Shown here: positions 1 through 64,000 of the stretch, piece after piece
Numbering within the stretch: the stretch's first letter is position 1
Layout: each line of letters starts with the position of its first letter
Source: Axinella damicornis
Lineage: Eukaryota; Porifera; Demospongiae; Axinellida; Axinellidae
NCBI GenBank assembly: GCA_963931865.1
Contig: OZ007512.1
Span: 9,054,796 to 9,118,795 of the forward strand
Length of the DNA: 64,000 nucleotides
Direction: 5' to 3'
Made by a program: the position numbers and the translations under genes
Notes under the pieces: generated by a model
Told to the model about the DNA's origin: nothing
The model's input: the letters and a program-made list of their open reading frames with translations, nothing else
Databases searched by the model: none

Positions 1-852
1 CTGATGTGGTCATTGGAATGCACTTAGCTCTTTACCAACCAATGACTGCAAAAGCCGTCATGAGCTCCCATAAGCCATAAGAATTTATATGGCCCAGGGG
101 AATTTATTACTAGGCGTTATACTTTAATACAGGATTTTGCTTCCTTAAGCTGTTTCTTATGGTTGGTAAAGAGTTAAGTCATTTGATGTGGTCATGCGTC
201 TGACTCTCATCCTGTCACGATGGGGTCACGTGCTGGGTCGAGCGGGGCGAGGCTGAGCATGCAGTGCATGGCGTTGCACCAGCAGAGCAGTGTTTCGCAT
301 CTTCCACACCGGACTTGCAGAGCTTGCACTGTAGATACTGCAACATTCATGCTGTTTTCTCCACAGCATGCATGTTGGTGAGTATGTTACCCTTTCAGTG
401 TTGTGTTTGAGCGTAGGTGTACAATGGTGATCAGATTGGCTGCAATGACTGCATCTCAGCCGGCTTCAACGAAGCTTTTAAACTGTTTCATCAGCATGTA
501 AAATGGGGATCTTGGGGTCCCAAACTTTAGATTGGGGTCGACCCCGGTTAGGTTATGCACTTTTCGTTCCGAAGCCATGCGGTCATGCAACAGCTGTGGT
601 AAATTAGTCCATGGCTCAGCATAATTGCAATTTTCAACCAGTTTACTGAGACCCAGACGAACTCCCTGGAGGTCTGTGTTGAGTCTACTGTAGGGTTATA
701 CAGTGCAGTAGGAGAAATGAATGTCCAGTAGTCCTTTCACACCCTCCAACTCAAGATTATGGACCCCTTTTCTCTGTTGGATTGGTTAGGGATTTGCTAT
801 GGAGTAATAAATGTGAATTCTAAAGCTATCTTCAGGACTTACAAAAAGAACA

Positions 853-2661
853 CTACAAAAGTATCAAATCACTAGTACTGTCACTGTTCTCAGTCTCTTC
901 AATTGTGATTGAGGAATGTTCCTCAGGCATCAACAGCTCCTCCTCCAAATCAGTCTCTGATCTCCTCTGGGTCCTCTTTTTCCTCTGGGATCTCTTCTTC
1001 AAGTACCATCCCAGGGCAGACAGTGGAAACGATGGGAGCAGTGATAGAAACACTCCCTTCAATCCAGTTTCAATTTGTACTTGCACCAGCAGCATCACCT
1101 CGTACAGGATCAGCAGCATGAGGATGAGTCCAATGGTTGCAGTAATCACGACAAAGTACAAGCACATACTTCCACAGCACTTGACACTGCTCTGGAAACT
1201 TCTCATTCTTGGTTGTCGACACTGATACAGCACATAGGCAACAATGAGTGCTAAACCAACTGTTGTTAGTAGCACAGTTATTATATACACGATAGTAACA
1301 TGCGGGTGGATTGGTAGCAGTACACCCAGTGGGATAGCAATCATGGTAAGGAGTTGTACGGCAGTCAGAATATTCCATAATGCAAGTATGTGAACTGATA
1401 ACAGCAGGTAGTGCTTCACGGAGGAACATCTGCAACCGACATACTTCTGCTTTGTATCGCAATGTTTCTTCACAGTGTACATGGAAATCAAGAGCTCCAC
1501 TAGCACAGCAACTGGGATGACGGTACACTTGGCCACTACAGTAAGCACTTCATCATAGTAGACACTTGTACCAGACGGAATAGTGCAGGGATGATTAGGA
1601 AGCTGGATGATACAGGATGTAATGGATGGATGATTGCGAGTATATTGATGTGTAAGTGACTGTGTAGTGTATCCGATGTTGATTAGGAAAGTTATACCTG
1701 CTGCTGCCCAGTATAAATATTTCATGAAGTCTTCAGTTGAAGCTTTGGTCCTCATCTTAGGATAGTGTAAAGACACTAACTTTGCCAGCACAATTGGCAT
1801 CAGAATGTTTAGGAACGCAAAAGCAGACATTATAATGAGACGATAGAAGTGAGATCGGTCAAGCTGTGATCCGTAAGATCCTGTAACCCATTGGTTATAG
1901 CTTATAGATACATATCCTTTGTCATTTTCATCTGTTTGTCCATGAACATGTGCGTACGACTTTACCTGTACAGCACATGGGTATGCAATATCTTAGTATA
2001 GTGAGTGTGCAGGTAGGTAGCTAGATAATATCATCACAGACACAGTGACATGTATTAGACTATAATTAATATTTAGCTTCTGAGGCCTTAAGTTCCTGAC
2101 ACCCTGCATATGCCATCTATTCCCATACATACTATGCCATACACATGCACACACAAATATTCTCACCCAAGGAAGGAGTTCCATCAGTGCTGCCAATAGG
2201 TCATCCTCAGAAGTGTTACAGGGCAGATCATCAATGTGAAGTGAAGCATGTAGGTAACCATGGTGTTGTACGACATGGTAAATACTTTCACTTAAAACAT
2301 TATCTAATATAAGTACCTGATCTACTGAAATGAGATTGAGTAAGGGAGAACTGCTCCACTGAAATTCGTAGTAGTATGAGTGGTTAATCAGCATACCAGA
2401 CGAGGGAGGATGTTCACTACAACTCCGTGGTAGCATACTGTCAATAATGATATTCACACGAATATAGACTATATCTCGAGGTGAACGTTGAGGTGGGAAG
2501 AAAGTGTCTTGTATCAGGTACCTCACTTTGCTGTCTGTGATCAGAACATGTTCTAATTTCTGATACACATGGACATGGGTTGCAAGGTGGTGTGCACTTG
2601 CAGTCACAGCTATCGTTGTCAGAATGAAGATGCTGGTGAGCAACGTCCACTCTGCAGCCAT
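853..2661 (-). CDS. Two-exon seven-TM receptor-like membrane protein, copy 1 (intact)
   Basis: Exon 1 is 2661-2167 and exon 2 is 1965-853, joined in phase 0 across a 201-bp intron (donor GTGAGA, acceptor CTGTACAG), giving 535 residues. Residues 1-22 are a signal peptide. Residues 23-165 form an ectodomain with possible N-glycosylation sites (NHS, NTS) that ends in LPW. Exon 2 gives a stalk and seven hydrophobic segments near 212-231, 248-265, 305-329, 351-382, 388-412, 433-460 and 469-487. Loops after segments 1, 3, 5 and 7 are basic, and the loop after segment 2 has two Cys (283, 292), so the N terminus is outside and the C terminus inside. The tail is KKRSQRKKRTQRR and then acidic. The start chosen is the ATG in GCCATGGCT. 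A pyrimidine-CAG just upstream suggests a 5' UTR exon. I see no DRY or NPxxY motif and do not recognise the family; a receptor role is inferred from topology only. Confidence 0.8.
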
Positions 2662-3229
2662 GGCTGATCAAAATCTGCACGGAAAGAATAAGATCACAAC
2701 GATGAAGCCTGACAAAACAGAAAGCCAGCTACTGATTGTAAACTAGCCAAGTGAATAGTTATTCTCATTGCTAACTTCTCATCGGTCCAGTATATTGTAT
2801 GCACATAAGAACACACTGCAATTATTATAGCACCAGTATGTACAGTAGACTATGTATACAGTGCTATAATTACGCAAACAAGGTACTATTCCAAAATGAC
2901 TAGTGCAATAATTTCTCACCTATGACGCAGAGAGATGATATCTAGCTAGAATGTACTCAAATGAACTAATCACTTCACTAGCCTACTTCCAACATTCAAG
3001 CTAGGTAAATGCACGCTACCAAAATTTCAGCTAGTACTGCATGCATCTATTATGCAGAGCATAATTATATGTACTAAGCGTTGCTTTGATAATATCTATG
3101 TTTCTCTCACACACAATCATGTACCTATGGAATAAGGAACTGCAATTGTATCCCACTATCAAGACTTTCAGTGTGTACTTATACAACTAACATTGATAGG
3201 CAAATCCCTGTGGGGAATCCTCCTCAACG

Positions 3230-3525
3230 ATAAAGCTTTGTTCCAGATAGCAACATCGATCTGAAAGCTGAAAACATCCACCAGCCCAGCTGATTTCAGA
3301 TTTGATTGCTGTTGTGAAAGCTGAAACTTCCTCCCGCCTAGCTGATTCCCAGATATGTTAGAACGCTGAAACTTCCCTGCTGATTCCATGGCCAGATTAC
3401 TTGCTGTTCTGAAAGCTCTTGTCAGGCTGATTTAGAGGTGATTGCAGTTCTGAAAGCTGAAAACATCCTCTAGCCCTGCTGATTTTCGATTTCATTCCTG
3501 TTCTGAAAGCTGAAACTACCAGTGG
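3230..3525. repeat. Imperfect tandem repeat containing CTGAAAGCTGAAA
   Basis: The motif CTGAAAGCTGAAA followed by C-rich bases and GCTGATT recurs about every 50-65 bases. Related stretches lie at 4985-5190 and, in the duplicated block, at 34555-34835. Several small open frames cross it but they differ between copies and are not convincing genes. Confidence 0.6.
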
Positions 3526-3765
3526 CACCAGATTAGATACTGTGTCAAGCACAGTGAGTTGTTTATAGCTATACCGAAACAGAAACCTCTAACGCTGACC
3601 CATAACTATGTTGGTGGTGCCAGTTCAATCTGAATGCATGCATGCAGTAGATCCACACACTGTTACGATGCTAGAGCACCTAGCATGCGGCTATCATCTG
3701 TATGGATTCTTCCAGTTCTAGCTGGACAGTCAGCTACGGCCTGGTTATAGCTACTGAGCTATACT

Positions 3766-4158
3766 GGTATCACACACATACTTCCACAGCACTTTACACT
3801 GCTCTGGAAACTTCTCCTTCTTGGTTTTTGACACTGATACAGCACATAGGCAACAATGAGTGTGAAACCAGCTGGTGCTAGTAGCACAGTCGATAGTAAC
3901 TTGTGGGTGGACTGGTAGCAGTACACCCAGTGGGACAGCAATCATGGTAAAGAGTTGTACGGTAGTCAGAAAGTTCCATAATGCAAGTATGTGAGATGAC
4001 AACAGCAGGTAGTGCTTCGCGGAGGAAAATCTGCAACCAACATACCTCTGCTTTGTATCGTAATATTTCTTCACAGTGTATATGGAAATCAAGAGCTCCA
4101 CCAACACAGCAACTGGGATGATGGTACACTTGGTCACTAAAGTAAGCACTTCATCATA
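3766..4158 (-). pseudogene. Receptor exon 2 fragment (segments 3-5), pseudogene
   Basis: Translation of the minus strand gives the third to fifth hydrophobic segments of the receptor family, beginning at VLTLVTKCTIIPVAVLVELL and ending around the loop before segment 6. A small deletion near 3890 (after HPQVTI) shifts the frame. Both ends are cut: the 3' end joins duplicated flank at 3768 and the 5' end stops abruptly at 4158. It is equivalent to part of the copy that lies in full at 35356-37011 next to the partner block, so it is probably the remnant of the same neighbour after a deletion. Confidence 0.85.
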
Positions 4159-5473
4159 TCTGCAGTACGTACATTACAAGCTAGCAAGGTATTATTATTA
4201 CATCAGGAATGGCGTTTAATAATTTCTCACCTATGATGTAGAGAGATGTGTCTGCTATAGGTTAGCAAATAGCCAGCTAGAATGTACTGAAATGAACTAA
4301 TCACTTCACTAGCTTCCTTCTTCTGACATTCAAGCTATAATTATATAGGCAAACGCATGCTACCAAAATTTGAGCTAGTACTGCATGCAGAGTATTTATG
4401 TATGAAGCGTTGCTCTGTGTTTCTCTCACACACAATCGTGTGCCTATGGAATAAGGAACTGCAATTGTATCCCACTATCAAGACTTTCAGTGTGTTCTTA
4501 TACAATTATAGGCAAATCCCTGTGGGGAATCCTTCTCAATAATTGCTCCAGGTGCAGCAATTATTATAGCTGCAGTACGTACATGACAAGCTAGCAAGGT
4601 ATTAGCTATTATTACATAAGGAATGACGTAGAGAGATGTGTCTGCTATAGATTAGCAAATAGCCAGCTAGCATGTACTCAAATGAACTAATCACTTCACT
4701 AGCTTCCTTCTTCTGACATTCAAGCTATAATTATATAGGCAAACACATGCTACCAAAATTTCAGCTAGTACTGCATGCATCTAGCTATACAGAGTATTTA
4801 TGTATGAAGCGTTGCTCTGATAATAGCTGTGTTTCTCTCACACACAATTGTGTGCCTATGGAATAAGGAACTGCAATTGTATCCCACTATCAAGACTTTC
4901 AGTGTGTTCTTATACAATTATAGGCAAATCCCTGTGGGGAATCCTCCTCAACGATACCTTTATTCCAGATACATAGCAACATCTAAACGTCCTCTGCCCA
5001 GCTGATTACAGGTTCAGATTGCTGTTCTGAAAGCTAAAACTTCCTCTGGTCCGGCTTTTTCCAGATTTGTTCTGAAAGATGCAAACTTTCCTGCCATTCT
5101 GAATGCAAAAATTTCCGCCTGGTGACGCTGAGTTGATTGCTGTCTGAGGCTCCAACTTCACCTGTGACCATGCAGTCTGGGAATGCGCTCCTCTAAAATC
5201 TATCACTATTGTCTGTGCTGCAATTCTGCTGGAAATTCATGCCCAGTCAACTGAAATCCACTGTATAGCTAGTCATGCAGTCGATTGTACACCCAACACT
5301 CTTCAAGTTTTCAGTATAGCTACCTGGTCATGGACAAAATGATCTAGCCATGCCTGAACAAGTAACTGAATACAGATCCGGCTACCTGATATCTAGCTTA
5401 ATTTGTCAAAGCATAACTGTGTGGTCAACAAATGTAGAGTTCAATTAGCTACTGAAGAATGACGACTATGATT

Positions 5474-6089
5474 GGGGCGAGCGTGAGCGAGCCCCACATA
5501 GACGAGTTTGCTTCGAATTTTCTATATATGTTTATATCTGTCGTACGTCGTGCCGTAAATCACTTCCTGCTCGTATTTTGCGTGTTCTTGCATCATGCGT
5601 TATTTCCAAACTGAGTTCTCGTGCGTTGATATCGCGGAGAACTGTCAACTGAGACGCGAACCGTGTCTGAACAGTCTACCTCAACAAGGCCTTGCATGGA
5701 GACTATAGCGGGGCGGTGAGTGGCTAAAGCATTTCATGAAGACGGGTGAACCATGGTACCATGAACAGTCTAACCAGGCTCTGTAGCTACCTTCTCGCCT
5801 GTGGTGACAGCAAACTGGACGAAGTCCGCACTTAGCTAGCTAGCTAGCTACCTATTGTATTCACCGACCTCAGACCGGTACATGTCCTGCAGAACACATG
5901 CCATTGTCACATGGTGTACTAGCAGCATGCATATAGGCCCCTGTGTTGTGCACGTGTGTCATATTACGATTTCTGTCATCTCAGTCGTGCAACATTGGAT
6001 GGGCTGCATTGGCAGGGGACATTAAAATTTGACTGACTGTGCATGCAAATAAGTACTCGTTCTGCATTGTACTCGCTCACGCTCGCCCC
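5474..6089. mobile_element. Nonautonomous element, GGGGCGAGC family, copy 1
   Basis: The segment starts with GGGGCGAGCGTGAGCGAG and ends with the reverse complement, an 18-bp terminal inverted repeat. No transposase frame is present. The right part is homologous, in inverse orientation, to 41726-42622, including flanking bases beyond the CCCC end (ATGCATTCTCCTAG in both). The true boundary on that side may therefore lie further out. A TAGC tract lies inside near 5833. Confidence 0.65.
5833..5851. repeat. (TAGC)n tract
   Basis: Four uninterrupted TAGC units. Similar tracts lie at 41881-41892, 45719-45732, 46181-46200 and 50749-50764. See the TAGCTA footprint finding for a possible origin. Confidence 0.9.
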
Positions 6090-6156
6090 ACAATGCCATG
6101 CATTCTCCTAGTTATATGTGAATGTGTAGTAATATAGCTAGCTACTGGGTTGACAA

Positions 6157-6249
6157 TAGCCTCGTTCCCAGGCCCCGCCCAGCTTTTCGTCGCTTGCAGT
6201 ACGTTCTTTCGTGCAACCGAAACGGCGCGCGGGCCTGGGAACGAGGCTA
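6157..6249. mobile_element. MITE of the TAGCCTCG family with 9-bp target duplication
   Basis: Ends are TAGCCTCGTTCCCAGGCCC and its inverted complement. The element is flanked directly by GGTTGACAA at 6148-6156 and again at 6250-6258, a perfect 9-bp direct repeat. The 93-bp element has no coding capacity. Nine-base target duplications are characteristic of Mutator-like elements, so this is probably a MULE-derived MITE. Confidence 0.85.
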
Positions 6250-6369
6250 GGTTGACAAGTCAACACTGTGTGTAATAATGCAACTAGCTCAAGAGAAATA
6301 TTTGGGCACTAAGTGTCACTACTGAGTGAATATAGCTACTATAATTATATAAATCCACTTTAAAACTTG

Positions 6370-7200
6370 CACTGTTCTCAATGTGGCTGACACCCAGACA
6401 TTAGTACCAGGTTGATGCGAGTTGTGGGACTGTCACCTTCGTTTGAGATTCAAGTTATTGTTGAAATCTTACATGAATGATTGGCACAGATTAGGGTACT
6501 TACCACCATACCACATTTTATTTGTGCTTGGATACTGACTGACATGTGTACATGTACGTGTCTAGGTATGAGTTGTGGGGCTGTCCAATAGGATTAATTT
6601 TGAGCGTTCTTGCATAAATAATTTCAACCACCACAGTTTTCTTTGTGCTTGGATGTGACTGACACCCAGACATGTGTACTAGTCCAGGTATACTAGATGT
6701 GAGTTGTGGGACTGTCCTTTTTCGAATAGGCCACATTCTTTCTGTTTCATAATTGGTCGTACAGATTCACTGGTTCATGCATAATGAGTCGTACAGATTC
6801 AGTCATGAAGTGGTACAGTTCATGTATACGATTTCATCGATCATTAATTTTCCAGTATAAAAGTTTCAGTGTGTAATATGCAGTGCAGCTGTCCATGCGT
6901 TCCTTCATCCATTCTGGTCCCTGCATCATGGCTGCATGTACAGCGACAGTATCAAGTACATGCAGGACTCATTCATGCTAGCTCGTACCATGCAATTACA
7001 CTACTCGCATCTCAGCTCATTGGTTCACTTGATCAGAATGAACATGCTAGCTTGTAGGATGCACATGAAATCGATATCTGCACACAATGAATACTCCCAG
7101 GCTGTAGGAGAGGGGAATGAGGCTATAGCTACTGCCTCTTGAATGTCCTGTGAAGGGTTTCTACTTAGCTACATACTTTAATCTTGGGGTGAAAGGAGCA
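6370..7200. repeat. Intergenic spacer repeat of the receptor array, copy 1
   Basis: This non-coding segment begins near CACTGTTCTCAATGTGGCTG and recurs at 47068-47705, 59472-60260 and 63790-64000. In each case it lies in the interval between one receptor copy's 5' side and the next copy's 3' side, so it is part of the repeating unit of the array rather than a separate transposon. Small open frames here are not conserved between copies. Confidence 0.8.
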
Positions 7201-7623
7201 CAATAAGTTTGTCGTGGTCCCGTGGATCAGTCTGTTCTTCTGACATTATATTAAGTAGTTTAAATTAATCACCAGTCAAAGAAATCTACCCTAGGAAGTT
7301 ACTACAGAATCAATTCACGAACCTGGCACTCTCTGGTAGTACCAGAGGCTGAGTCTAATGTCCTGACAGTAGCCTTTGCTGTTGCATAGTAGTAGAGACA
7401 GTCAAATGACAAGCTTGACAAGTAATGGCACTCCTATAGACAATAACCAGACAAATCTCATTGCAAAATTTTACTATGTAATCCAGTAGCAGGTCCTTTC
7501 GCGACCACCAAATAAATATTATGGACCCCCTTCTCTGTTGGATTAGCATACAGCAAATATGTGGGACTTGCAATAGAGTAATAAAGATGAAGATTCTTAG
7601 GACTTACAAAAAGAACATTATAA

Positions 7624-8448
7624 TTACAGTAGTATCAAATCACTGTCACTGTTCTTAGTCTCTTCGATTGTGATTGAGGTATGTTCCTCAGGCGTCAACA
7701 GCTCCTCCTCCAAATCAGTCTCCGATCTCCTCTGGGACCTCTTTTTCCTCTGGGATCTCTTCCTCAAGTACCATCCCAGTGCAGACAGTGGAAACGATGG
7801 AAGCAATGACAGATATACTCCCTTCACTCCAGTTCCAATTTGTACTTGCACCAGCAGCATCAGTTCGTACAGGACAAGCAGTGCGAGAATGAGTCCGATG
7901 GTTGCAGTAATCATGACAAAGTACACACATACAATTCCACAACACCTTACACTGCTCTGGAAACTTTTCCTTCTTGGTTTTTGACACTGATACAGCACAT
8001 AGGCAACAATGAGTGCTAAACCAACTGTTGTTAGTAGCACAGTTATTATATAGACGATAGTAACTTGCGGGTGGATTGGTAGCAGTACGCCCAGTGGGAT
8101 AGCAATCATGGTAAAGAGTTGTACGGTAGTCAGAATATTCCATAATGCAAGTAGCTATGTGAAATGACAACAGCAGGTAATGCTTCATGGAGGAACATCT
8201 GCAACCGGCATACCTCTGCTTTGTATCGTAATGTTTCTTCACAGTGTACATGGAAATCAGTAGTTCCACTAACACAGCAACTGGGATGATGGTACACTTG
8301 GCCACTAGAGTAAGCACTTCATCATAGTAAACACTTGTATCAGATGGAATTTCACAGGGATGATTAAGAAGAGGAATATGATACAGGTTGTAATGGACGG
8401 ATGATTGTGAGTACATTGATGCGTAAGTGAGACTGTAGTGTATCCGAT
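7624..8448 (-). pseudogene. Receptor exon 2, 5'-truncated and frameshifted
   Basis: The C-terminal half is intact from the stop at 7624 through hydrophobic segments 7, 6 and 5, with the family tail ending SDSDLILL. At 8152-8157 the sequence has TAGCTA where other copies have TA; the extra four bases break the frame inside segment 4. Beyond it the other frame carries segments 4 and 3, then further small changes near 8370. Homology stops at 8448, before segment 2, and no ectodomain exon follows. It is a dead copy. Confidence 0.9.
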
Positions 8449-9440
8449 CTGCAAAGCAGTTCTGGAAATTGGCAGTTCAGTGGGTGTCAGTGCTCAAAGT
8501 TACCAGGATCTCTTGGAATCTTGGTCTGGCCTGTGGTGCAGAGCATACCAGAGTTATGATAACTACATGTAGCATGTTTGACCACGATCATGATAATAAC
8601 AGAGTCTGCACATGTAGTACATGAACAGAACTTCTACACACACATAGCAGCTGTTCAACCATTGTGCTGCACTGCTACTACAGAAGTTAGCACCAGAACA
8701 GTACCACCTTGCCTACAGGAGCTCATCAGAGAATGGAACTTCTTGTGTTGCTATCAAAAAATAGGTGAAGTAAGGAGAAATTAGTAAGGAGAAATTATTC
8801 AGAAAAAACACGCAGCGTTTACTGCCCGTACCTCCAGGCATATGTATCAAGAGTTGTGCATGGTCTGCCGTGTGGTGTGTGGTGTGCTGCAACTCCGAGC
8901 AGATCCAAGATCACAGATCCGAAGTAGTTGTTTATACAGGGACCAGCTATTATAATCCACAAGGTTCATGCTAGAATCACAAATAGTCGTACCTTTGCTT
9001 TCAGTGTGGATGTGATATAATTGCAGGAAAGAGAAAATATGCAACATGGTATCAGAACTACCATTGGAATTACACCATATTTTGGCGTGGACACTCACAG
9101 GTACACTCTAGCGCTGCAATTCAGATATCAACAGAATGTGCAGTCATAGATAATATACTACTATAATATTCGTAGTATATTATCTATGGTGCAGTGCAGG
9201 CCCTCAGCAACACAACGGTGCAAGTCCCGTGTTTATACGTTGCAGCGTTCCTGAGATACAGCTGCTTTCCGCAATTTGTTCCTGTAGAAGGGGTCCACGA
9301 TAGCAATGACAGTACTTCTGGAGAGTTCTGAGGCAAACGAACGACTCAAACGACTGAAGGTCCCACCCACTTCCGGTAATATATGCGTTCGGCGCTAACG
9401 CATCTGATTATACACGTCGTCTGATAATCAATGGCTTACT
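8449..9440. other. Intergenic, no gene seen
   Basis: No open frame with family features and no clear splice structure was found. A short AT-rich hairpin lies at 9146-9187. Confidence 0.5.
9146..9187. repeat. AT-rich hairpin, 15-bp perfect arms
   Basis: Arms ATAGATAATATACTA and its exact reverse complement are separated by a 12-base AT-rich loop. It could be a very short MITE or a chance palindrome; no target duplication is obvious. Confidence 0.7.
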
Positions 9441-9580
9441 CTACATTCATGACTCTAACCCCATCCACTCACTAATTAATGAGTATTCATGCTATGTCCG
9501 CTAAAACATCAAGATACAGGAATGGCCCAGCCCAGTCCCAAGGACCTTACCACAAGTGACATCACTGAAAGTCTGATGAT
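9440..9580. repeat. Dispersed repeat, partner at 13425-13580
   Basis: The landmarks CATGACTCTAACC, CATCCACTCACTAAT, CAAGATACAGGAA, TGGCCCAGCCCA and AAGGACCTTA occur in the same order and orientation at 13425-13580. It is a direct repeat about 4 kb apart with no coding content I can recognise. Confidence 0.75.
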
Positions 9581-9897
9581 AAGATTTGAACAGAGTAGGT
9601 TGGACACAGTCATGTGACCTACGTGCGTAGGCGAATTTATATGTATATGCTATACCGAATTGTGTTCTTGGTAGTCTTTACGGGTAACTCAACAAATTGG
9701 CTTGACATAATTCGGTAGAGTACATTCCAAATATGCCGTCAACCCCTGGTCACTTAGGCTGTACGGCCTCTTGAAGGATCGGCCGTGGCAGAGAAGCCAC
9801 ACTCCCGGTACTACAACTGGAAGCCTTCCCAACCTGAAGCGTCTTCAACGTACTTCTACTTCCCAACTGTAGATTCACTTGGCGTTGATAATTTACG

Positions 9898-9940
9898 TTT
9901 ACCCTCAGTCCCAGGCCATATTGACTTGGGAACGAGGCTG
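9898..9940. mobile_element. Degenerate MITE of the TAGCCTCG family
   Basis: Left arm CCCTCAGTCCCAGGCC and right arm TGGGAACGAGGCT are recognisable versions of the family termini with several mismatches. No target duplication remains. Confidence 0.5.
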
Positions 9941-10069
9941 GTGAGGTTAGGAACATAAAACACACATATATTTCCGTGTGCAGAAAATGTGTCCAACCTC
10001 CCCTGGGATTTGAAGTAGGGTACGCCTTTCATCACAGTTACACAGTACAGCAGACAGGGTGAGAAACAC

Positions 10070-10310
10070 TCATAGTGCATGCTCTCTTGCATACTGTTCT
10101 GTACTGTACTGCTCAGAGAGCAGTTCCTCTTCTCCATGCAGAGCTCAGAGTGCTGGTCGCCATGGTCCCCCTTCTCACGTGAACTCCTCTCCCTCCTCCC
10201 TCTCCACCGGGACGCTGTAGAGGAATGCATCAGATCATTCCAACTCTCCAAGGTACATAGGTATTAGTGCACACAATGTTGGTACACCTGCTGCAGTGAA
10301 AGTGGCCACT
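10070..10310. repeat. Inverted repeat arm; partner 13866-14112
   Basis: This stretch, read in reverse complement, matches 13866-14112, so the two form arms about 3.6 kb apart. Both contain a reading frame ending in HRDAVEEC.RSFQLSK (plus strand here, minus strand in the partner), followed in both copies by GTAC, a possible splice donor. Upstream residues diverge and one arm has small indels. I do not recognise the product; it may be a captured exon carried by a repeat. Confidence 0.65.
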
Positions 10311-10342
10311 GGTGCATCACAATACCAATAAGTTACAGTTAA

Positions 10343-10457
10343 ATCACGCCTAGGAGGGATGTATCCGGTTTACAGTCACGAGCACGAGGGCGCGAAGCGC
10401 CCGAGTGAGTGCGAGTACGAGTGACTGTAAACCGGATACATCCCGACTAGGCGTGAT
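10343..10457. mobile_element. Hairpin MITE (ATCACGCCTAG termini)
   Basis: Arms of about 45 bases, starting ATCACGCCTAG and including GATGTATCCGGTTTACAGTC, are inverted around a GC-rich loop with GCGCGAAGCGC. There is no coding capacity. TAA occurs on both sides close to the ends and may be a target duplication. Confidence 0.75.
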
Positions 10458-10532
10458 CTAACTGGCTTATCTCACGTTGATTACTGTGGCTACGTCATAC
10501 TGCAGCACGGTTGCTACGGAGTTTCCTTGGTA

Positions 10533-10759
10533 AGGTAACGGAGGGGGTTTCCGGACAGTCTTTTAATTCCGGACACGGCATTCATGCCCCTCACATTCGC
10601 TCCGTTAGCAATTCTTCCGAATTATGGTTAGTGCGCATGCATACCATACCTTCGAACTTTCCAACGCTGTGCAGTTGTTGGCAAAAACTGCTCCTAGAGA
10701 GCGAAAGCTGGGGCAGTGTCCGGAAATCCCCTACTGTCCGGAAACCCCCTCCGTTACCT
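10533..10759. mobile_element. MITE with TA target duplication (AGGTAACGG termini)
   Basis: The termini AGGTAACGGAGGGGGTTTCC and the inverted complement extend for about 28 bases, and TA lies immediately outside both ends. TA duplication with this size is typical of Tc1/mariner-derived MITEs. The flanking DNA on both sides also carries ACTGCAGCACGGTT as a direct repeat (near 10499 and 10786). Confidence 0.75.
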
Positions 10760-11174
10760 TAACTGCTTGCGTCACACTGCAGCACGGTTTAGTCTGGCTT
10801 CAGTTCAGTGTGTGTTATAGCTAGCTGCTTGTATAGTAGTTGATGTCGTCGTTGAGAAGCCAGTAGCTAGTTCTTCGCACGATTCTCGAGGAGTATTGGG
10901 CCTATATTCAGTGATGGATGGCGTGACAGCGAGTGATTTCGAAAACAGGACAACTCCCACGTTGGAATTACGAAGAAGGGCCGTCTTCGATGTTAGTCAA
11001 AGCGGTTTAAACGTAGAAGGAAAGCGAAGAGAGAAGCCTAGTGCTCCCGTAAATGCAAAGGGACTGAAGACAAAATGACTGAACGTGAGGTGAGCTGTAA
11101 GGATCTAACTCCGTTAGTTTCTGGTCTCCGTGGTTGGTTCTGGCCGCGCGAGAGTGTGCTTACAGCATGAAGCA

Positions 11175-11286
11175 AAGCGATAGTAGCCGAAAGCTCTGTG
11201 CCGACCGTCCATCTATCGCATAGATCCATAGTGCTAGTAGCCGAAAGCTCTGTGCCGACCGTCCATCTATCGCATAGACCCATAGC
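11175..11286. repeat. Two-copy tandem repeat, about 54-bp unit
   Basis: AGTAGCCGAAAGCTCTGTGC followed by CGACCGTCCATCTATCGCATAG occurs twice in tandem with three differences near the unit ends. No gene is evident. Confidence 0.9.
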
Positions 11287-11429
11287 GCTTACGCGCGAAT
11301 ACCTTGCTACTTCTCAACTGTTGATCTAGACTACAGACACATTCTCCCTTGATCTGTGTGAAATACAGTGACTTTTGACGTTCACAATGCTACGACCAAG
11401 CGGTTGAACAAACCGTGAACAGTGGGGCT

Positions 11430-11510
11430 TCCCAGGGCATGTATCAAACATCAAAGGGATATACATGCCCTGGTCCAGGGCATGTATCAAACATCAAAGG
11501 GAAATACATC
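11430..11510. repeat. Two-copy tandem repeat with CAGGGCATGTATCAAACATC
   Basis: The 20-base motif CAGGGCATGTATCAAACATC plus AAAGGGA(T/A)ATACAT is present twice, about 42 bases apart. Confidence 0.85.
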
Positions 11511-11639
11511 GCCCCTGTTGCTGTAGCGCGTATACAGTGACTACCGGCACGTGTGATCCGCCCACGCAACGTGAGATAACATCACAATCACCCACTCCCC
11601 ACACCTTTCAAACAACTTGGGCTGTGAACACATCTATAC

Positions 11640-11770
11640 AGCAGTGCACAGTGAGGGAGGAGGAGAGGGAGAGGGAGTGAGGGGGAGGGAGGGAGAGGGA
11701 GGGAGAGGGAGCAAGATGGAGCAATGGGTGAGGGAGGGGTGAAAAAAGGAGAGTGAGGGGTGATGGAGAG
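11640..11770. repeat. Purine-rich (GGGAGA)n tract
   Basis: The plus strand is almost pure A/G with GGGAGAGGGAG units, followed by a pyrimidine-rich tract to about 11890. The long open frames across it on both strands are a consequence of composition. Confidence 0.8.
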
Positions 11771-12063
11771 ACAGGGTGAGGGATGAGGCAGAAGGACAAC
11801 CACTAGCCTCTTTGTCACAACCCCACTCCCTCACTCTCCCTCTTCGTCTCTTCCTCACTTTCTCCCTCTCTCCTCACTCACTTCCTCTCCCTAGCCCACA
11901 CTTCTACCCACGCAGTATTATCCACTCACTCTCACTGTGCAGGCCAGGCCTATGCTGGTGAGCTCAAGTATGGGAACATAGACGAGCTCAGTACTCCAGT
12001 ATTGGGACTGCGTGAGCCTGAAGAATGTGTACAGAAAGGGAGGTGTGTATGGGGATTTTGAGG

Positions 12064-12550
12064 AGGAGAGTGTGGTGTGTGTGTGTGTGTGTGCGGTGGG
12101 AGGGGAGGGAGAGGAGGTATGGCGGATCAGTATGTGTGTGAGTGTGTGGGAGGGGAGGGAGAGGAGGTAGGGGGGATGAGGGGATGAGTATGTGTAGGTG
12201 TGTGTGATTGTGGTGGGAGAGGAGGGAGAGGATATATGGGAGATGAGTATGTGTGGGTGTGGGTGTGAGTGTGTGGGAGAGGAGGGAGAGGAGATATGGG
12301 AGATCAGCGAATGAGTATGGGTGTGTGTGAGTGTGTGGGAGGGGAGGGAGAGGAAGTATGCGGGATCAGCGGATGAGGATGTGTGCGTGGATGTGTGTGG
12401 GGGGTGTGAGGGTGGTGGGAGGGGAGGGAGAGGAAGTATGCGGGATCAGCGGATGAGGATGTGTGCATGTAAGTGTGTGGGGGTGTGTGAGGGTGGTGGG
12501 AGGGGAGGGAGAGGAGGAATATATGGGGGATCAGGGGATGAGTACAGTGT
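12064..12550. repeat. GT/GGGA-rich minisatellite, roughly 60-90-bp units
   Basis: At least six imperfect units share GTGTGGGAGGGGAGGGAGAG and GATGAGTATGTGTG. The G-rich strand is the plus strand. Confidence 0.85.
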
Positions 12551-12920
12551 GAGGTTTACATGAAGGAGAGTGCACTATTTCAGTACAACTTTCAGCTAAT
12601 GACATTGTCTGAGATTCAATTTTCAACTTGATGTGCAGTGTGGCTAGCTATTGTAGGTGCGATAAATATTACGACTTGTACCTGCACCTCTGATCCTCCT
12701 GGCACAATAATAATAATCATTGCTCTGGCCCAACTCCTCATGTGACATTGCTGGCCTTCATTCCAGCACAAACTAATTCGCATTCTTGATTTCTTACACC
12801 AGTTGCACTGCTGCGAGCCGAAGCAAGAACTCAGGCATTTGTCACCAGACCCTCTCCTCTCATGGGTGGCATCTGGGTACAAGACTATGTCTTTGGATGC
12901 TGGTCTCATGCACTATTCCT

Positions 12921-13335
12921 TGGGGAGGGGAGGGAGGTGGGGATGGTAGGGAGGTGGGGAGGGTAGCTGGAGGTGGGAGGTTAGGGAGGTGGGGAGGGTA
13001 GGGAGGTGGGGAGGGTAGGGAGGTGGAGAGGGGAGGGGGGTAGGGAGGTGGGGAGGGTAGGGAGGTGGGGAGGGTAGGGAGGTGGGGAGGGTAGGGAGGT
13101 GGGGAGGGTAGGGAGGTGCATGGGAGGGTAGGGAGGTGGGGAGGGTAGGGAGGTGGGGAGGGTAGGGAGGTGGGGAGGGTAGGGAGGTGGGGAGGGGAGG
13201 GAGGTGGGGAGGGGAGGGAGGTGGGGAGGGTAGGGAGGTGGGGAGGGTAGGGAGGTGGGGAGGGTAGGGAGGTGGGGAGGGTAGGGAGGTGGGGAGGGTA
13301 GGGAGGTGGGGAGGGTAGGGAGGTGGGGAGGTAGG
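12921..13335. repeat. 17-bp G-rich minisatellite, G-quadruplex-prone
   Basis: The unit GGTGGGGAGGGTAGGGA repeats more than 20 times with a few variants. Runs of three or four G at short spacing on the plus strand are a textbook intramolecular G-quadruplex pattern. The 167-residue Pro-rich open frame on the minus strand is an artefact of the repeat. Confidence 0.95.
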
Positions 13336-13424
13336 AAAAAATTCTAGGGAATGTTCTATGCATTAACTACAGAGTACAGAGTACATAAGATGTTACTACA
13401 TGCAGGCACTCAGCCATCCTAAGT

Positions 13425-13580
13425 ACATTCATGACTCTAACCACATCCACTCACTAATGAGTGTTGCTAATGTCCGTTAATTGTTAAAACAAGATACAGG
13501 AACTGGCCCAGCCCATCTTCCAAGTCCCGGTCCCAAGGACCTTATCAGAAGTGACATCACAAGTTGAAAGTCTGACACTT
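13425..13580. repeat. Dispersed repeat, partner at 9440-9580
   Basis: Direct-orientation match to the segment at 9440-9580; this copy has a few extra bases around the CCGTTAATTG stretch. Confidence 0.75.
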
Positions 13581-13750
13581 ACTGTTTACATAGACTGCCA
13601 AAGCACGGCTACCGTCGATCTCCACGCAGCTAACGGTCGAGCGCTGAATGAGCTGGTTTCGCGCTGCATATTTGCGGTCAGTGTGCCCACATTCAATTAA
13701 GTTCTCTCTACCTTTCTCTCAACCCTGACGTCATGCACGTGATAAATTAT

Positions 13751-13820
13751 CCCAGGCCCTCTCCCATTTTTCCGTACTTGTAAGCGACGAAAAGCTGGGC
13801 GGGGCCTGGGAACGAGGCTA
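13751..13820. mobile_element. Left-truncated MITE of the TAGCCTCG family
   Basis: The right end GGCCTGGGAACGAGGCTA is intact, preceded by CGACGAAAAGCTGGGCGGGG as in the copy at 6157 read inverted. The left end begins at CCCAGGCC, without the outer TAGCCTCGTT, and no target duplication is visible. Confidence 0.7.
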
Positions 13821-13865
13821 GGGAAACTATATCAGTTACATCGTAGACCAGATCAGGTGAGAAAC

Positions 13866-14112
13866 ACGTACTGTGGTGTTATGATGCACCAGTGGCCACT
13901 TTCACTGCAGGAGGTGTACCCACATTGGGTGTGCACTAATACCTACGTACCTTGGAGAGTTGGAATGACCTGGTGCATTCCTCTACAGCGTCCCGGTGGA
14001 GAGGGAGGAGGGAGAGGAGTTTATGTGAGATGGGGTACCATGGCGGCCAGCACTTGAGAGGTCTGAGCTCTGCATGGAGAAGAGAAATCGCTCTCTGAGA
14101 GCTAGTTACTGC
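13866..14112. repeat. Inverted repeat arm; partner 10070-10310
   Basis: Reverse-complement partner of 10070-10310 (see there). It contains TGCACCAGTGGCCACTTTCA and CAGCGTCCCGGTGGAGAGGG. A CA-rich microsatellite follows at 14221-14272. Confidence 0.65.
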
Positions 14113-14969
14113 CATACTATTCTGGTGAGAACTATGCATATGATCACAATCGCCAACTCCCCCCACCTCCCCCTCCCCTTACAAACAACTCACATTGTGA
14201 ATGCCCCTTATTTATATGACAGTGCACACACATGCACGCATACACGCATGCACGCACACACACACAAATCCCACACTTAGGCCGAGTGCTACAGCATCAC
14301 AGGAGAAACTAGCTGTAGATACGGGACTGGACAGGCACATCATCGTTGAAGTTGCTCCGTGATCGCACTGTCTACATCCTGTTTGAGTCTGTCATGGGAC
14401 CACATCACTTTAGCGCATTTACGTTATTTCCTGCGTAGACCACACCTACGGGCTCTCCTCTACACAGGAGAATTGCTGAAATGGCTGTTCAAATGGTCCC
14501 ACCACGGACTCGAATGGCGTGTGGACGGTGTGGGTACGGAGAAGCTCTGAAGGTTACGGTGCTCATGCATTCTGGCCGTATCTTCAGGTGCTTTCTCCTG
14601 TGTATAAAAGTGCAACAATTACTTGCGAGAAAAAAAGCAGGTGCAGTTCTACAGGTGAGGGAGTCATGGGTCCTACTTAGTACTGCCAGTACCAGTGACA
14701 AGATTACTACAAGGTTGCCCCTCCCCTGATTAGTCTCTGTGTCTGCACATGAAGATTTCTGCTCTGAAGGTGGTTGGCCTCACATGTGTTCCTTGTCAGG
14801 TCCTTTTCCAAATCCTCCATGGTGCTCTAACTGCTCCTGGGTCATGCAGCCTGTGGAGAGGGTGGGAGTACGTGGAGAAGGGAGGGTGAGGGTAGGTCAC
14901 AAAGTATGAGAGGAGCTCACAGTAACCTCAAGATCAACCAACTGGAGATCAGTAGCCTCACTCTGAGGC

Positions 14970-15349
14970 CCCATCCAGCTTAATTTTCACCGCTTCCATA
15001 CTGTGGGCAACAAAATCTGTCCGGTGGTTTCCACATTCTTTGGGGGTATCGTCTGACAGGAGATGATGTAGGCGTAGCAGTGGGTGGTGGAATCTCCGGT
15101 GGAACCTCACAGGCTTCCACCATCGGAAGATGTGGTAAGTTCCGGTGAATTTGAGGGCGATGAACCAGTCGAAAATTCTCTGACGACATAGTTCTGCTTC
15201 TGTGCAGACTGACTTGAGGAAACAATGTCCTCCACTTCTGGATGCAGCAGGTCGAATCTTGTTCTGACATGTCTCTGGAGGAACAGTGAAGCTGGCGCAA
15301 CCTGCGTTGTAGCATGAGGAATGGTACGATATGAAAGAAGGAAACCCAT
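14970..15349 (-). mobile_element. Ty3/gypsy-type integrase C-terminal relic
   Basis: The minus strand encodes, across two frames, a stretch resembling the end of a Ty3/gypsy polyprotein. It has a YRTIPHATTQ motif and an arginine-rich RHVRTRFDL segment, typical of the integrase region after the DDE core, and downstream a Pro/Thr-rich piece ending VRRYPQRMWKPPDRF, typical of the extreme C terminus. A frameshift lies near 15180 and no catalytic core, reverse transcriptase or LTR is present. It is an old fragment, cut on one side by a MITE end at 15363. Confidence 0.65.
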
Positions 15350-15362
15350 CAGCTGCTGTGGG

Positions 15363-15398
15363 CAACAAAAAGCTGGGCGGGACCTAGGAACAAGGCTA
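15363..15398. mobile_element. Solo right end of a TAGCCTCG-family MITE
   Basis: ACAAAAAGCTGGGCGGGACC continuing to GGAACAAGGCTA matches the right end of the copy at 13751-13820 with a few substitutions. No left end is present. Confidence 0.6.
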
Positions 15399-15769
15399 GA
15401 TCAGTGAGTCTGCACGGTATGGAACGTGATGCCGCCAATGCATGTCCAAACAACTAGAACACCAAACAACAGACTGAAGGCAGATATGCCGTAAAACAAC
15501 GGACTTAGGTGTTGCTGAAGTAAACTGCAGACCTTATAACGTTTACTGTAACAAGACAACAGGCACTACTGCTCTCGCAGTGTTGCTCAAGTATGTAAAT
15601 CGCTAAAAGCTCTCAAGTTATGTTCACAGGAGAAAAGTTCAATTCAGCCACATTCCAATTCCCCAGGCTATCAGGAGTGTGATGGCATGGAATAATGGTT
15701 GTCCTCTAGTTTCATTTGATCCCACTCGCAACTCTTCAACAGCTGACACATATATAGGTCGACTACCCC

Positions 15770-15874
15770 TAGTCTCGTTCCCAGACCTTTCATCCAGTGC
15801 GTATATCACTTCCAGTACAACGTGTGGGATAGCGGTACTAAAAGCAATCCGCGTGGGATCTGGGACTGAGACTA
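15770..15874. mobile_element. MITE of the TAGTCTCG subfamily with 9-bp target duplication
   Basis: Ends are TAGTCTCGTTCCCAGACC and the imperfect inverted complement GGATCTGGGACTGAGACTA. GACTACCCC precedes it and GACTATCCC follows, a 9-bp duplication with one change. There is no coding capacity. Confidence 0.8.
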
Positions 15875-16087
15875 GACTATCCCCTGATCAATGTGCAATT
15901 TGAGGCTTCAGAAGAGATTAATCGATCAAGCGATTCTTACAGATCAAATCTTGATCTGGTCGCAGCACTTCTACAGCGTAAGAAATCTAAATTTGAATAT
16001 AACTCAGAGCGAACAGAATTGTACATGTTGAACTGCACATTGAAGATATACACAGGCACCAATTGGAATGAGGCACTCTACATGTGT

Positions 16088-16318
16088 GGGTGGTTCAAGT
16101 AAAAACTGTACCTTATATTTTTGAAGCCTCAGAGACAAAGGAATACAAATGGCTGTCCTCACCTGTGAATGTGCAGCTATGTAGTTAACTTGCTTATACA
16201 TAATGTTAGCATGCATATTATATAATCAGTGCACAAAGACAGAAAGCCACACCCACCTTAATTGACTGGAATATGAATATCATTAAGGTACAGTTTTCAC
16301 TTGAACCACCCACGTGCT
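16088..16318. mobile_element. Inverted-repeat element (GGGTGGTTCAAGT termini)
   Basis: GGGTGGTTCAAGTAAAAACT GTACCTTA at the left and its near-exact inverted complement at the right form about 28-bp arms around a 175-base non-coding core. No target duplication was identified. Confidence 0.65.
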
Positions 16319-16908
16319 GATAGTACATTCATTCACCTACCATAAGTGCTTAAATTTGTGCCACTCAATAGATACCCACCCACCTTTAAAATGGCCCTGT
16401 TGCAGCAAATTGTAGAGCTATCGCATTCAATATGGAGCCTCATCCATGCACTCTTCACTACCTACAACACCACTAGTTCTCCCCTCCCTCTTGCTCTACT
16501 CACTTTCTCTATCTCTCTGGTGGCCATCTCCACTCTAGCTTCTGCCAACTCCCACGATCATCCCGTCCTCAGACAGCTTCTTCTAAAGAGTAATGAGAGC
16601 AGCACTGTATAATTTTGGGAGTCATCAGCTGAAACTGTAGCATACACAATGCTGGCTAGATTCACAACTAGCTAGCATGACCGTGCATGTTAGCTAGTTA
16701 TCTCTGCAGGGTTTTTATGAACTCCCTTATACTAAGCATGGAGTTGACATCTTCAATCCTCCCACCCACCTTCTTTACCTTCACCTCCCTCTCCTCAGTT
16801 CTCAGTTCTCCCCATTCTCTCTTTACTTCTTTACCTTCGGCCATGAAGCCTGATGACTACTATACTAATAACTGACTTAGAGCCCCCACTAGAACAGCAA
16901 CAACCTCG

Positions 16909-16939
16909 GCCTCGTTCCCAGGCCATAGAGGAACGAGGC
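16909..16939. mobile_element. Minimal TAGCCTCG-family hairpin, ends eroded
   Basis: GCCTCGTTCCCAGGCC joined almost directly to GAGGAACGAGGC. The outer TA bases are missing on both sides. Confidence 0.6.
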
Positions 16940-16968
16940 AAGCGCTGTACTACCGCCTCCCGTGGCCA

Positions 16969-17018
16969 GCCTCTCGCCACACCCACTAAGTCTAAGCAGT
17001 GGGTGTGGCGAGAGGCTA
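16969..17018. repeat. Hairpin with GCCTCTCGCCACACCCAC arms
   Basis: Arms of 18 or more bases are inverted around CTAAGTCTAAGCA. The outer bases GCCTC/GAGGC resemble the MITE family nearby, but the inner arm is different. Confidence 0.7.
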
Positions 17019-17230
17019 GCCCGTGAGACTACTACTAGACAGAACAGCATTCAGGAGTCAACTACAAGGACAGCAACAGAGGGAGCGCCAATGGCCGAAG
17101 GTCTACCGGAGGAGGCCAACGCCATTGGTGACCGAAGGAAAACGACAGAGACGGATTCACGCTCATCACTGTCCACAGTTTACGCGTGCACAGATCGTTT
17201 CCCGCCAAAACATGAACGGCCGCGGTTGTC

Positions 17231-17345
17231 AACCAATCAGATCATTGCGTTGCCGGCGCGTGCACAGTTGCTGGCACGCGCTACTGGCAGAGCTGCTGCG
17301 AGTATATAAAGCGAGTCTAGTTGTGTTCAAGTCATTCCGGCTTGG
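17231..17345 (+). promoter_or_regulatory. CCAAT plus TATA core promoter without an obvious gene
   Basis: AACCAATCAG at 17231-17240 lies about 70 bases upstream of TATATAAA at 17303-17310, the usual polymerase II arrangement, which would place a start near 17335. The DNA around it is GC-richer than the surroundings. Downstream there is only a G-rich minisatellite from about 17400 and no convincing reading frame. It could drive a lost gene, a non-coding transcript, or a first exon whose body lies elsewhere. Confidence 0.5.
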
Positions 17346-17399
17346 TTTAGCTCGGGTGAGGTAAAAGTGAGGTGAGCCCTCACTCTAACCTTACCCTTG

Positions 17400-17473
17400 C
17401 TACCTCGCCAGGTGGGCGGGGGGAGCATTGGGGGTGGGGAGCATTGGGGGTGGGGAGCATTGGGGGTGGGGAG

Positions 17474-17508
<35 letters not shown>

Positions 17509-17745
17509 GCATTGGGGGGGTGGGGAGCATTGGGGGGTGGGGAGCCTGGAGGGGTGGGGAGCCTGGTGGGTGGGGTGCATGGGGGTGGGGAGCGTTGGGG
17601 GGTGGGGTGCATGGGGTGGGGTGCATGGGGTGGGGCGCATGGGGTGGGGTGGGGTGCATGGGGTGGGGTGCATGGGGTGGGGTGCATGGGGTGGGGTGCA
17701 TGGGGGTGGGGTGCATGGGGTGGGGTGCATGGTGGTGGGGCTGGG
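17400..17745. repeat. GGGGTGGGGAGCATT/GGGGTGCAT minisatellite with G30 run
   Basis: Short units GGGGTGGGGAGCATTG change into GGGTGGGGTGCATG across the block. An uninterrupted run of about 30 G lies at 17478-17507. Long open frames on both strands here are compositional. Confidence 0.95.
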
Positions 17746-17749
17746 AAAG

Positions 17750-18915
17750 GGGCGAGGCGGAAGGTACATACCACTGTCCAGAGAGGGGTCCCTACTAAAA
17801 TCTGCAGAAAAATAGATTGCATGCAAGGGTCCTCATACTCTGTCCACTCTGAGAGGGACTTCAGGCACTGTCTCCATGGCTTTGCAGCTCAGAGAGGGAG
17901 GGATAAAGGTTCGTAATTTTTGAAGGTCTGCTATAAATTATCAATTTCATACCCAGAAGCTTGAGATGAGAGCTATAGGGTGTAGTCACATACACACAGA
18001 TATTTTAGTGGCTAGCTGACTTCAATCTCCACAAGTCCTATACATTAATATTGCACACTGCATCTTCAGCTATAAATCGTACATCATATATATACATGCA
18101 TCATAGATGAGCTTCAAACCCAAACGCCATTATAATTCCTCGGCAAGCAGCATAGAACATCACAGATCAATCTCAAATTATTGTGCTGTCCTTATAACAT
18201 AGTGTTGTACTGTAGCTACTGTTTACATGAGCACTTTCAAGGTAATCACATGACAAGTCTGAGCTACTGATCATCTCAATTATTCCTGTTTCTTGTGCAG
18301 CAGCAGAAACTCTCCCAAAGGAACTTTCTAACTGGAGAGGCCCGGTGTGGCTGTGGGGAAGGAGGTGGAGAGATGCCTGCTCCTATCTGCGGAGTTGGCA
18401 GTGCATCTGCAGAAACAAACACACATATACTGTAGCTATAGACTGGACTGATCACAATATTGCTGTCTTAAGCCAGAATGATTATTGCCCTATCTCAAAA
18501 CAAATGAACTCTTGTTCAAAACTATACCTACACAATAATTACTGTAGACGGCAATGTTTCTTATCACACATGGCATCGCCACTTGCATATTCACTACATG
18601 CCAGTTTCTTGCAAGACTAATGCTGTCTACGGCTCCTGCAGGCAGTCTTTACATTATAGCTTTTGTTTGTTCATAGGGATAGCACTGCAGACTGAATTCG
18701 AGATGTGTAGTGAATGCACAGTACTATATAAGCTCGTTTGTGAGTATAACAATACTACCATGGTATAACGCTGCTAAACGCAGTGCTATATACGTATTCA
18801 ACCTCTGTATATTGAACATACAAGTTTTACTGTATACACTCCCGTTATACAATACAGTTTGCCATACCACATAAGCGTATGACATGTATGGACGTGTAGG
18901 CAGATATTTCCATAC
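17750..18915. other. Intergenic, no gene seen
   Basis: No coding stretch or structured repeat that I can support. A downstream exon of the death-domain gene could lie here on the minus strand but none was recognised. Confidence 0.4.
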
Positions 18916-19385
18916 CTTTGAGGTACTTTTGTTTCACCAGCTGAAGCACTTTGTTATACTTTCCGTAACCACAGTAACCATCGCCCATAAACGGTGCCCT
19001 ATACAGAGCATTGACTACCAGCATCCAGCTGGGAGCAGGGTGGTGGTCCATCATTCCTCCAACATGGCCAGCCTGCACTGTTTGACAGTGGAGTAGTTCG
19101 ACTGGATTTCCTCCAGTGTTGACCAAGGTACACCAAAGTTGCCAGTCAGAGTTCCCCATTCCACCTCTTTCAGTACGCTACACAGGTTGCAGGGCAACCG
19201 TTAGTGTAGCCTCTGCAGGAGAGCAAGTAAACAACAGACCATTATCCACCTGATATCACTTCCTGTGTACTAATTAATCAAGAGCGCCCTGACTGTCGCG
19301 TAGAATGCACTGTATGAGGTACTTAGATCAAATCTTAAGCTTGAGTGAATTAGCCCCCAAATTCATTCTCTGTGGGAAATGTATA

Positions 19386-19515
19386 GGATCCACTACGTCG
19401 AAGCGGAGGTTATGGCAATTTATCCTCCGCGGGAAAGTTTGGCCGAGGCAAAGCCGAGGCTAAACTTTCCCAAGGAGAATAAACCACATAACCTCTGAGT
19501 TGACGTAGTAGATCC
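19386..19515. mobile_element. Inverted-repeat element (GGATCCACTACGTC termini)
   Basis: GGATCCACTACGTCGAAGCG is inverted at the right as GTAGTAGATCC, with arms of about 50 bases around an AAAGCCGAGGC core. A related half-copy with ATTACGTCATAGCGGAGGAT lies at 19610-19655. Both are in the 5' side of death-domain exon c. Confidence 0.65.
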
Positions 19516-20875
19516 AGCTTCTACCACAGACATAACCTGGCAAGTGAAGTTAGTAGCTGGATCCAGCTGCTAGACAGCTACAACTCTCTGATTCTCAGCA
19601 CAGCGTGGTTCGATTACGTCATAGCGGAGGATAACCGATTTATCCTCTGCGGTACATCAAAGGATCGCCCACGCACTGTGGTAGAAGGGCAACATCACTG
19701 GCTCATAACTCCTATACCGAATGAGCTACACACTCAAACTAGATTTCCTCTGGTGTCACTTCCTCTGTACTAATAATCAACATTAGAATGTACTGTAAGT
19801 GCGTACTTAGTTGATATCGGTCCATTCAGGAGGATATATTAGATGGGTCAGGGTATCTTGCATGCAGTGGTAACAGGATCTGACTAGTATCAACTATGGC
19901 AACAAAGTAGTTGACATTATACGACTTCCTCCAGAAGCCTTATATAAACCTCCAATTAGCCATTATTGGACAGAACTTGTTGCTCAATAATTATTGTTTT
20001 AGACTCAAATTTCTGCTGCAAAAAGTGCATGGTCCCAGTCCAGAGATTCTCATGTAGCAGAATGGAAGTCTGTACATGTACGTGCTTTGGATCGAGCTTA
20101 GCACTGCAGGTTTAGTGTATATAAAATCATGCAAGGTCACGCTCTACGGACTTTCTACTCCTGAGACCCACCCATCATACCTGGTTGTCTTTGGAAATAA
20201 ATATTTTGTCACATTTTCCAGTGCAGCACGTTCCTCCTGCTTATAGAGACTCCCAGCAAGAAATTGCCACGGTGCATCAGGCACGGTAGCGATCAAATAC
20301 TGGAGGACCTCTTCCCTACTCACACACTTCTCGGATGGCACTTCTAAACCAATAGCTGCGCAAAGATGCTGATCATCAACACATTCAATCGCAGAGGAGA
20401 GGTTTTGGAGGGTGAATGTAGGGTCTGCAGGGAAGGAAGAAAGAAGAAGGGAACTTGAGGGACGGGCATGAATGATTCAGTATACTGGGGGTATTTTTTA
20501 CCTTCACCAAATTCATTGTGTGTCTTCTTTTAAACTTAGCACACCTTCATACATGTAGTGACAGATGTCTTGATGTTTCCAATGCACTCGTCATGCTCAC
20601 AGATTATGTGACCTCTCGTATAATATTATGGATCACCTAATTGACAATCACAAACTTTACATGTACTAACACACACTCATTATTACCTAATCTACATGAA
20701 AGGGTGCACTGCTGTTTCAGCTGAGAGCTCAAATGTGTATAGTTTCAAGAGGCCCAGGACCTATTCAGAAGCTAATTAGTCTGAGGTGTACATGTAGGAT
20801 CTTTGGCTGCACCTCTTTAAGACAGAAGCAACCTAGAAATTGAGGGACATGTCGCCGTGGTGTACGTAATGATTG

Positions 20876-21093
20876 TGTTGGACTTCACACGGCAAGAGGA
20901 GAACTTTTAGACAACGTTTTCGATCAGACTGTGCCGATCTTCCTCAGGTTCACACGGCAAGAGGAGAACTAGCTTTTTGACAACATTTTTGATCAGATCT
21001 TCCTCAGGTTCAGGTCTTGACCTGAGGAAGATCGGCACAGTCCGATCGAACACGTTGTCAAAAAAGTTCTCCTCTTGCCATGTGAAGTCCAAC
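20876..21093. mobile_element. Foldback element inside a death-domain intron
   Basis: TGTTGGACTTCACACGGCAA at the left is inverted at the right as TTGCCATGTGAAGTCCAACA. The left arm holds two partial tandem copies of CACACGGCAAGAGGAGAAC. It lies within the intron between exons b and a, with no coding capacity. Confidence 0.8.
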
Positions 21094-21922
21094 AATTACT
21101 AGAAATTGTATGCGAGTGATAGCAGTGTGCTGAGGTACTTGAACCTCCTTCAGGCAAGAGTCCAATTAGACAAACACACTAGCACTCCAGACTCCACCCA
21201 ACTTCGTGTTATATCACGTATACTGTTAATGATGTGTAGCATGGTGAGGCATACCCTGGACTGGCTCTGCATTGTGGCGTATCTTGTCCGCTGTTGACGA
21301 AAGGAATAAGGATGCATCGAGTCGGTATATGAGCCTCCTCCAGCAGGGTGCTGGATCACTGGAAAACCACCAGTCCACCAACACCTTCACATGATCTTTG
21401 GCTGGATAGCGGCATTTGATGTCATCCACTCTTGGTCGGATGCATACGTACAGGCACCAGGACAGCTGGTCCAAATCCACGTCCTTCACTGCCTCTGTCA
21501 CTGCCTCCGGTGTGAATGGAGCAGCTGTAATCAGGGAGAACAGATGGTGAATTAACACAGTACACGGCAGACCAGATTTGGGTCAATATTAGGTTGGTCA
21601 TCATCTTCCTCATGATTTTTTGATGACACTAATGCGTGTGTTAATCAACTTCACTGCTTGATTTTCTCATGGCATCACTAGTGTGCAAACTTAGTACTAG
21701 TCATGACTGCCCTGCAGACCAAACAAGCTTATGTGAACCACTGTACGAAAGTATGAGTATATATACTCATATCTGTTATCCTCAGGCCGCGAATCCAATT
21801 CTAAAAATTGGATTGCCTATCCTCTACAGAAGGAAATATATAGCTACGTATATTAAAATACAGATTTCTGTCATATGTTGGTAGAGGATAGAAACGTTTG
21901 TCATAATTTCTCCAAACATCTA

Positions 21923-21963
21923 TAGCCCCATTCCCAGGCCCTACGAGCCCGGGAATGAAGCTA
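21923..21963. mobile_element. Short TAGCCTCG-family hairpin, diverged
   Basis: TAGCCCCATTCCCAGGCC joined by CTACGA to GCCCGGGAATGAAGCTA. No 9-bp duplication remains. Confidence 0.65.
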
Positions 21964-22929
21964 GCAGAAGATAGAGCCAAATGCATGAATACATGGCAAT
22001 CAAGGGAAACTTTCATGCAGTCTGCCATAATAATAATTAATCCTCTCATGATTGACTAATCAATAAAATAATGTAGTAGCTAACTTATACAATTCAATGC
22101 CAGAAAACCTGATAAAGTGATTCTTAGTACTACATACCCCAAGAGGAAACTGCTATAGCATTTTCTGATGCCACTAGCGCATAAACTTAGGCCAGCTGGC
22201 TGAAATAATGCCAGCACTTAGTTGTCATATCCTGCTCTGACAAGGACATATACCACACCCTGTACATGCAGTTAGATCAGTCAGAGTGCATCCTGTCAAT
22301 GCAAAAGTCTCATTAGGCATACAAAGTCCAACAGGAACTGACCTTACTCTGCTCATCCTGTCATACTGGTAGTATAGGTGCACAAAGCTATACACAAAGC
22401 CTCCACCACTGACCTAAAGCCTGACCTAAAGCCTCACATTAACTCCCATTGACCTAACTCTGTTCATCCTGTCAGGCGGCCAGCAACTCAACTCAACTCA
22501 ACTCCTGTCATGCAAAGTCTCACAGCAACTCTCCTGTTGTGCAAGGCAAACCCCACAGGAACTCTGACTGCATGACCTCACTGTATTCATTGTATGCGGC
22601 ATAATTAAGTTAGAGTAAGTGCTCTGTGTACAAATGCTGGTTCTATCATGTTATGCATAATTATGCTTTCCTTCAGCAGCGGTGTTCCCTCAACCACCCT
22701 GTAGTTTAGACTCATACGCACTCTCACATGCTACAAGATATAGCTTGCTAGCTAGCTTAGCTACTATCATAGTACACAACATGAGCTGGAAGTCGGCACC
22801 CATTGCTCCCTGTCATGATAGCTAGTTGCAGATCCTAGTGATTACATTATCGAAGTGGTTATTGGTCCACCAGGAAGTACCGGAGTGATGGGTTTAGGTA
22901 GCTATGTCATGTGTGGACCAATTGCTATG
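21964..22929. other. Intergenic, no gene seen
   Basis: No supported gene. A small CTCAA repeat lies near 22484 and a TAGC-rich stretch near 22740. Confidence 0.5.
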
Positions 22930-23409
22930 ATGTTTGGCAACATGATGTCAAATATTATGGTAACCCTGTTATTACAGGAACATGTCTACATGCAAGGATG
23001 TAAAGAAATTCCAACACTAGTACTAGGATGGTTTTGGCATCCAGTCAGACACCCATGTACAAACATTATACTATAACTGGAATGTGGAACTGGAAAGTCC
23101 CACGTTCCAGTGAAGAATCCAGTCCAGCGATTAGAAACACCCGTTCATGCATTATGGTAGTACGTACTCATCGATGTGAAGCAAGACTGCGAAGTTAGTT
23201 ACAACAAAGTCATAAAATTGTTCCACATGTACAACCAAAGCAACATTGTGAATTGTGTAAGTAAACTGACTTGCTATACTATGTTATAGGGCACGTCTAT
23301 GGTACAACATTCCTACACCTAATTCTATACTGGAGGTAGAAAAAGCTTTCTGGACAGTATTATACAGGAATATAGTATTATGATGAATCTCCATTGTCAA
23401 TGTCATTTG

Positions 23410-25100
23410 TCATGCATGGAGAACCTCCGGAGGATTTAACTGCAGGATCTCCTCGTCCATATCAGTCTCTGATCTCCTCTGAGATCTCCTCTTCAAGTAC
23501 CATCCTAGTACTGGCAGTGGAAACGATGGAAGCAGTGACAGAACTATTCCCTTCACTCCAGTTTCAATATGTACTTGCACCAGCAGCATCACCTCGTACA
23601 GGACAAGCAGCATGAGGATGAGTCCAATGGTTGCAGTAATCACGACAAAATGCAAACACATACTTCCACAGCACCATACACTGCTCTGAATATTTCTCCC
23701 ACTTGATCGCCTTTGACACTGATACAGCAAGTAAGCAGCAATGGTTGTGAAACCAGCAGGTATCATTAGCAAAAATAATATATAGATGATAGTCACTTGA
23801 GGATGGCACGAAAAGGGGAGTAACAGTCATGGTGAAAAGCTGTATCACTATCAGAACATTCCATAATGCAAGTGTCTGGACTAAACGCTTCAAGGAAGAA
23901 CATCTGCAACCAACACACTTCTGCCTTTTAAGGTAATTGTTCTTCACAGTGTACACGGAAATGAGAAGTTCAATAAACACTGCAATCGGGATGACGGTAA
24001 ACTTGGCCACTAGAGTAAGCACTTCCACATTATAAGCACTTGTACCGGTTGGAATTGTGCATTGATGGTTAGAGAGCTGGATGATGCAGGATGCAATAGT
24101 TGGGTGATTGTTAAAAAGTTCCTTAACTGAGGTTGTAGTGTATCCGACGTTGGTCAGGAAGGCCATACCTGCTGCTGCCCAATCTCCCTTTGAAGCTTTG
24201 GTCATCATCTTGGGATAATATGAGGAGAGTAACTTTACAAGCACAATTGGTGTGAGAGTATTTAGGAACACAAAAGCACCAAATAGAGAAAAACGACAGA
24301 CGTCAGTATTGCAACCTGATCCTTTGAAAGGTCTTGCTACCTTATCATTATAGCTCATGGCGACATATCCTCTGTCATTTTCATTTGTTGGTTTATTGAT
24401 GTGGGCGTATGACTTTACCTGTACAAAAGAGGGGTCATGAGTATGCAACATGTAAAGAGATATCACCCCAAAAAAACAACATTATTTTGCAATGACAGGC
24501 TAGGTGAGCTTACACTACCAATTCTTTGATGCTCAAGTATGCATGCCTTACCATACAAAATATTATTATACCATATACACAAGCATGCACTGATGTTCGT
24601 ACCCAAGGTAGGAGTTGCATCAATGCTTCCAACAGGTCATCCTCGGAAGTGTTACAAGGAAGAGTGTCAATGTGGAGCGAACTCTGTAAGAAATCGCTGT
24701 TTTGTATGGTGTCGTGAATACTGCGGCATATCACATTGTCTAATAATATTAGTAACTGATCAATCGGAATGATGTTGAGTAAGGGAGAACTGCTCCACTG
24801 AAAATTCTGGTGGTACGAGAAGTTGACCAATGTACCAGGCAAGGTAGGATGTCCGTCACAACCCTCTGGTAGCGTACTGTCAACGCTGACATTGATGAAG
24901 ATTAAGTCTTGGGATGACCCTTGGGACGGAAAGAACGTGTGCTGCATCAGGTACCCTACTTTCCTGTCTGTGATCAACGCATGTTCTAGTTTCTGATACA
25001 CGACTTGGGGTGCAAGGTACTGGATCGTGCTTCTTGCTGTCGCAGCTATAGTAACTGTTATCAGAACAAAGGTGCTAGCATGCAGTGTCCACATATCCAT
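23410..25100 (-). pseudogene. Receptor copy with frameshifted exon 2
   Basis: Exon 1 is 25100-24603 (start at the ATG in ACCATGGAT; donor GTACGA, weaker than the GTGAG of its partner). Exon 2 is 24418-23410. Exon 1 is complete with signal peptide, the FQWSSSPLLN motif and LPW end. In exon 2, an in-frame loss of 18 bases removes six residues at the start of segment 2, and an 11-base deletion near 23806, relative to the copy at 49766, shifts the frame between segments 4 and 5. Downstream the second frame carries segments 5 to 7 and a short tail ending PPEVLHA. The copy is probably non-functional, unless the reference has an error at the deletion. Confidence 0.8.
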
Positions 25101-25501
25101 GGTGATCAATTAATACCTGCATATGAAGAGAAAAAACAAATCTGACATACATAATGTATAATAATGAGCATACAACATCGTAACTACACAAGGCTTGTAC
25201 AGTGGCTGAGTGTAGACCGCATCCTACTCATAATTATACATTGTGACAAATAAATTAGCTAGTTCTTTCCTCTAGTCCAGCATGCATATTACAACAAGTC
25301 AGCTGTTTACAGCTTTCTAATTTTACGACTTGCCATCTAGCTAGGTGATATGTTTGGATGTATAGAGACCACATTAGCATGATTGCTGTTTATGTAGCCT
25401 TTGTCTATTTGTGACATAAATGCTCATAGGAAAAAACAACAACAAAAAAGAGTACCTACTCTGGTTTAGCAATAGAATACTGTGATAACCAACACATCGC
25501 C

Positions 25502-25538
25502 TAGTCTCGTTCCTAGACCCCCTTCGGGAACGAGACTA
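25502..25538. mobile_element. Minimal TAGTCTCG MITE with perfect 9-bp target duplication
   Basis: TAGTCTCGTTCCTAGACC is followed by its inverted end GGGAACGAGACTA. CACATCGCC stands immediately before (25493-25501) and after (25539-25547). The orthologous copy at 52710-52746 has the same left flank but a mutated right one, so insertion predates the duplication. Confidence 0.85.
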
Positions 25539-26407
25539 CACATCGCCATTGTTCAAATGAGCTAACCATGCACTTCAATTTGCAGTGGTCAACGCTAACA
25601 AACTACTGCAGAAACCCAGCAGTGGGGAACAGTTCCTTTGTGTTTGGTTTAGTGCTTACACATGTGCAGCTAGAATGAGTTGTGGGAAGATTAGTCGGGA
25701 CACTTCATAAACTATGACCTACACTGATCGACCACTGTGTACCAAACCTCAATGTCTGAGGATGGCTATACCACTTCACGACTGAGTTTGTAGCTAACAA
25801 ATGGAATCCCGGCCCATGGCGGATTCTAGTCTTGGTACAGAAATGAATCTGGCCACATCCAAATGAGGTCCGACACCACGGTAACCCACATTCTTGACAC
25901 AGTAAAATACTATTATAACTAGCAGCACTGAATCTAGACTAGATAGCTAAGTAGCATATCGATCGAATCATTAGTGAAACTTGCGTCACCACCTGCTCAT
26001 CAGATGCCAGTAGTTGGATGGCCCAAGTTATACAGATTGTTTCCTCATCAACTGCTCGTCAGATTCATGTAGTTGGATGACCCAAGTTATACAGAATATT
26101 TGTTGCTTTAAATTTTGAATCTAAACACTACCCACACATCCCACTATCAAAACTTCCTTCATTGTGGGCTGTTGATTAGTAAATCCTTATATGAGGAATC
26201 CAGCTATGATGCTTTTACTTACAGTAGCTATAAGGAACTGCAATGGCATCTCCACTCTCAAAAACTTTCAGTTTGTACAGATGCTTAGAATCACAAATTT
26301 GGCGTATGTTGAAAAGCAGATCGTTGTGGGGAATCCTGCTAAAATGCTGACGTTTTGCAAGCAACGCTGTCAGTGTTAAGATAGTCCTGGAAATTTAAAG
26401 GACGGGG

Positions 26408-26411
<4 letters not shown>

Positions 26412-26448
<37 letters not shown>
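26412..26448. repeat. Poly-G run of about 37
   Basis: Uninterrupted G. The duplicate at about 53620-53634 has only GGAGGGGGGAGGGGGAGG, so this run expanded, or the other contracted, after duplication. Length in the assembly may be unreliable. Confidence 0.9.
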
Positions 26449-26449
<1 letters not shown>

Positions 26450-27923
26450 TCTTTGATCCACTGAGCTTCAGTCTTCAGGAAAATTGAAACTAACGTGAGG
26501 TTAAAAAATCCCTGGAAAGATATGAGGTCAGCCTTTTGTACGTCATCATAGTTCCATGCCAGGCAGTCTCGAGCACATGCAACAGTGGTTCTTTTCACAT
26601 TGGGTGACCTTGATCAGTGATGACCTTTTAAATTCCCTTATGGGTCGACTGTTACTGGCTAGCTAATTATCTCCACCATTAATTTTTCTACTGACCTCAG
26701 CAGGTTAAGTTGTTGTTAAACAAATATTTAGCTAGGGATCTTGTGGTGACCTTCAAACCACACATATACTTCAAACAAAGATCTTTTGTTAGCAGTAACA
26801 AGCATAAAACCAAATCAGAAATCTCAGTAACATTGTGTTACCAATATTTATGTTGACTTCTCTCTATAATAAGCCATCAACAGTAAGTTCATTAACTTCA
26901 GTGTGAACATTGAGTTTCTTGCATTCAACTTTCGATTAGGAGAAACATTATGTTAGTATTGATTGAAGACGTACAGTACTGCAGTATGTCATTACCCATG
27001 AATATGAATTCTTGAATCACACGGTCACTCATGCTGACTGCAGGTCAACGACCATGAGAATGTAGTAGATTTAGTGAGAATAGCAATCAGTGTTGGATTT
27101 GAGTTCAGTTTTGCCAACTTATGCTTGTACAATAATTAACGCTATTCACATCCCTAAATCTGGTGATACTGAAAGTCCTGGAAATTTAGAAGCCGAACTT
27201 CTGTAAGCCAAAACTCATTCTAGTTGGAAACTGAAATTTTCGACCACTTGTCACAATTACTGGAGCCTGGGAACAAGGAGGGCTTGCTAAGAATAAAATT
27301 CCCTATGTACATGCAGCACCCCAAAGAACACATTTTCATGCATTCAGCACATACCACATTCACAAGTCCTCCTCTCCCACAGCATTCACTCATCAGGGGC
27401 CATCTGGCAATTAACTACTGGCAATACCATTCCTGACCACAGCAATTGGAGGTCAAATGTGGATGTCAGCCAGATTCTCACCCAGGACAACCAGTGCAGA
27501 CACCTCAGCTTGGATGACACAGCTATGAAATTTATTTTGCGATAAAAGTGTAACTGTGCTGGTACTTACAGGTCTATACAGTAGGTGCTACAGGCAAAGG
27601 CTACTGAACTGCACCCAACTTCAGCTCAAAGAACTCTAACACATGGTTCGACTTATGTATTAAGTCATAGATGACATAATACACAAATCATGGTCAATAG
27701 CTACAAATGTATAACTCTGCCAGGGCTTCTTTTGTGAAAAGTTATTTTGTAATGAAAGCAACATCATACTGTGTTACAAGGTACAAAATTAAAGACTACG
27801 TTAATAAATGCAAAATGCATATTACAGGGATAACTTAATGTCACTGATACAAAAAAAATTGTTATACAAAATGTTAAAGTGACTACGAAGAAATTGTTAT
27901 ACAAAATGTTAAAGTGGACAGCA

Positions 27924-29702
27924 TTATGCCGGCAAAGGCAATGAATCTCCACCGTCACTATTATCAGTCGTTTGAGTCATGCACGGAGAATCTTCATTAG
28001 GAATTAACTGCATCATCTCCTCATTCAAATCGGTCTCCGATCTCCTCTGTGTCCTCTTTTTCCTCTGGGATCTCTTCCTCAAGTACCATCCCAGTGCAGA
28101 TAGTGGGAACGATGGGAGCAGTGACAGAACTATCCCCTTTACTCCAGTTTCAATTTGTACTTGCACCAGCAGCATCACCTCGTACAAGACAATCAGTATG
28201 AGGATGAGTCCAATGGTTGCAGTAATCGCAACAAAATGCACACACATACTTCCACAACACCTCACATTGCTCTGGAAACTTCTCCTTCTCGGTTGTTGAC
28301 ACTGATATAGCATGTAGGCAACAATGACTGTGAAACCAACTGGTGCTAGTAACCCAAAAATTATACTAGTGATAGTCACTTGTGGGCGGATCAGCAGCAG
28401 CACACAAAGGGGAGTGACAGTCATGGCAAGAAGTTGTAAGGATATTAGAATACTCCACAACGCAATCGTCTGAACTGAAAGTAGTAGGTAGTGCTTTAAG
28501 GAGGAATGCCTGCTAATGACATATTTCTGCCTTACATCACAATCGTTTTTGACGGTGTACACAGAAACCAGAAGTTCTATAAACACTGCAACTGGGACGA
28601 TGGTAAACTTGGCCACTAGAGTAAGCACTTCGTCATTGTAAACACTTGTATCAGTTGGAATCAAGCATTTGTATTTAGAAAGCTGGATCATACAGGATGT
28701 AATGGATGGATGATTGCGAGTATATTGATGCGTAAGTGAGGCCAAAGTGTATCCAACATTGATAAGGAAAGTTATACCTGCCGCTGCCCAGTACAAATAT
28801 CTCATGAAGTGTCCAGTTGAAGCTTTGGTCCTGATCTTGGGATAGTGTAAAGACACTAACTTTGCCAGCACAATTGGTGTGAGAATACTTAGGAACACAA
28901 AAGCACCCAATAGACAGAGACGATAGAAGTGCGTATACTGATCTGCTCCATTGTAAGATCCTGAAACCCACTTGTCATAGCTTATGGAGACATATCCTTT
29001 GTCATTTTCATCTCTTTGTCCGTGGGCTCGGGCATACGACTTTACCTGTACATGAGGCGGGGTGAGTGTTCCAACATGTTATAATGAATGTGCCTGCATT
29101 TAAAATGACAAGTTACAGTGACAAGTTTAGTGAAATTATTAGGCTAGCTTCTTTCCAACACCATGCATATGCCATTTCCTTACGCATGATGCCATACACA
29201 CGCACACACTGCATAAATCGGATGCACTCACCCAAGGTAGGAGTTGCATCAATGCTTCCAACATGTCATCCTCAGAAGTGTTACAAGGAAGAGTGTCAAT
29301 GTGAAGCAAAATATTCAAGAAACCATGATGCTGCGTAATTCGGTAAATCCATTCACTTATGACATTATCTAGTATTAGTAACTGATCAATTGATATGAGG
29401 CTGAGTAAGGGAGAACTGCACCACTGAAATTTCTGGAAGTACGAGAAGTTAGGTGTATTGGGTAACATACTGTCAATGGTGACATTCACACTAATAAAGA
29501 TTAAGTCTTGAGGTAACCCTTGTGATGGAAAGAAAGTGTCTTGCAGCAAGTGTCCTACTTCGCTATCTGTGATCAAAGCATGTTCAAGTTTCTGATACAC
29601 AGGTTGTGTTGCAAGGTGGTGTGTGCTTCGTGCAGTTGATGCAACAGTTATCAGAATGAAGATGCTAGCCTGCAGTGTCCACATGTTCATAGTGATCAGC
29701 AT
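27924..29702 (-). CDS. Two-exon seven-TM receptor-like membrane protein, copy 4 (intact)
   Basis: Exon 1 is 29702-29232 (157 codons) and exon 2 is 29045-27924 (373 codons plus stop), with donor GTGAGTGC and acceptor CTGTACAT...-type CTGTACAG variant CATGTACAG. The product is about 530 residues with the family layout: signal peptide with TLQASIFILI, motif VYQKLEHALITDSEVG, FQWCSSPLLSLISIDQLLIL and LPW end, then stalk GYVSISYDKWVSGSY and seven hydrophobic segments. The tail ends GGDSLPLPA, unlike the DLILL ending of copies 1, 5 and 10, so at least two tail classes exist. A pyrimidine tract with TGTGCAG lies directly before the first ATG, suggesting a 5' UTR intron. Start could also be the ATG four codons further in. 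Confidence 0.8.
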
Positions 29703-31247
29703 CTGCACAGGGAAAATAGAACCATACCAGAAAATTGTTTAAGAGGGACACATAATGAGATTCATACTGGACCAGTAATCTAAGTGATTAACATGCAGAG
29801 GCTGGCAAAGGGCACATTGTGCTTTTAGACCAGACCAAAAAGGGCACATTAGAAGCCCAAAGGGTACAATGTCCTTTGGTAGAGGCCTAGCAAGAACACA
29901 GCTACCAGCTACAATATTATAGCTACAGCAGTAGTTCAGCTAAGTGTATTTTGTTCAATAGGAATGCACACAACGTGGTTGCTATTGCCACAATTGGATT
30001 TTACCGTGTAATCACGTATACTATAATATTGAATGGTTGACATTGCTAGTGAACTGACCAATTCACTAACCTTTTTCAAGATGAACCAGCTACTGCATAT
30101 GTTCACTGCAAAAATTAAACAGATGCACTGTCCCCAAGTTTAAATACTTCATGCTCAGATGTGACCAATACCCACACCAGCTAGAATGCATGAGCTCTAG
30201 CAATACATTCAAGTTGTAGAACTTGAATATAATTACTTAATGAGATGGGACATGAACTGAGGTATAGCTAGCTAATGAATTGGTACAAGGCGCATTCCTA
30301 CAGGACAACTGTAGGTGGTGCGCACATGGCGAATCAGGCCAAATCCAAGCATGATCTGAAACAGTGATAACCCACACGATATATCCACACTGTAGTTAAT
30401 TACTACGTGGTCAACAGCTAGCTAGCCTAAGGTGTACTGCTACTACACAAGAAGTATGGCTATAAATTGACCGATCAGCAGCTCACCGATGCCTGTGTTT
30501 GTAGCTGTAGTTCAAGTCTGTAGACTTTGTGAAGTGTAGACTTATAAATTCATATTATATAGAGTGGAAATGCAATCCCACTATCTAAACTTTCAGTGAG
30601 TATTTATAATAACAAAATTTTGTCTATTTTGATAAGCAAATCCTTGTAGGGAGAATCTAGCCACAAAGCTGGAGCTTTGCTTTGGGAAGCAACATGTTTA
30701 TTATGTTTATTTTGCATGTTATTGTTGGGATTACGTCACCTTCATGTTATAGATATCATGTCCAAGCATGAAGGCGGATATTCTCTTACAGATTGTGTCT
30801 CCTTTGGTTCCCTTCCTTCCCCTATGAGAGATATAAATCTGTGACTGTGCATACACAGCACAGGTCCAACAAGCAAATAGCAACTTTGCAAAGATAAAGA
30901 GCAAGATGATTGTAACCATCTTATAACTTGCCCTTGTGCACGCAAGTGTCAAGAAGAACAACAGAAACAGTTGATCAGTGCATGTCCAAAAGGGGTCAGA
31001 GTTTGTGATCAAAGTTAATCCTGCAAAAGGTTGATAGAAACTAAAACTGCTAGTTCTGGTGTACGGAATGGAGTCAGTTTTGTAGTGTAAATTCTGTGTG
31101 GTTGTTACTGTATTTGCACTCGCATATATTTCTCAACTAGCTACATAATTCTTTTGTTGGTTTGTACTACATGTGGTTATATGCAGGACCCTCATGACCT
31201 ATCGCTGATGAGGTATTTTCTGTCACAAAGTATAATCTATCTATCTG

Positions 31248-31285
<38 letters not shown>

Positions 31286-31312
31286 CCTCCTCATTTCCTG
31301 GTCTAATTGCCC
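29703..31312. other. Spacer between receptor copies, no gene seen
   Basis: A 93-codon minus-strand frame at 30731-31012 has hydrophobic stretches, but no splice or homology support. The right end carries a GATA-type microsatellite. Confidence 0.5.
31236..31285. repeat. (CTAT)n microsatellite next to the duplication edge
   Basis: About twelve CTAT units with one CTGT interruption. It ends 27 bases before the start of the 31313-35083 duplication. Confidence 0.95.
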
Positions 31313-34300
31313 CTGATGTGGTCATTGGAATGCACTTAGCTCTTTACCAACCAATGACTGCAAAAGCCGTCATGAGCTCCCATAAGCCATAAGAATTTAT
31401 ATGGCCCAGGGGAATTTATTACTAGGCGTTATACTTTAATACAGGATTTTGCTTCCTTAAGCTGTTTCTTATGGTTGGTAAAGAGTTAAGTCATTTGATG
31501 TGGTCATGCTTCTGACTCTCATCCTGTCACGATGGGGTCACGTGCTGGGTCGAGCGGGGCGAGGCTGAGCATGCAGTGCATGGCGTTGCACCAGCAGAGC
31601 AGTGTTTCGCATCTTCCACACCGGACTTGCAGAGCTTGCACTGTAGATACTGCAACATTCATGCTGTTTTCTCCACAGCATGCATGTTGGTGAGTATGTT
31701 ACCCTTTCAGTGTTGTGTTTGAGCGTAGGTGTACAATGGTGATCAGATTGGCTGCAATGACTGCATCTCAGCCGGCTTCAACGAAGCTTTTAAACTGTTT
31801 CATCAGCATGTAAAATGGGGATCTTGGGGTCCCAAACTTTAGATTGGGGTCGACCCCGGTTAGGTTATGCACTTTTCGTTCCGAAGCCATGCGGTCATGC
31901 AACAGCTGTGGTAAATTAGTCCATGGCTCAGCATAATTGCAATTTTCAACCAGTTTACTGAGACCCAGACGAACTCCCTGGAGGTCTGTGTTGAGTCTAC
32001 TGTAGGGTTATACAGTGCAGTAGGAGAAATGAATGTCCAGTAGTCCTTTCACACCCCTCCAACTCAAGATTATGGACCCCTTTTCTCTGTTGGATTGGTT
32101 AGGGATTTGCTATGGAGTAATAAATGTGAATTCTAAAGCTATCTTCAGGACTTACAAAAAGAACACTACAAAAGTATCAAATCACTAGTACTGTCACTGT
32201 TCTCAGTCTCTTCAATTGTGATTGACGAATGTTCCTCAGGCATCAACAGCTCCTCCTCCAAATCAGTCTCTGATCTCCTCTGGGTCCTCTTTTTCCTCTG
32301 GGATCTCTTCTTCAAGTACCATCCCAGGGCAGACAGTGGAAACGATGGGAGCAGTGATAGAAACACTCCCTTCAATCCAGTTTCAATTTGTACTTGCACC
32401 AGCAGCATCACCTCGTACAGGATCAGCAGCATGAGGATGAGTCCAATGGTTGCAGTAATCACGACAAAGTACAAGCACATACTTCCACAGCACTTGACAC
32501 TGCTCTGGAAACTTCTCATTCTTGGTTGTCGACACTGATACAGCACATAGGCAACAATGAGTGCTAAACCAACTGTTGTTAGTAGCACAGTTATTATATA
32601 CACGATAGTAACATGCGGGTGGATTGGTAGCAGTACACCCAGTGGGATAGCAATCATGGTAAGGAGTTGTACGGCAGTCAGAATATTCCATAATGCAAGT
32701 ATGTGAACTGATAACAGCAGGTAGTGCTTCACGGAGGAACATCTGCAACCGACATACTTCTGCTTTGTATCGCAATGTTTCTTCACAGTGTACATGGAAA
32801 TCAAGAGCTCCACTAGCACAGCAACTGGGATGACGGTACACTTGGCCACTACAGTAAGCACTTCATCATAGTAGACACTTGTACCAGACGGAATAGTGCA
32901 GGGATGATTAGGAAGCTGGATGATACAGGATGTAATGGATGGATGATTGCGAGTATATTGATGTGTAAGTGACTGTGTAGTGTATCCGATGTTGATTAGG
33001 AAAGTTATACCTGCTGCTGCCCAGTATAAATATTTCATGAAGTCTTCAGTTGAAGCTTTGGTCCTCATCTTAGGATAGTGTAAAGACACTAACTTTGCCA
33101 GCACAATTGGCATCAGAATGTTTAGGAACGCAAAAGCAGACATTATAATGAGACGATAGAAGTGAGATCGGTCAAGCTGTGATCCGTAAGATCCTGTAAC
33201 CCATTGGTTATAGCTTATAGATACATATCCTTTGTCATTTTCATCTGTTTGTCCATGAACATGTGCGTACGACTTTACCTGTACAGCACATGGGTATGCA
33301 ATATCTTAGTATAGTGAGTGTGCAGGTAGGTAGCTAGATAATATCATCACAGACACAGTGACATGTATTAGACTATAATTAATATTTAGCTTCTGAGGCC
33401 TTAAGTTCCTGACACCCTGCATATGCCATCTATTCCCATACATACTATGCCATACACATGCACACACAAATATTCTCACCCAAGGAAGGAGTTTCATCAG
33501 TGCTGCCAATAGGTCATCCTCAGAAGTGTTACAGGGTAGATCATCAATGAGAAGTGAAGCATGTAGGTAACCATGGTGTTGTACGACATGGTAAATACTT
33601 TCACTTAAAACATTATCTAATATAAGTACCTGATCTACTGAAATGAGATTGAGTAAGGGAGAACTGCTCCACTGAAATTCGTAGTAGTATGAGTGGTTAA
33701 TCAGCATACCAGACGAGGGAGGATGTTCACTACAACTCCGTGGTAGCATACTGTCAATAACGATATTCACACGAATATAGACTATATCTCGAGGTGAACG
33801 TTGAGGTGGGAAGAAAGTGTCTTGTATCAGGTACCTCAATTTGCTGTCAGTGATGAGAACATGTTCTAATTTCTGATACACATGGACATGGGTTGCAAGG
33901 TGGTGTGCACTTGCAGTCACAGCTGTCGTTGTCAGAATGAAGATGCTGGTGAGCAGTGTCCACTCTGCAGCCATGGCTGATCAATATCTGCACGGAAAGA
34001 ATAAGATCACAACGATGAAGCCTGACAAAACAGAAAGCCAGCTACTGATTGTAAACTAGCCAAGTGAATAGTTATTCTCATTGCTAACTTCTCATCGGTC
34101 CAGTATGTTGTATGCACATAAGAACACACTGCAATTATTATAGCACCAGTATGTACAGTAGACTATGTATACAGTGCTATAATTACGCATAACAAGGTAC
34201 TATTACAAAATGACTAGTGCAATAATTTCTCACCTATGACGTAGAGAGATGATATCTAGCTAGAATGTACTCAAATGAACTAATCACTTCACTAGCCTAC

Positions 34301-35083
34301 TTCCAACATTCAAGCTAGGTAAATGCACGCTACCAAAATTTCAGCTAGTACTGCATGCATCTATATGCAGAGCATAATTATATGTACTAAGCGTTGCTTT
34401 GATAATATCTATGTTTCTCTCACACACAATCATGTGCCTATGGAATAAGGAACTGCAATTGTATCCCACTATCAAGACTTTCAGTGTGTACTTATACAGC
34501 TAACATTGATAGGCAAATCCCTGTGGGGAATCCTCCAACGATAAAGCTTTGTTCCAGATAGCAACATCGATCTGAAAGCTGAAAACATCCACCAGCCCAG
34601 CTGATTTCAGATTTGATTGCTGTTGTGAAAGCTGAAACTTCCTCCCACCTGGCTGATTCCCAGATATGTTAGAACGCTGAAACTTCCCTGCTGATTCCAT
34701 GGCCAGATTACTTGCTGTTCTGAAAGCTCTTGTCAGGCTGATTTAGAGGTGATTGCAGTTCTGAAAGCTGAAAACATCCTCTAGCCCTGCTGATTTTCGA
34801 TTTCATTCCTGTTCTGAAAGCTGAAACTACCAGTGGCACCAGATTAGATACTGTGTCAAGCACAGTGAGTAGTTTATAGCTATACCGAAACAGAAACCTC
34901 TAACGCTGACCCATAGCTATCTATTTTGGTGGTGCCAGTTCAGTCCGAATGCATGCATGCAGTAGATCCACACACTGTTACGATGCTAGAGCACCTAGCA
35001 TGCGGCTATCATGTGTATGGATTCTTCCAGCTCTAGCTGGACAGTCAGCTACGGCCTGGTTATAGCTACTGAGCTATACTGGT
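31313..35083. repeat. Segmental duplication, copy B (partner 1-3768)
   Basis: Near-identical partner of 1-3768. The 3' flank, exon 2 and intron show almost no differences, whereas exon 1 and the 5' flank show scattered substitutions and small indels. Confidence 0.95.
32166..33974 (-). CDS. Two-exon seven-TM receptor-like membrane protein, copy 5 (intact)
   Basis: Exon 1 is 33974-33480 and exon 2 is 33278-32166, with the same splice sites as copy 1; the product is 535 residues. The 370 residues of exon 2 are identical to copy 1, with one synonymous difference seen near 32225. Exon 1 differs from copy 1 at five residues: I to T in the signal peptide, V to L, I to V, H to L and E to K in the ectodomain. 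A recent duplicate under either ectodomain divergence or exon 2 homogenisation would look like this. Confidence 0.82.
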
Positions 35084-35355
35084 ATCATGACTTTCAGTTT
35101 TGACTGTGCGCATATGCATACTAATAGTCCTTTCACACCCACCCAATAAAGACTATGGACCCCCTTCTCCGTTGGATTGTCACACAGCAAATGCATTACG
35201 CATGTGGGATATAGGGACTTGCTATAGAGTAATAACGATGAATGCTAAACAGATTCTTAGCTATCTTCAGGACTTACAAAAAAAAGAACACTACGTACAA
35301 AAGTATCATCACTGTCACTGTTCTCAGTTTCTTGAATTGTGATTGAGGAATGTTC

Positions 35356-37011
35356 CTAAGGCATCAACAGCTCCTCCTCCAAATCAGTCTCTGATCTCCT
35401 CCGGGTCCTCTTTTTCCTCTGGGATCTCTTCTTCACGTACCATCCCAGTGCAGACAGTGGGAATGATGGGAGCAGTGACAGAAATACTCCCTTCAATCCA
35501 GTTCCAATTTGTACTTGCACCAGCAGCATCAGCTCGTACAGGACAAGAAGTGCGAGAATGAGTCCAATGGTTGCAGTAATCACGACAAAATACACACATA
35601 CTTCCACAGCACTTTACACTGCTCTGGAAATTTCTCCTCCTTGGTTGTTGACACTGATACAGCACATAGGCAACAATGAGTGTGAAACCAACTGGTGTTA
35701 GTAGCACAGTTATTATACAGATGATAGTAACTTGTGGGTGGATTGGTAGCAGTACACCCAGTGGGACAGCAATCATGGTAAGGAGTTGTACGGCCGTCAG
35801 AATATTCCATAATGCAAGTATGTGAAATGACAACAGCAGGTAGTGCTTCACGGAGGAACATCTGCAACCGACATACTTCTGCTTTTTAACGTAATTGTTC
35901 TTCACAGTGTACATGGAAATCAAGAGCTCCACTAACACAGCAACTGGGATGATGGTACACTTGGCCACTAGAGTAAGCACTTCATCATAGTAAACACTTG
36001 TACCAGACGGAATAGTGCAGGGATGATTAGGAACCTGGATTATACAGGATGTAATTGACGGATGATTGTTTGTGTATTGATGTTAGTGAGAGGCCAAAGT
36101 GTATCCTACATTGATAAGGAAAGTTATACCTGCCGCTGCCCAGTACAAGTATCTCATTAAATCTTCAGTTGAAGCTTTGATCCTCATCTTGGGATAGTGT
36201 AAAGACACTAACTTTGCCAGCACAATTGGTGTGAGAATACTTAGGAACACAAAAGCAGACGTTATAGTGAGACGACAGAAGTGAGTTCGGATACTGTGTG
36301 ATCCGTAAGATCCTGTAACCCATTCGTTATAGCTTATGGATACATATCCTTTGTCATTTTCATCTCTTTGACCGTGGGCTCGGGCATACGACTTTACCTG
36401 TGCATGAGGGTGAGTGTGTAAGATGTTATTGTATAAATAATTGATTCTCCTTTCCAGCACCATGCATTATGCAATAGATACACATTTATACATACCCAAG
36501 GGAGGAGTTGCATTAGCGCTGCCAATAAATCATCCTCAGAAGTGTTACAAGGAAGATCATCAATGCGAAATGAAAGTTCTAAGGAATCACGATTCTGTGT
36601 TGTGTGGTAAATACTTTCGCTTAGAACGTTGTCTAGAATTAGTAACTGATCTATTGAAATGAGGTTGAGTAAGGGAGAACTGCTCCACTGAAATTCCTTG
36701 TAGTACGAGTTGTTAATTGCATTCCTAGGCAAGAGGGAAAGCACACCGCAACTCCCTGGTAGCATACTGTCGGCAGTGGCATTCACATGAATAAATATCA
36801 TGTCTCCAGATGACCGTTGTGATGGAAAGAACGTGTGCTGCAGCAAATATCCTACTTTGCTGTCCGTGATCAAGGCATGTTCTAGTTTCCGGTACACAGC
36901 TTGGGGTCCAAGGTGGTCTGTACTTTGTGCAATCACAGCAGTAGCTATCAGAAGCATAATTCCAGCATGTAGTAGTAGGGTCCGCATCATTACAGTGATC
37001 AGTATCTGCAT
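35356..37011 (-). pseudogene. Receptor copy with intact ectodomain exon and damaged exon 2
   Basis: Exon 1 (37011-36496, donor GTATGTATA) is open, with signal peptide LLLHAGIMLLIATAVIAQS, motif VYRKLEHALITDSKVGYLLQ and LPW end. Exon 2 starts at 36397 with VKSYARAHGQRDENDKGYVS and reads through segments 1 and 2. It loses frame near 36085 (TTAGTGAGAGG replaces GCGTAAGTGAGG). It is open again through segments 3 to 5, then loses two bases near 35595 before segment 6. A GAG-to-TAG change at 35356 also shortens the tail. Three independent lesions argue for a pseudogene, although the ectodomain exon alone could make a secreted protein if its intron were retained. Confidence 0.85.
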
Positions 37012-37317
37012 ATACGGTTATTGAAATTTTCTGCAGTTACTTGTGCGAGTAACATTCATGGGATTCACACATAAGCATGTATGCAGAATAGGCCTGTATA
37101 CAGTGTATTATACAATATGTACTCCTTGCAAAACTATTATGACGAACAATCATTTAACTAGCTCCAGTTCATCAAACACCAATATGCACACCAAGCTAGG
37201 TCATGTATCTTGAATTTCACTCGCATGACACTCCGTAGGATGTAGAGAGATAATCATTTAGCAGACAGATTTTCTATTGCAAAAATTCCAATTTCGTCAT
37301 CTTCTTTCTTCATTGAC
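37012..37317. other. 5' flank of receptor copy 6, no gene seen
   Basis: Homologous to 59090-59380 and 63380-63680, the 5' flanks of copies 10 and 11. The homology is cut at 37318 by the inserted helicase-carrying element. Confidence 0.7.
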
Positions 37318-37494
37318 TAGCCTCGTACCCAGCCTTCAATGGCGGGGCCTGGTATACACTGTTTGCGCATGCGCTTAATTTCCCCCAAAATCTTGGAAAA
37401 TAGGATATCTCGGTATTCTTCCGTGAAACGATGACGTCGAATGACGTCACGTTTACATTCCTGGAAGAACCGCAACGAACGCCGAGTAGCAATC

Positions 37495-37778
37495 ATGGCG
37501 TGCAAAAGTTCCGGTGGTAGTAGTTTCTCTGAGGCTCTTTCCTATGCTTTGCGAAGACTGAAAATGACACGGATGACTGTGAAAGAAGAGCAGCGCTCCT
37601 CCATGAGAGCTGTGTACGAAGGCAGCGACGTGTTCGTGTGGCTAGCTACCTACTGGCTATGGCAAGAGCCTGTGCTACCAAGCGCTCCCTTTCCTCATGG
37701 ACTAGCTACAAGAAGGGACTTGTAGACAGTGGAAAGAGCTGTGGTGTGCTTGTTGTGAGCCCTTTGATCGCTCTCATG
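37495..37778 (+). pseudogene. 5' fragment of a RecQ-type DEAD helicase gene, captured
   Basis: From the ATG at 37495 the frame reads MACKSSGGSSFSEALSYALR and LKEEQRSSM-like QRSSMRAVYEGSDVFVW. The next motif should be the Walker A box of a RecQ-family helicase; TGYGKSLCYQALPF is present in another frame and SCGVLVVSPLIALM follows. The frame is broken twice, at 37643-37648 and 37703-37708, each by the sequence TAGCTA where TA would keep the frame. The captured part stops after motif Ia, so no ATPase could be made even without the breaks. RecQ enzymes unwind DNA in repair; here it is passenger sequence. Confidence 0.8.
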
Positions 37779-37829
37779 CACGCGTATGCGGGTGTGTTTA
37801 CGCAAACGTCATCGGTTAAGCCCAACCCA

Positions 37830-37864
37830 TCAATTTTAATTGTGAAACGTCACAATTAAAATTG
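37830..37864. repeat. Hairpin with 15-bp perfect arms
   Basis: TCAATTTTAATTGTGA and its exact inverse around AACG, near the right TIR of the helicase-carrying element. Confidence 0.85.
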
Positions 37865-38067
37865 ACCTAATATTTAAATTAACGCATGCGCAAACAGTGT
37901 ATACCAGGCCTTCCCCCCGCGATTTGAAGGCCTGGGTACGAGGCTATTCATTGACTAACATAGCTGGCCAACAAAAGTATTTCCTGAGCCAGTTCACTCA
38001 CGGAACAACATCGCTTTCGTCGTAGTAGCTCATTTCGGCCCTTTTGACTACATACTGGCAAAGAACA

Positions 38068-38263
38068 GGCTCGCCCCAACTAGCAGAATGGTGGGGCGAG
38101 CCTGAGTGAGTGCATGCATATACAGCATGCATATCACGAATGTAACTCAATCTCAGGCTGTAGAATTCTAGCACAAGAACTATACGGACAGCACATAATT
38201 TATGTACTGTTATGCATACATGCATATGCGGCACGAGCAGATGAAAAGCAGGCTCGCCCCGCA
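38068..38263. repeat. GGCTCGCCCC repeats (GGGGCGAGC family relic)
   Basis: CAGGCTCGCCCC occurs at 38069 and 38252, and the inverse GGGGCGAGCCTG at 38093, so a short palindrome is followed by a third end. They resemble the termini of the elements at 5474 and 41726. Confidence 0.5.
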
Positions 38264-38440
38264 ATTATGCAGATTCTTGCGCAACGAAGCGCTGATAAAT
38301 CTTTTCCCCGTAGACCGCGTAGGGGGTATGAACTATGAATCCATTATTGCATTCCTCAACCCTATTGTTAATTAGTTACCAACCTTGGGGCAATGCAGGT
38401 TTTTGCGAGACTATAGCTATATAGCGATTATAGGCGTAGT

Positions 38441-38446
38441 ATAAAT
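38441..38446 (+). promoter_or_regulatory. TATA box of the methyltransferase gene
   Basis: TATAAA lies 71 bases before the chosen ATG, giving an expected start near 38470 and a 5' leader of about 40 bases. Confidence 0.5.
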
Positions 38447-38511
38447 CACTGTGGCATCATTCAGACTTCTTTTGATTGGAACTGCGATCTCTCAAACATA
38501 TCGGAGAACAA

Positions 38512-39303
38512 ATGGCTGCTACCAAACGATTTGAGGGTGAAGAGATTTCTTCCGCATATTCTAGATTTCGGCCTGTTTATCCCGCACAAGTTGTAAAAAC
38601 TATCACCTCTTTTATGAGATCTGAAGGGAGTTCAGGATTTGATACTGCTCTTGACGTGGCCTGTGGATCAGGACAGAGCACGTTTCTTCTCAGCAATTCG
38701 TTTCGGAAAGTCATTGGGTTGGACATTAGCCAGACACAGATCAACGAAGCTAAAAATAGGAAAGAAACTGACCAAGGGTTGAATGTCCAGTTTATGGTTG
38801 GTGATGCTCACAATATGCCAGTTGAAACTTCATCAATTGATCTGCTGACTTGCGCGATGGGTTGGCATTGGTTGGATGCCGACTTGTTTTATGCTGAAGC
38901 AAAAAGAGTGTTGAAACCAAGAGGTTGCCTCGCTGTTTACGGCCACGGAGTTAAAATTCCCGACAATCAACGAATAAGAAACGCTGTTGATCAATGCCAC
39001 GCAGAGTACATTCAATCTGATTGCTTTCCTGAGCAGAATTTGCACGTTATGAATGATTACGCTTCGGTTAGTTTACCTTTTAGGCAGTCACAGCGATTTG
39101 AGCTGGATTTCACACAAGAAACAACATTTGAAGGGGTACTTGGCCTCATGTCGTCCATCTCTATGCACAAGACCTACTGTGAGAAGTACCCAGAAAACAT
39201 TCTTCTGCAGAAAGTACGAGCCAACTATGAGGCAGAGGTTGACAAATGTGACGTGGAGAAGTTTACTTTCCCTGGTTTTATTATTGTCGGACTAAATGAG
39301 TGA
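38512..39303 (+). CDS. Class I SAM-dependent methyltransferase, single exon
   Basis: The 263-residue frame starts at ATG 38512 (MAATKRFEG); upstream in-frame codons lack an ATG. Motif I is ALDVACGSGQST (about residues 50-61), binding the adenosylmethionine glycine loop. An acidic residue follows in VIGLDISQ (motif II), then VGDAHNMPV and the Methyltransf_11 hallmark IDLLTCAMGWHWLDADLFYAE. VLKPRGCLAVYGHG is motif IV-like. The early F-x-G...YSRFRPVYP block and length match the trans-aconitate-type or Dictyostelium-type small methyltransferases. The substrate cannot be told. Intronless, on the plus strand, opposite to the receptor array, flanked by transposons. The gene appears complete. Confidence 0.85.
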   Translation: MAATKRFEGEEISSAYSRFRPVYPAQVVKTITSFMRSEGSSGFDTALDVACGSGQSTFLLSNSFRKVIGLDISQTQINEAKNRKETDQGLNVQFMVGDAHNMPVETSSIDLLTCAMGWHWLDADLFYAEAKRVLKPRGCLAVYGHGVKIPDNQRIRNAVDQCHAEYIQSDCFPEQNLHVMNDYASVSLPFRQSQRFELDFTQETTFEGVLGLMSSISMHKTYCEKYPENILLQKVRANYEAEVDKCDVEKFTFPGFIIVGLNE

Positions 39304-41592
39304 CAATGACATATTGCGTATTAGCTAACGTTTCTTCTTCGTATAAGCTTATGTAATTATAGGATAAAAATTATGGCTTTCATTTCAGTACTGAAGTAAT
39401 TCAAAACTATATCTTCAAAGGAAAATTCCAATCAATAGCACGAGAATTAGGCTATTAATCAGCATCACCAAACCACGCCTTTCACAGGGAAAGCAGCTAC
39501 GCGTAAATGCCCGTGTAAGACAAGAAACTGTTACAGCGCTCACAACTTCGCCAGCACGGTGAGTTTTGGCATGTCAGCGTCAGTGAATGACAGCGATCAT
39601 GGCCGTGTGGTCAGAATCTTTGTGGGGCCTTCGTAAGACTGCATGTACTGGGAACCAATGTCAAAGACAGCGATCGAGCAATGGCGGCCGACGGCAAGAC
39701 AAAAGCGCTTGTATCTCCGCCACCAAGGTGAGTTTCAGCACAATATTATTATTTTGATTTTGTGTCACTGCATCATAGCGATCACGACGGTGTAGTCAGA
39801 ATCTTTTGTATATTTAACTTTGGTTTTAGTTTATCATAATGTAATATAAACTTTTATCTTATATAGTGTGGCCATTCTATCCTGGTTTATGTAGGGTACT
39901 AGTGGAATGCTCAGTTTATGTAGGATGCTATTGTCCTCCACATTCTAATCCTGCATCATCAGTCCAATCACAGTGCAGCTATAGTAACCACCAAGCAGTC
40001 AAAGTAACTACTTTGTTTTTGAGTGACAAAAACAACATGTTTGTTTAACCAAGAATTTGGTAACCCATTGCAGTTCAGTCATAGGATCCATCAGGTGACC
40101 ATGCCTGCCCTGCATGTTTGTAACCACCAATATGAGTCACAACCATTACAGTGTGTCGCTTCAGCAGTGCATTGTACTGCCAAACCTTGCAGCTGTGAGT
40201 TGTGTTTATTGCAAGGACACTTTAACCATTTAGGTATACTAGTACTCTACAATCTATATACTGCAGCTATGCATCCCACTGTAGAAACCACATTGTTGTC
40301 AATGAAGTAACAATACAGTTTGTCATGCCATGAATTGCTTGCAGCTGTCAGTTGTGAATATTGCATGCACATGCAATGGTTATGATCAGCAGATGCATCC
40401 CATGACTAGCAAGATACGAGCTGCAACTGAGGTGGCTAAATTTGGTTAAAGCAACCATGGTGTTTGTATACGTATGTACATGCGTGTACATGCGCGCGCA
40501 TGCACGTGTACAAGTGGAGCTACACAACATTAAATTTTGTGGTTGTGGTCACATTCTTTGATCACCACAGTGGAGGAGGACTGAGATGCATGCAGCTATG
40601 GTGACCAGAGTCTGGTTACCTTTTACAGCTGCAGTATAGGAAGGGATTCCATGGAAAAAGATCTCTGTATAGGGGGGATTGTATACTGCTATGGGCGAAC
40701 ATCTCCCCTTGTTTTCTTACTTTTTGTCGTTCTGGTATCCCTACATCCTGTTAAATTTTTATTACTTGTAATAATTAATGCAACAAGAAAGGCTGCATGA
40801 AGCTGACAACTCATACTGTCAAGGTGAGACACTGGAGCATAGAACGTTTTTGTTTGAACTTTGAATAGATGTAATTGTGCATTATACTTCACAAAAATAT
40901 GTCAGCAATTCAAATTTTTTGCAGCAGATATAAGACCTCTTCAGCATGCCGTGCATGTGGCTGGTTTTAAGCTGCCACTGCTCCCCAGGCACTCCTCAGG
41001 TAGTCCTCCTCGCTGAGAATAATACGTGTTTCTCCTGTAATTACCCATACAGTGCGGTTGGTTCTTGTTAAATTACCTTTTAAAATAAAAGCTCAGGCTT
41101 GCTTGTGCTACGGAGGCTATATAGCTATCCTGGTGGGAGCTAAAACGGTTTTAGGACTTTCTTGAAAATATAATATACTAAAGTGGTAGCAATTAAGTGG
41201 TGACATGGGCCCGCAGAAAGGTAGTCTTCATAATCCTGCTAGCGTTTCATAATTATAGGTACATGACTTAGCTTAATTGTTTACCCATCTGTATGTCTGT
41301 TGGAGGACCTATAGTGGTCAAGCAGCATAAATGAATACACATTGTTCGGAAGTGTGCAGTTTGGAAGTGTGCAGCTGCATACACTTCTATAGTATTGCTA
41401 TAGTTACCTCAACAGGCCTACTATATGTTTTCCTACCCATGCATTATATATTATATTACTATAAAAGGAGAAGGGTTGTTCTAACCAGGCTGTGGTGCAT
41501 CTCAATGTCTCCAAGGAATGAGCACACAAGTGCAGCCCACTTTGATCCTATTATATAATTATGTATAATTCATAGCTATATATAATTCATAG
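39304..41592. other. Mostly intergenic; possible first exon at 39681
   Basis: No gene I can support beyond a short candidate first exon. Two related segments, 39555-39620 and 39724-39805, share GGTGAGTTT and GTCAGAATCTTT, suggesting a local duplication of an exon-intron edge. Confidence 0.4.
39681..39727 (+). CDS. Candidate first coding exon, unidentified
   Basis: ATGGCGGCCGACGGCAAGAC opens 15 codons with GC-rich composition, followed by AAG|GTGAGT, a consensus donor. Context GAGCAATGG is good for initiation. No continuing exon was recognised downstream, so this is only a candidate. Confidence 0.25.
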
Positions 41593-41624
41593 CTATTGGA
41601 TAGGAAAACCTAGTAGGCCTGTTG

Positions 41625-41692
41625 AGATAACCTAGGTCAAGTTTCTTAGTTCCAGGTAAGATAACCTAGGTCAAGTTTCTTAGTTCCAGGTA
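41625..41692. repeat. Two-copy tandem repeat, 34-bp unit
   Basis: AGATAACCTAGGTCAAGTTT and CTTAGTTCCAGGTA occur twice in exact tandem. Confidence 0.9.
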
Positions 41693-41725
41693 ACTAAGCA
41701 ATACTAGGAGAATGCATGACATTGT

Positions 41726-42622
41726 GGGGCGAGCGTGGCGAGTGCAATGCAGAACGAGCATTTGCATGTACAGTCATTCAAATTTTAATGTCCCTGCCAA
41801 TGCAGCCGGTCCAATATGTTGCATGACTGAGGTGACAGAAATCATAATATGACAATCAGTCTATGACACACATGTCTGGTCTAGCTAGCTAGCACACCAT
41901 GTGTTCTGCAGGACAATTAATATTGTAGCTAGCTACAGGTCTGAGGTTGGTGACTATAGGTAAGTCCACCAGCGGTCTTGCTGTCACCACAGGTGAGAAG
42001 GTACAGAGCCTGGTTAGAATGTTCATGGTTCGGCCACCGCTCTAGCCACTGAATAGGTAGGTCCACGAGTGGTCTCCATCTGTGTTGTCGCCATCGTCCA
42101 TCGAACAGGCCTAGTAGAGTACTCGCGCGATGCAACTTTGCTATGTAGGTGAGAAGGTATACGAGCCTGGTTAGACTGTTCATGGTTTGCCCATCGCTCT
42201 AGCCAATGAATAGGTAGGTCCATGAGTGGTCTCCGTCTGTATTGTTGCCATTGCATCGTCCATCGAACGTATGACGTAAGAATACGCAAAATAAGAGCAG
42301 GAAGTGAATTACGGCATGACGTACGATACATATGAAGGGGCGAGAAGCAAAGTGGGCCAACCCACAATGAATTAAGTGTGGGGAATGGTGTGAAATGTTC
42401 AAAACTGCATTAAAAATCATGGACTATATGTGGGGTTTTTCCAAAAAATTAAAAGGTGGAAATTGCCTGAAACACATTTTGCAAGGACTTCCACATCAAG
42501 GGGGTGAAAATTGATGTTTGTGGGTTAGCCCACTTTTCTTCTCAGACCTTCATATATTATAGATATAGATATGGAAAATCTACAGCTAACTCGTCTATGT
42601 GGGGCTCGCTCACGCTCGCCCC
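41726..42622. mobile_element. Nonautonomous element, GGGGCGAGC family, copy 2
   Basis: Starts GGGGCGAGCGTGGCGAG and ends CTCGCTCACGCTCGCCCC. It is related in inverse orientation to 5474-6089. Inside, a unit of about 160 bases with GAATAGGTAGGTCCA(C/T)GAGT and GTCCATCGAAC is tandemly duplicated (about 42000-42110 and 42160-42270). No transposase frame. Confidence 0.7.
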
Positions 42623-43163
42623 AACTATACAAGTGTATGCAGCTGCACTTCCAAACAATGTACGTACGTACGTACCTATTATTTATATTCAAAAACAGAT
42701 CAGTTGTTTTAACCACAGAGTGCCGGTTACCCTGGTTGCAGACAAGCTACCCTGTTTCTAACAGGTGTAGAAGGTGGTTAGAAGAAGGGCATAAAGCAAG
42801 TAGAGAGGAAGCTGGTCCAGATTTAATTTATCTACAAGATTTACTAGCTAAAATAACATCTGTGAGGGACCTGCTGCCATCAAGGGCATGAAAATTTCCA
42901 TGACAACCAGTTGTATAGTGCCTTGCAGATGTGCCAAGATTGTCAGTGAGATGATCTGGCTAGCTGCCTTTGCAGGTTGTCTTATGCAATTATAAGCCCA
43001 ACTTGAGTAAACCTCCCATAACCACTGTCTCCAGCTTGTCCAGTGTCCACTCTGTGGTTAAAACAACCAATTAGTTTTTGCATATACATCAGGTGAAAAT
43101 ATTTCACGCAGGTTAGCACCAGTAACATATCTGCAGAATAAATATGAACAGTCTGGGTATATA

Positions 43164-44290
43164 CCGTAGAGTACGTATCAAGCACCCACCACGTATCAAG
43201 CGCCCACCCCCCTCTTCACGCGAAAGTTACTGCACTGGGTCCAAGAGTAGTGTAGTAAGGGCCCACCCATCACAAAAGTTTTGAGCAGCATTTCTTAACC
43301 TCTGGGCGAGGTTGTGCATTCAAAAAGGCCGATTTACAGTGAAGTATAAACTACTGCGTGCTTTCTCTGTCGAGCATTTCTTCTCAAGGACTTCGCAACG
43401 ACGCGCGATCAATTTCCTTGCGTGAAAAATGGACTTATATATTCATAGCCGGTCATTGATATTCACAGCTTACCGCAGCGCTTGTTGTTTATACAGTGCT
43501 GAATGGGTGGGCGGATACTACATGCCTAAGTAGTCTCTACGGTAGAAGCATCTTGTGTGCATTCCAACCGCCAACCTCATTCGTGAGCCCTTGAGATGTC
43601 CTCATACTTGTTGCTATCACTTCTTCAAGCCTGCAAGAAATATGATGCATGGTACCAGTGGCTTGATGTAAGAAGAGGAAAAATTCAGTGGTGTATCAAC
43701 GGAGACCGTACTCTTCCTCTATGCATGGTTTATTGTGGGATGGATCGAGTGCAAGTCTCAATGAGATTCATTCAAGTTGGAGTCTGTTCTGCTTAGCTAA
43801 GTTAGTAACAATAATATATAGAGGATACTGAATCACCCCAAAATGGCCACAACAATCAAGAAGTGGCATTTCATATTTTGTCTTACAATAGTTCAGGCAA
43901 GGTCACTGCCTCAAACCTCTCAATCATGATTGAGATCATACTAAGGTACTTTGCCTTCTGCGTTCCATGCCCTAAGGTACAAACCTGTTGAAACAGAATG
44001 GTCACAGTAAACCCATCAACAATGTATTAGTGCACAACAATACATGTGCCTTATATATATGCATCCAAGCATTTGGTTCTGAAGTGTTTATATTATGCAA
44101 ATATTTTGACGCCCACAGAGAAAGCATGCCGTAGTTCATGCTTTGTGAATGCACAACCTTACCTGAAGGTTAGAAATGCTGCTCAAGACTTAACTTTTGT
44201 GGTAGATGGGCCCTTACTACACAGCTTTTGAACCCTGTGCAGTAACTTTCGCGTGAAGAGGGGGGTGAGCACTTGATACGTACTCTACGG
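43164..44290. mobile_element. 1.1-kb nonautonomous DNA transposon with about 170-bp TIRs
   Basis: The left end CCGTAGAGTACGTATCAAG is inverted at the right end. Similarity continues through CTCTTCACGCGAAAGTTACT, AAGGGCCCA and TTGAGCAGCATTTCT, about 170 bases with small indels. The core includes a 66-codon plus-strand frame (43596-43796) of unknown meaning and no recognisable transposase motif. TA lies just outside the left end and CA outside the right, so a TA duplication cannot be confirmed. Confidence 0.75.
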
Positions 44291-44405
44291 CACTTGTGAA
44301 CATAGAGTAACGTTGATAGAGTAACATAATTATATTATGGGTTACCACACAGTGTCATTGCCTGCAAAATCTTCTAGATCTGTGAGCGCTCAAACATGTT
44401 TGAAG

Positions 44406-44549
44406 TAGCCTCGTTCCCAGGCCATCTGCCAGTCGCACGCGCATCGCATACGTGACCTTTGAACCCTTGTCACATAGCTATGTGACAAGGGTTCAAAGGT
44501 CACGTATGCGATGCGCATGCGACTGGCAGACGGCCTGGGAATGAGGCTA
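44406..44549. mobile_element. Near-perfect hairpin MITE, TAGCCTCG family, 9-bp target duplication
   Basis: The entire 144-bp element folds on itself: TAGCCTCGTTCCCAGGCC at the left and its inverse at the right, with arms continuing unbroken to a centre CACATAGCTATGTG. Only about three mismatches were noticed. TGTTTGAAG flanks it at 44397-44405 and 44550-44558. The arms include GGTTCAAAGGTCA, a DR1-type nuclear receptor site, in both orientations. Near-perfect arms suggest recent activity. Confidence 0.9.
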
Positions 44550-44985
44550 TGTTTGAAGTACAATCTATCTATTTTCACATGTACGTCACACTTCTGAGCA
44601 TGCACAGTAGCATCATTGACCGTGCCCCTTTATGTCGCAATTCATAGTGCCACGGGTTGCAACACTCATGACCATTGAAGAGCTGAAGGAGGCGGGGTGC
44701 AGGGCTGGTTGACTGTGGGGTGTTGTAGGGCGGAGTCCGGGTAGTTTTATATCAATAGCAAGCAGCGATAGCAATCTGGTAGGCTAGTTGAACTGATATA
44801 TGTCCACACGTTTAAGTGACATCATATACGTATGTGTTAACTGGAGTGCATCATAGCTATGTACGATCGGGCCAGGGTAAGAGTAGTGCAAGTGATGAAA
44901 CAAAGCTGCCGACAGACATGACAAGTGAGGTGGTTAGACACCTCGAGTCATGTTTGCACAACACAATAACAATACCCCCCCAACA

Positions 44986-45021
44986 CACGTACACACACAC
45001 GCACGCACGCACACATGCACG

Positions 45022-45083
<62 letters not shown>
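44986..45083. repeat. (AC)n microsatellite
   Basis: ACACGCACGC-type units lead into about 28 uninterrupted AC units. Confidence 0.95.
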
Positions 45084-45085
<2 letters not shown>

Positions 45086-45127
45086 GACATAATTTTCTTC
45101 AAGGAGAAAGTCAAGCAACAAATCACC

Positions 45128-45553
45128 GGGCGTCTGTATTCACACTGGACTGGACTGGAGTGAACTGGATTCACCCCAAAAAATCTGTAAAATGCCCTTT
45201 TCAGTGTAGGACAGAAGCTAAGCATGGCTAAGCACACTTACTCAAGTTGCTTGCACAGCCTGCTTTCGTCTTTCCTCGAGTCGGTAGAGGTCAAAGGTCA
45301 CATGCAAATTTAATGAGTTTCTAATTCTGCAATGAGCTTCAGTCAGTGGTGGTGATAGAGGAAGCTCATTAAATATGCACGTAACCTTTGACCTCTACCG
45401 ATTCGAGGAAAGACACAAAAGCAGGCTGTGCAAGCAACTTGAATAAGTATGCTTAGCTTCTGTCCTACACTGAAAAAGGCATTTTACAGATTTTTGGGTG
45501 AGTCCAGTCCAGTCCAGTCCAGTCCAGTCCACCAGTCGTGAAAAAAGACGCCC
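45128..45553. mobile_element. Foldback element with 8-bp target duplication, copy 1
   Basis: Starts GGGCGTCTGTATTC and ends AAAAAAGACGCCC; arms of about 180 bases are inverted and include CTTCTGTCCTACACTGAAAA, TTGCTTGCACAGCC and GGTAGAGGTCAAAGG. AAATCACC flanks it exactly at 45120-45127 and 45554-45561. Eight-base duplications are typical of hAT elements. A pentamer AGTCC repeat lies in the right arm. Confidence 0.85.
45288..45300 (+). promoter_or_regulatory. Perfect DR1 site AGGTCAAAGGTCA in a foldback arm
   Basis: Two AGGTCA half-sites spaced by one A, the consensus for HNF4/RXR-type nuclear receptors. The opposite arm has a one-mismatch version at 45382-45394, and the second foldback has a perfect copy at 45861-45873. 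Function is untested. Confidence 0.5.
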
Positions 45554-45732
45554 AAATCACCCTATGCTAGGTAGCATAGCGGTACATCACTATTCAATAG
45601 TCAAACTATCGAAACATAGCTACGACAAGAAGCTGCTTGGTGAGGTCGAGATATACCGCTTAAATTCTGTTCACAAATCTAGCATCACTGAATTGAGTTT
45701 GAGGACAGATAGCAGATAGCTAGCTAGCTAGC

Positions 45733-46180
45733 GGGCGTCTTTATTCCGGCACTGGACTGGATGTACTCACCCAAAATGCCTTTTTCAGTGTCTATAGGAA
45801 TTATTCATTCACTAAGGCTGCTTGCATAGCCCGCTTTCGTGTCTTTCCTCGAGTTAGTAGAGGTCAAAGGTCACATGCATATTTAATAAGCTTCAGCAAA
45901 ATGCGCTTCAGTCAGGATAGAGGAATATTATTTGGTTTCTATCTTCAGCAAAAGGCTGGAGTTCAATTTCTGCAGTAAATGAATGAGTCAAATTGATAAA
46001 TATGCACGTGACTTTTTGACCTCTACCGACTCGAGGAAAGACACGAAAGCAGGCTATGCAAGCAACTTTAGTGCCGGAATAAATAAGTATGCTTAGCTTC
46101 TGTCCTACACTGAAAAAAGCACTTTACAGATTTTTGGGTGAGTCCAGTCCACTCCACCAGTCCAGTGAATAAAGACACCC
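45733..46180. mobile_element. Foldback element, copy 2, inserted in a TAGC tract
   Basis: Same family as 45128-45553: starts GGGCGTCTTTATTCC and ends GAATAAAGACACCC. TAGCTAGC flanks both sides (45725-45732 and 46182-46189), consistent with an 8-bp duplication, although the target is itself a TAGC repeat, so the exact edge is ambiguous. The arms hold the DR1 site at 45861-45873. Confidence 0.8.
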
Positions 46181-46384
46181 CTAGCTAGCTAGCTAGCTAG
46201 TACAGTTTGGCACTGGCACATGCGGCAACACACACATGAATGTAGACAGTTCCTCTTTTGCTCTTTGTTTCTGCGACACTTCACAAACCTGCTTCAAAAA
46301 CCTGTTTCCACCATCAAAGTCAGTGTTAGAGGAACTAGCTACTATAAATCCACTGTAAAACTAAAACTCATATAATGAAAAGCA

Positions 46385-46570
46385 CTAAAGTGCAAACCCT
46401 CGGCGTTTGGTAGCTTTCTTAGGCTCACAATCATCACTGCAACGTGCCCTCCTTTTACACGCAAAGGCATGGCCACAATCACAAACCGCCCTCTTCGCAT
46501 GCACTGTACTACTGCACCACACTTTGGACATGTCTTTCTCAGACGCATAGACCATACAGACTCCATTGTC
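46385..46570 (-). pseudogene. Small zinc-ribbon-like protein fragment, frameshifted
   Basis: One minus-strand frame reads MRLRKTCPKCGAVV and another continues VHAKRAVCDCGHAFACKRRA to a stop. The pattern CPxC followed by CxCGHxF with basic residues is a zinc-binding ribbon. The two halves lie in different frames, joined near 46497, so either a one- or two-base indel killed it or a small error is present. I have no name for the family; similar short ribbons accompany transposons in invertebrate genomes (inference). Confidence 0.45.
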
Positions 46571-46841
46571 AGCCACCAGCGGCAGTAGATACCAACCAAC
46601 AGAGTTCTCGCCAGAAATCTACATCCAAATGGTGCATGATGTAATCATTATGAACTACATGTAGTGCATACGTGAATACGCGCGCAGAAGAGCCTCACGC
46701 GAAGCGAGTGGGCATTGTCGTATTCACAGCCTGGTAAAGATATTCATGTAGCTCACTCTGAGTAGGTAAGTATATTCATGAAGCAACCAGGAAACCCATA
46801 ATCATTTGCAAGTACGCCTGGAAAATTGCATGTTGGACAAA

Positions 46842-46859
46842 ATGGCGGACATTATCGCG
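46842..46859 (+). CDS. Candidate very short first exon (MADIIA)
   Basis: ATGGCGGACATTATCGCG is followed by GTAAGC, with AAAATGG context. No continuation was recognised. Confidence 0.15.
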
Positions 46860-47067
46860 GTAAGCAAGAAGCGCTCTAGCTTCCTAACTAAGTATTTTTA
46901 GGAAAAACGCCAGTTTTAAATCCATGTATGTATCCCGCTTGTACCGCTAGTGCCTTTAGTTCTACGTTTATTAGCACCAGTTGGCAGATAAGTTTCTTGG
47001 ACAAACAGACAGACAGACACACAAAACGACTACAGTAACCCTGTGCGCATGCGCGCCGAGGGTTAAT

Positions 47068-47705
47068 TACTTGCACTGTTCTCAATGTGGCTGACATTAG
47101 TACCAGGTTGACGCGAGTTGTGGGATTTTCACTTTTTAGAGATTCGACCTACTTGTTGAAATCTTACATGAATGATTGGCACAGATTAGAGTACTTACCA
47201 CCATACCACATTTTATTTGTGCCTGGATACTGACATGTGTAGCTACATGTACGTGTCTAGGTATGAGTTGTGGGGCTGTTTAATTTTGAGCATTCTCGCA
47301 TGAATGATGACAGTTTTCTTTGTGCTTGGATGTGACTGACACCCAGACGTGTACTAGTCCAGGTATAGTAGATGTGAGTTGTGGGACTGTCCTATTTAGA
47401 ATAGGATTGCATTCTTTGTATTGCATAAATGGCTCGCACAGATTCAGTCGTGAAGTGGTACACTGTATATGATATCATTGATCATTATCTTCCTGTGGTA
47501 ACAGTTCAGTGTGTACTATTCCTGCAGTCCAGTTGTCCATATATGCATTCCCTCATCCATTCTGGTCCCTGCATGCACAACGACATGCAGTAGCTTATAC
47601 ATGCAGGACTCATTCATGCTAGCTTGTACCAATTACACAACTCACATTTCAGCTCATTGGTCCACTTGATCAGAATGAACATGCTAGCTTGTAGGGTGAA
47701 CATAT
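47068..47705. repeat. Intergenic spacer repeat of the receptor array, copy 2
   Basis: Homologous to 6370-7200 but more diverged, with deletions. It has a GCTA insertion at 47240-47245, where the other three copies read TGTACATG. The following stretch to 48226 is the usual 3' flank of a receptor copy and holds no gene. Confidence 0.8.
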
Positions 47706-48226
47706 AATCATGCAAGATCTGCACATTATATGTATACCATCAATTGTATGCTGCACCAGTTAGCTATACCTAAACAGAAACTTCTAACGCTGACCCATAA
47801 CTATGTTGGTGGTGCCAGTTCAGTCCGAATGCATGCTGCAGTAGATCTACTGTCCTTGCCTGTTCCAAATGTTTAACATAGCTACTGTTACGATACTAGA
47901 GCATCTGTACGGTAGCTGCGCTGTTTTGTGATCCCTTCTTCCCTGGATGTTTCTCTCCAGCTCTAGCTAGCTCAGCTACAGCCTGGTTATAGCTACTAGC
48001 TACTGCAATCACGCACGGCTTTGTATACAGTATCATCATTCCAGTGTTGACTGCATACTATAATGTAGTCCAGTAGTCCTTTCACACCCACCAAATAAAG
48101 ATTATGGACCCCCTTCTCTGTTGTATTTCTGCACAGCAAATACATTACGTATGTGGGAAATAGGGACTTGTACTTGATGAGTGCTAAACAGATTCTTAAC
48201 TATCATCAGGACTTACAAAATGAACA

Positions 48227-48648
48227 CTACAAACGTATCAAATCACTGTCACTATTCTCAGTCTCTTGAATTGTGATTGAGGAATGTTCCTCAGGCATCA
48301 ACAGCTCCTCCTCCAAATCAGTCTCTGATCTCCTTTCAAAAATCTTTTTCCTTTGGGATCTTCTATTCAAGTACCATCCTAGCACTGGCAGTCGGAACGA
48401 TGGGAGCAGTTACAGAAATACTCCCTTCACTCCAGTTTCAATGTGTACTTGCACCAGCAGCATCACCTCGTACAGGACAAGCAGCATGAGGATGAGTCCA
48501 ATGGTTGCAGTAATCACGACAAAGTGCAAACACATACTTCCACAGCACCTTACACTGCATGCTCTGAATATTTCTCCCACTTGATCACCTTTGACACTGA
48601 TACAGCAAGTAAGCAGCAATGGTTGTGAAACCAGCAGGTATCATTAGC
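48227..48648 (-). pseudogene. Receptor C-terminal fragment, interrupted by captured DNA
   Basis: From the stop at 48227 the minus strand carries the tail (family ending SDSDLI), segment 7 region with in-frame damage (no SLLP; a stop near 48410 and a rewritten KIFFLWDLL stretch on the opposite strand), segment 6 (VVITATIGLILMLLVLYEV) and the start of segment 5. Homology breaks at 48648 and resumes with array DNA near 49150; the interval holds the HSP90 tail exon. Confidence 0.85.
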
Positions 48649-48797
48649 AGGCCAGGCCAGAAATACAATGTGGCCAGAAATGCAATGTGTTAATTTCATT
48701 GCCCATATAGAAAACGAAAGGTTATGACAGGGTTGTAACCCATAAGGTCATGTATTTTCTGTTGTTGAGATTCTCTCTTCCTCATGTTACTTTGCAG

Positions 48798-48907
48798 AAG
48801 CTACCACGGAGGACGTGCCCCCACGGGAGGGAGAGGAGGAGGATGATATGCCCCCGCTGGAGGGAGAGGAGGATGATGATGCCACAAAGTTGGAGGAAGT
48901 CGACTAG
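48798..48907 (+). pseudogene. HSP90: Last coding exon of a cytosolic HSP90 gene, captured
   Basis: After a good acceptor (TTACTTTGCAG) the frame reads ATTEDVPPREGEEEDD, then MPPLEGEEDDDATKLEEVD and stop. MPPLEG with an acidic stretch and a final EEVD is the diagnostic tail of cytosolic HSP90, the docking site for TPR co-chaperones; the usual MEEVD reads LEEVD here. Upstream is intron-like sequence, with no other HSP90 exon in the window, and downstream is probably its 3' UTR. The segment from about 48649 to 49150 sits where the middle of a receptor exon should be, so it arrived by transposition or recombination. It cannot make HSP90 on its own. Confidence 0.85.
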
Positions 48908-50478
48908 AGGAGCAAGATGTGCTAACACAAACTGCTGCCACATGCCTAAATTGAACCCTTGATTTATCATCACTGTTACTCTGCCTTGTTGTAACAACTA
49001 TGTAACAACCATGTTGACAAGGTTGTGACAAGGCTGTGATGGGGTTGTGACAGGCCTAAGGTTGTATAGTTGTTGTTGCTAGGAACCTGGAATTGAAACT
49101 GTAAACAGGATGTTAGCTACATGGTTGTTACAACCCCCTTAGTAATCAATGTTTGGCAGCATTATGGTAACCCTGTTATTACAGGGACATGGTGGTCCAC
49201 ATTAATTCCAACACTAGTACTAGGATGGTGTTGGCATCCAGTCAGATGCCCATGCACAAACATTATACTATAACTGGAATGTGGAACTGGAAAGTCCCAC
49301 GTTCCAGTGAAGAATCCAGTCCAGCGATTAGAGACACCCGTTCATGCATTATGGTAGTACGTACTCATCCATGTGAAGCAAGACTGCGAAGTTAGTTGCA
49401 ACAAAGTCATAAATTATTCAACAACATTGTGAATCGTGTAAGTAAACTGACTTGCTATATTGCGTTATAGGGCACATCTACAAAAGAAAACTATGGTATA
49501 ATTGTGCAAAGAGCATAATGTTGTAGTCTAAGAGATGGTCTACAAAAGACTATAGTATTATTACATGTACATAGATCCAAATTCGTTTATACTGATGCAA
49601 AATTTCTACTGGAATGCAACACTAGTTCTGAATTCATGAATTCATGATGACAAAGTAAAAGAACATTCCTACACCAAATTCTACACTGGAGGTAGAAATA
49701 GCTTTCTGGACAGTATTATACAGGAATATAGTATTATGATGAATCTCCATTGTCAATGTCGTTTGTCATGCATGGAGAACCTCCGGAGGATTTAACTGTA
49801 GGAGCTCCTCGTCCATATCAGTCTCTGATCTCCTCCTCTGAGATCTCCTCTTCAAGTACCATCCTAGTACTGGCAGTGGAAAGGATGGGAGCAGGGACAG
49901 AACTATTCCCTTCACTCCAGTTTCAATTTGTACTTCCACCAGCAGCATCACCTCATACAGGACAAGCAGCATGAGGATGAGTCCAATGGTTGCAGTAATC
50001 ACGACAAAGTGCAAACACATACTTCCACAGCACCTTACACTGCTCTGAATATTTCTCCCGCTTGATCGCCTTTGACACTGATACAGCAAGTAAGCAGCAA
50101 TGGTTGTGAAACCAGCAGGTATCATTAGCAAGGATAATATATACATGATAGTCACTTGAGGATGGGTCAGCAGCAGCACGAAAAGGGGAATAACAGTCAT
50201 GGTGAAAAGCTGTACCGCTATCAGAATATTCCATATAATGCAAGTGTCTGGACTAAATGCTTCAAGGAAGAACATCTGCAACCAACACACTTCTGCCTTT
50301 TAAGGTAATTGTTCTTCACAGTGTACACAGAAATGAGAAGTTCAATAAACACCGCAATCGGGATGACGGTAAACTTGGCCACAAGAGTAAGCACTTCCAC
50401 ATTATAAGCACTTGTACCAGATGGAATTGTGCATTGATGGTTAGATGATGCAGGATGCAATAGTTGGGTGATTGTTAA

Positions 50479-51135
50479 CAAGTGAGTCTTTAAAAGACTT
50501 GATGTGTCTCGGCACGACTTGGTATCAGCTAGAATCATGCAGAGGACATGGCAGCTGCTTAACCCTTTATTATGACTGCAAAATCTGTTAGCTATGAGAC
50601 TTTCAGCTTAAGTGAGCGTCAATATCCTTGGAGGTTCTGTGTGAGCAAGGGGTGGGTCAGGACAAAGGGTGAAAGCAGTATGGTCGTGTCTGGGCTTGAT
50701 GTTTAGTCAACACCTTGGCCAATTCTTTCAGCACTTATCTATAGGCCTATAGCTAGCTAGCTAGAGCTGAGTGAGCTTTAGTATGCACTTGGGATGGCTG
50801 AGTGCAGCACACTGGATGGGTGAGTATTCATTGTCCTGAATTAAGTATTAGAGCTACGTAGCAACAGTCTTGGTAAGAGGATTCATGAGCAGCCATGCAA
50901 ACCCATAATCATATTTGAAGATCTAGTTGCACGTTATAAATACGTTTGACAACCTATTAAGGTGTAGAGCATGCATGCAGCACTTGCGCGGGCGCATTGC
51001 GAAAAGCGACGTACGTACCACGTACCACGTACCACGTACCACGTACCACGTACCACGTACCACGTACCACGTACCACGTACCACGTACGTACCTACGCAT
51101 CCAGCACTGTGTCTCGGCACTTCGGTGCCGAGACA
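50479..51135. mobile_element. 657-bp insertion in receptor exon 2, hairpin at the right end
   Basis: Bounds come from comparison with copy 3, where ATTGTTAA runs directly into AAAAGTTCC. TGTCTCGGCAC occurs near both ends in the same orientation. At the right end it is followed by its inverse (TTCGGTGCCGAGACA), making an 11-bp stem, and the left end has a small AGTCTTTAAAAGACT palindrome. The interior has a TAGC tract and a 7-bp satellite. No coding sequence. Type unknown; asymmetric ends with a terminal hairpin could fit a Helitron-like element, without clear TC/CTRR termini. Confidence 0.75.
51011..51091. repeat. Heptamer satellite (ACGTACC)n, about 11 units
   Basis: Perfect 7-bp units within the 657-bp insertion. 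The repeating Tyr-His-Val-Pro-Arg-Thr-Thr frame is an artefact. Confidence 0.95.
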
Positions 51136-51483
51136 AAAAGTTCCCTAACTGAGGCTGTAGTGTATCCGACATTGGTCAGGAAGGCCATACCTGCTGCTGC
51201 CCAATATAAATATCTCAAGAAGTCTCCCCTTGAAGCTTTGGTCATCATTTTGGGATAATATGAGGAGAGTAACTTTGCAAGCACAATTGGTGTGAGAGTA
51301 TTTAGGAATACAAAAGCACCAAATAGAGAAAAACGACAGACGTTAGTATTGCGACATGATCCTTTGAAAGGTCTTGTTACCTTATCATTATAGCTCATGG
51401 CGACATATCCTCTGTCATTTTCATTTGTTGGTTTATTGATGCGGGCGTATGACTTTACCTGAACAAAAGAGGGATCATAAATT

Positions 51484-51832
51484 GTAAAGTGTAGCTACCA
51501 GTGTGCATAGATATCACCCAAAAGAACTTTGCAATGATAGGCTGTAGGTGAGCTTGCACTACCAATTCTTTGATGCTCAAGTATGCCTTACCATACAAAA
51601 CTATTATACCATACACAAGAATGCACTGATGTTCGTACCCAAGGTAGGAGTTGCATCAGAGGGGTCATGAGTATGCAACATGTAAAGAGATATCACCCCA
51701 AAAAAACAACATTATTTTGCAATGACAGGCTAGGTGAGCTTACACTACCAATTCTTTGATGCTCAAGTATGCATGCCTTACCATACAAAATATTATTATA
51801 CCATATACACAAGCATGCACTGATGTGCTCAC
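51484..51832. repeat. Tandem duplication of intron plus splice donor in receptor copy 8
   Basis: The segment with ACTACCAATTCTTTGATGCT and CCAAGGTAGGAGTTGCATCA occurs twice, so the last 20 or so bases of exon 1 and its donor are present as a decoy at about 51638-51659 inside the intron. The decoy carries the GTACGA donor found in copy 3, the functional one GTGAGC. Confidence 0.85.
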
Positions 51833-52327
51833 CCAAGGTAGGAGTTGCATCAATGCTTCCAACAGGTCATCCTCGGAAGTGTTACAAGGAAGAGTGTCAA
51901 TGTGGAGCGAAATCTGTAAGTAATCGCTGTTTTGTATGGTTATGTGAATACCGTGGCATATCACATTGTCTAATATTAGTAACTGATCAATCGGAATGAT
52001 GTTGAGTAAGGGAGAACTGCTCCACTGAAAATTCTGGTGGTATGAGAAGTTGACCAGTGTACCAGGCAAGGCAGGATGTCCATCACAACTCTCTGGTAGC
52101 GTACTGTCAACGTTGACACTGATGAAGATTAAGTCTTGGGATGATCCTTGGGACGGAAAGAACGTGTGCTGCATCAGGTACCTTACTTTCCTGTCTGTTA
52201 TCAACGCATGTTCTAGTTTCTGATACACAACTTGGGGTGCAAGGTACTGGATTGTGCTTCTTGCTGTCACAGCTATAGTAGCTGTTATCAGAACAAAGGT
52301 GCTAGCATGCAGTGTCCACATATCCAT

Positions 52328-55177
52328 GATGATCAATTAGCTAATACCTGCATATACAGAGAATAAAACAAATCTGACATACATAATGTAACGAGCACAC
52401 AATATCAATGAACTACACATGGCTGACTGTAGACCGCATCCTACTCATAATTATACATTGTGACAAATAAATTAGCTAGTTCTTTCCTCTAGTCCAGCAT
52501 GCATATTACAACAAGTCAGTTGTTTACAGCTTTCTAATTTTACGACTTGCCATCTAGCTATGTGGTATGTTTGGATGTATAGTGACCACATTAGCATGAT
52601 TGCTGTTTATGTAGCCTTTGTCTATTTGAGACAGAGATTTTCATAGGGAAAAAAAAACAGGTGCTACTCTGGTTTAGCAATAGAATACTGTGATAACCAA
52701 CACATCGCCTAGTCTCGTTCCTAGACCCACTTCGGGAATGAGACTACACATTGTCATTGTTCAAATGAGCTAACCATGCACTTCAATTTGCAGCGGTCAA
52801 CAAACTATACCGCAGAAACCCAGCAGTGGGGAACAGTTCCTTTGTGTTTGGTTTAGTGCTTACACATGTGCAGCTATATAGAATGAGTTGTGGGAAGATT
52901 ATAGTCGGGACACTTCATAAACTATGACCTACACTGATCGACCACTGTGTACCAAACCTCAATGTCTGAGGATGGCTATACCACTTCACGACTGAGTTTG
53001 TAGCTAACAAATGGAATCCCGGCCCATGGCGGATTCTAGTCTTGGTACAGAAATGAATCTGGCCACATCCAAATGGGACCACGGTAACCCACATTCTTGA
53101 CACAGTAAAATACTATTATAACTACTAACTAGCAGCACTGAATCTAGACTAGATAGCTAAGTAGCATATCGATCGAATCATTAGTGAAACTTGCGTCACC
53201 ACCTGCTCATCAGATGCCAGTAGTTGGATGGCCCAAGTTATACAGATTGTTTCCTCATCAACTGCTCATCAGATTCATGTAGTTGGATGACCCAAGTTAT
53301 ACAGAATATTTGTTGCTTTAAATTTTGAATCTAAACACTACCCACACATCCCACTATCAAAACTTCCTTCATTGTGGGCTGTTGATTAGTAAATCCTTAT
53401 GAGGAATCCCGCTATGATGCTTTTACTTACAGTAGCTATAAGGAACTGCAATGGCATCTCCACTATCAAAAACTTTCAGTTTGTACAGATGCTTAGAATC
53501 ACAAATTTGGCGTATGTTGAAAAGCAGATCGTTGTGGGGAATCCTGCTAAAATGCTGACGTTTTGCAAGCAACGCTGTCAGTGTTGAGATAGTCCTGGAA
53601 ATTTAGAGGACGGGGCGGAGGGGGGGAGGGGGAGGATCTTTGATCCACTGAGCTTCAGTCTTCAGGAAAATTGAAACTAACGTGAGGTTAAAAAATCCCT
53701 GGAAAGATATGAGGTCAGCCTTTTGTACGTCATCATAGTTCCATGCCAGGCAGTCTCGAGCACATGCAACAGTGGTTCTTTTCACATTGGGTGACCTTGA
53801 TCAGTGATGACCTTTTAAATTCCCTTATGGGTCGACTGTTACTGGCTAGCTAAGTATCTCCACCATTAATTTTTCTACTGACCTCAGCAGGTTACGTTGT
53901 TGTTAAACAAATTCATTTAGCTAGGGATCTTGTGGTGACCTTCAAACCACATTATACTTCAAACAAGATCTTTTGTTAGCAGTAACAAGCATAAAACCCA
54001 ATCAGAAATCTCAGTAACATTGTGTTACCAATATTTATGTTGACTTCTCTCTATAATAAGCCGTCAACAGTAAGTTCAACTTCAGTGTGAACGTTGAGTT
54101 TCTTGCATTCAACTTTCGATTAGGAGAAACATTATGTTAGTATTGATTGAAGACGTACAGTACTGCAGTATGTCATTACCCATGAATGAATTCTGGAGTC
54201 ACACGGTCACTCATGCTGACTGCAGGTCAATGACCAAGAGAATGTAGTAGATTTAGTGAGAATAGCAATCAGTGTTGGATTTGAGTTCAGTTTTGCCAAC
54301 TTATGCTTGTACAATAATTAACGCTATTCACATCCCTAAATCTGGTGATACTGAAAGTCCTGGAAATTTAGAAGCCGAACTTCTGTAAGCCAAAACTCAT
54401 TCTAGTTGGAAACTGAAATTTTCGACCACTTGTCACAATTACTGGAGCCTGGGAACAAGGAGGGCTTGCTAAGAATAAAATTCCCTATGTACATGCAGCA
54501 CCCCAAAGAACACATTTTCATGCATTCAGCACATACCACATTCACAAGTCCTCCTCTCCCACAGCATTCACTCATCAGAGGCCATCTGGCAATTAACTAC
54601 TGGCAATACCATTCATGACCACAGCAATTGGAGGTCAAATGTGGATGTCAGCCAGATTCTCACCCAGGACAACCAGTGCAGACACCTCAGCTTGGATGAC
54701 ACAGCTATGAAATTTATTTTGCGATAAAAGTGTAACTGTGCTGGTACTTACAGGTCTATACAGTAGGTGCTACAGGCAAAGGCTACTCAACTGCACCCAA
54801 CTTCAGCTCAAAGAACTCTAACACATGGTTCGACTTATGTATTAAGTCATAAATGACATAATACACAAATCATGGTCTATAACTACAAATGTATAGCTCT
54901 GCCAGGGTTTCCTTTTGATGGCATCGTGAAAAGTTATTTTGTAATGAAAGCAACATCATGAATTGTGTAATAAAACATACTGTGTTGCAAGGTACAAAAT
55001 GCATATTACAGGGATAACTTATAATGTCGTACTGATACAAAACATTGTTATACAAAATGTTAAAGTGACTACGACAATAAAGTAAGAACATCATGCACAC
55101 AGAGCAGAGGTGGTTGTGATGCAGTTATCAGTATGCCTTTGCATAAAGAAATCATCTGTCAACTTTTGTGAACAGCA
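52328..55177. other. Receptor-array spacer, no gene seen; partner 25101-27923
   Basis: Duplicate of the spacer at 25101-27923, with a TAGTCTCG MITE at 52710-52746 and a GCTA insertion at 52338-52343. No gene supported. Confidence 0.7.
52710..52746. mobile_element. TAGTCTCG MITE, duplicate of 25502-25538
   Basis: Same element in the duplicated spacer. Left flank CACATCGCC is kept; the right flank has changed to CACATTGTC. Confidence 0.8.
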
Positions 55178-56847
55178 TTATGCCGGCAAAGGCAATGAAT
55201 CTCCACCGTCACTATTATCAGTCGTTTGAATCATGCACGGAGAATCTTCATAAGGAATTAACTGCATCATCTCCTCATTCAAATCGGTCTCCGATCTCCT
55301 CTGTGTCCTCTTTTTCCTCTGGGATCTCTTCTTCCTCTGGGATCTCTTCTTCAAGTACCATCCCAGTGCAGACAGTGGAAACGATGGGAGAAGTGACAGA
55401 ACTATCCCCTTTACTCCAGTTTCAATTTGTACTTGCACCAGCAGCATCAGCTCGTACAGGATCAGCAGTGTGAGAATGAGTCCAATGGTTGCAGTGATCA
55501 CGACAAAATATACACACATACTTCCACAACACCTTACACTGCTCTGGAAACTTCTCCTTCTCGGTTGTTGACACAGATACAGCATGTAGGCAACAATGAC
55601 TGTGAAACCAACTGGTGCTAGTAACACAAAAATTATACTAGTGATAGTCACTTGTGGGCGGATCAGCAGCAGCACACAAAGGGGGGTGACAGTCATGGCA
55701 AGAAGTTGTATGGCCATTAGAATACTCCACAATGCAATTGTCTGAACTGAAAGTAGCAGGTAGTGTTTTAAGGAGGAACGCCTGCTAATGACATATTTCT
55801 GCCTTACATCACAATCGTTTGTGAGGGTGTACACAGAAATCACAAGTTCTATAAACACTGCAACTGGGACGATGGTAAACTTGGCCACTAGAGTAAGCAC
55901 TTCGTCATTGTAAACACTTGTATCAGTTGGAATCAAGCATTTGTAAACAGAAAACTGGATCATACAGGATGTAATTGATGGATGATTGGAAAAATATTGT
56001 CGTGCAAGTGAAGTTGCAATGTATCCAACATTGATTAGGAAAGCTGTACCCACCGCTGCCCAGTACAAATATCTCTTGAAGTCTCCAGCTGAAGCTTCGG
56101 TCCTCATCTTGGGATAGTGTAAAGACACTAACTTCGCAAGCACAATTGGCATAAGAACGTTTAGGAAGACAAAAGCAGACAATAGCGAGAGACGATAGAA
56201 GTGCGTATACTGATCTGATCCATTGTAAGACCCTGAAACATACTTGTCATAGCTTATGGAGACATATCCTTTGTCGTTTTCATCTCTTTGTCCGTGGGCT
56301 CGGGCATACGACTTTACCTGTACGTGAGGCAGGGTGAGTGTTGCAACATGTTATAATGAATGTGCCTGGATAGGTAGCCAGAAAATGACAAGTTACAGTG
56401 ACAAGTTTAGTGAAATTATTTGGCTAGCTTCTTTCCAACACCATGCATATGCCATTTCCTTACGCATGATGCCATACACACGCACACACTGCATAAATCG
56501 GATGCACTCACCCAAGGTAGGAGTTGCATCAATGCTTCCAACATGTCATCCTCAGAAGTGTTACAAGGAAGAGTGTCAATGTGAAGCAAAATATTCAAGA
56601 AACCATGATGCTCCGTAATTCGATAAATCCATTCACTTATGACATTATCTAGTATTAGTAACTGATCAATTGATATGAGGCTGAGCAAGGGAGAACTGCA
56701 CCACTCAAACTTCTGGAAATACGAGAAGTTAACTGGTGCATCGGGTAACATACATGTACTGTCAACGGTAAATTTCACACTAATAAAGATTAAGTCTTGA
56801 GGTAACCCTTGTGATGGAAAGAAAGTGTCTTGCAGCAACTGTCCTAC
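55178..56847 (-). pseudogene. Receptor copy 9: intact TM exon, 5'-truncated ectodomain exon
   Basis: Exon 2 (56317-55178) is open for 379 residues: stalk GYVSISYDKYVSGSY, seven hydrophobic segments, a six-residue repeat in the basic region (SQRKK three times against two in copy 4), tail GGDSLPLPA. Exon 1 (56847-56512) keeps the ectodomain from VGQLLQDTFFPSQGLP to LPW, but its first 50 or so codons, including the signal peptide, are gone. At 56847 it joins directly to the 3' flank of the next receptor (TTTTCTCCACAGCATGCATG, as at 351 and 31671). An in-frame ATG at 56868 exists but would give no signal peptide. Confidence 0.85.
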
Positions 56848-57389
56848 TGTTTTCTCCACAGCATGCATGTTGGTGTTGATTGTGAATATGTTACCCTTTC
56901 AGTGTTGTGCTGGAGAGTAGGTGTACAATGGTGATCAGACTGACTGCATGGGATGAGAAAATCCCCACTGCACTGACTGCAATGACCGCATCTCAGCAGG
57001 CTTCAACGAAGCGTTTACACTGTTTCATTAGCAAATGAAGATCTTGGGGTCCCAAACTTTAGATTGGGGTGGCCGGGTTAGGATTAGGCACTTTTTGTTC
57101 TGAAGCCATGTGGTCATGCAACAGCTGTGGTAAATTAGACCATGGCTCAGCATAATTGCAATTTTCATCCAGTTTACTGAAACCCAGACGAACTCCCTGG
57201 AGGTCTGTGTTGAGTCTACTGTAGGGTTATACAGTGCAGTAAGAGAAATGAATGTCCAGTAGTCCTTTCACACCCACCAACTCAAGATTATGGACCCCTT
57301 TTCTCCGTTGGATTGGCTAGGGACTTGCAATGGAGTAATAAAATTTAATGTGAATGCTAAAGCTATCTTCAAGACTTACAAAAAGAATG

Positions 57390-59082
57390 CTACAAAAGTA
57401 TCAAATTACTGTCACTGTTCTCAGTCTCTTCAATTGTGATTGAGGAATGTTCCTCAGGCATCAACAGCTCCTCCTCCAAATCAGTCTCTGATCTCCTCCG
57501 GGTCCTCTTTTTCCTCTGGGATCTCTTCTTCATGTACCATCCCAGTGCAGACAGTGGGAATGATGGGAGCAGTGACAGAACTATCCCCTTTAATCCAGTT
57601 TCAATTTGTACTTGCACCAGCAGCATCACCTCGTACAGGATCAGCAGTGTGAGAATGAGTCCAATGGTTGCAGTAATCACGACAAAATGCACACACATAC
57701 TTCCACAGCACTTTACACTGCTCTGGAAATTTCTCCTCCTTGGTTGTTGACACTGATACAGCACATAGGCAACAATGAGTGTGAAACCAACTGGTGCTAG
57801 TAGCACAGTTATTGTACAGATGATAGTAACTTGTGGGTGGATTGGTAACAGTACACCCAGTGGGACAGCAATCATGGTAAAGAGTTGTACGGCCGTCAGA
57901 AAGTTCCATAATGCAAGTATGTGAAATGATAACTGCAGGTAGTGCTTCACGGAGGAACATCTGCAACCGACATACCTCTGCTTTGTATCGTAATATTTCT
58001 CCACTAACACAGCAACTGGGATGACGGTACACTTGGCCACTAGAGTAAGCACTTCATCATAGTAAACACTTGTATCAGATGGAATAGTGCATGGATGATT
58101 AGGAACCTGGATTATACAGGATGTAATGGATGGATGATTGCGAGTATATTGATGTGTAAGTGAGGCCAAAGTGTATCCAACATTGATAAGGAAAGTTATA
58201 CCTGCCGCTGCCCAGTACAAGTATCTCATGAAGTCTTCAGTTGAAGCTTTGGTCCTTATCTTGGGATAGTGTAAAGACACTAACTTTGCCAGCACAATTG
58301 GTGTGAGAATACTTAGGAACACAAAAGCAGACGTTATAGTGAGACGATAGAAGTGAGTTCGGTCACTGTGTGATCCGTAAGATCCTGTAACGTATTCGTT
58401 ATAGCTTATGGATACATATCCTTTGTCATTTTCATCTCTTTGTCTGGTGGCTCGGGCATACGACTTTACCTGTGCATGAAGGTGAGTGTGTAACATGTTA
58501 CTGTATATAAATAGTTGATTCTCCTTTCCAGCACCATGCATTATGCAATTGATACACATTTATACATACCCAAGGGAGGAGTTGCATTAGCGCTGCCAAT
58601 AAATCATCCTCAGAAGTGTTACAAGGAAGATCATCAATGTGAAATGAAAGTTCTAAGGAACCACGATTCTGTGTTGTGTGGTAAATACTTTCACTTAGAA
58701 CATTGTCTAGAATTAGTAACTGATCTATTGAAATGAGGTTGAGTAAGGGAGAACTGCTCCACTGAAATTCCTTGTAGTACGAGTTGTTAATTGCATTCCT
58801 AGGCAAGAGGGAAAGCACACCGCAACTCCCTGGTAGCATTCTGTTGACAGTGGTAATCACATGAATAAATATCATGTTTGATGACCGTTGTGATGGAAAG
58901 AACGTGTGCTGCAGCAAATACCCTACTTTGCTGTCCGTGATCAAGGCATGTTCTAGTTTTCGGTACACAGCTTGGGGTCCAAGGTGGTCGGTACTTTGTG
59001 CAATCACAGCAGTAGCTATCAGAAGCAAAATTCCAGCATGTAGTAGCAGGGTCCGCATCATTACAGTGATCAGAATCTGCAT
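57390..59082 (-). CDS. Two-exon seven-TM receptor-like membrane protein, copy 10
   Basis: Exon 1 is 59082-58570 (171 codons, donor GTATGTATA) and exon 2 is 58469-57390 (359 codons plus stop), a 100-bp intron in phase 0; about 530 residues. Signal peptide LLLHAGILLLIATAVIAQS, ectodomain with two Cys and NNS/NTS glycosylation sites, LPW end. Exon 2 has all family motifs and the DLILL tail class (SDSNLILL). Nine residues (LLISMYTVK in its relatives) are missing at the end of segment 3, an in-frame 27-base loss near 58003 that shortens that helix to about 16 residues and may affect folding. No frameshift or stop was found. The 3' flank is like copy 1 and the exons like copies 6 and 11, so the gene looks chimaeric. 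Confidence 0.75.
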
Positions 59083-59471
59083 ATAAGGTTATTGTATTTT
59101 CAGCAGTTACTGGTGCGAGTAAAATTCATGGGATACACACTTAAGCATGTATATATGCAGGATAGGCCTGTATGCAGTGTATTATACAGCATACAATGTA
59201 TGTACTCCTTGCAAAACTATTACGACGATAATTTTAAACAATCATTTAACTAGCTACAGTCCGTCAAACACCAGTATGCACAACAAGCTAGGTCATGTAT
59301 CTTGAATTTCACTTGCATGACACTCCGTTGGATGTAGAGAGATAATCTGATTTTAGCAGACAGATTTTCTATTGCATAGCCAACTACTTCACAAACCTGT
59401 TTCCAACATCAACGTCAATGTTAGAGGAACTACTATAATTATATGAATCCACTGAACAACTTGTACTTACC

Positions 59472-60260
59472 TGCACTGTTCTCAATGTGGCTGACACCCA
59501 GACATTAGTAGCTACCAGGTTGACGCGAGTTGTGGGACTGTCACCTTAGTTTGAAATTCAAGTTATTTGTTGAAATCGTACATGAATGATTGGCACAGAT
59601 TAGGGTACTTACCACCATACCACATTTTATTTGTGCTTGGATACTGACTGACATGTGTCCATGTACGTGTCTAGGTATGAGTTGTGGGGCTGTCCAATAG
59701 GATTAATTTTGAGCGTTCTTGCATAAATGATTTCAACCACCACAGTTTTCTTTGTGCTTGGATGTGACTGACACCCAGACATGTGTTCTAGTCCAGGTAT
59801 ACTAGATGTGAGTTGTGGGACTGTCCTTTTTCGAAAGGGAACATTGTTTCTGTTTCATAATGGGTCGTAAGGAGATTCAGTCATGAAGTGGTACAGTTCA
59901 TGTATACGATTTCATCGATCATTAATTTTCCAGTGTAACAATTTCAGTGTGCAATATGCAGTCCAGTTGTCCATGCGTTCCTTCATCCATTCTGGTCCCT
60001 GCATCATGGCTGCATGTACAGCGACAGTATCAAGTACATGCAGGACTCATTCATGCTAGCTTGTACCAACTACACTACTCGCATCTCAGCTCATTGGTTC
60101 ATGTGCTAGCATGAACATGCTAGCTTGTAGGGTGAACATAATTATAATCAATATCTGCACTCAATGAATACTCCCAGGCTGTAGGAGAGGGGAATGAGGC
60201 TATAGGTACTGCCTCTTGAAGGGTTTCTAATTTTTCCTTAGCTACATACTTTTAATCTTG
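59472..60260. repeat. Intergenic spacer repeat of the receptor array, copy 3
   Basis: Homologous to 6370-7200 and 63790-64000. GCTA insertion at 59509-59514. Confidence 0.85.
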
Positions 60261-61643
60261 GGGTGAAAGGAGCACAGTTTATCCTGGTCCTGTTGATCAG
60301 TGTGTGCCTTCATATTGAGTCCATTCCCATTTGAGTCTACCGTCTGAGTTTGTGTCTGTGTCTGTGTCCAGCACCGTATCTGCCTTTACCACTTAGCTAC
60401 CTAGTTTGTAACCGTCAATTGTACTATTGTCCTATGCCTTGCAGTCACACAACAACTGTGGTAAATTAGACCATGGCTCAGCATACGCTATTTTTCACTT
60501 CTCAGGATGGGCTCTCGTGGCACCTTCGCGCTTTGCACTGCAAGTTCCAGATGTACGAGGATTGCAGGTCCCAGGGCCGCCATGAGCTTCTTCCTTGGTC
60601 AAATTTCGCTCACGAACGTAATACGTACGTACACGTACACGTACACGGAGGGGTATACTAGATCGTGGTCTCGTTCCCAAGCCGTTCGGTTTCAGGCAAC
60701 GCACGGTAAGCTTATTGCGAGCTGAGGTTGCAACGTAGCGGCAGCAAGTTGGTAAGGAGGAAAATAAAGTGATGAAGAAGCAAAAGGGGGGGGCACCGGC
60801 CCCCGATGCCCCCCCCCCCCCTAGATCCGCCCCTAGTCTCAGCATACGCTATTTCAATTTTCATCCAGTTTACTGATGCCCAGATGAACTCCCTGGAGGT
60901 CTATCTTGCTACTGTATGGCAATAGGAGAAATGAGTGACTTGCACGTTTTGGTCGTCCTGTAAAGTATGTGCTTGCATTATGACTGTAAAAGAATATGCC
61001 GGTAGTCTAATATTGAAGAGCCCTACACACTCCAATCAGTTCAATGTAATAGGCCTGTGCCTGGCAGCCCTGCCCTGTTGAACATATATGCATGAGTGAT
61101 GTGATACCCTGGTTTGAAGAAGTATACAGCCTATGATTGTCAAGGCATATCGTGTCTGTCAGAGCTAACTTACATCACATTCGCAGCTGTGGCCTTATAT
61201 TCAGCTATAGCAATTCCTAATCAGAAACTTCTAACGTTGACCCATGACTATGTTGGTGGTGCCAGTTCAGTCCGAATGCATGCATGCAGTAGATCTACTG
61301 TCCTTGCCTGTTCCAAATGTTTAACATACTGTTACGATACTAGAGCATCTGTGTGGTCACTGCGTTGTTTTGTGATCCCTCCTTCCATGGATGTTTCTCT
61401 CCAGCTCTAGCTAGCTCAGCTACGGCCTGGTTATAGCTACTAGCTACTGCAATCACACACGGCCTTGTATACAGTATCATCATTCCATGCAGTGTTGGCT
61501 GCATACGAATAGTCCTTTCACACCCACCCAATAAAGATTATGGACCCCCTTCTCTGTTGGATTGGCACACAGCAAATAGAGACTTGCAATAGAGTAATAA
61601 AGATGACTGCTAAACAGATTCTATTAGGACTTACAAAAAAACA
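60261..61643. other. Spacer with transposon ends, no gene seen
   Basis: Holds a partial repeat of the receptor 3' flank (GGTAAATTAGACCATGGCTC at 60459) interrupted by foreign DNA at about 60490-60840, then more array spacer. No gene supported. Confidence 0.5.
60490..60842. mobile_element. Insertion with G/C-run terminus, probable DNA transposon relic
   Basis: CTCAGCATACGCTATTT stands at 60477 and again at 60838, a direct repeat of 17 bases bounding about 350 bases that are absent from the related flank at 57150. The right end is GGGGGGGCACCGGCCCCC and then a C run and TAGATCCGCCCCTAG, a layout common to widespread invertebrate DNA transposon ends. A half TIR GGTCTCGTTCCCAAGCC lies at 60666. 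Confidence 0.6.
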
Positions 61644-63375
61644 CTACAAAAGTATCAAATCACTGTCACTGTTCTCAGTCTCTTGAATTGTGATTGAGGA
61701 ATGTTCCTCAGGCAATAACAACTCCTCCTCCTCTGATCTCCTTTCGGAACTCTTCTTCTTCTGGGATCTCTTCCTCAAGTACCATCCCAGTGCAGACAGT
61801 GGGAATGATGGGAGCAGTGACAGAACTATCCCCTTTACTCCATTTTCAATTTGTACTTGCACCTGCAGCATCAGCTCGTACAGGATCAGCAGTGCGAGAA
61901 TGAGTCCAATGGTTGCAGTAATCGCAACAAAGTACACACACATACTTCCACAGCACTTGACACTACTCTGGAAACTTCTCATTCTTGGTTGTTGACACTG
62001 ATACAGCACATAGGCAACAATGAGTGCTAATCCAACTGGTGCTAGTAGCACAGTTATTATAAAGACGATAGTAACTTGCGGGTGGATTGGTAGCTAGCAG
62101 TACACCCAGTGGGATAGCAATCATGGTAAAGAGTTGTACGGCAGTCAGAATATTCCATAATGCAAGTATGTGAAATGACAGCAGCAGGTAGTGCTTCATG
62201 GAGGAACATCTGCAACCGACATACCTCTGCTTTGTATCGTAATGTTTCTTCACAGTGTAGCTACATGGAAATCAGTAGTTCCACTAACACAACAACTGGG
62301 ATGATGGTACACTTGGCCACTAGAGTAAGCACTTCATCATAGTAAACACTTGTACCAGATGGAATAGTGCAGGGATGATTAGGAACCTGGATTATGCAGG
62401 ATGTAATTGACGGATGATTGTTTGTGTATTGATGTGTAAGTGAGGCCAAAGCGTATCCAACATTGATAATGAAAGTTATACCTGCCGCTGCCCAGTACAA
62501 ATATCTCATGAAGTCTTCAGCTGAAGCTTTGATCCTCATCTTGGGATAGTGTAAAGACACTAACTTTGCCAGCACAATTGGTGTGAGAATACTTAGCAAC
62601 ACAAAAGCACCGAATAGACAGAGACGATAGAAGTGTGTATACTGATCTGATCCATTGTAAGACTCTGCAACCTTGTCATTATAGCTTATGGATACATATC
62701 CTTTGTCGTTTTCATTTCTTTGTCCATGGGCTCGGGCATACGACTTTACCTGTGCATGAGGGTGAGTGTGTAACATGTTACTGTATAAATAATTGATTCT
62801 CCTTTCCAGCACCATGCATGCATTATGCAATATATAGATACACATTTATACATACCCAAGGGAGGAGTTGCATTAGCGCTGCCAATAAATCATCCTCAGA
62901 AGTGTTACAAGGAAGATCATCAATGCAAAATGAAAGTTTTAAGAAACCATGATTCTGTGTTGTGTGGTAAATCCTTTCACTTAGAACGTTGTCTAGAATT
63001 AGTAACTGATCTATTGAAATGAGGTTGAGTAAGGGATAACTGCTCCACTGAAATTCCTTGTAGTACGAGTTGTTAATTGCATTCCTAGGCAAGAGGGAAA
63101 GCACACCGCAACTCCCTGGTAGAATACTGTCGACAGTGGTATTCACATGAATAAATATCATGTCTCCAGATGACCGGTGTGATGGAAAGAATGTGTGCTG
63201 CAGCAAATACCATACTTTGCTGTCCGTGATCAAGGCATGTTCCAGTTTCCGATAGCTACACAGCTTGGGGTCCAAGGTGGTGTGTACTTTGTGCAATCAC
63301 AGCAGTAGCTATCAGAAGTAAGATTCCAGCATGTAGTAGCAGGGTCCGCATCATTACAGTGATCAGTGTCTGCAT
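61644..63375 (-). pseudogene. Receptor copy 11, frame broken three times by GCTA insertions
   Basis: Exon 1 is 63375-62856 and exon 2 is 62749-61644, with normal splice sites. Everything needed for a receptor is present: signal peptide region, ectodomain, seven segments and the DLILL tail. However, three TAGCTA sites stand where every sister copy has TA: 63253-63258 in the ectodomain (creating an immediate stop), 62258-62263 after segment 3 and 62091-62096 between segments 4 and 5. No other frameshift was noticed, so these insertions alone inactivate the copy. Confidence 0.9.
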
Positions 63376-63789
63376 ATAAGGTTATTGAAATTTTCTGCAG
63401 TTACTGGCTTGTTACTGGTGCAAGTAACATTCATGGGATACACACATAAGCATGTATGCAGAATAGGCCTGTATACAGTGTATATAATGTATGTATAGTT
63501 GTACTCCTTGCAAAACTATTATGACGATAATTTTAAACAATCATTTAACTAGCTTGTCCTTCTCACACCAGTGTGCGTAGCAAGTCATGAAACTTGAATT
63601 TCACTTGCATGACACTCCGTATATAGGATGTAGAGAGATAATTATCACTCTGATTTAGCAGACAGATTTTCTATTGCATAGCCAAAGCATTACCAATGTT
63701 CATCTACTTCACAACCTGTTTCCACCATCAAAGTTAATGTTAGAGGAAGTATATACTATAAATCCACTGAACAACTCATACTTACCTGC

Positions 63790-64000
63790 ACTGTTCTCAA
63801 TGTGGCTGACACCCAGACATTAGTACCAGGTTGACGCGAGTTGTGGGACTGTCACCTTCGTTTGAGATTCAAGTTATTGTTGAAACCTTACATGAATGAT
63901 TGACACAGATTAGGGTACTTACCACCATACCACATTTTATTTGTGCTTGGATACTGACTGACATGTGTACATGTACGTGTCTAGGTATGAGTTGTGTGGC
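63790..64000. repeat. Intergenic spacer repeat of the receptor array, copy 4 (cut by window end)
   Basis: Starts CACTGTTCTCAATGTGGCTG like the copies at 6373 and 59474, with the uninterrupted TTAGTACCAGG at the site where copy 3 has a GCTA insertion. Confidence 0.9.

Follow-up and report, generated by a model that had tools for sequence, protein, structure and literature searches.

TA-to-TAGCTA insertions in a sponge genome as probable excision scars of cut-and-paste transposons

The locus analysed is a 64,000-nucleotide stretch of the Axinella damicornis genome (contig OZ007512.1, positions 9,054,796 to 9,118,795; hereafter the window), in which paralogous gene copies and a helicase-like fragment, a family name assigned by eye, carry the hexamer TAGCTA, mostly at places where other copies read TA (Table 1). 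The original prediction listed 13 such places. All 13 hexamers exist, 11 of them exactly where they were placed and the first two, given as 4613 and 4792, ten bases away at 4603 and 4782; with 109 occurrences of TAGCTA in the window, the 13 are therefore a selection. We classed each site by length, counting the alignments exactly 4 bases shorter among all those that span it. A per-site alignment check found TA in at least one in-window paralog at nine of the 13. At 4782 there was no such pair, and at 46336 three alleles (TA, TATATA and TAGCTA) were found among the copies. The sole other copy seen of 37643 and 37703, on locus L024, is 98% and 95% identical over two queries, and these two were taken as insertions because the frame steps by one at each through the helicase-like stretch. 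The insertion is the derived state at the multi-copy sites 8152, 62091, 62258 and 63253, where one copy has it and several lack it, ancestry being judged from paralogs within one genome. For 8152, 62091 and 62258 nine rows were shown each, about six clean and the rest loose, and two source copies among these rows are 99% identical to each other.

Table 1. TAGCTA hexamers and related insertion events in the window
Feature	Position	State in paralogous copies
TAGCTA	4603..4608	Paralog 4145-4338 reads TA; 1/1 spanning alignments exactly 4 bases shorter
TAGCTA	4782..4787	Three paralog alignments with length differences 1, 2 and 12; no TA/TAGCTA pair
TAGCTA, within gene copy	8152..8157	4 bases shorter in 8/10 paralog alignments
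TAGCTA, helicase-like fragment	37643..37648	Frame step of one; present in L024 copy too
TAGCTA, second of helicase-like fragment	37703..37708	Frame step of one; L024 copy also TAGCTA
TAGCTA	46336..46341	TATATA in copy near 63750; TA in copy near 59430
TAGCTA	47240..47245	3/3 paralog alignments 4 bases shorter; one reads TC, not TA
TAGCTA	47879..47884	TA in paralog 61208-61448; 1/1 alignments
TAGCTA	52338..52343	TA in paralog 24991-25246; 1/1 alignments
TAGCTA	59509..59514	Exactly 4 bases shorter in 2/6 alignments; a third lacks the hexamer and has a further gap
TAGCTA	62091..62096	9/10 alignments 4 bases shorter; TAGC tandem duplication equally possible
TAGCTA, at end of 194-aa ORF 62261-62845	62258..62263	9/10 alignments 4 bases shorter
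TAGCTA	63253..63258	4 bases shorter in 5/7 alignments
Extra TA to TAGCTA event, absent from the original list	5789..5792	Versus 42002
TA to TATATA event	52875..52878	Versus 25671
TA to TATATA event	59150..59153	Versus 37080 and 63455
TA to TACGTA event	35295..35298	Versus 857, 32170 and 48231
Six-base event, TA to TACATGTA	56751..56756	Versus 29468

A mechanical census of indels between paralogs yielded 42 four-base events, 38 of them from the window in which the idea arose. Nineteen of the 42 turn TA into TANNTA, that is, they have the form of a Tc1/mariner-type footprint, an insertion at TA that duplicates the TA. The middle dinucleotide is self-complementary in 18 of these 19 (P ~6e-10 against 0.265 for random insertions), being GC in 11, TA in 4, AT in 2 and CG in 1. 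Such a spectrum indicates that TA is duplicated by a process whose two ends are alike, as those of an inverted-repeat element would be. The predicted excess of GCTA at TA is borne out, TA to TAGCTA making up 11 of the 42 events where random insertion of 4-mers would give 0.15% and random tandem duplication of 4 bp 1.8%, but the effect is not limited to GCTA, since TACGTA, TATATA and TAATTA share the excess. Slippage had been denied at all the sites; tandem duplication is indeed excluded for 10 of the 11 events, the exception being 62091, which may be a duplication of TAGC. Outside the window the census comprised 4 events, two of which were TA to TANNTA (GC and AT). Indels that duplicate TA also occur at 5 bases (4/11, with middles AAC in three and TAA in one) and at 7 bases (2/5). 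A reading as CA to CANNCA fits ten of the 42 four-base events, among them CATG insertions, which are outside what an excision-scar model explains.

The same four hexamers stand out in abundance. In 264 kb TACGTA was found at 4.4 times, TAGCTA at 4.0 times, TATATA at 2.7 times and TAATTA at 2.2 times expectation, so that only TANNTA with a self-complementary middle reach 2.2 to 4.4x; the other 12 are all at or below 1.44x (TATGTA/TACATA 1.4x, the remaining ten at most 1.1x). In the 200 kb beyond the window the four with self-complementary middles again came out on top (5.1, 3.1, 3.0 and 2.4, followed by TACATA at 1.55), and in loci L025-L044 TATATA was without enrichment (0.8x) and TACATA was enriched (1.9x). 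Genome-wide, TAGCTA occurs 181,016 times, about 130,000 over expectation. Among the 16 forms of NAGCTN it stands at 3.96x, with CAGCTG as runner-up at 1.76x; the TA flanks are special. The palindrome ends at TA, pairing at outside positions 1-4 of 128 TAGCTA sites having z values of 0.0, 1.3, 0.7 and 0.2, and for TATATA the value at outside position 1 is -1.9. Pairing at outside position 1 is seen for TAATTA (z 3.4) and, weakly, for TACGTA (z 2.1); part of the TAATTA excess is due to ATAATTAT. The target-site consensus around TAGCTA is weak.

We propose, with a probability of about 0.65, that these hexamers are excision scars of IS630-Tc1-mariner-pogo cut-and-paste elements and that GC-ended elements made TAGCTA. 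The element would be flanked on either side by a copy of the TA target. At its 3' ends the transposase would cut exactly at TA, and at its 5' ends the cut would fall two bases within the element; TA and the element's two outermost bases would then remain on each flank as a 3' overhang. Since one inverted repeat forms both ends, either overhang would have the same sequence. With a self-complementary dinucleotide at the ends (GC, CG, TA or AT), the overhangs should anneal and be ligated without trimming, and the product should always be TA-GC-TA, TA-CG-TA, TA-TA-TA or TA-AT-TA. TAGCTA sites would come from GC-ended elements, of which a pogo-type family persists in the genome. For that family we infer the two-base cut and the ligation step, and most of the scars presumably go back to earlier GC-ended families that for the most part have been lost or have yet to be found. 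The original observation is partly confirmed, and its excision interpretation partly supported.

Tc1 leaves TACATA or TATGTA on excision, and the terminal bases of Tc1 and Sleeping Beauty are not self-complementary, which gives more than one form of scar. Both resemble the hexamers in duplicating TA and keeping a few terminal bases, the Sleeping Beauty scar having three bases between the TAs (PMC2874221). A published precedent for a TANNTA scar is provided by ISY100 of Synechocystis, an IS630/Tc1/mariner element which cuts at its 3' ends and, with few exceptions, two bases in from its 5' ends, the ligated vector reading TATATA (PMC2170065). Target, two-base stagger and product are those proposed here, but ISY100 is bacterial, its terminal dinucleotide is TA and not GC, and T4 ligase was used to seal the junction in vitro. 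Passer and other pogo-superfamily elements share TA duplications and a pogo-type transposase with the GC-ended family, but their excision scars run from 0 to 4 bp, and a uniform scar is not reported in the accessible text (PMC9976928). A comparable genome-wide comparison of excision sites in rice gave 8 perfect excisions among 94 and deletions or filler in the others, a varied outcome that is the opposite of a uniform scar (PMC4423477). In a literature search that covered few subscription journals, no paper describing TAGCTA scars across a genome turned up.

The predicted TA-targeting element with GC ends does have a counterpart in the same genome, a pogo-type family that would be a candidate source, GC being its terminal dinucleotide as well as the middle of TAGCTA, and that is tied to no scar. 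The 738-aa open frame of locus L040 matches the Pfam domains DDE_1 (2.2e-22), HTH_psq (2.1e-7) and HTH_Tnp_Tc5 (1.1e-6), and a partial frame on L035 matches DDE_1 alone. The end pattern gave 23 matches at up to 3 mismatches against 5 for the control. TA adjoins 16 of 18 single ends that were cut out, the other two being 3-mismatch ends; two of the 16 start with GT, not GC, and some flanks are common through duplication. Terminal inverted repeats were found at L035 495-3301 and on C2 and C4, where exact ends occur in pairs. Among 20 DDE_1 loci fetched, both ends are clear in two (L026 and L035), and for five more (L027, L031, L038, L039 and L040) sequence shared between copies defines one end. 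Judged by its DDE_1 and helix-turn-helix domains, TA duplication and inverted repeats, the family qualifies as pogo-type. Two copies on C4 (1711633-1715485 and 1715484-1719336) lie in tandem in the same direction and overlap by a single GC; a search for this junction gave one perfect match and two with two mismatches, its control one. A shared GC is what a GC overhang predicts, and indirectly suggests a two-base staggered cut. The preferred base before TA, on the other hand, looks different from that of TAGCTA sites, C preceding TA in 6 of 15 family flanks (by eye) versus 0.15 of isolated TAGCTA flanks. Evidence for excision comes from the spectrum of insertions, from middles confined to self-complementary dinucleotides, from a TAGCTA palindrome that goes no further than TA, and from the GC-ended family with its TA duplications and its GC-sharing pair; against it stand the number of GC-ended copies, at most about 11, set beside some 130,000 excess TAGCTA, and the failure to find a filled site at any scar.

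An alternative that we regard as unlikely, but not remote, is that one element base is kept per flank and is followed by fill-in and blunt joining, so that the middle would consist of a base W and its complement, as in G followed by C. TAGCTA could then derive from any G-initial element, and TACATGTA would be the two-base version (CA then TG). All four classes would be accounted for without a self-complementary overhang, and so would TACATGTA, which was observed 66 times versus 6.9 expected (9.9 by second-order expectation), recurs in the 200 kb beyond the window (55 versus 4.5) and has one six-base paralog event; its occurrences are, however, partly clustered (L014 8361-9793), and the tandem copies that share just one GC, together with ISY100 (PMC2170065), indicate two-base overhangs instead.

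Replication errors, by which palindromic tetramers and TAGC units would arise and expand, are improbable as the origin of the hexamers. Long TAGC runs are common (an 18-mer gave 1293 overlapping matches versus 8 for the reversed control), 23 starts of TAGCTAGCTA and 65 of TATAGCTA or TAGCTATA were counted alongside 247 of TAGCTA, and 4-bp insertions of the CATG type exist as well; but against slippage stand the ten TAGCTA events that are not tandem duplications and the low abundance of all 12 TANNTA with other middles. Template switching or snap-back synthesis at short inverted repeats would make a perfectly palindromic product, and the outside pairing of TAATTA and, weakly, of TACGTA would suit it; the lack of such pairing at TAGCTA and TATATA, and a middle that is a fixed dinucleotide and no copy of flanking sequence, make it very improbable. 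That TAGCTA was met in alignments by eye simply because it is frequent finds some backing in its 109 occurrences and in the three listed sites without a paralog-verified TA/TAGCTA pair, a fourth (46336) being more complex, yet the mechanical census reduces this explanation to a negligible probability.

If excision is the right reading, a uniform class of small frameshifting insertions gets a definite enzymatic source, and whether a transposon leaves uniform or messy scars becomes testable from its terminal dinucleotide alone. More tentatively, and at somewhat less than even odds, elements with self-complementary ends may excise almost uniformly and may have written about 100,000 four-base scars, the GC-ended ones now being nearly extinct; the scars would serve as landing sites for later insertions and as seeds of TAGC microsatellites, and the hexamer spectrum would be a history of lost families. 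If the hexamers are excision scars, excision history could be read from k-mer spectra even once the elements have vanished, and TAGC, possibly also TACG and TA, microsatellites would have a non-slippage origin.

Other possible sources were searched for in the same genome. No elements were found here for the CG, TA and AT scar classes. Tc1-type families (Pfam DDE_3) gave at least 125 matches once 150 of the 194 candidates had been scored, and two loci fetched had no convincing inverted repeats. A CC-ended family is abundant (694 matches), and its footprint TACCTA is not enriched, a few hundred scars being invisible against background. No GC-ended miniature family turned up in the sample, where TA-bounded inverted repeats beginning with GC mostly belonged to a family of palindromic TAGYCTCG miniature elements. 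These also end in TAGC...GCTA, but a 9-bp target duplication lies directly outside 12 of 26 end pairs, and they were rejected because a four-base scar carries no such duplication. The TA-GC inverted repeat seen at L003 1661-1958 is nested within a longer one and hence marks no element boundary. Among 17 collinear large-gap paralog candidates, six of them viewed in detail, no filled site of the form TA-GC...GC-TA was found at a scar. The candidate at L021 5476 has GC after TA on the left and not on the right and lies within a tandem repeat, and the gap nearest to a scar, from 46362 (about 20 bases from 46336), is without TA-GC...GC-TA ends. The same survey also gave seven gaps of 31-33 bases. 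One candidate, near 42332, shows a TA-bounded insertion of some 232 bases that is unrelated.

A mechanical census of indels covered every paralog alignment of 60 columns or more, drawn from the window (C8:9054796-9118795 of a genome of 226 Mb in 120 contigs) and from a 200-kb comparison sample of 20 stretches of 10 kb on contigs C1 to C9. Other parts of the analysis used 20 loci around pogo-type transposases (69 kb) and some short stretches. An indel was counted if at least 7 of 8 bases matched on each side, and events were merged by their position in the longer copy. The form TA to TANNTA fitted 19 of 42 four-base events, counts that are partly non-independent because some copies are recent duplicates, and that come mostly from the stretch that prompted the idea (38 of the 42 inside the window). 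The middles of the 19 were GC (11), TA (4), AT (2), CG (1) and CA (1), that is, self-complementary in 18, for which the chance (18 or more of 19) is ~6e-10. The next commonest form was CA to CANNCA (10 of 42); one event may be written in more than one form. If four-base insertions were random 4-mers, the TA form would be expected in 1.8% and the GC middle in 0.15% of events; random 4-bp tandem duplications would give 23% and 1.8%, and tandem duplication was ruled out for 10 of the 11 GC-middle events. Outside the window two of four four-base events had the TA form (GC, AT). Duplication of TA was not confined to this length: of the 52 two-base events 10 showed it, as did 1 of the 16 three-base, 4 of the 11 five-base (AAC in the middle three times, TAA once), 1 of the 15 six-base (TACATGTA) and 2 of the 5 seven-base events. 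Four-base insertions of CATG, two of them adjoining CA, fall outside the TA rule.

The original prediction had listed 13 sites in the window as TA in one paralog and TAGCTA in another. TAGCTA stood where it had been placed at 11 of them, the first two hexamers actually lying at 4603 and 4782. At least one in-window paralog with TA was found for 9 of the 13; 4782 is not such a pair in the paralog alignment. That the insertion is the derived state was borne out at 8152, 62091, 62258 and 63253, since there one copy carries TAGCTA and several lack it. At 37643 and 37703 insertion status is based on the reading frame, which steps by one at each, and the sole other copy seen, in a further stretch of the genome (L024), has TAGCTA as well. 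At 46336 the aligned copies show three alleles, TAGCTA, TATATA and TA, as if one TA had been hit by two different self-complementary insertions.

Enrichment against a first-order expectation over 264 kb was highest for TACGTA (4.4x), TAGCTA (4.0x), TATATA (2.7x) and TAATTA (2.2x), followed by TATGTA and TACATA at 1.4x, with the remaining ten TANNTA hexamers at 1.1x or below. The same four were on top in the 200 kb without the window (5.1, 3.1, 3.0 and 2.4; TACATA next at 1.55). Around the 20 pogo-type transposase loci (69 kb) the values were TACGTA 3.4, TAATTA 2.9, TAGCTA 2.4, TACATA 1.9 and TATATA 0.8. With non-TA flanks the same four middles reached at most 1.85 (AATATT; CAGCTG 1.76). Genome-wide, TAGCTA occurs 181,016 times, an excess of ~130,000 over the expectation scaled up from the 200 kb; the reversed hexamer, at 35,854, contains CpG and is hence a poor control. 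For TACATGTA, 6.9 occurrences were expected in 264 kb and 66 were counted, some of them in clusters; the sequence would be compatible with a scar that CA-ended elements leave on blunt joining.

At TAGCTA the bases beyond the hexamer paired no better than shuffled ones, which argues against a hairpin or template-switch origin. Pairing outside TACGTA was weak (z 2.1), while at TAATTA position 1 outside the hexamer pairs (z 3.4), in agreement with ATAATTAT, a separate repeat. When TA is duplicated with two bases XY between the copies, any XY could in principle be left. In 18 of 19 events XY equalled its own reverse complement, as would follow if the same bases stood on both broken ends, which is the case where a single inverted-repeat element had its two ends. 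We infer such an element; no other mechanism was found that would predict the four classes as well as a palindrome that stops at TA. Excision is the likely mechanism of the scars. The bacterial element ISY100 (PMC2170065) uses the same chemistry as proposed here with TA replacing GC, and its product, TATATA, is one of the four hexamer classes. Uniform scars are not the rule, since only 8 of 94 rice DNA-transposon excisions described in PMC4423477 were perfect; the pogo-type element Passer is described as leaving scars of 0 to 4 bp (PMC9976928). Many excisions in the past are required of any source of ~130,000 scars. If a hexamer lasts tens of millions of years, one or two scars fixed per thousand years would suffice as an order of magnitude, as estimated from neutral rates; for rice, by comparison, ~0.004 transposition events per generation are given (PMC4423477).

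The TA-target, GC-ended element that had been predicted does have a counterpart in the genome, but the family is small. A genome search with Pfam DDE_1 gave 79 matches, and among the 20 loci fetched a terminal repeat was common to L031, L035, L038, L039 and L040; it starts with GC immediately inside TA in all of these except L038, where it is visible at a tandem junction. The transposase domains are DDE_1, HTH_psq and HTH_Tnp_Tc5. The terminal pattern, at up to 3 mismatches, matched 23 times genome-wide against 5 for a backward-read control, hence at most about 11 copies. TA preceded 16 of 18 single ends cut out; two of these 16 start with GT, and the two ends lacking TA are 3-mismatch matches. 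On C4 two 3,853 bp elements, whose transposase frames share a strand, lie in tandem, the first ending at 1715485 and the second starting at 1715484, with one common GC and no TA between them. Joining two excised ends through the self-complementary GC overhang would give this junction, and joining two flanks by the same overhang would yield TA-GC-TA. The exact junction was found once in the genome (two more places at a two-base difference; control one), which makes it a single case. Two of the roughly nine independent family insertions, counted by eye, lay within the TA of a TAGCTA (P ~0.02), a weak hint that old scars are re-used as targets; target context may differ between family and scars. 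No filled site at a scar was found among the paralog large-gap candidates, nor elements for the CG, TA and AT classes here, and the GC-ended family is a candidate maker only.

Another pogo-type family, whose ends read TA-CCGTAGGCGCTCTAATTATGC, gave 694 matches across the genome when up to 3 mismatches were allowed, against 0 for the control; the first 100 places listed were all exact, many paired ~500 bp apart, and the family was thus probably recently active. Very short palindromic elements have ends TAGYCTCGTTCCCAG, one end spelling occurring 26 times in 264 kb; a 9-bp target duplication lies directly outside 12 of 26 end pairs, and the shortest such elements measure 35 and 37 bp. The window also holds a repeated gene family, membrane-protein-like by eye. 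Pfam gave no match for the two copies tested (27924-28910 and 55178-56182), and none of the 120 matches listed, from 147 homologous proteins, is named. Window positions 1-3772 and 31313-35087 are 99% identical.

Coordinates of repeats, insertions and genes in the window and in further stretches (L) of the genome
Feature	Window	Other stretches	Remark
TACATGTA	20072-20788; 56750	L014 8361-9793	
CATG insertions	6989; 61486	L011 5986	
Palindromic elements, ends TAGYCTCGTTCCCAG	6157-6249; 25502-25538; 44406-44549	L007 16989-17023; L009 6989-7079; L020 1553-1598	
Family with ends TA-CCGTAGGCGCTCTAATTATGC		L026 511-3117	
TA-bounded insertion	42332-42565		~232 bp, start TGAAGGGGCGAGAAG; missing from related L007 7110-7240
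Membrane-protein-like genes	853-1830; 27924-28910; 32166-33143; 55178-56182; 57390-58559
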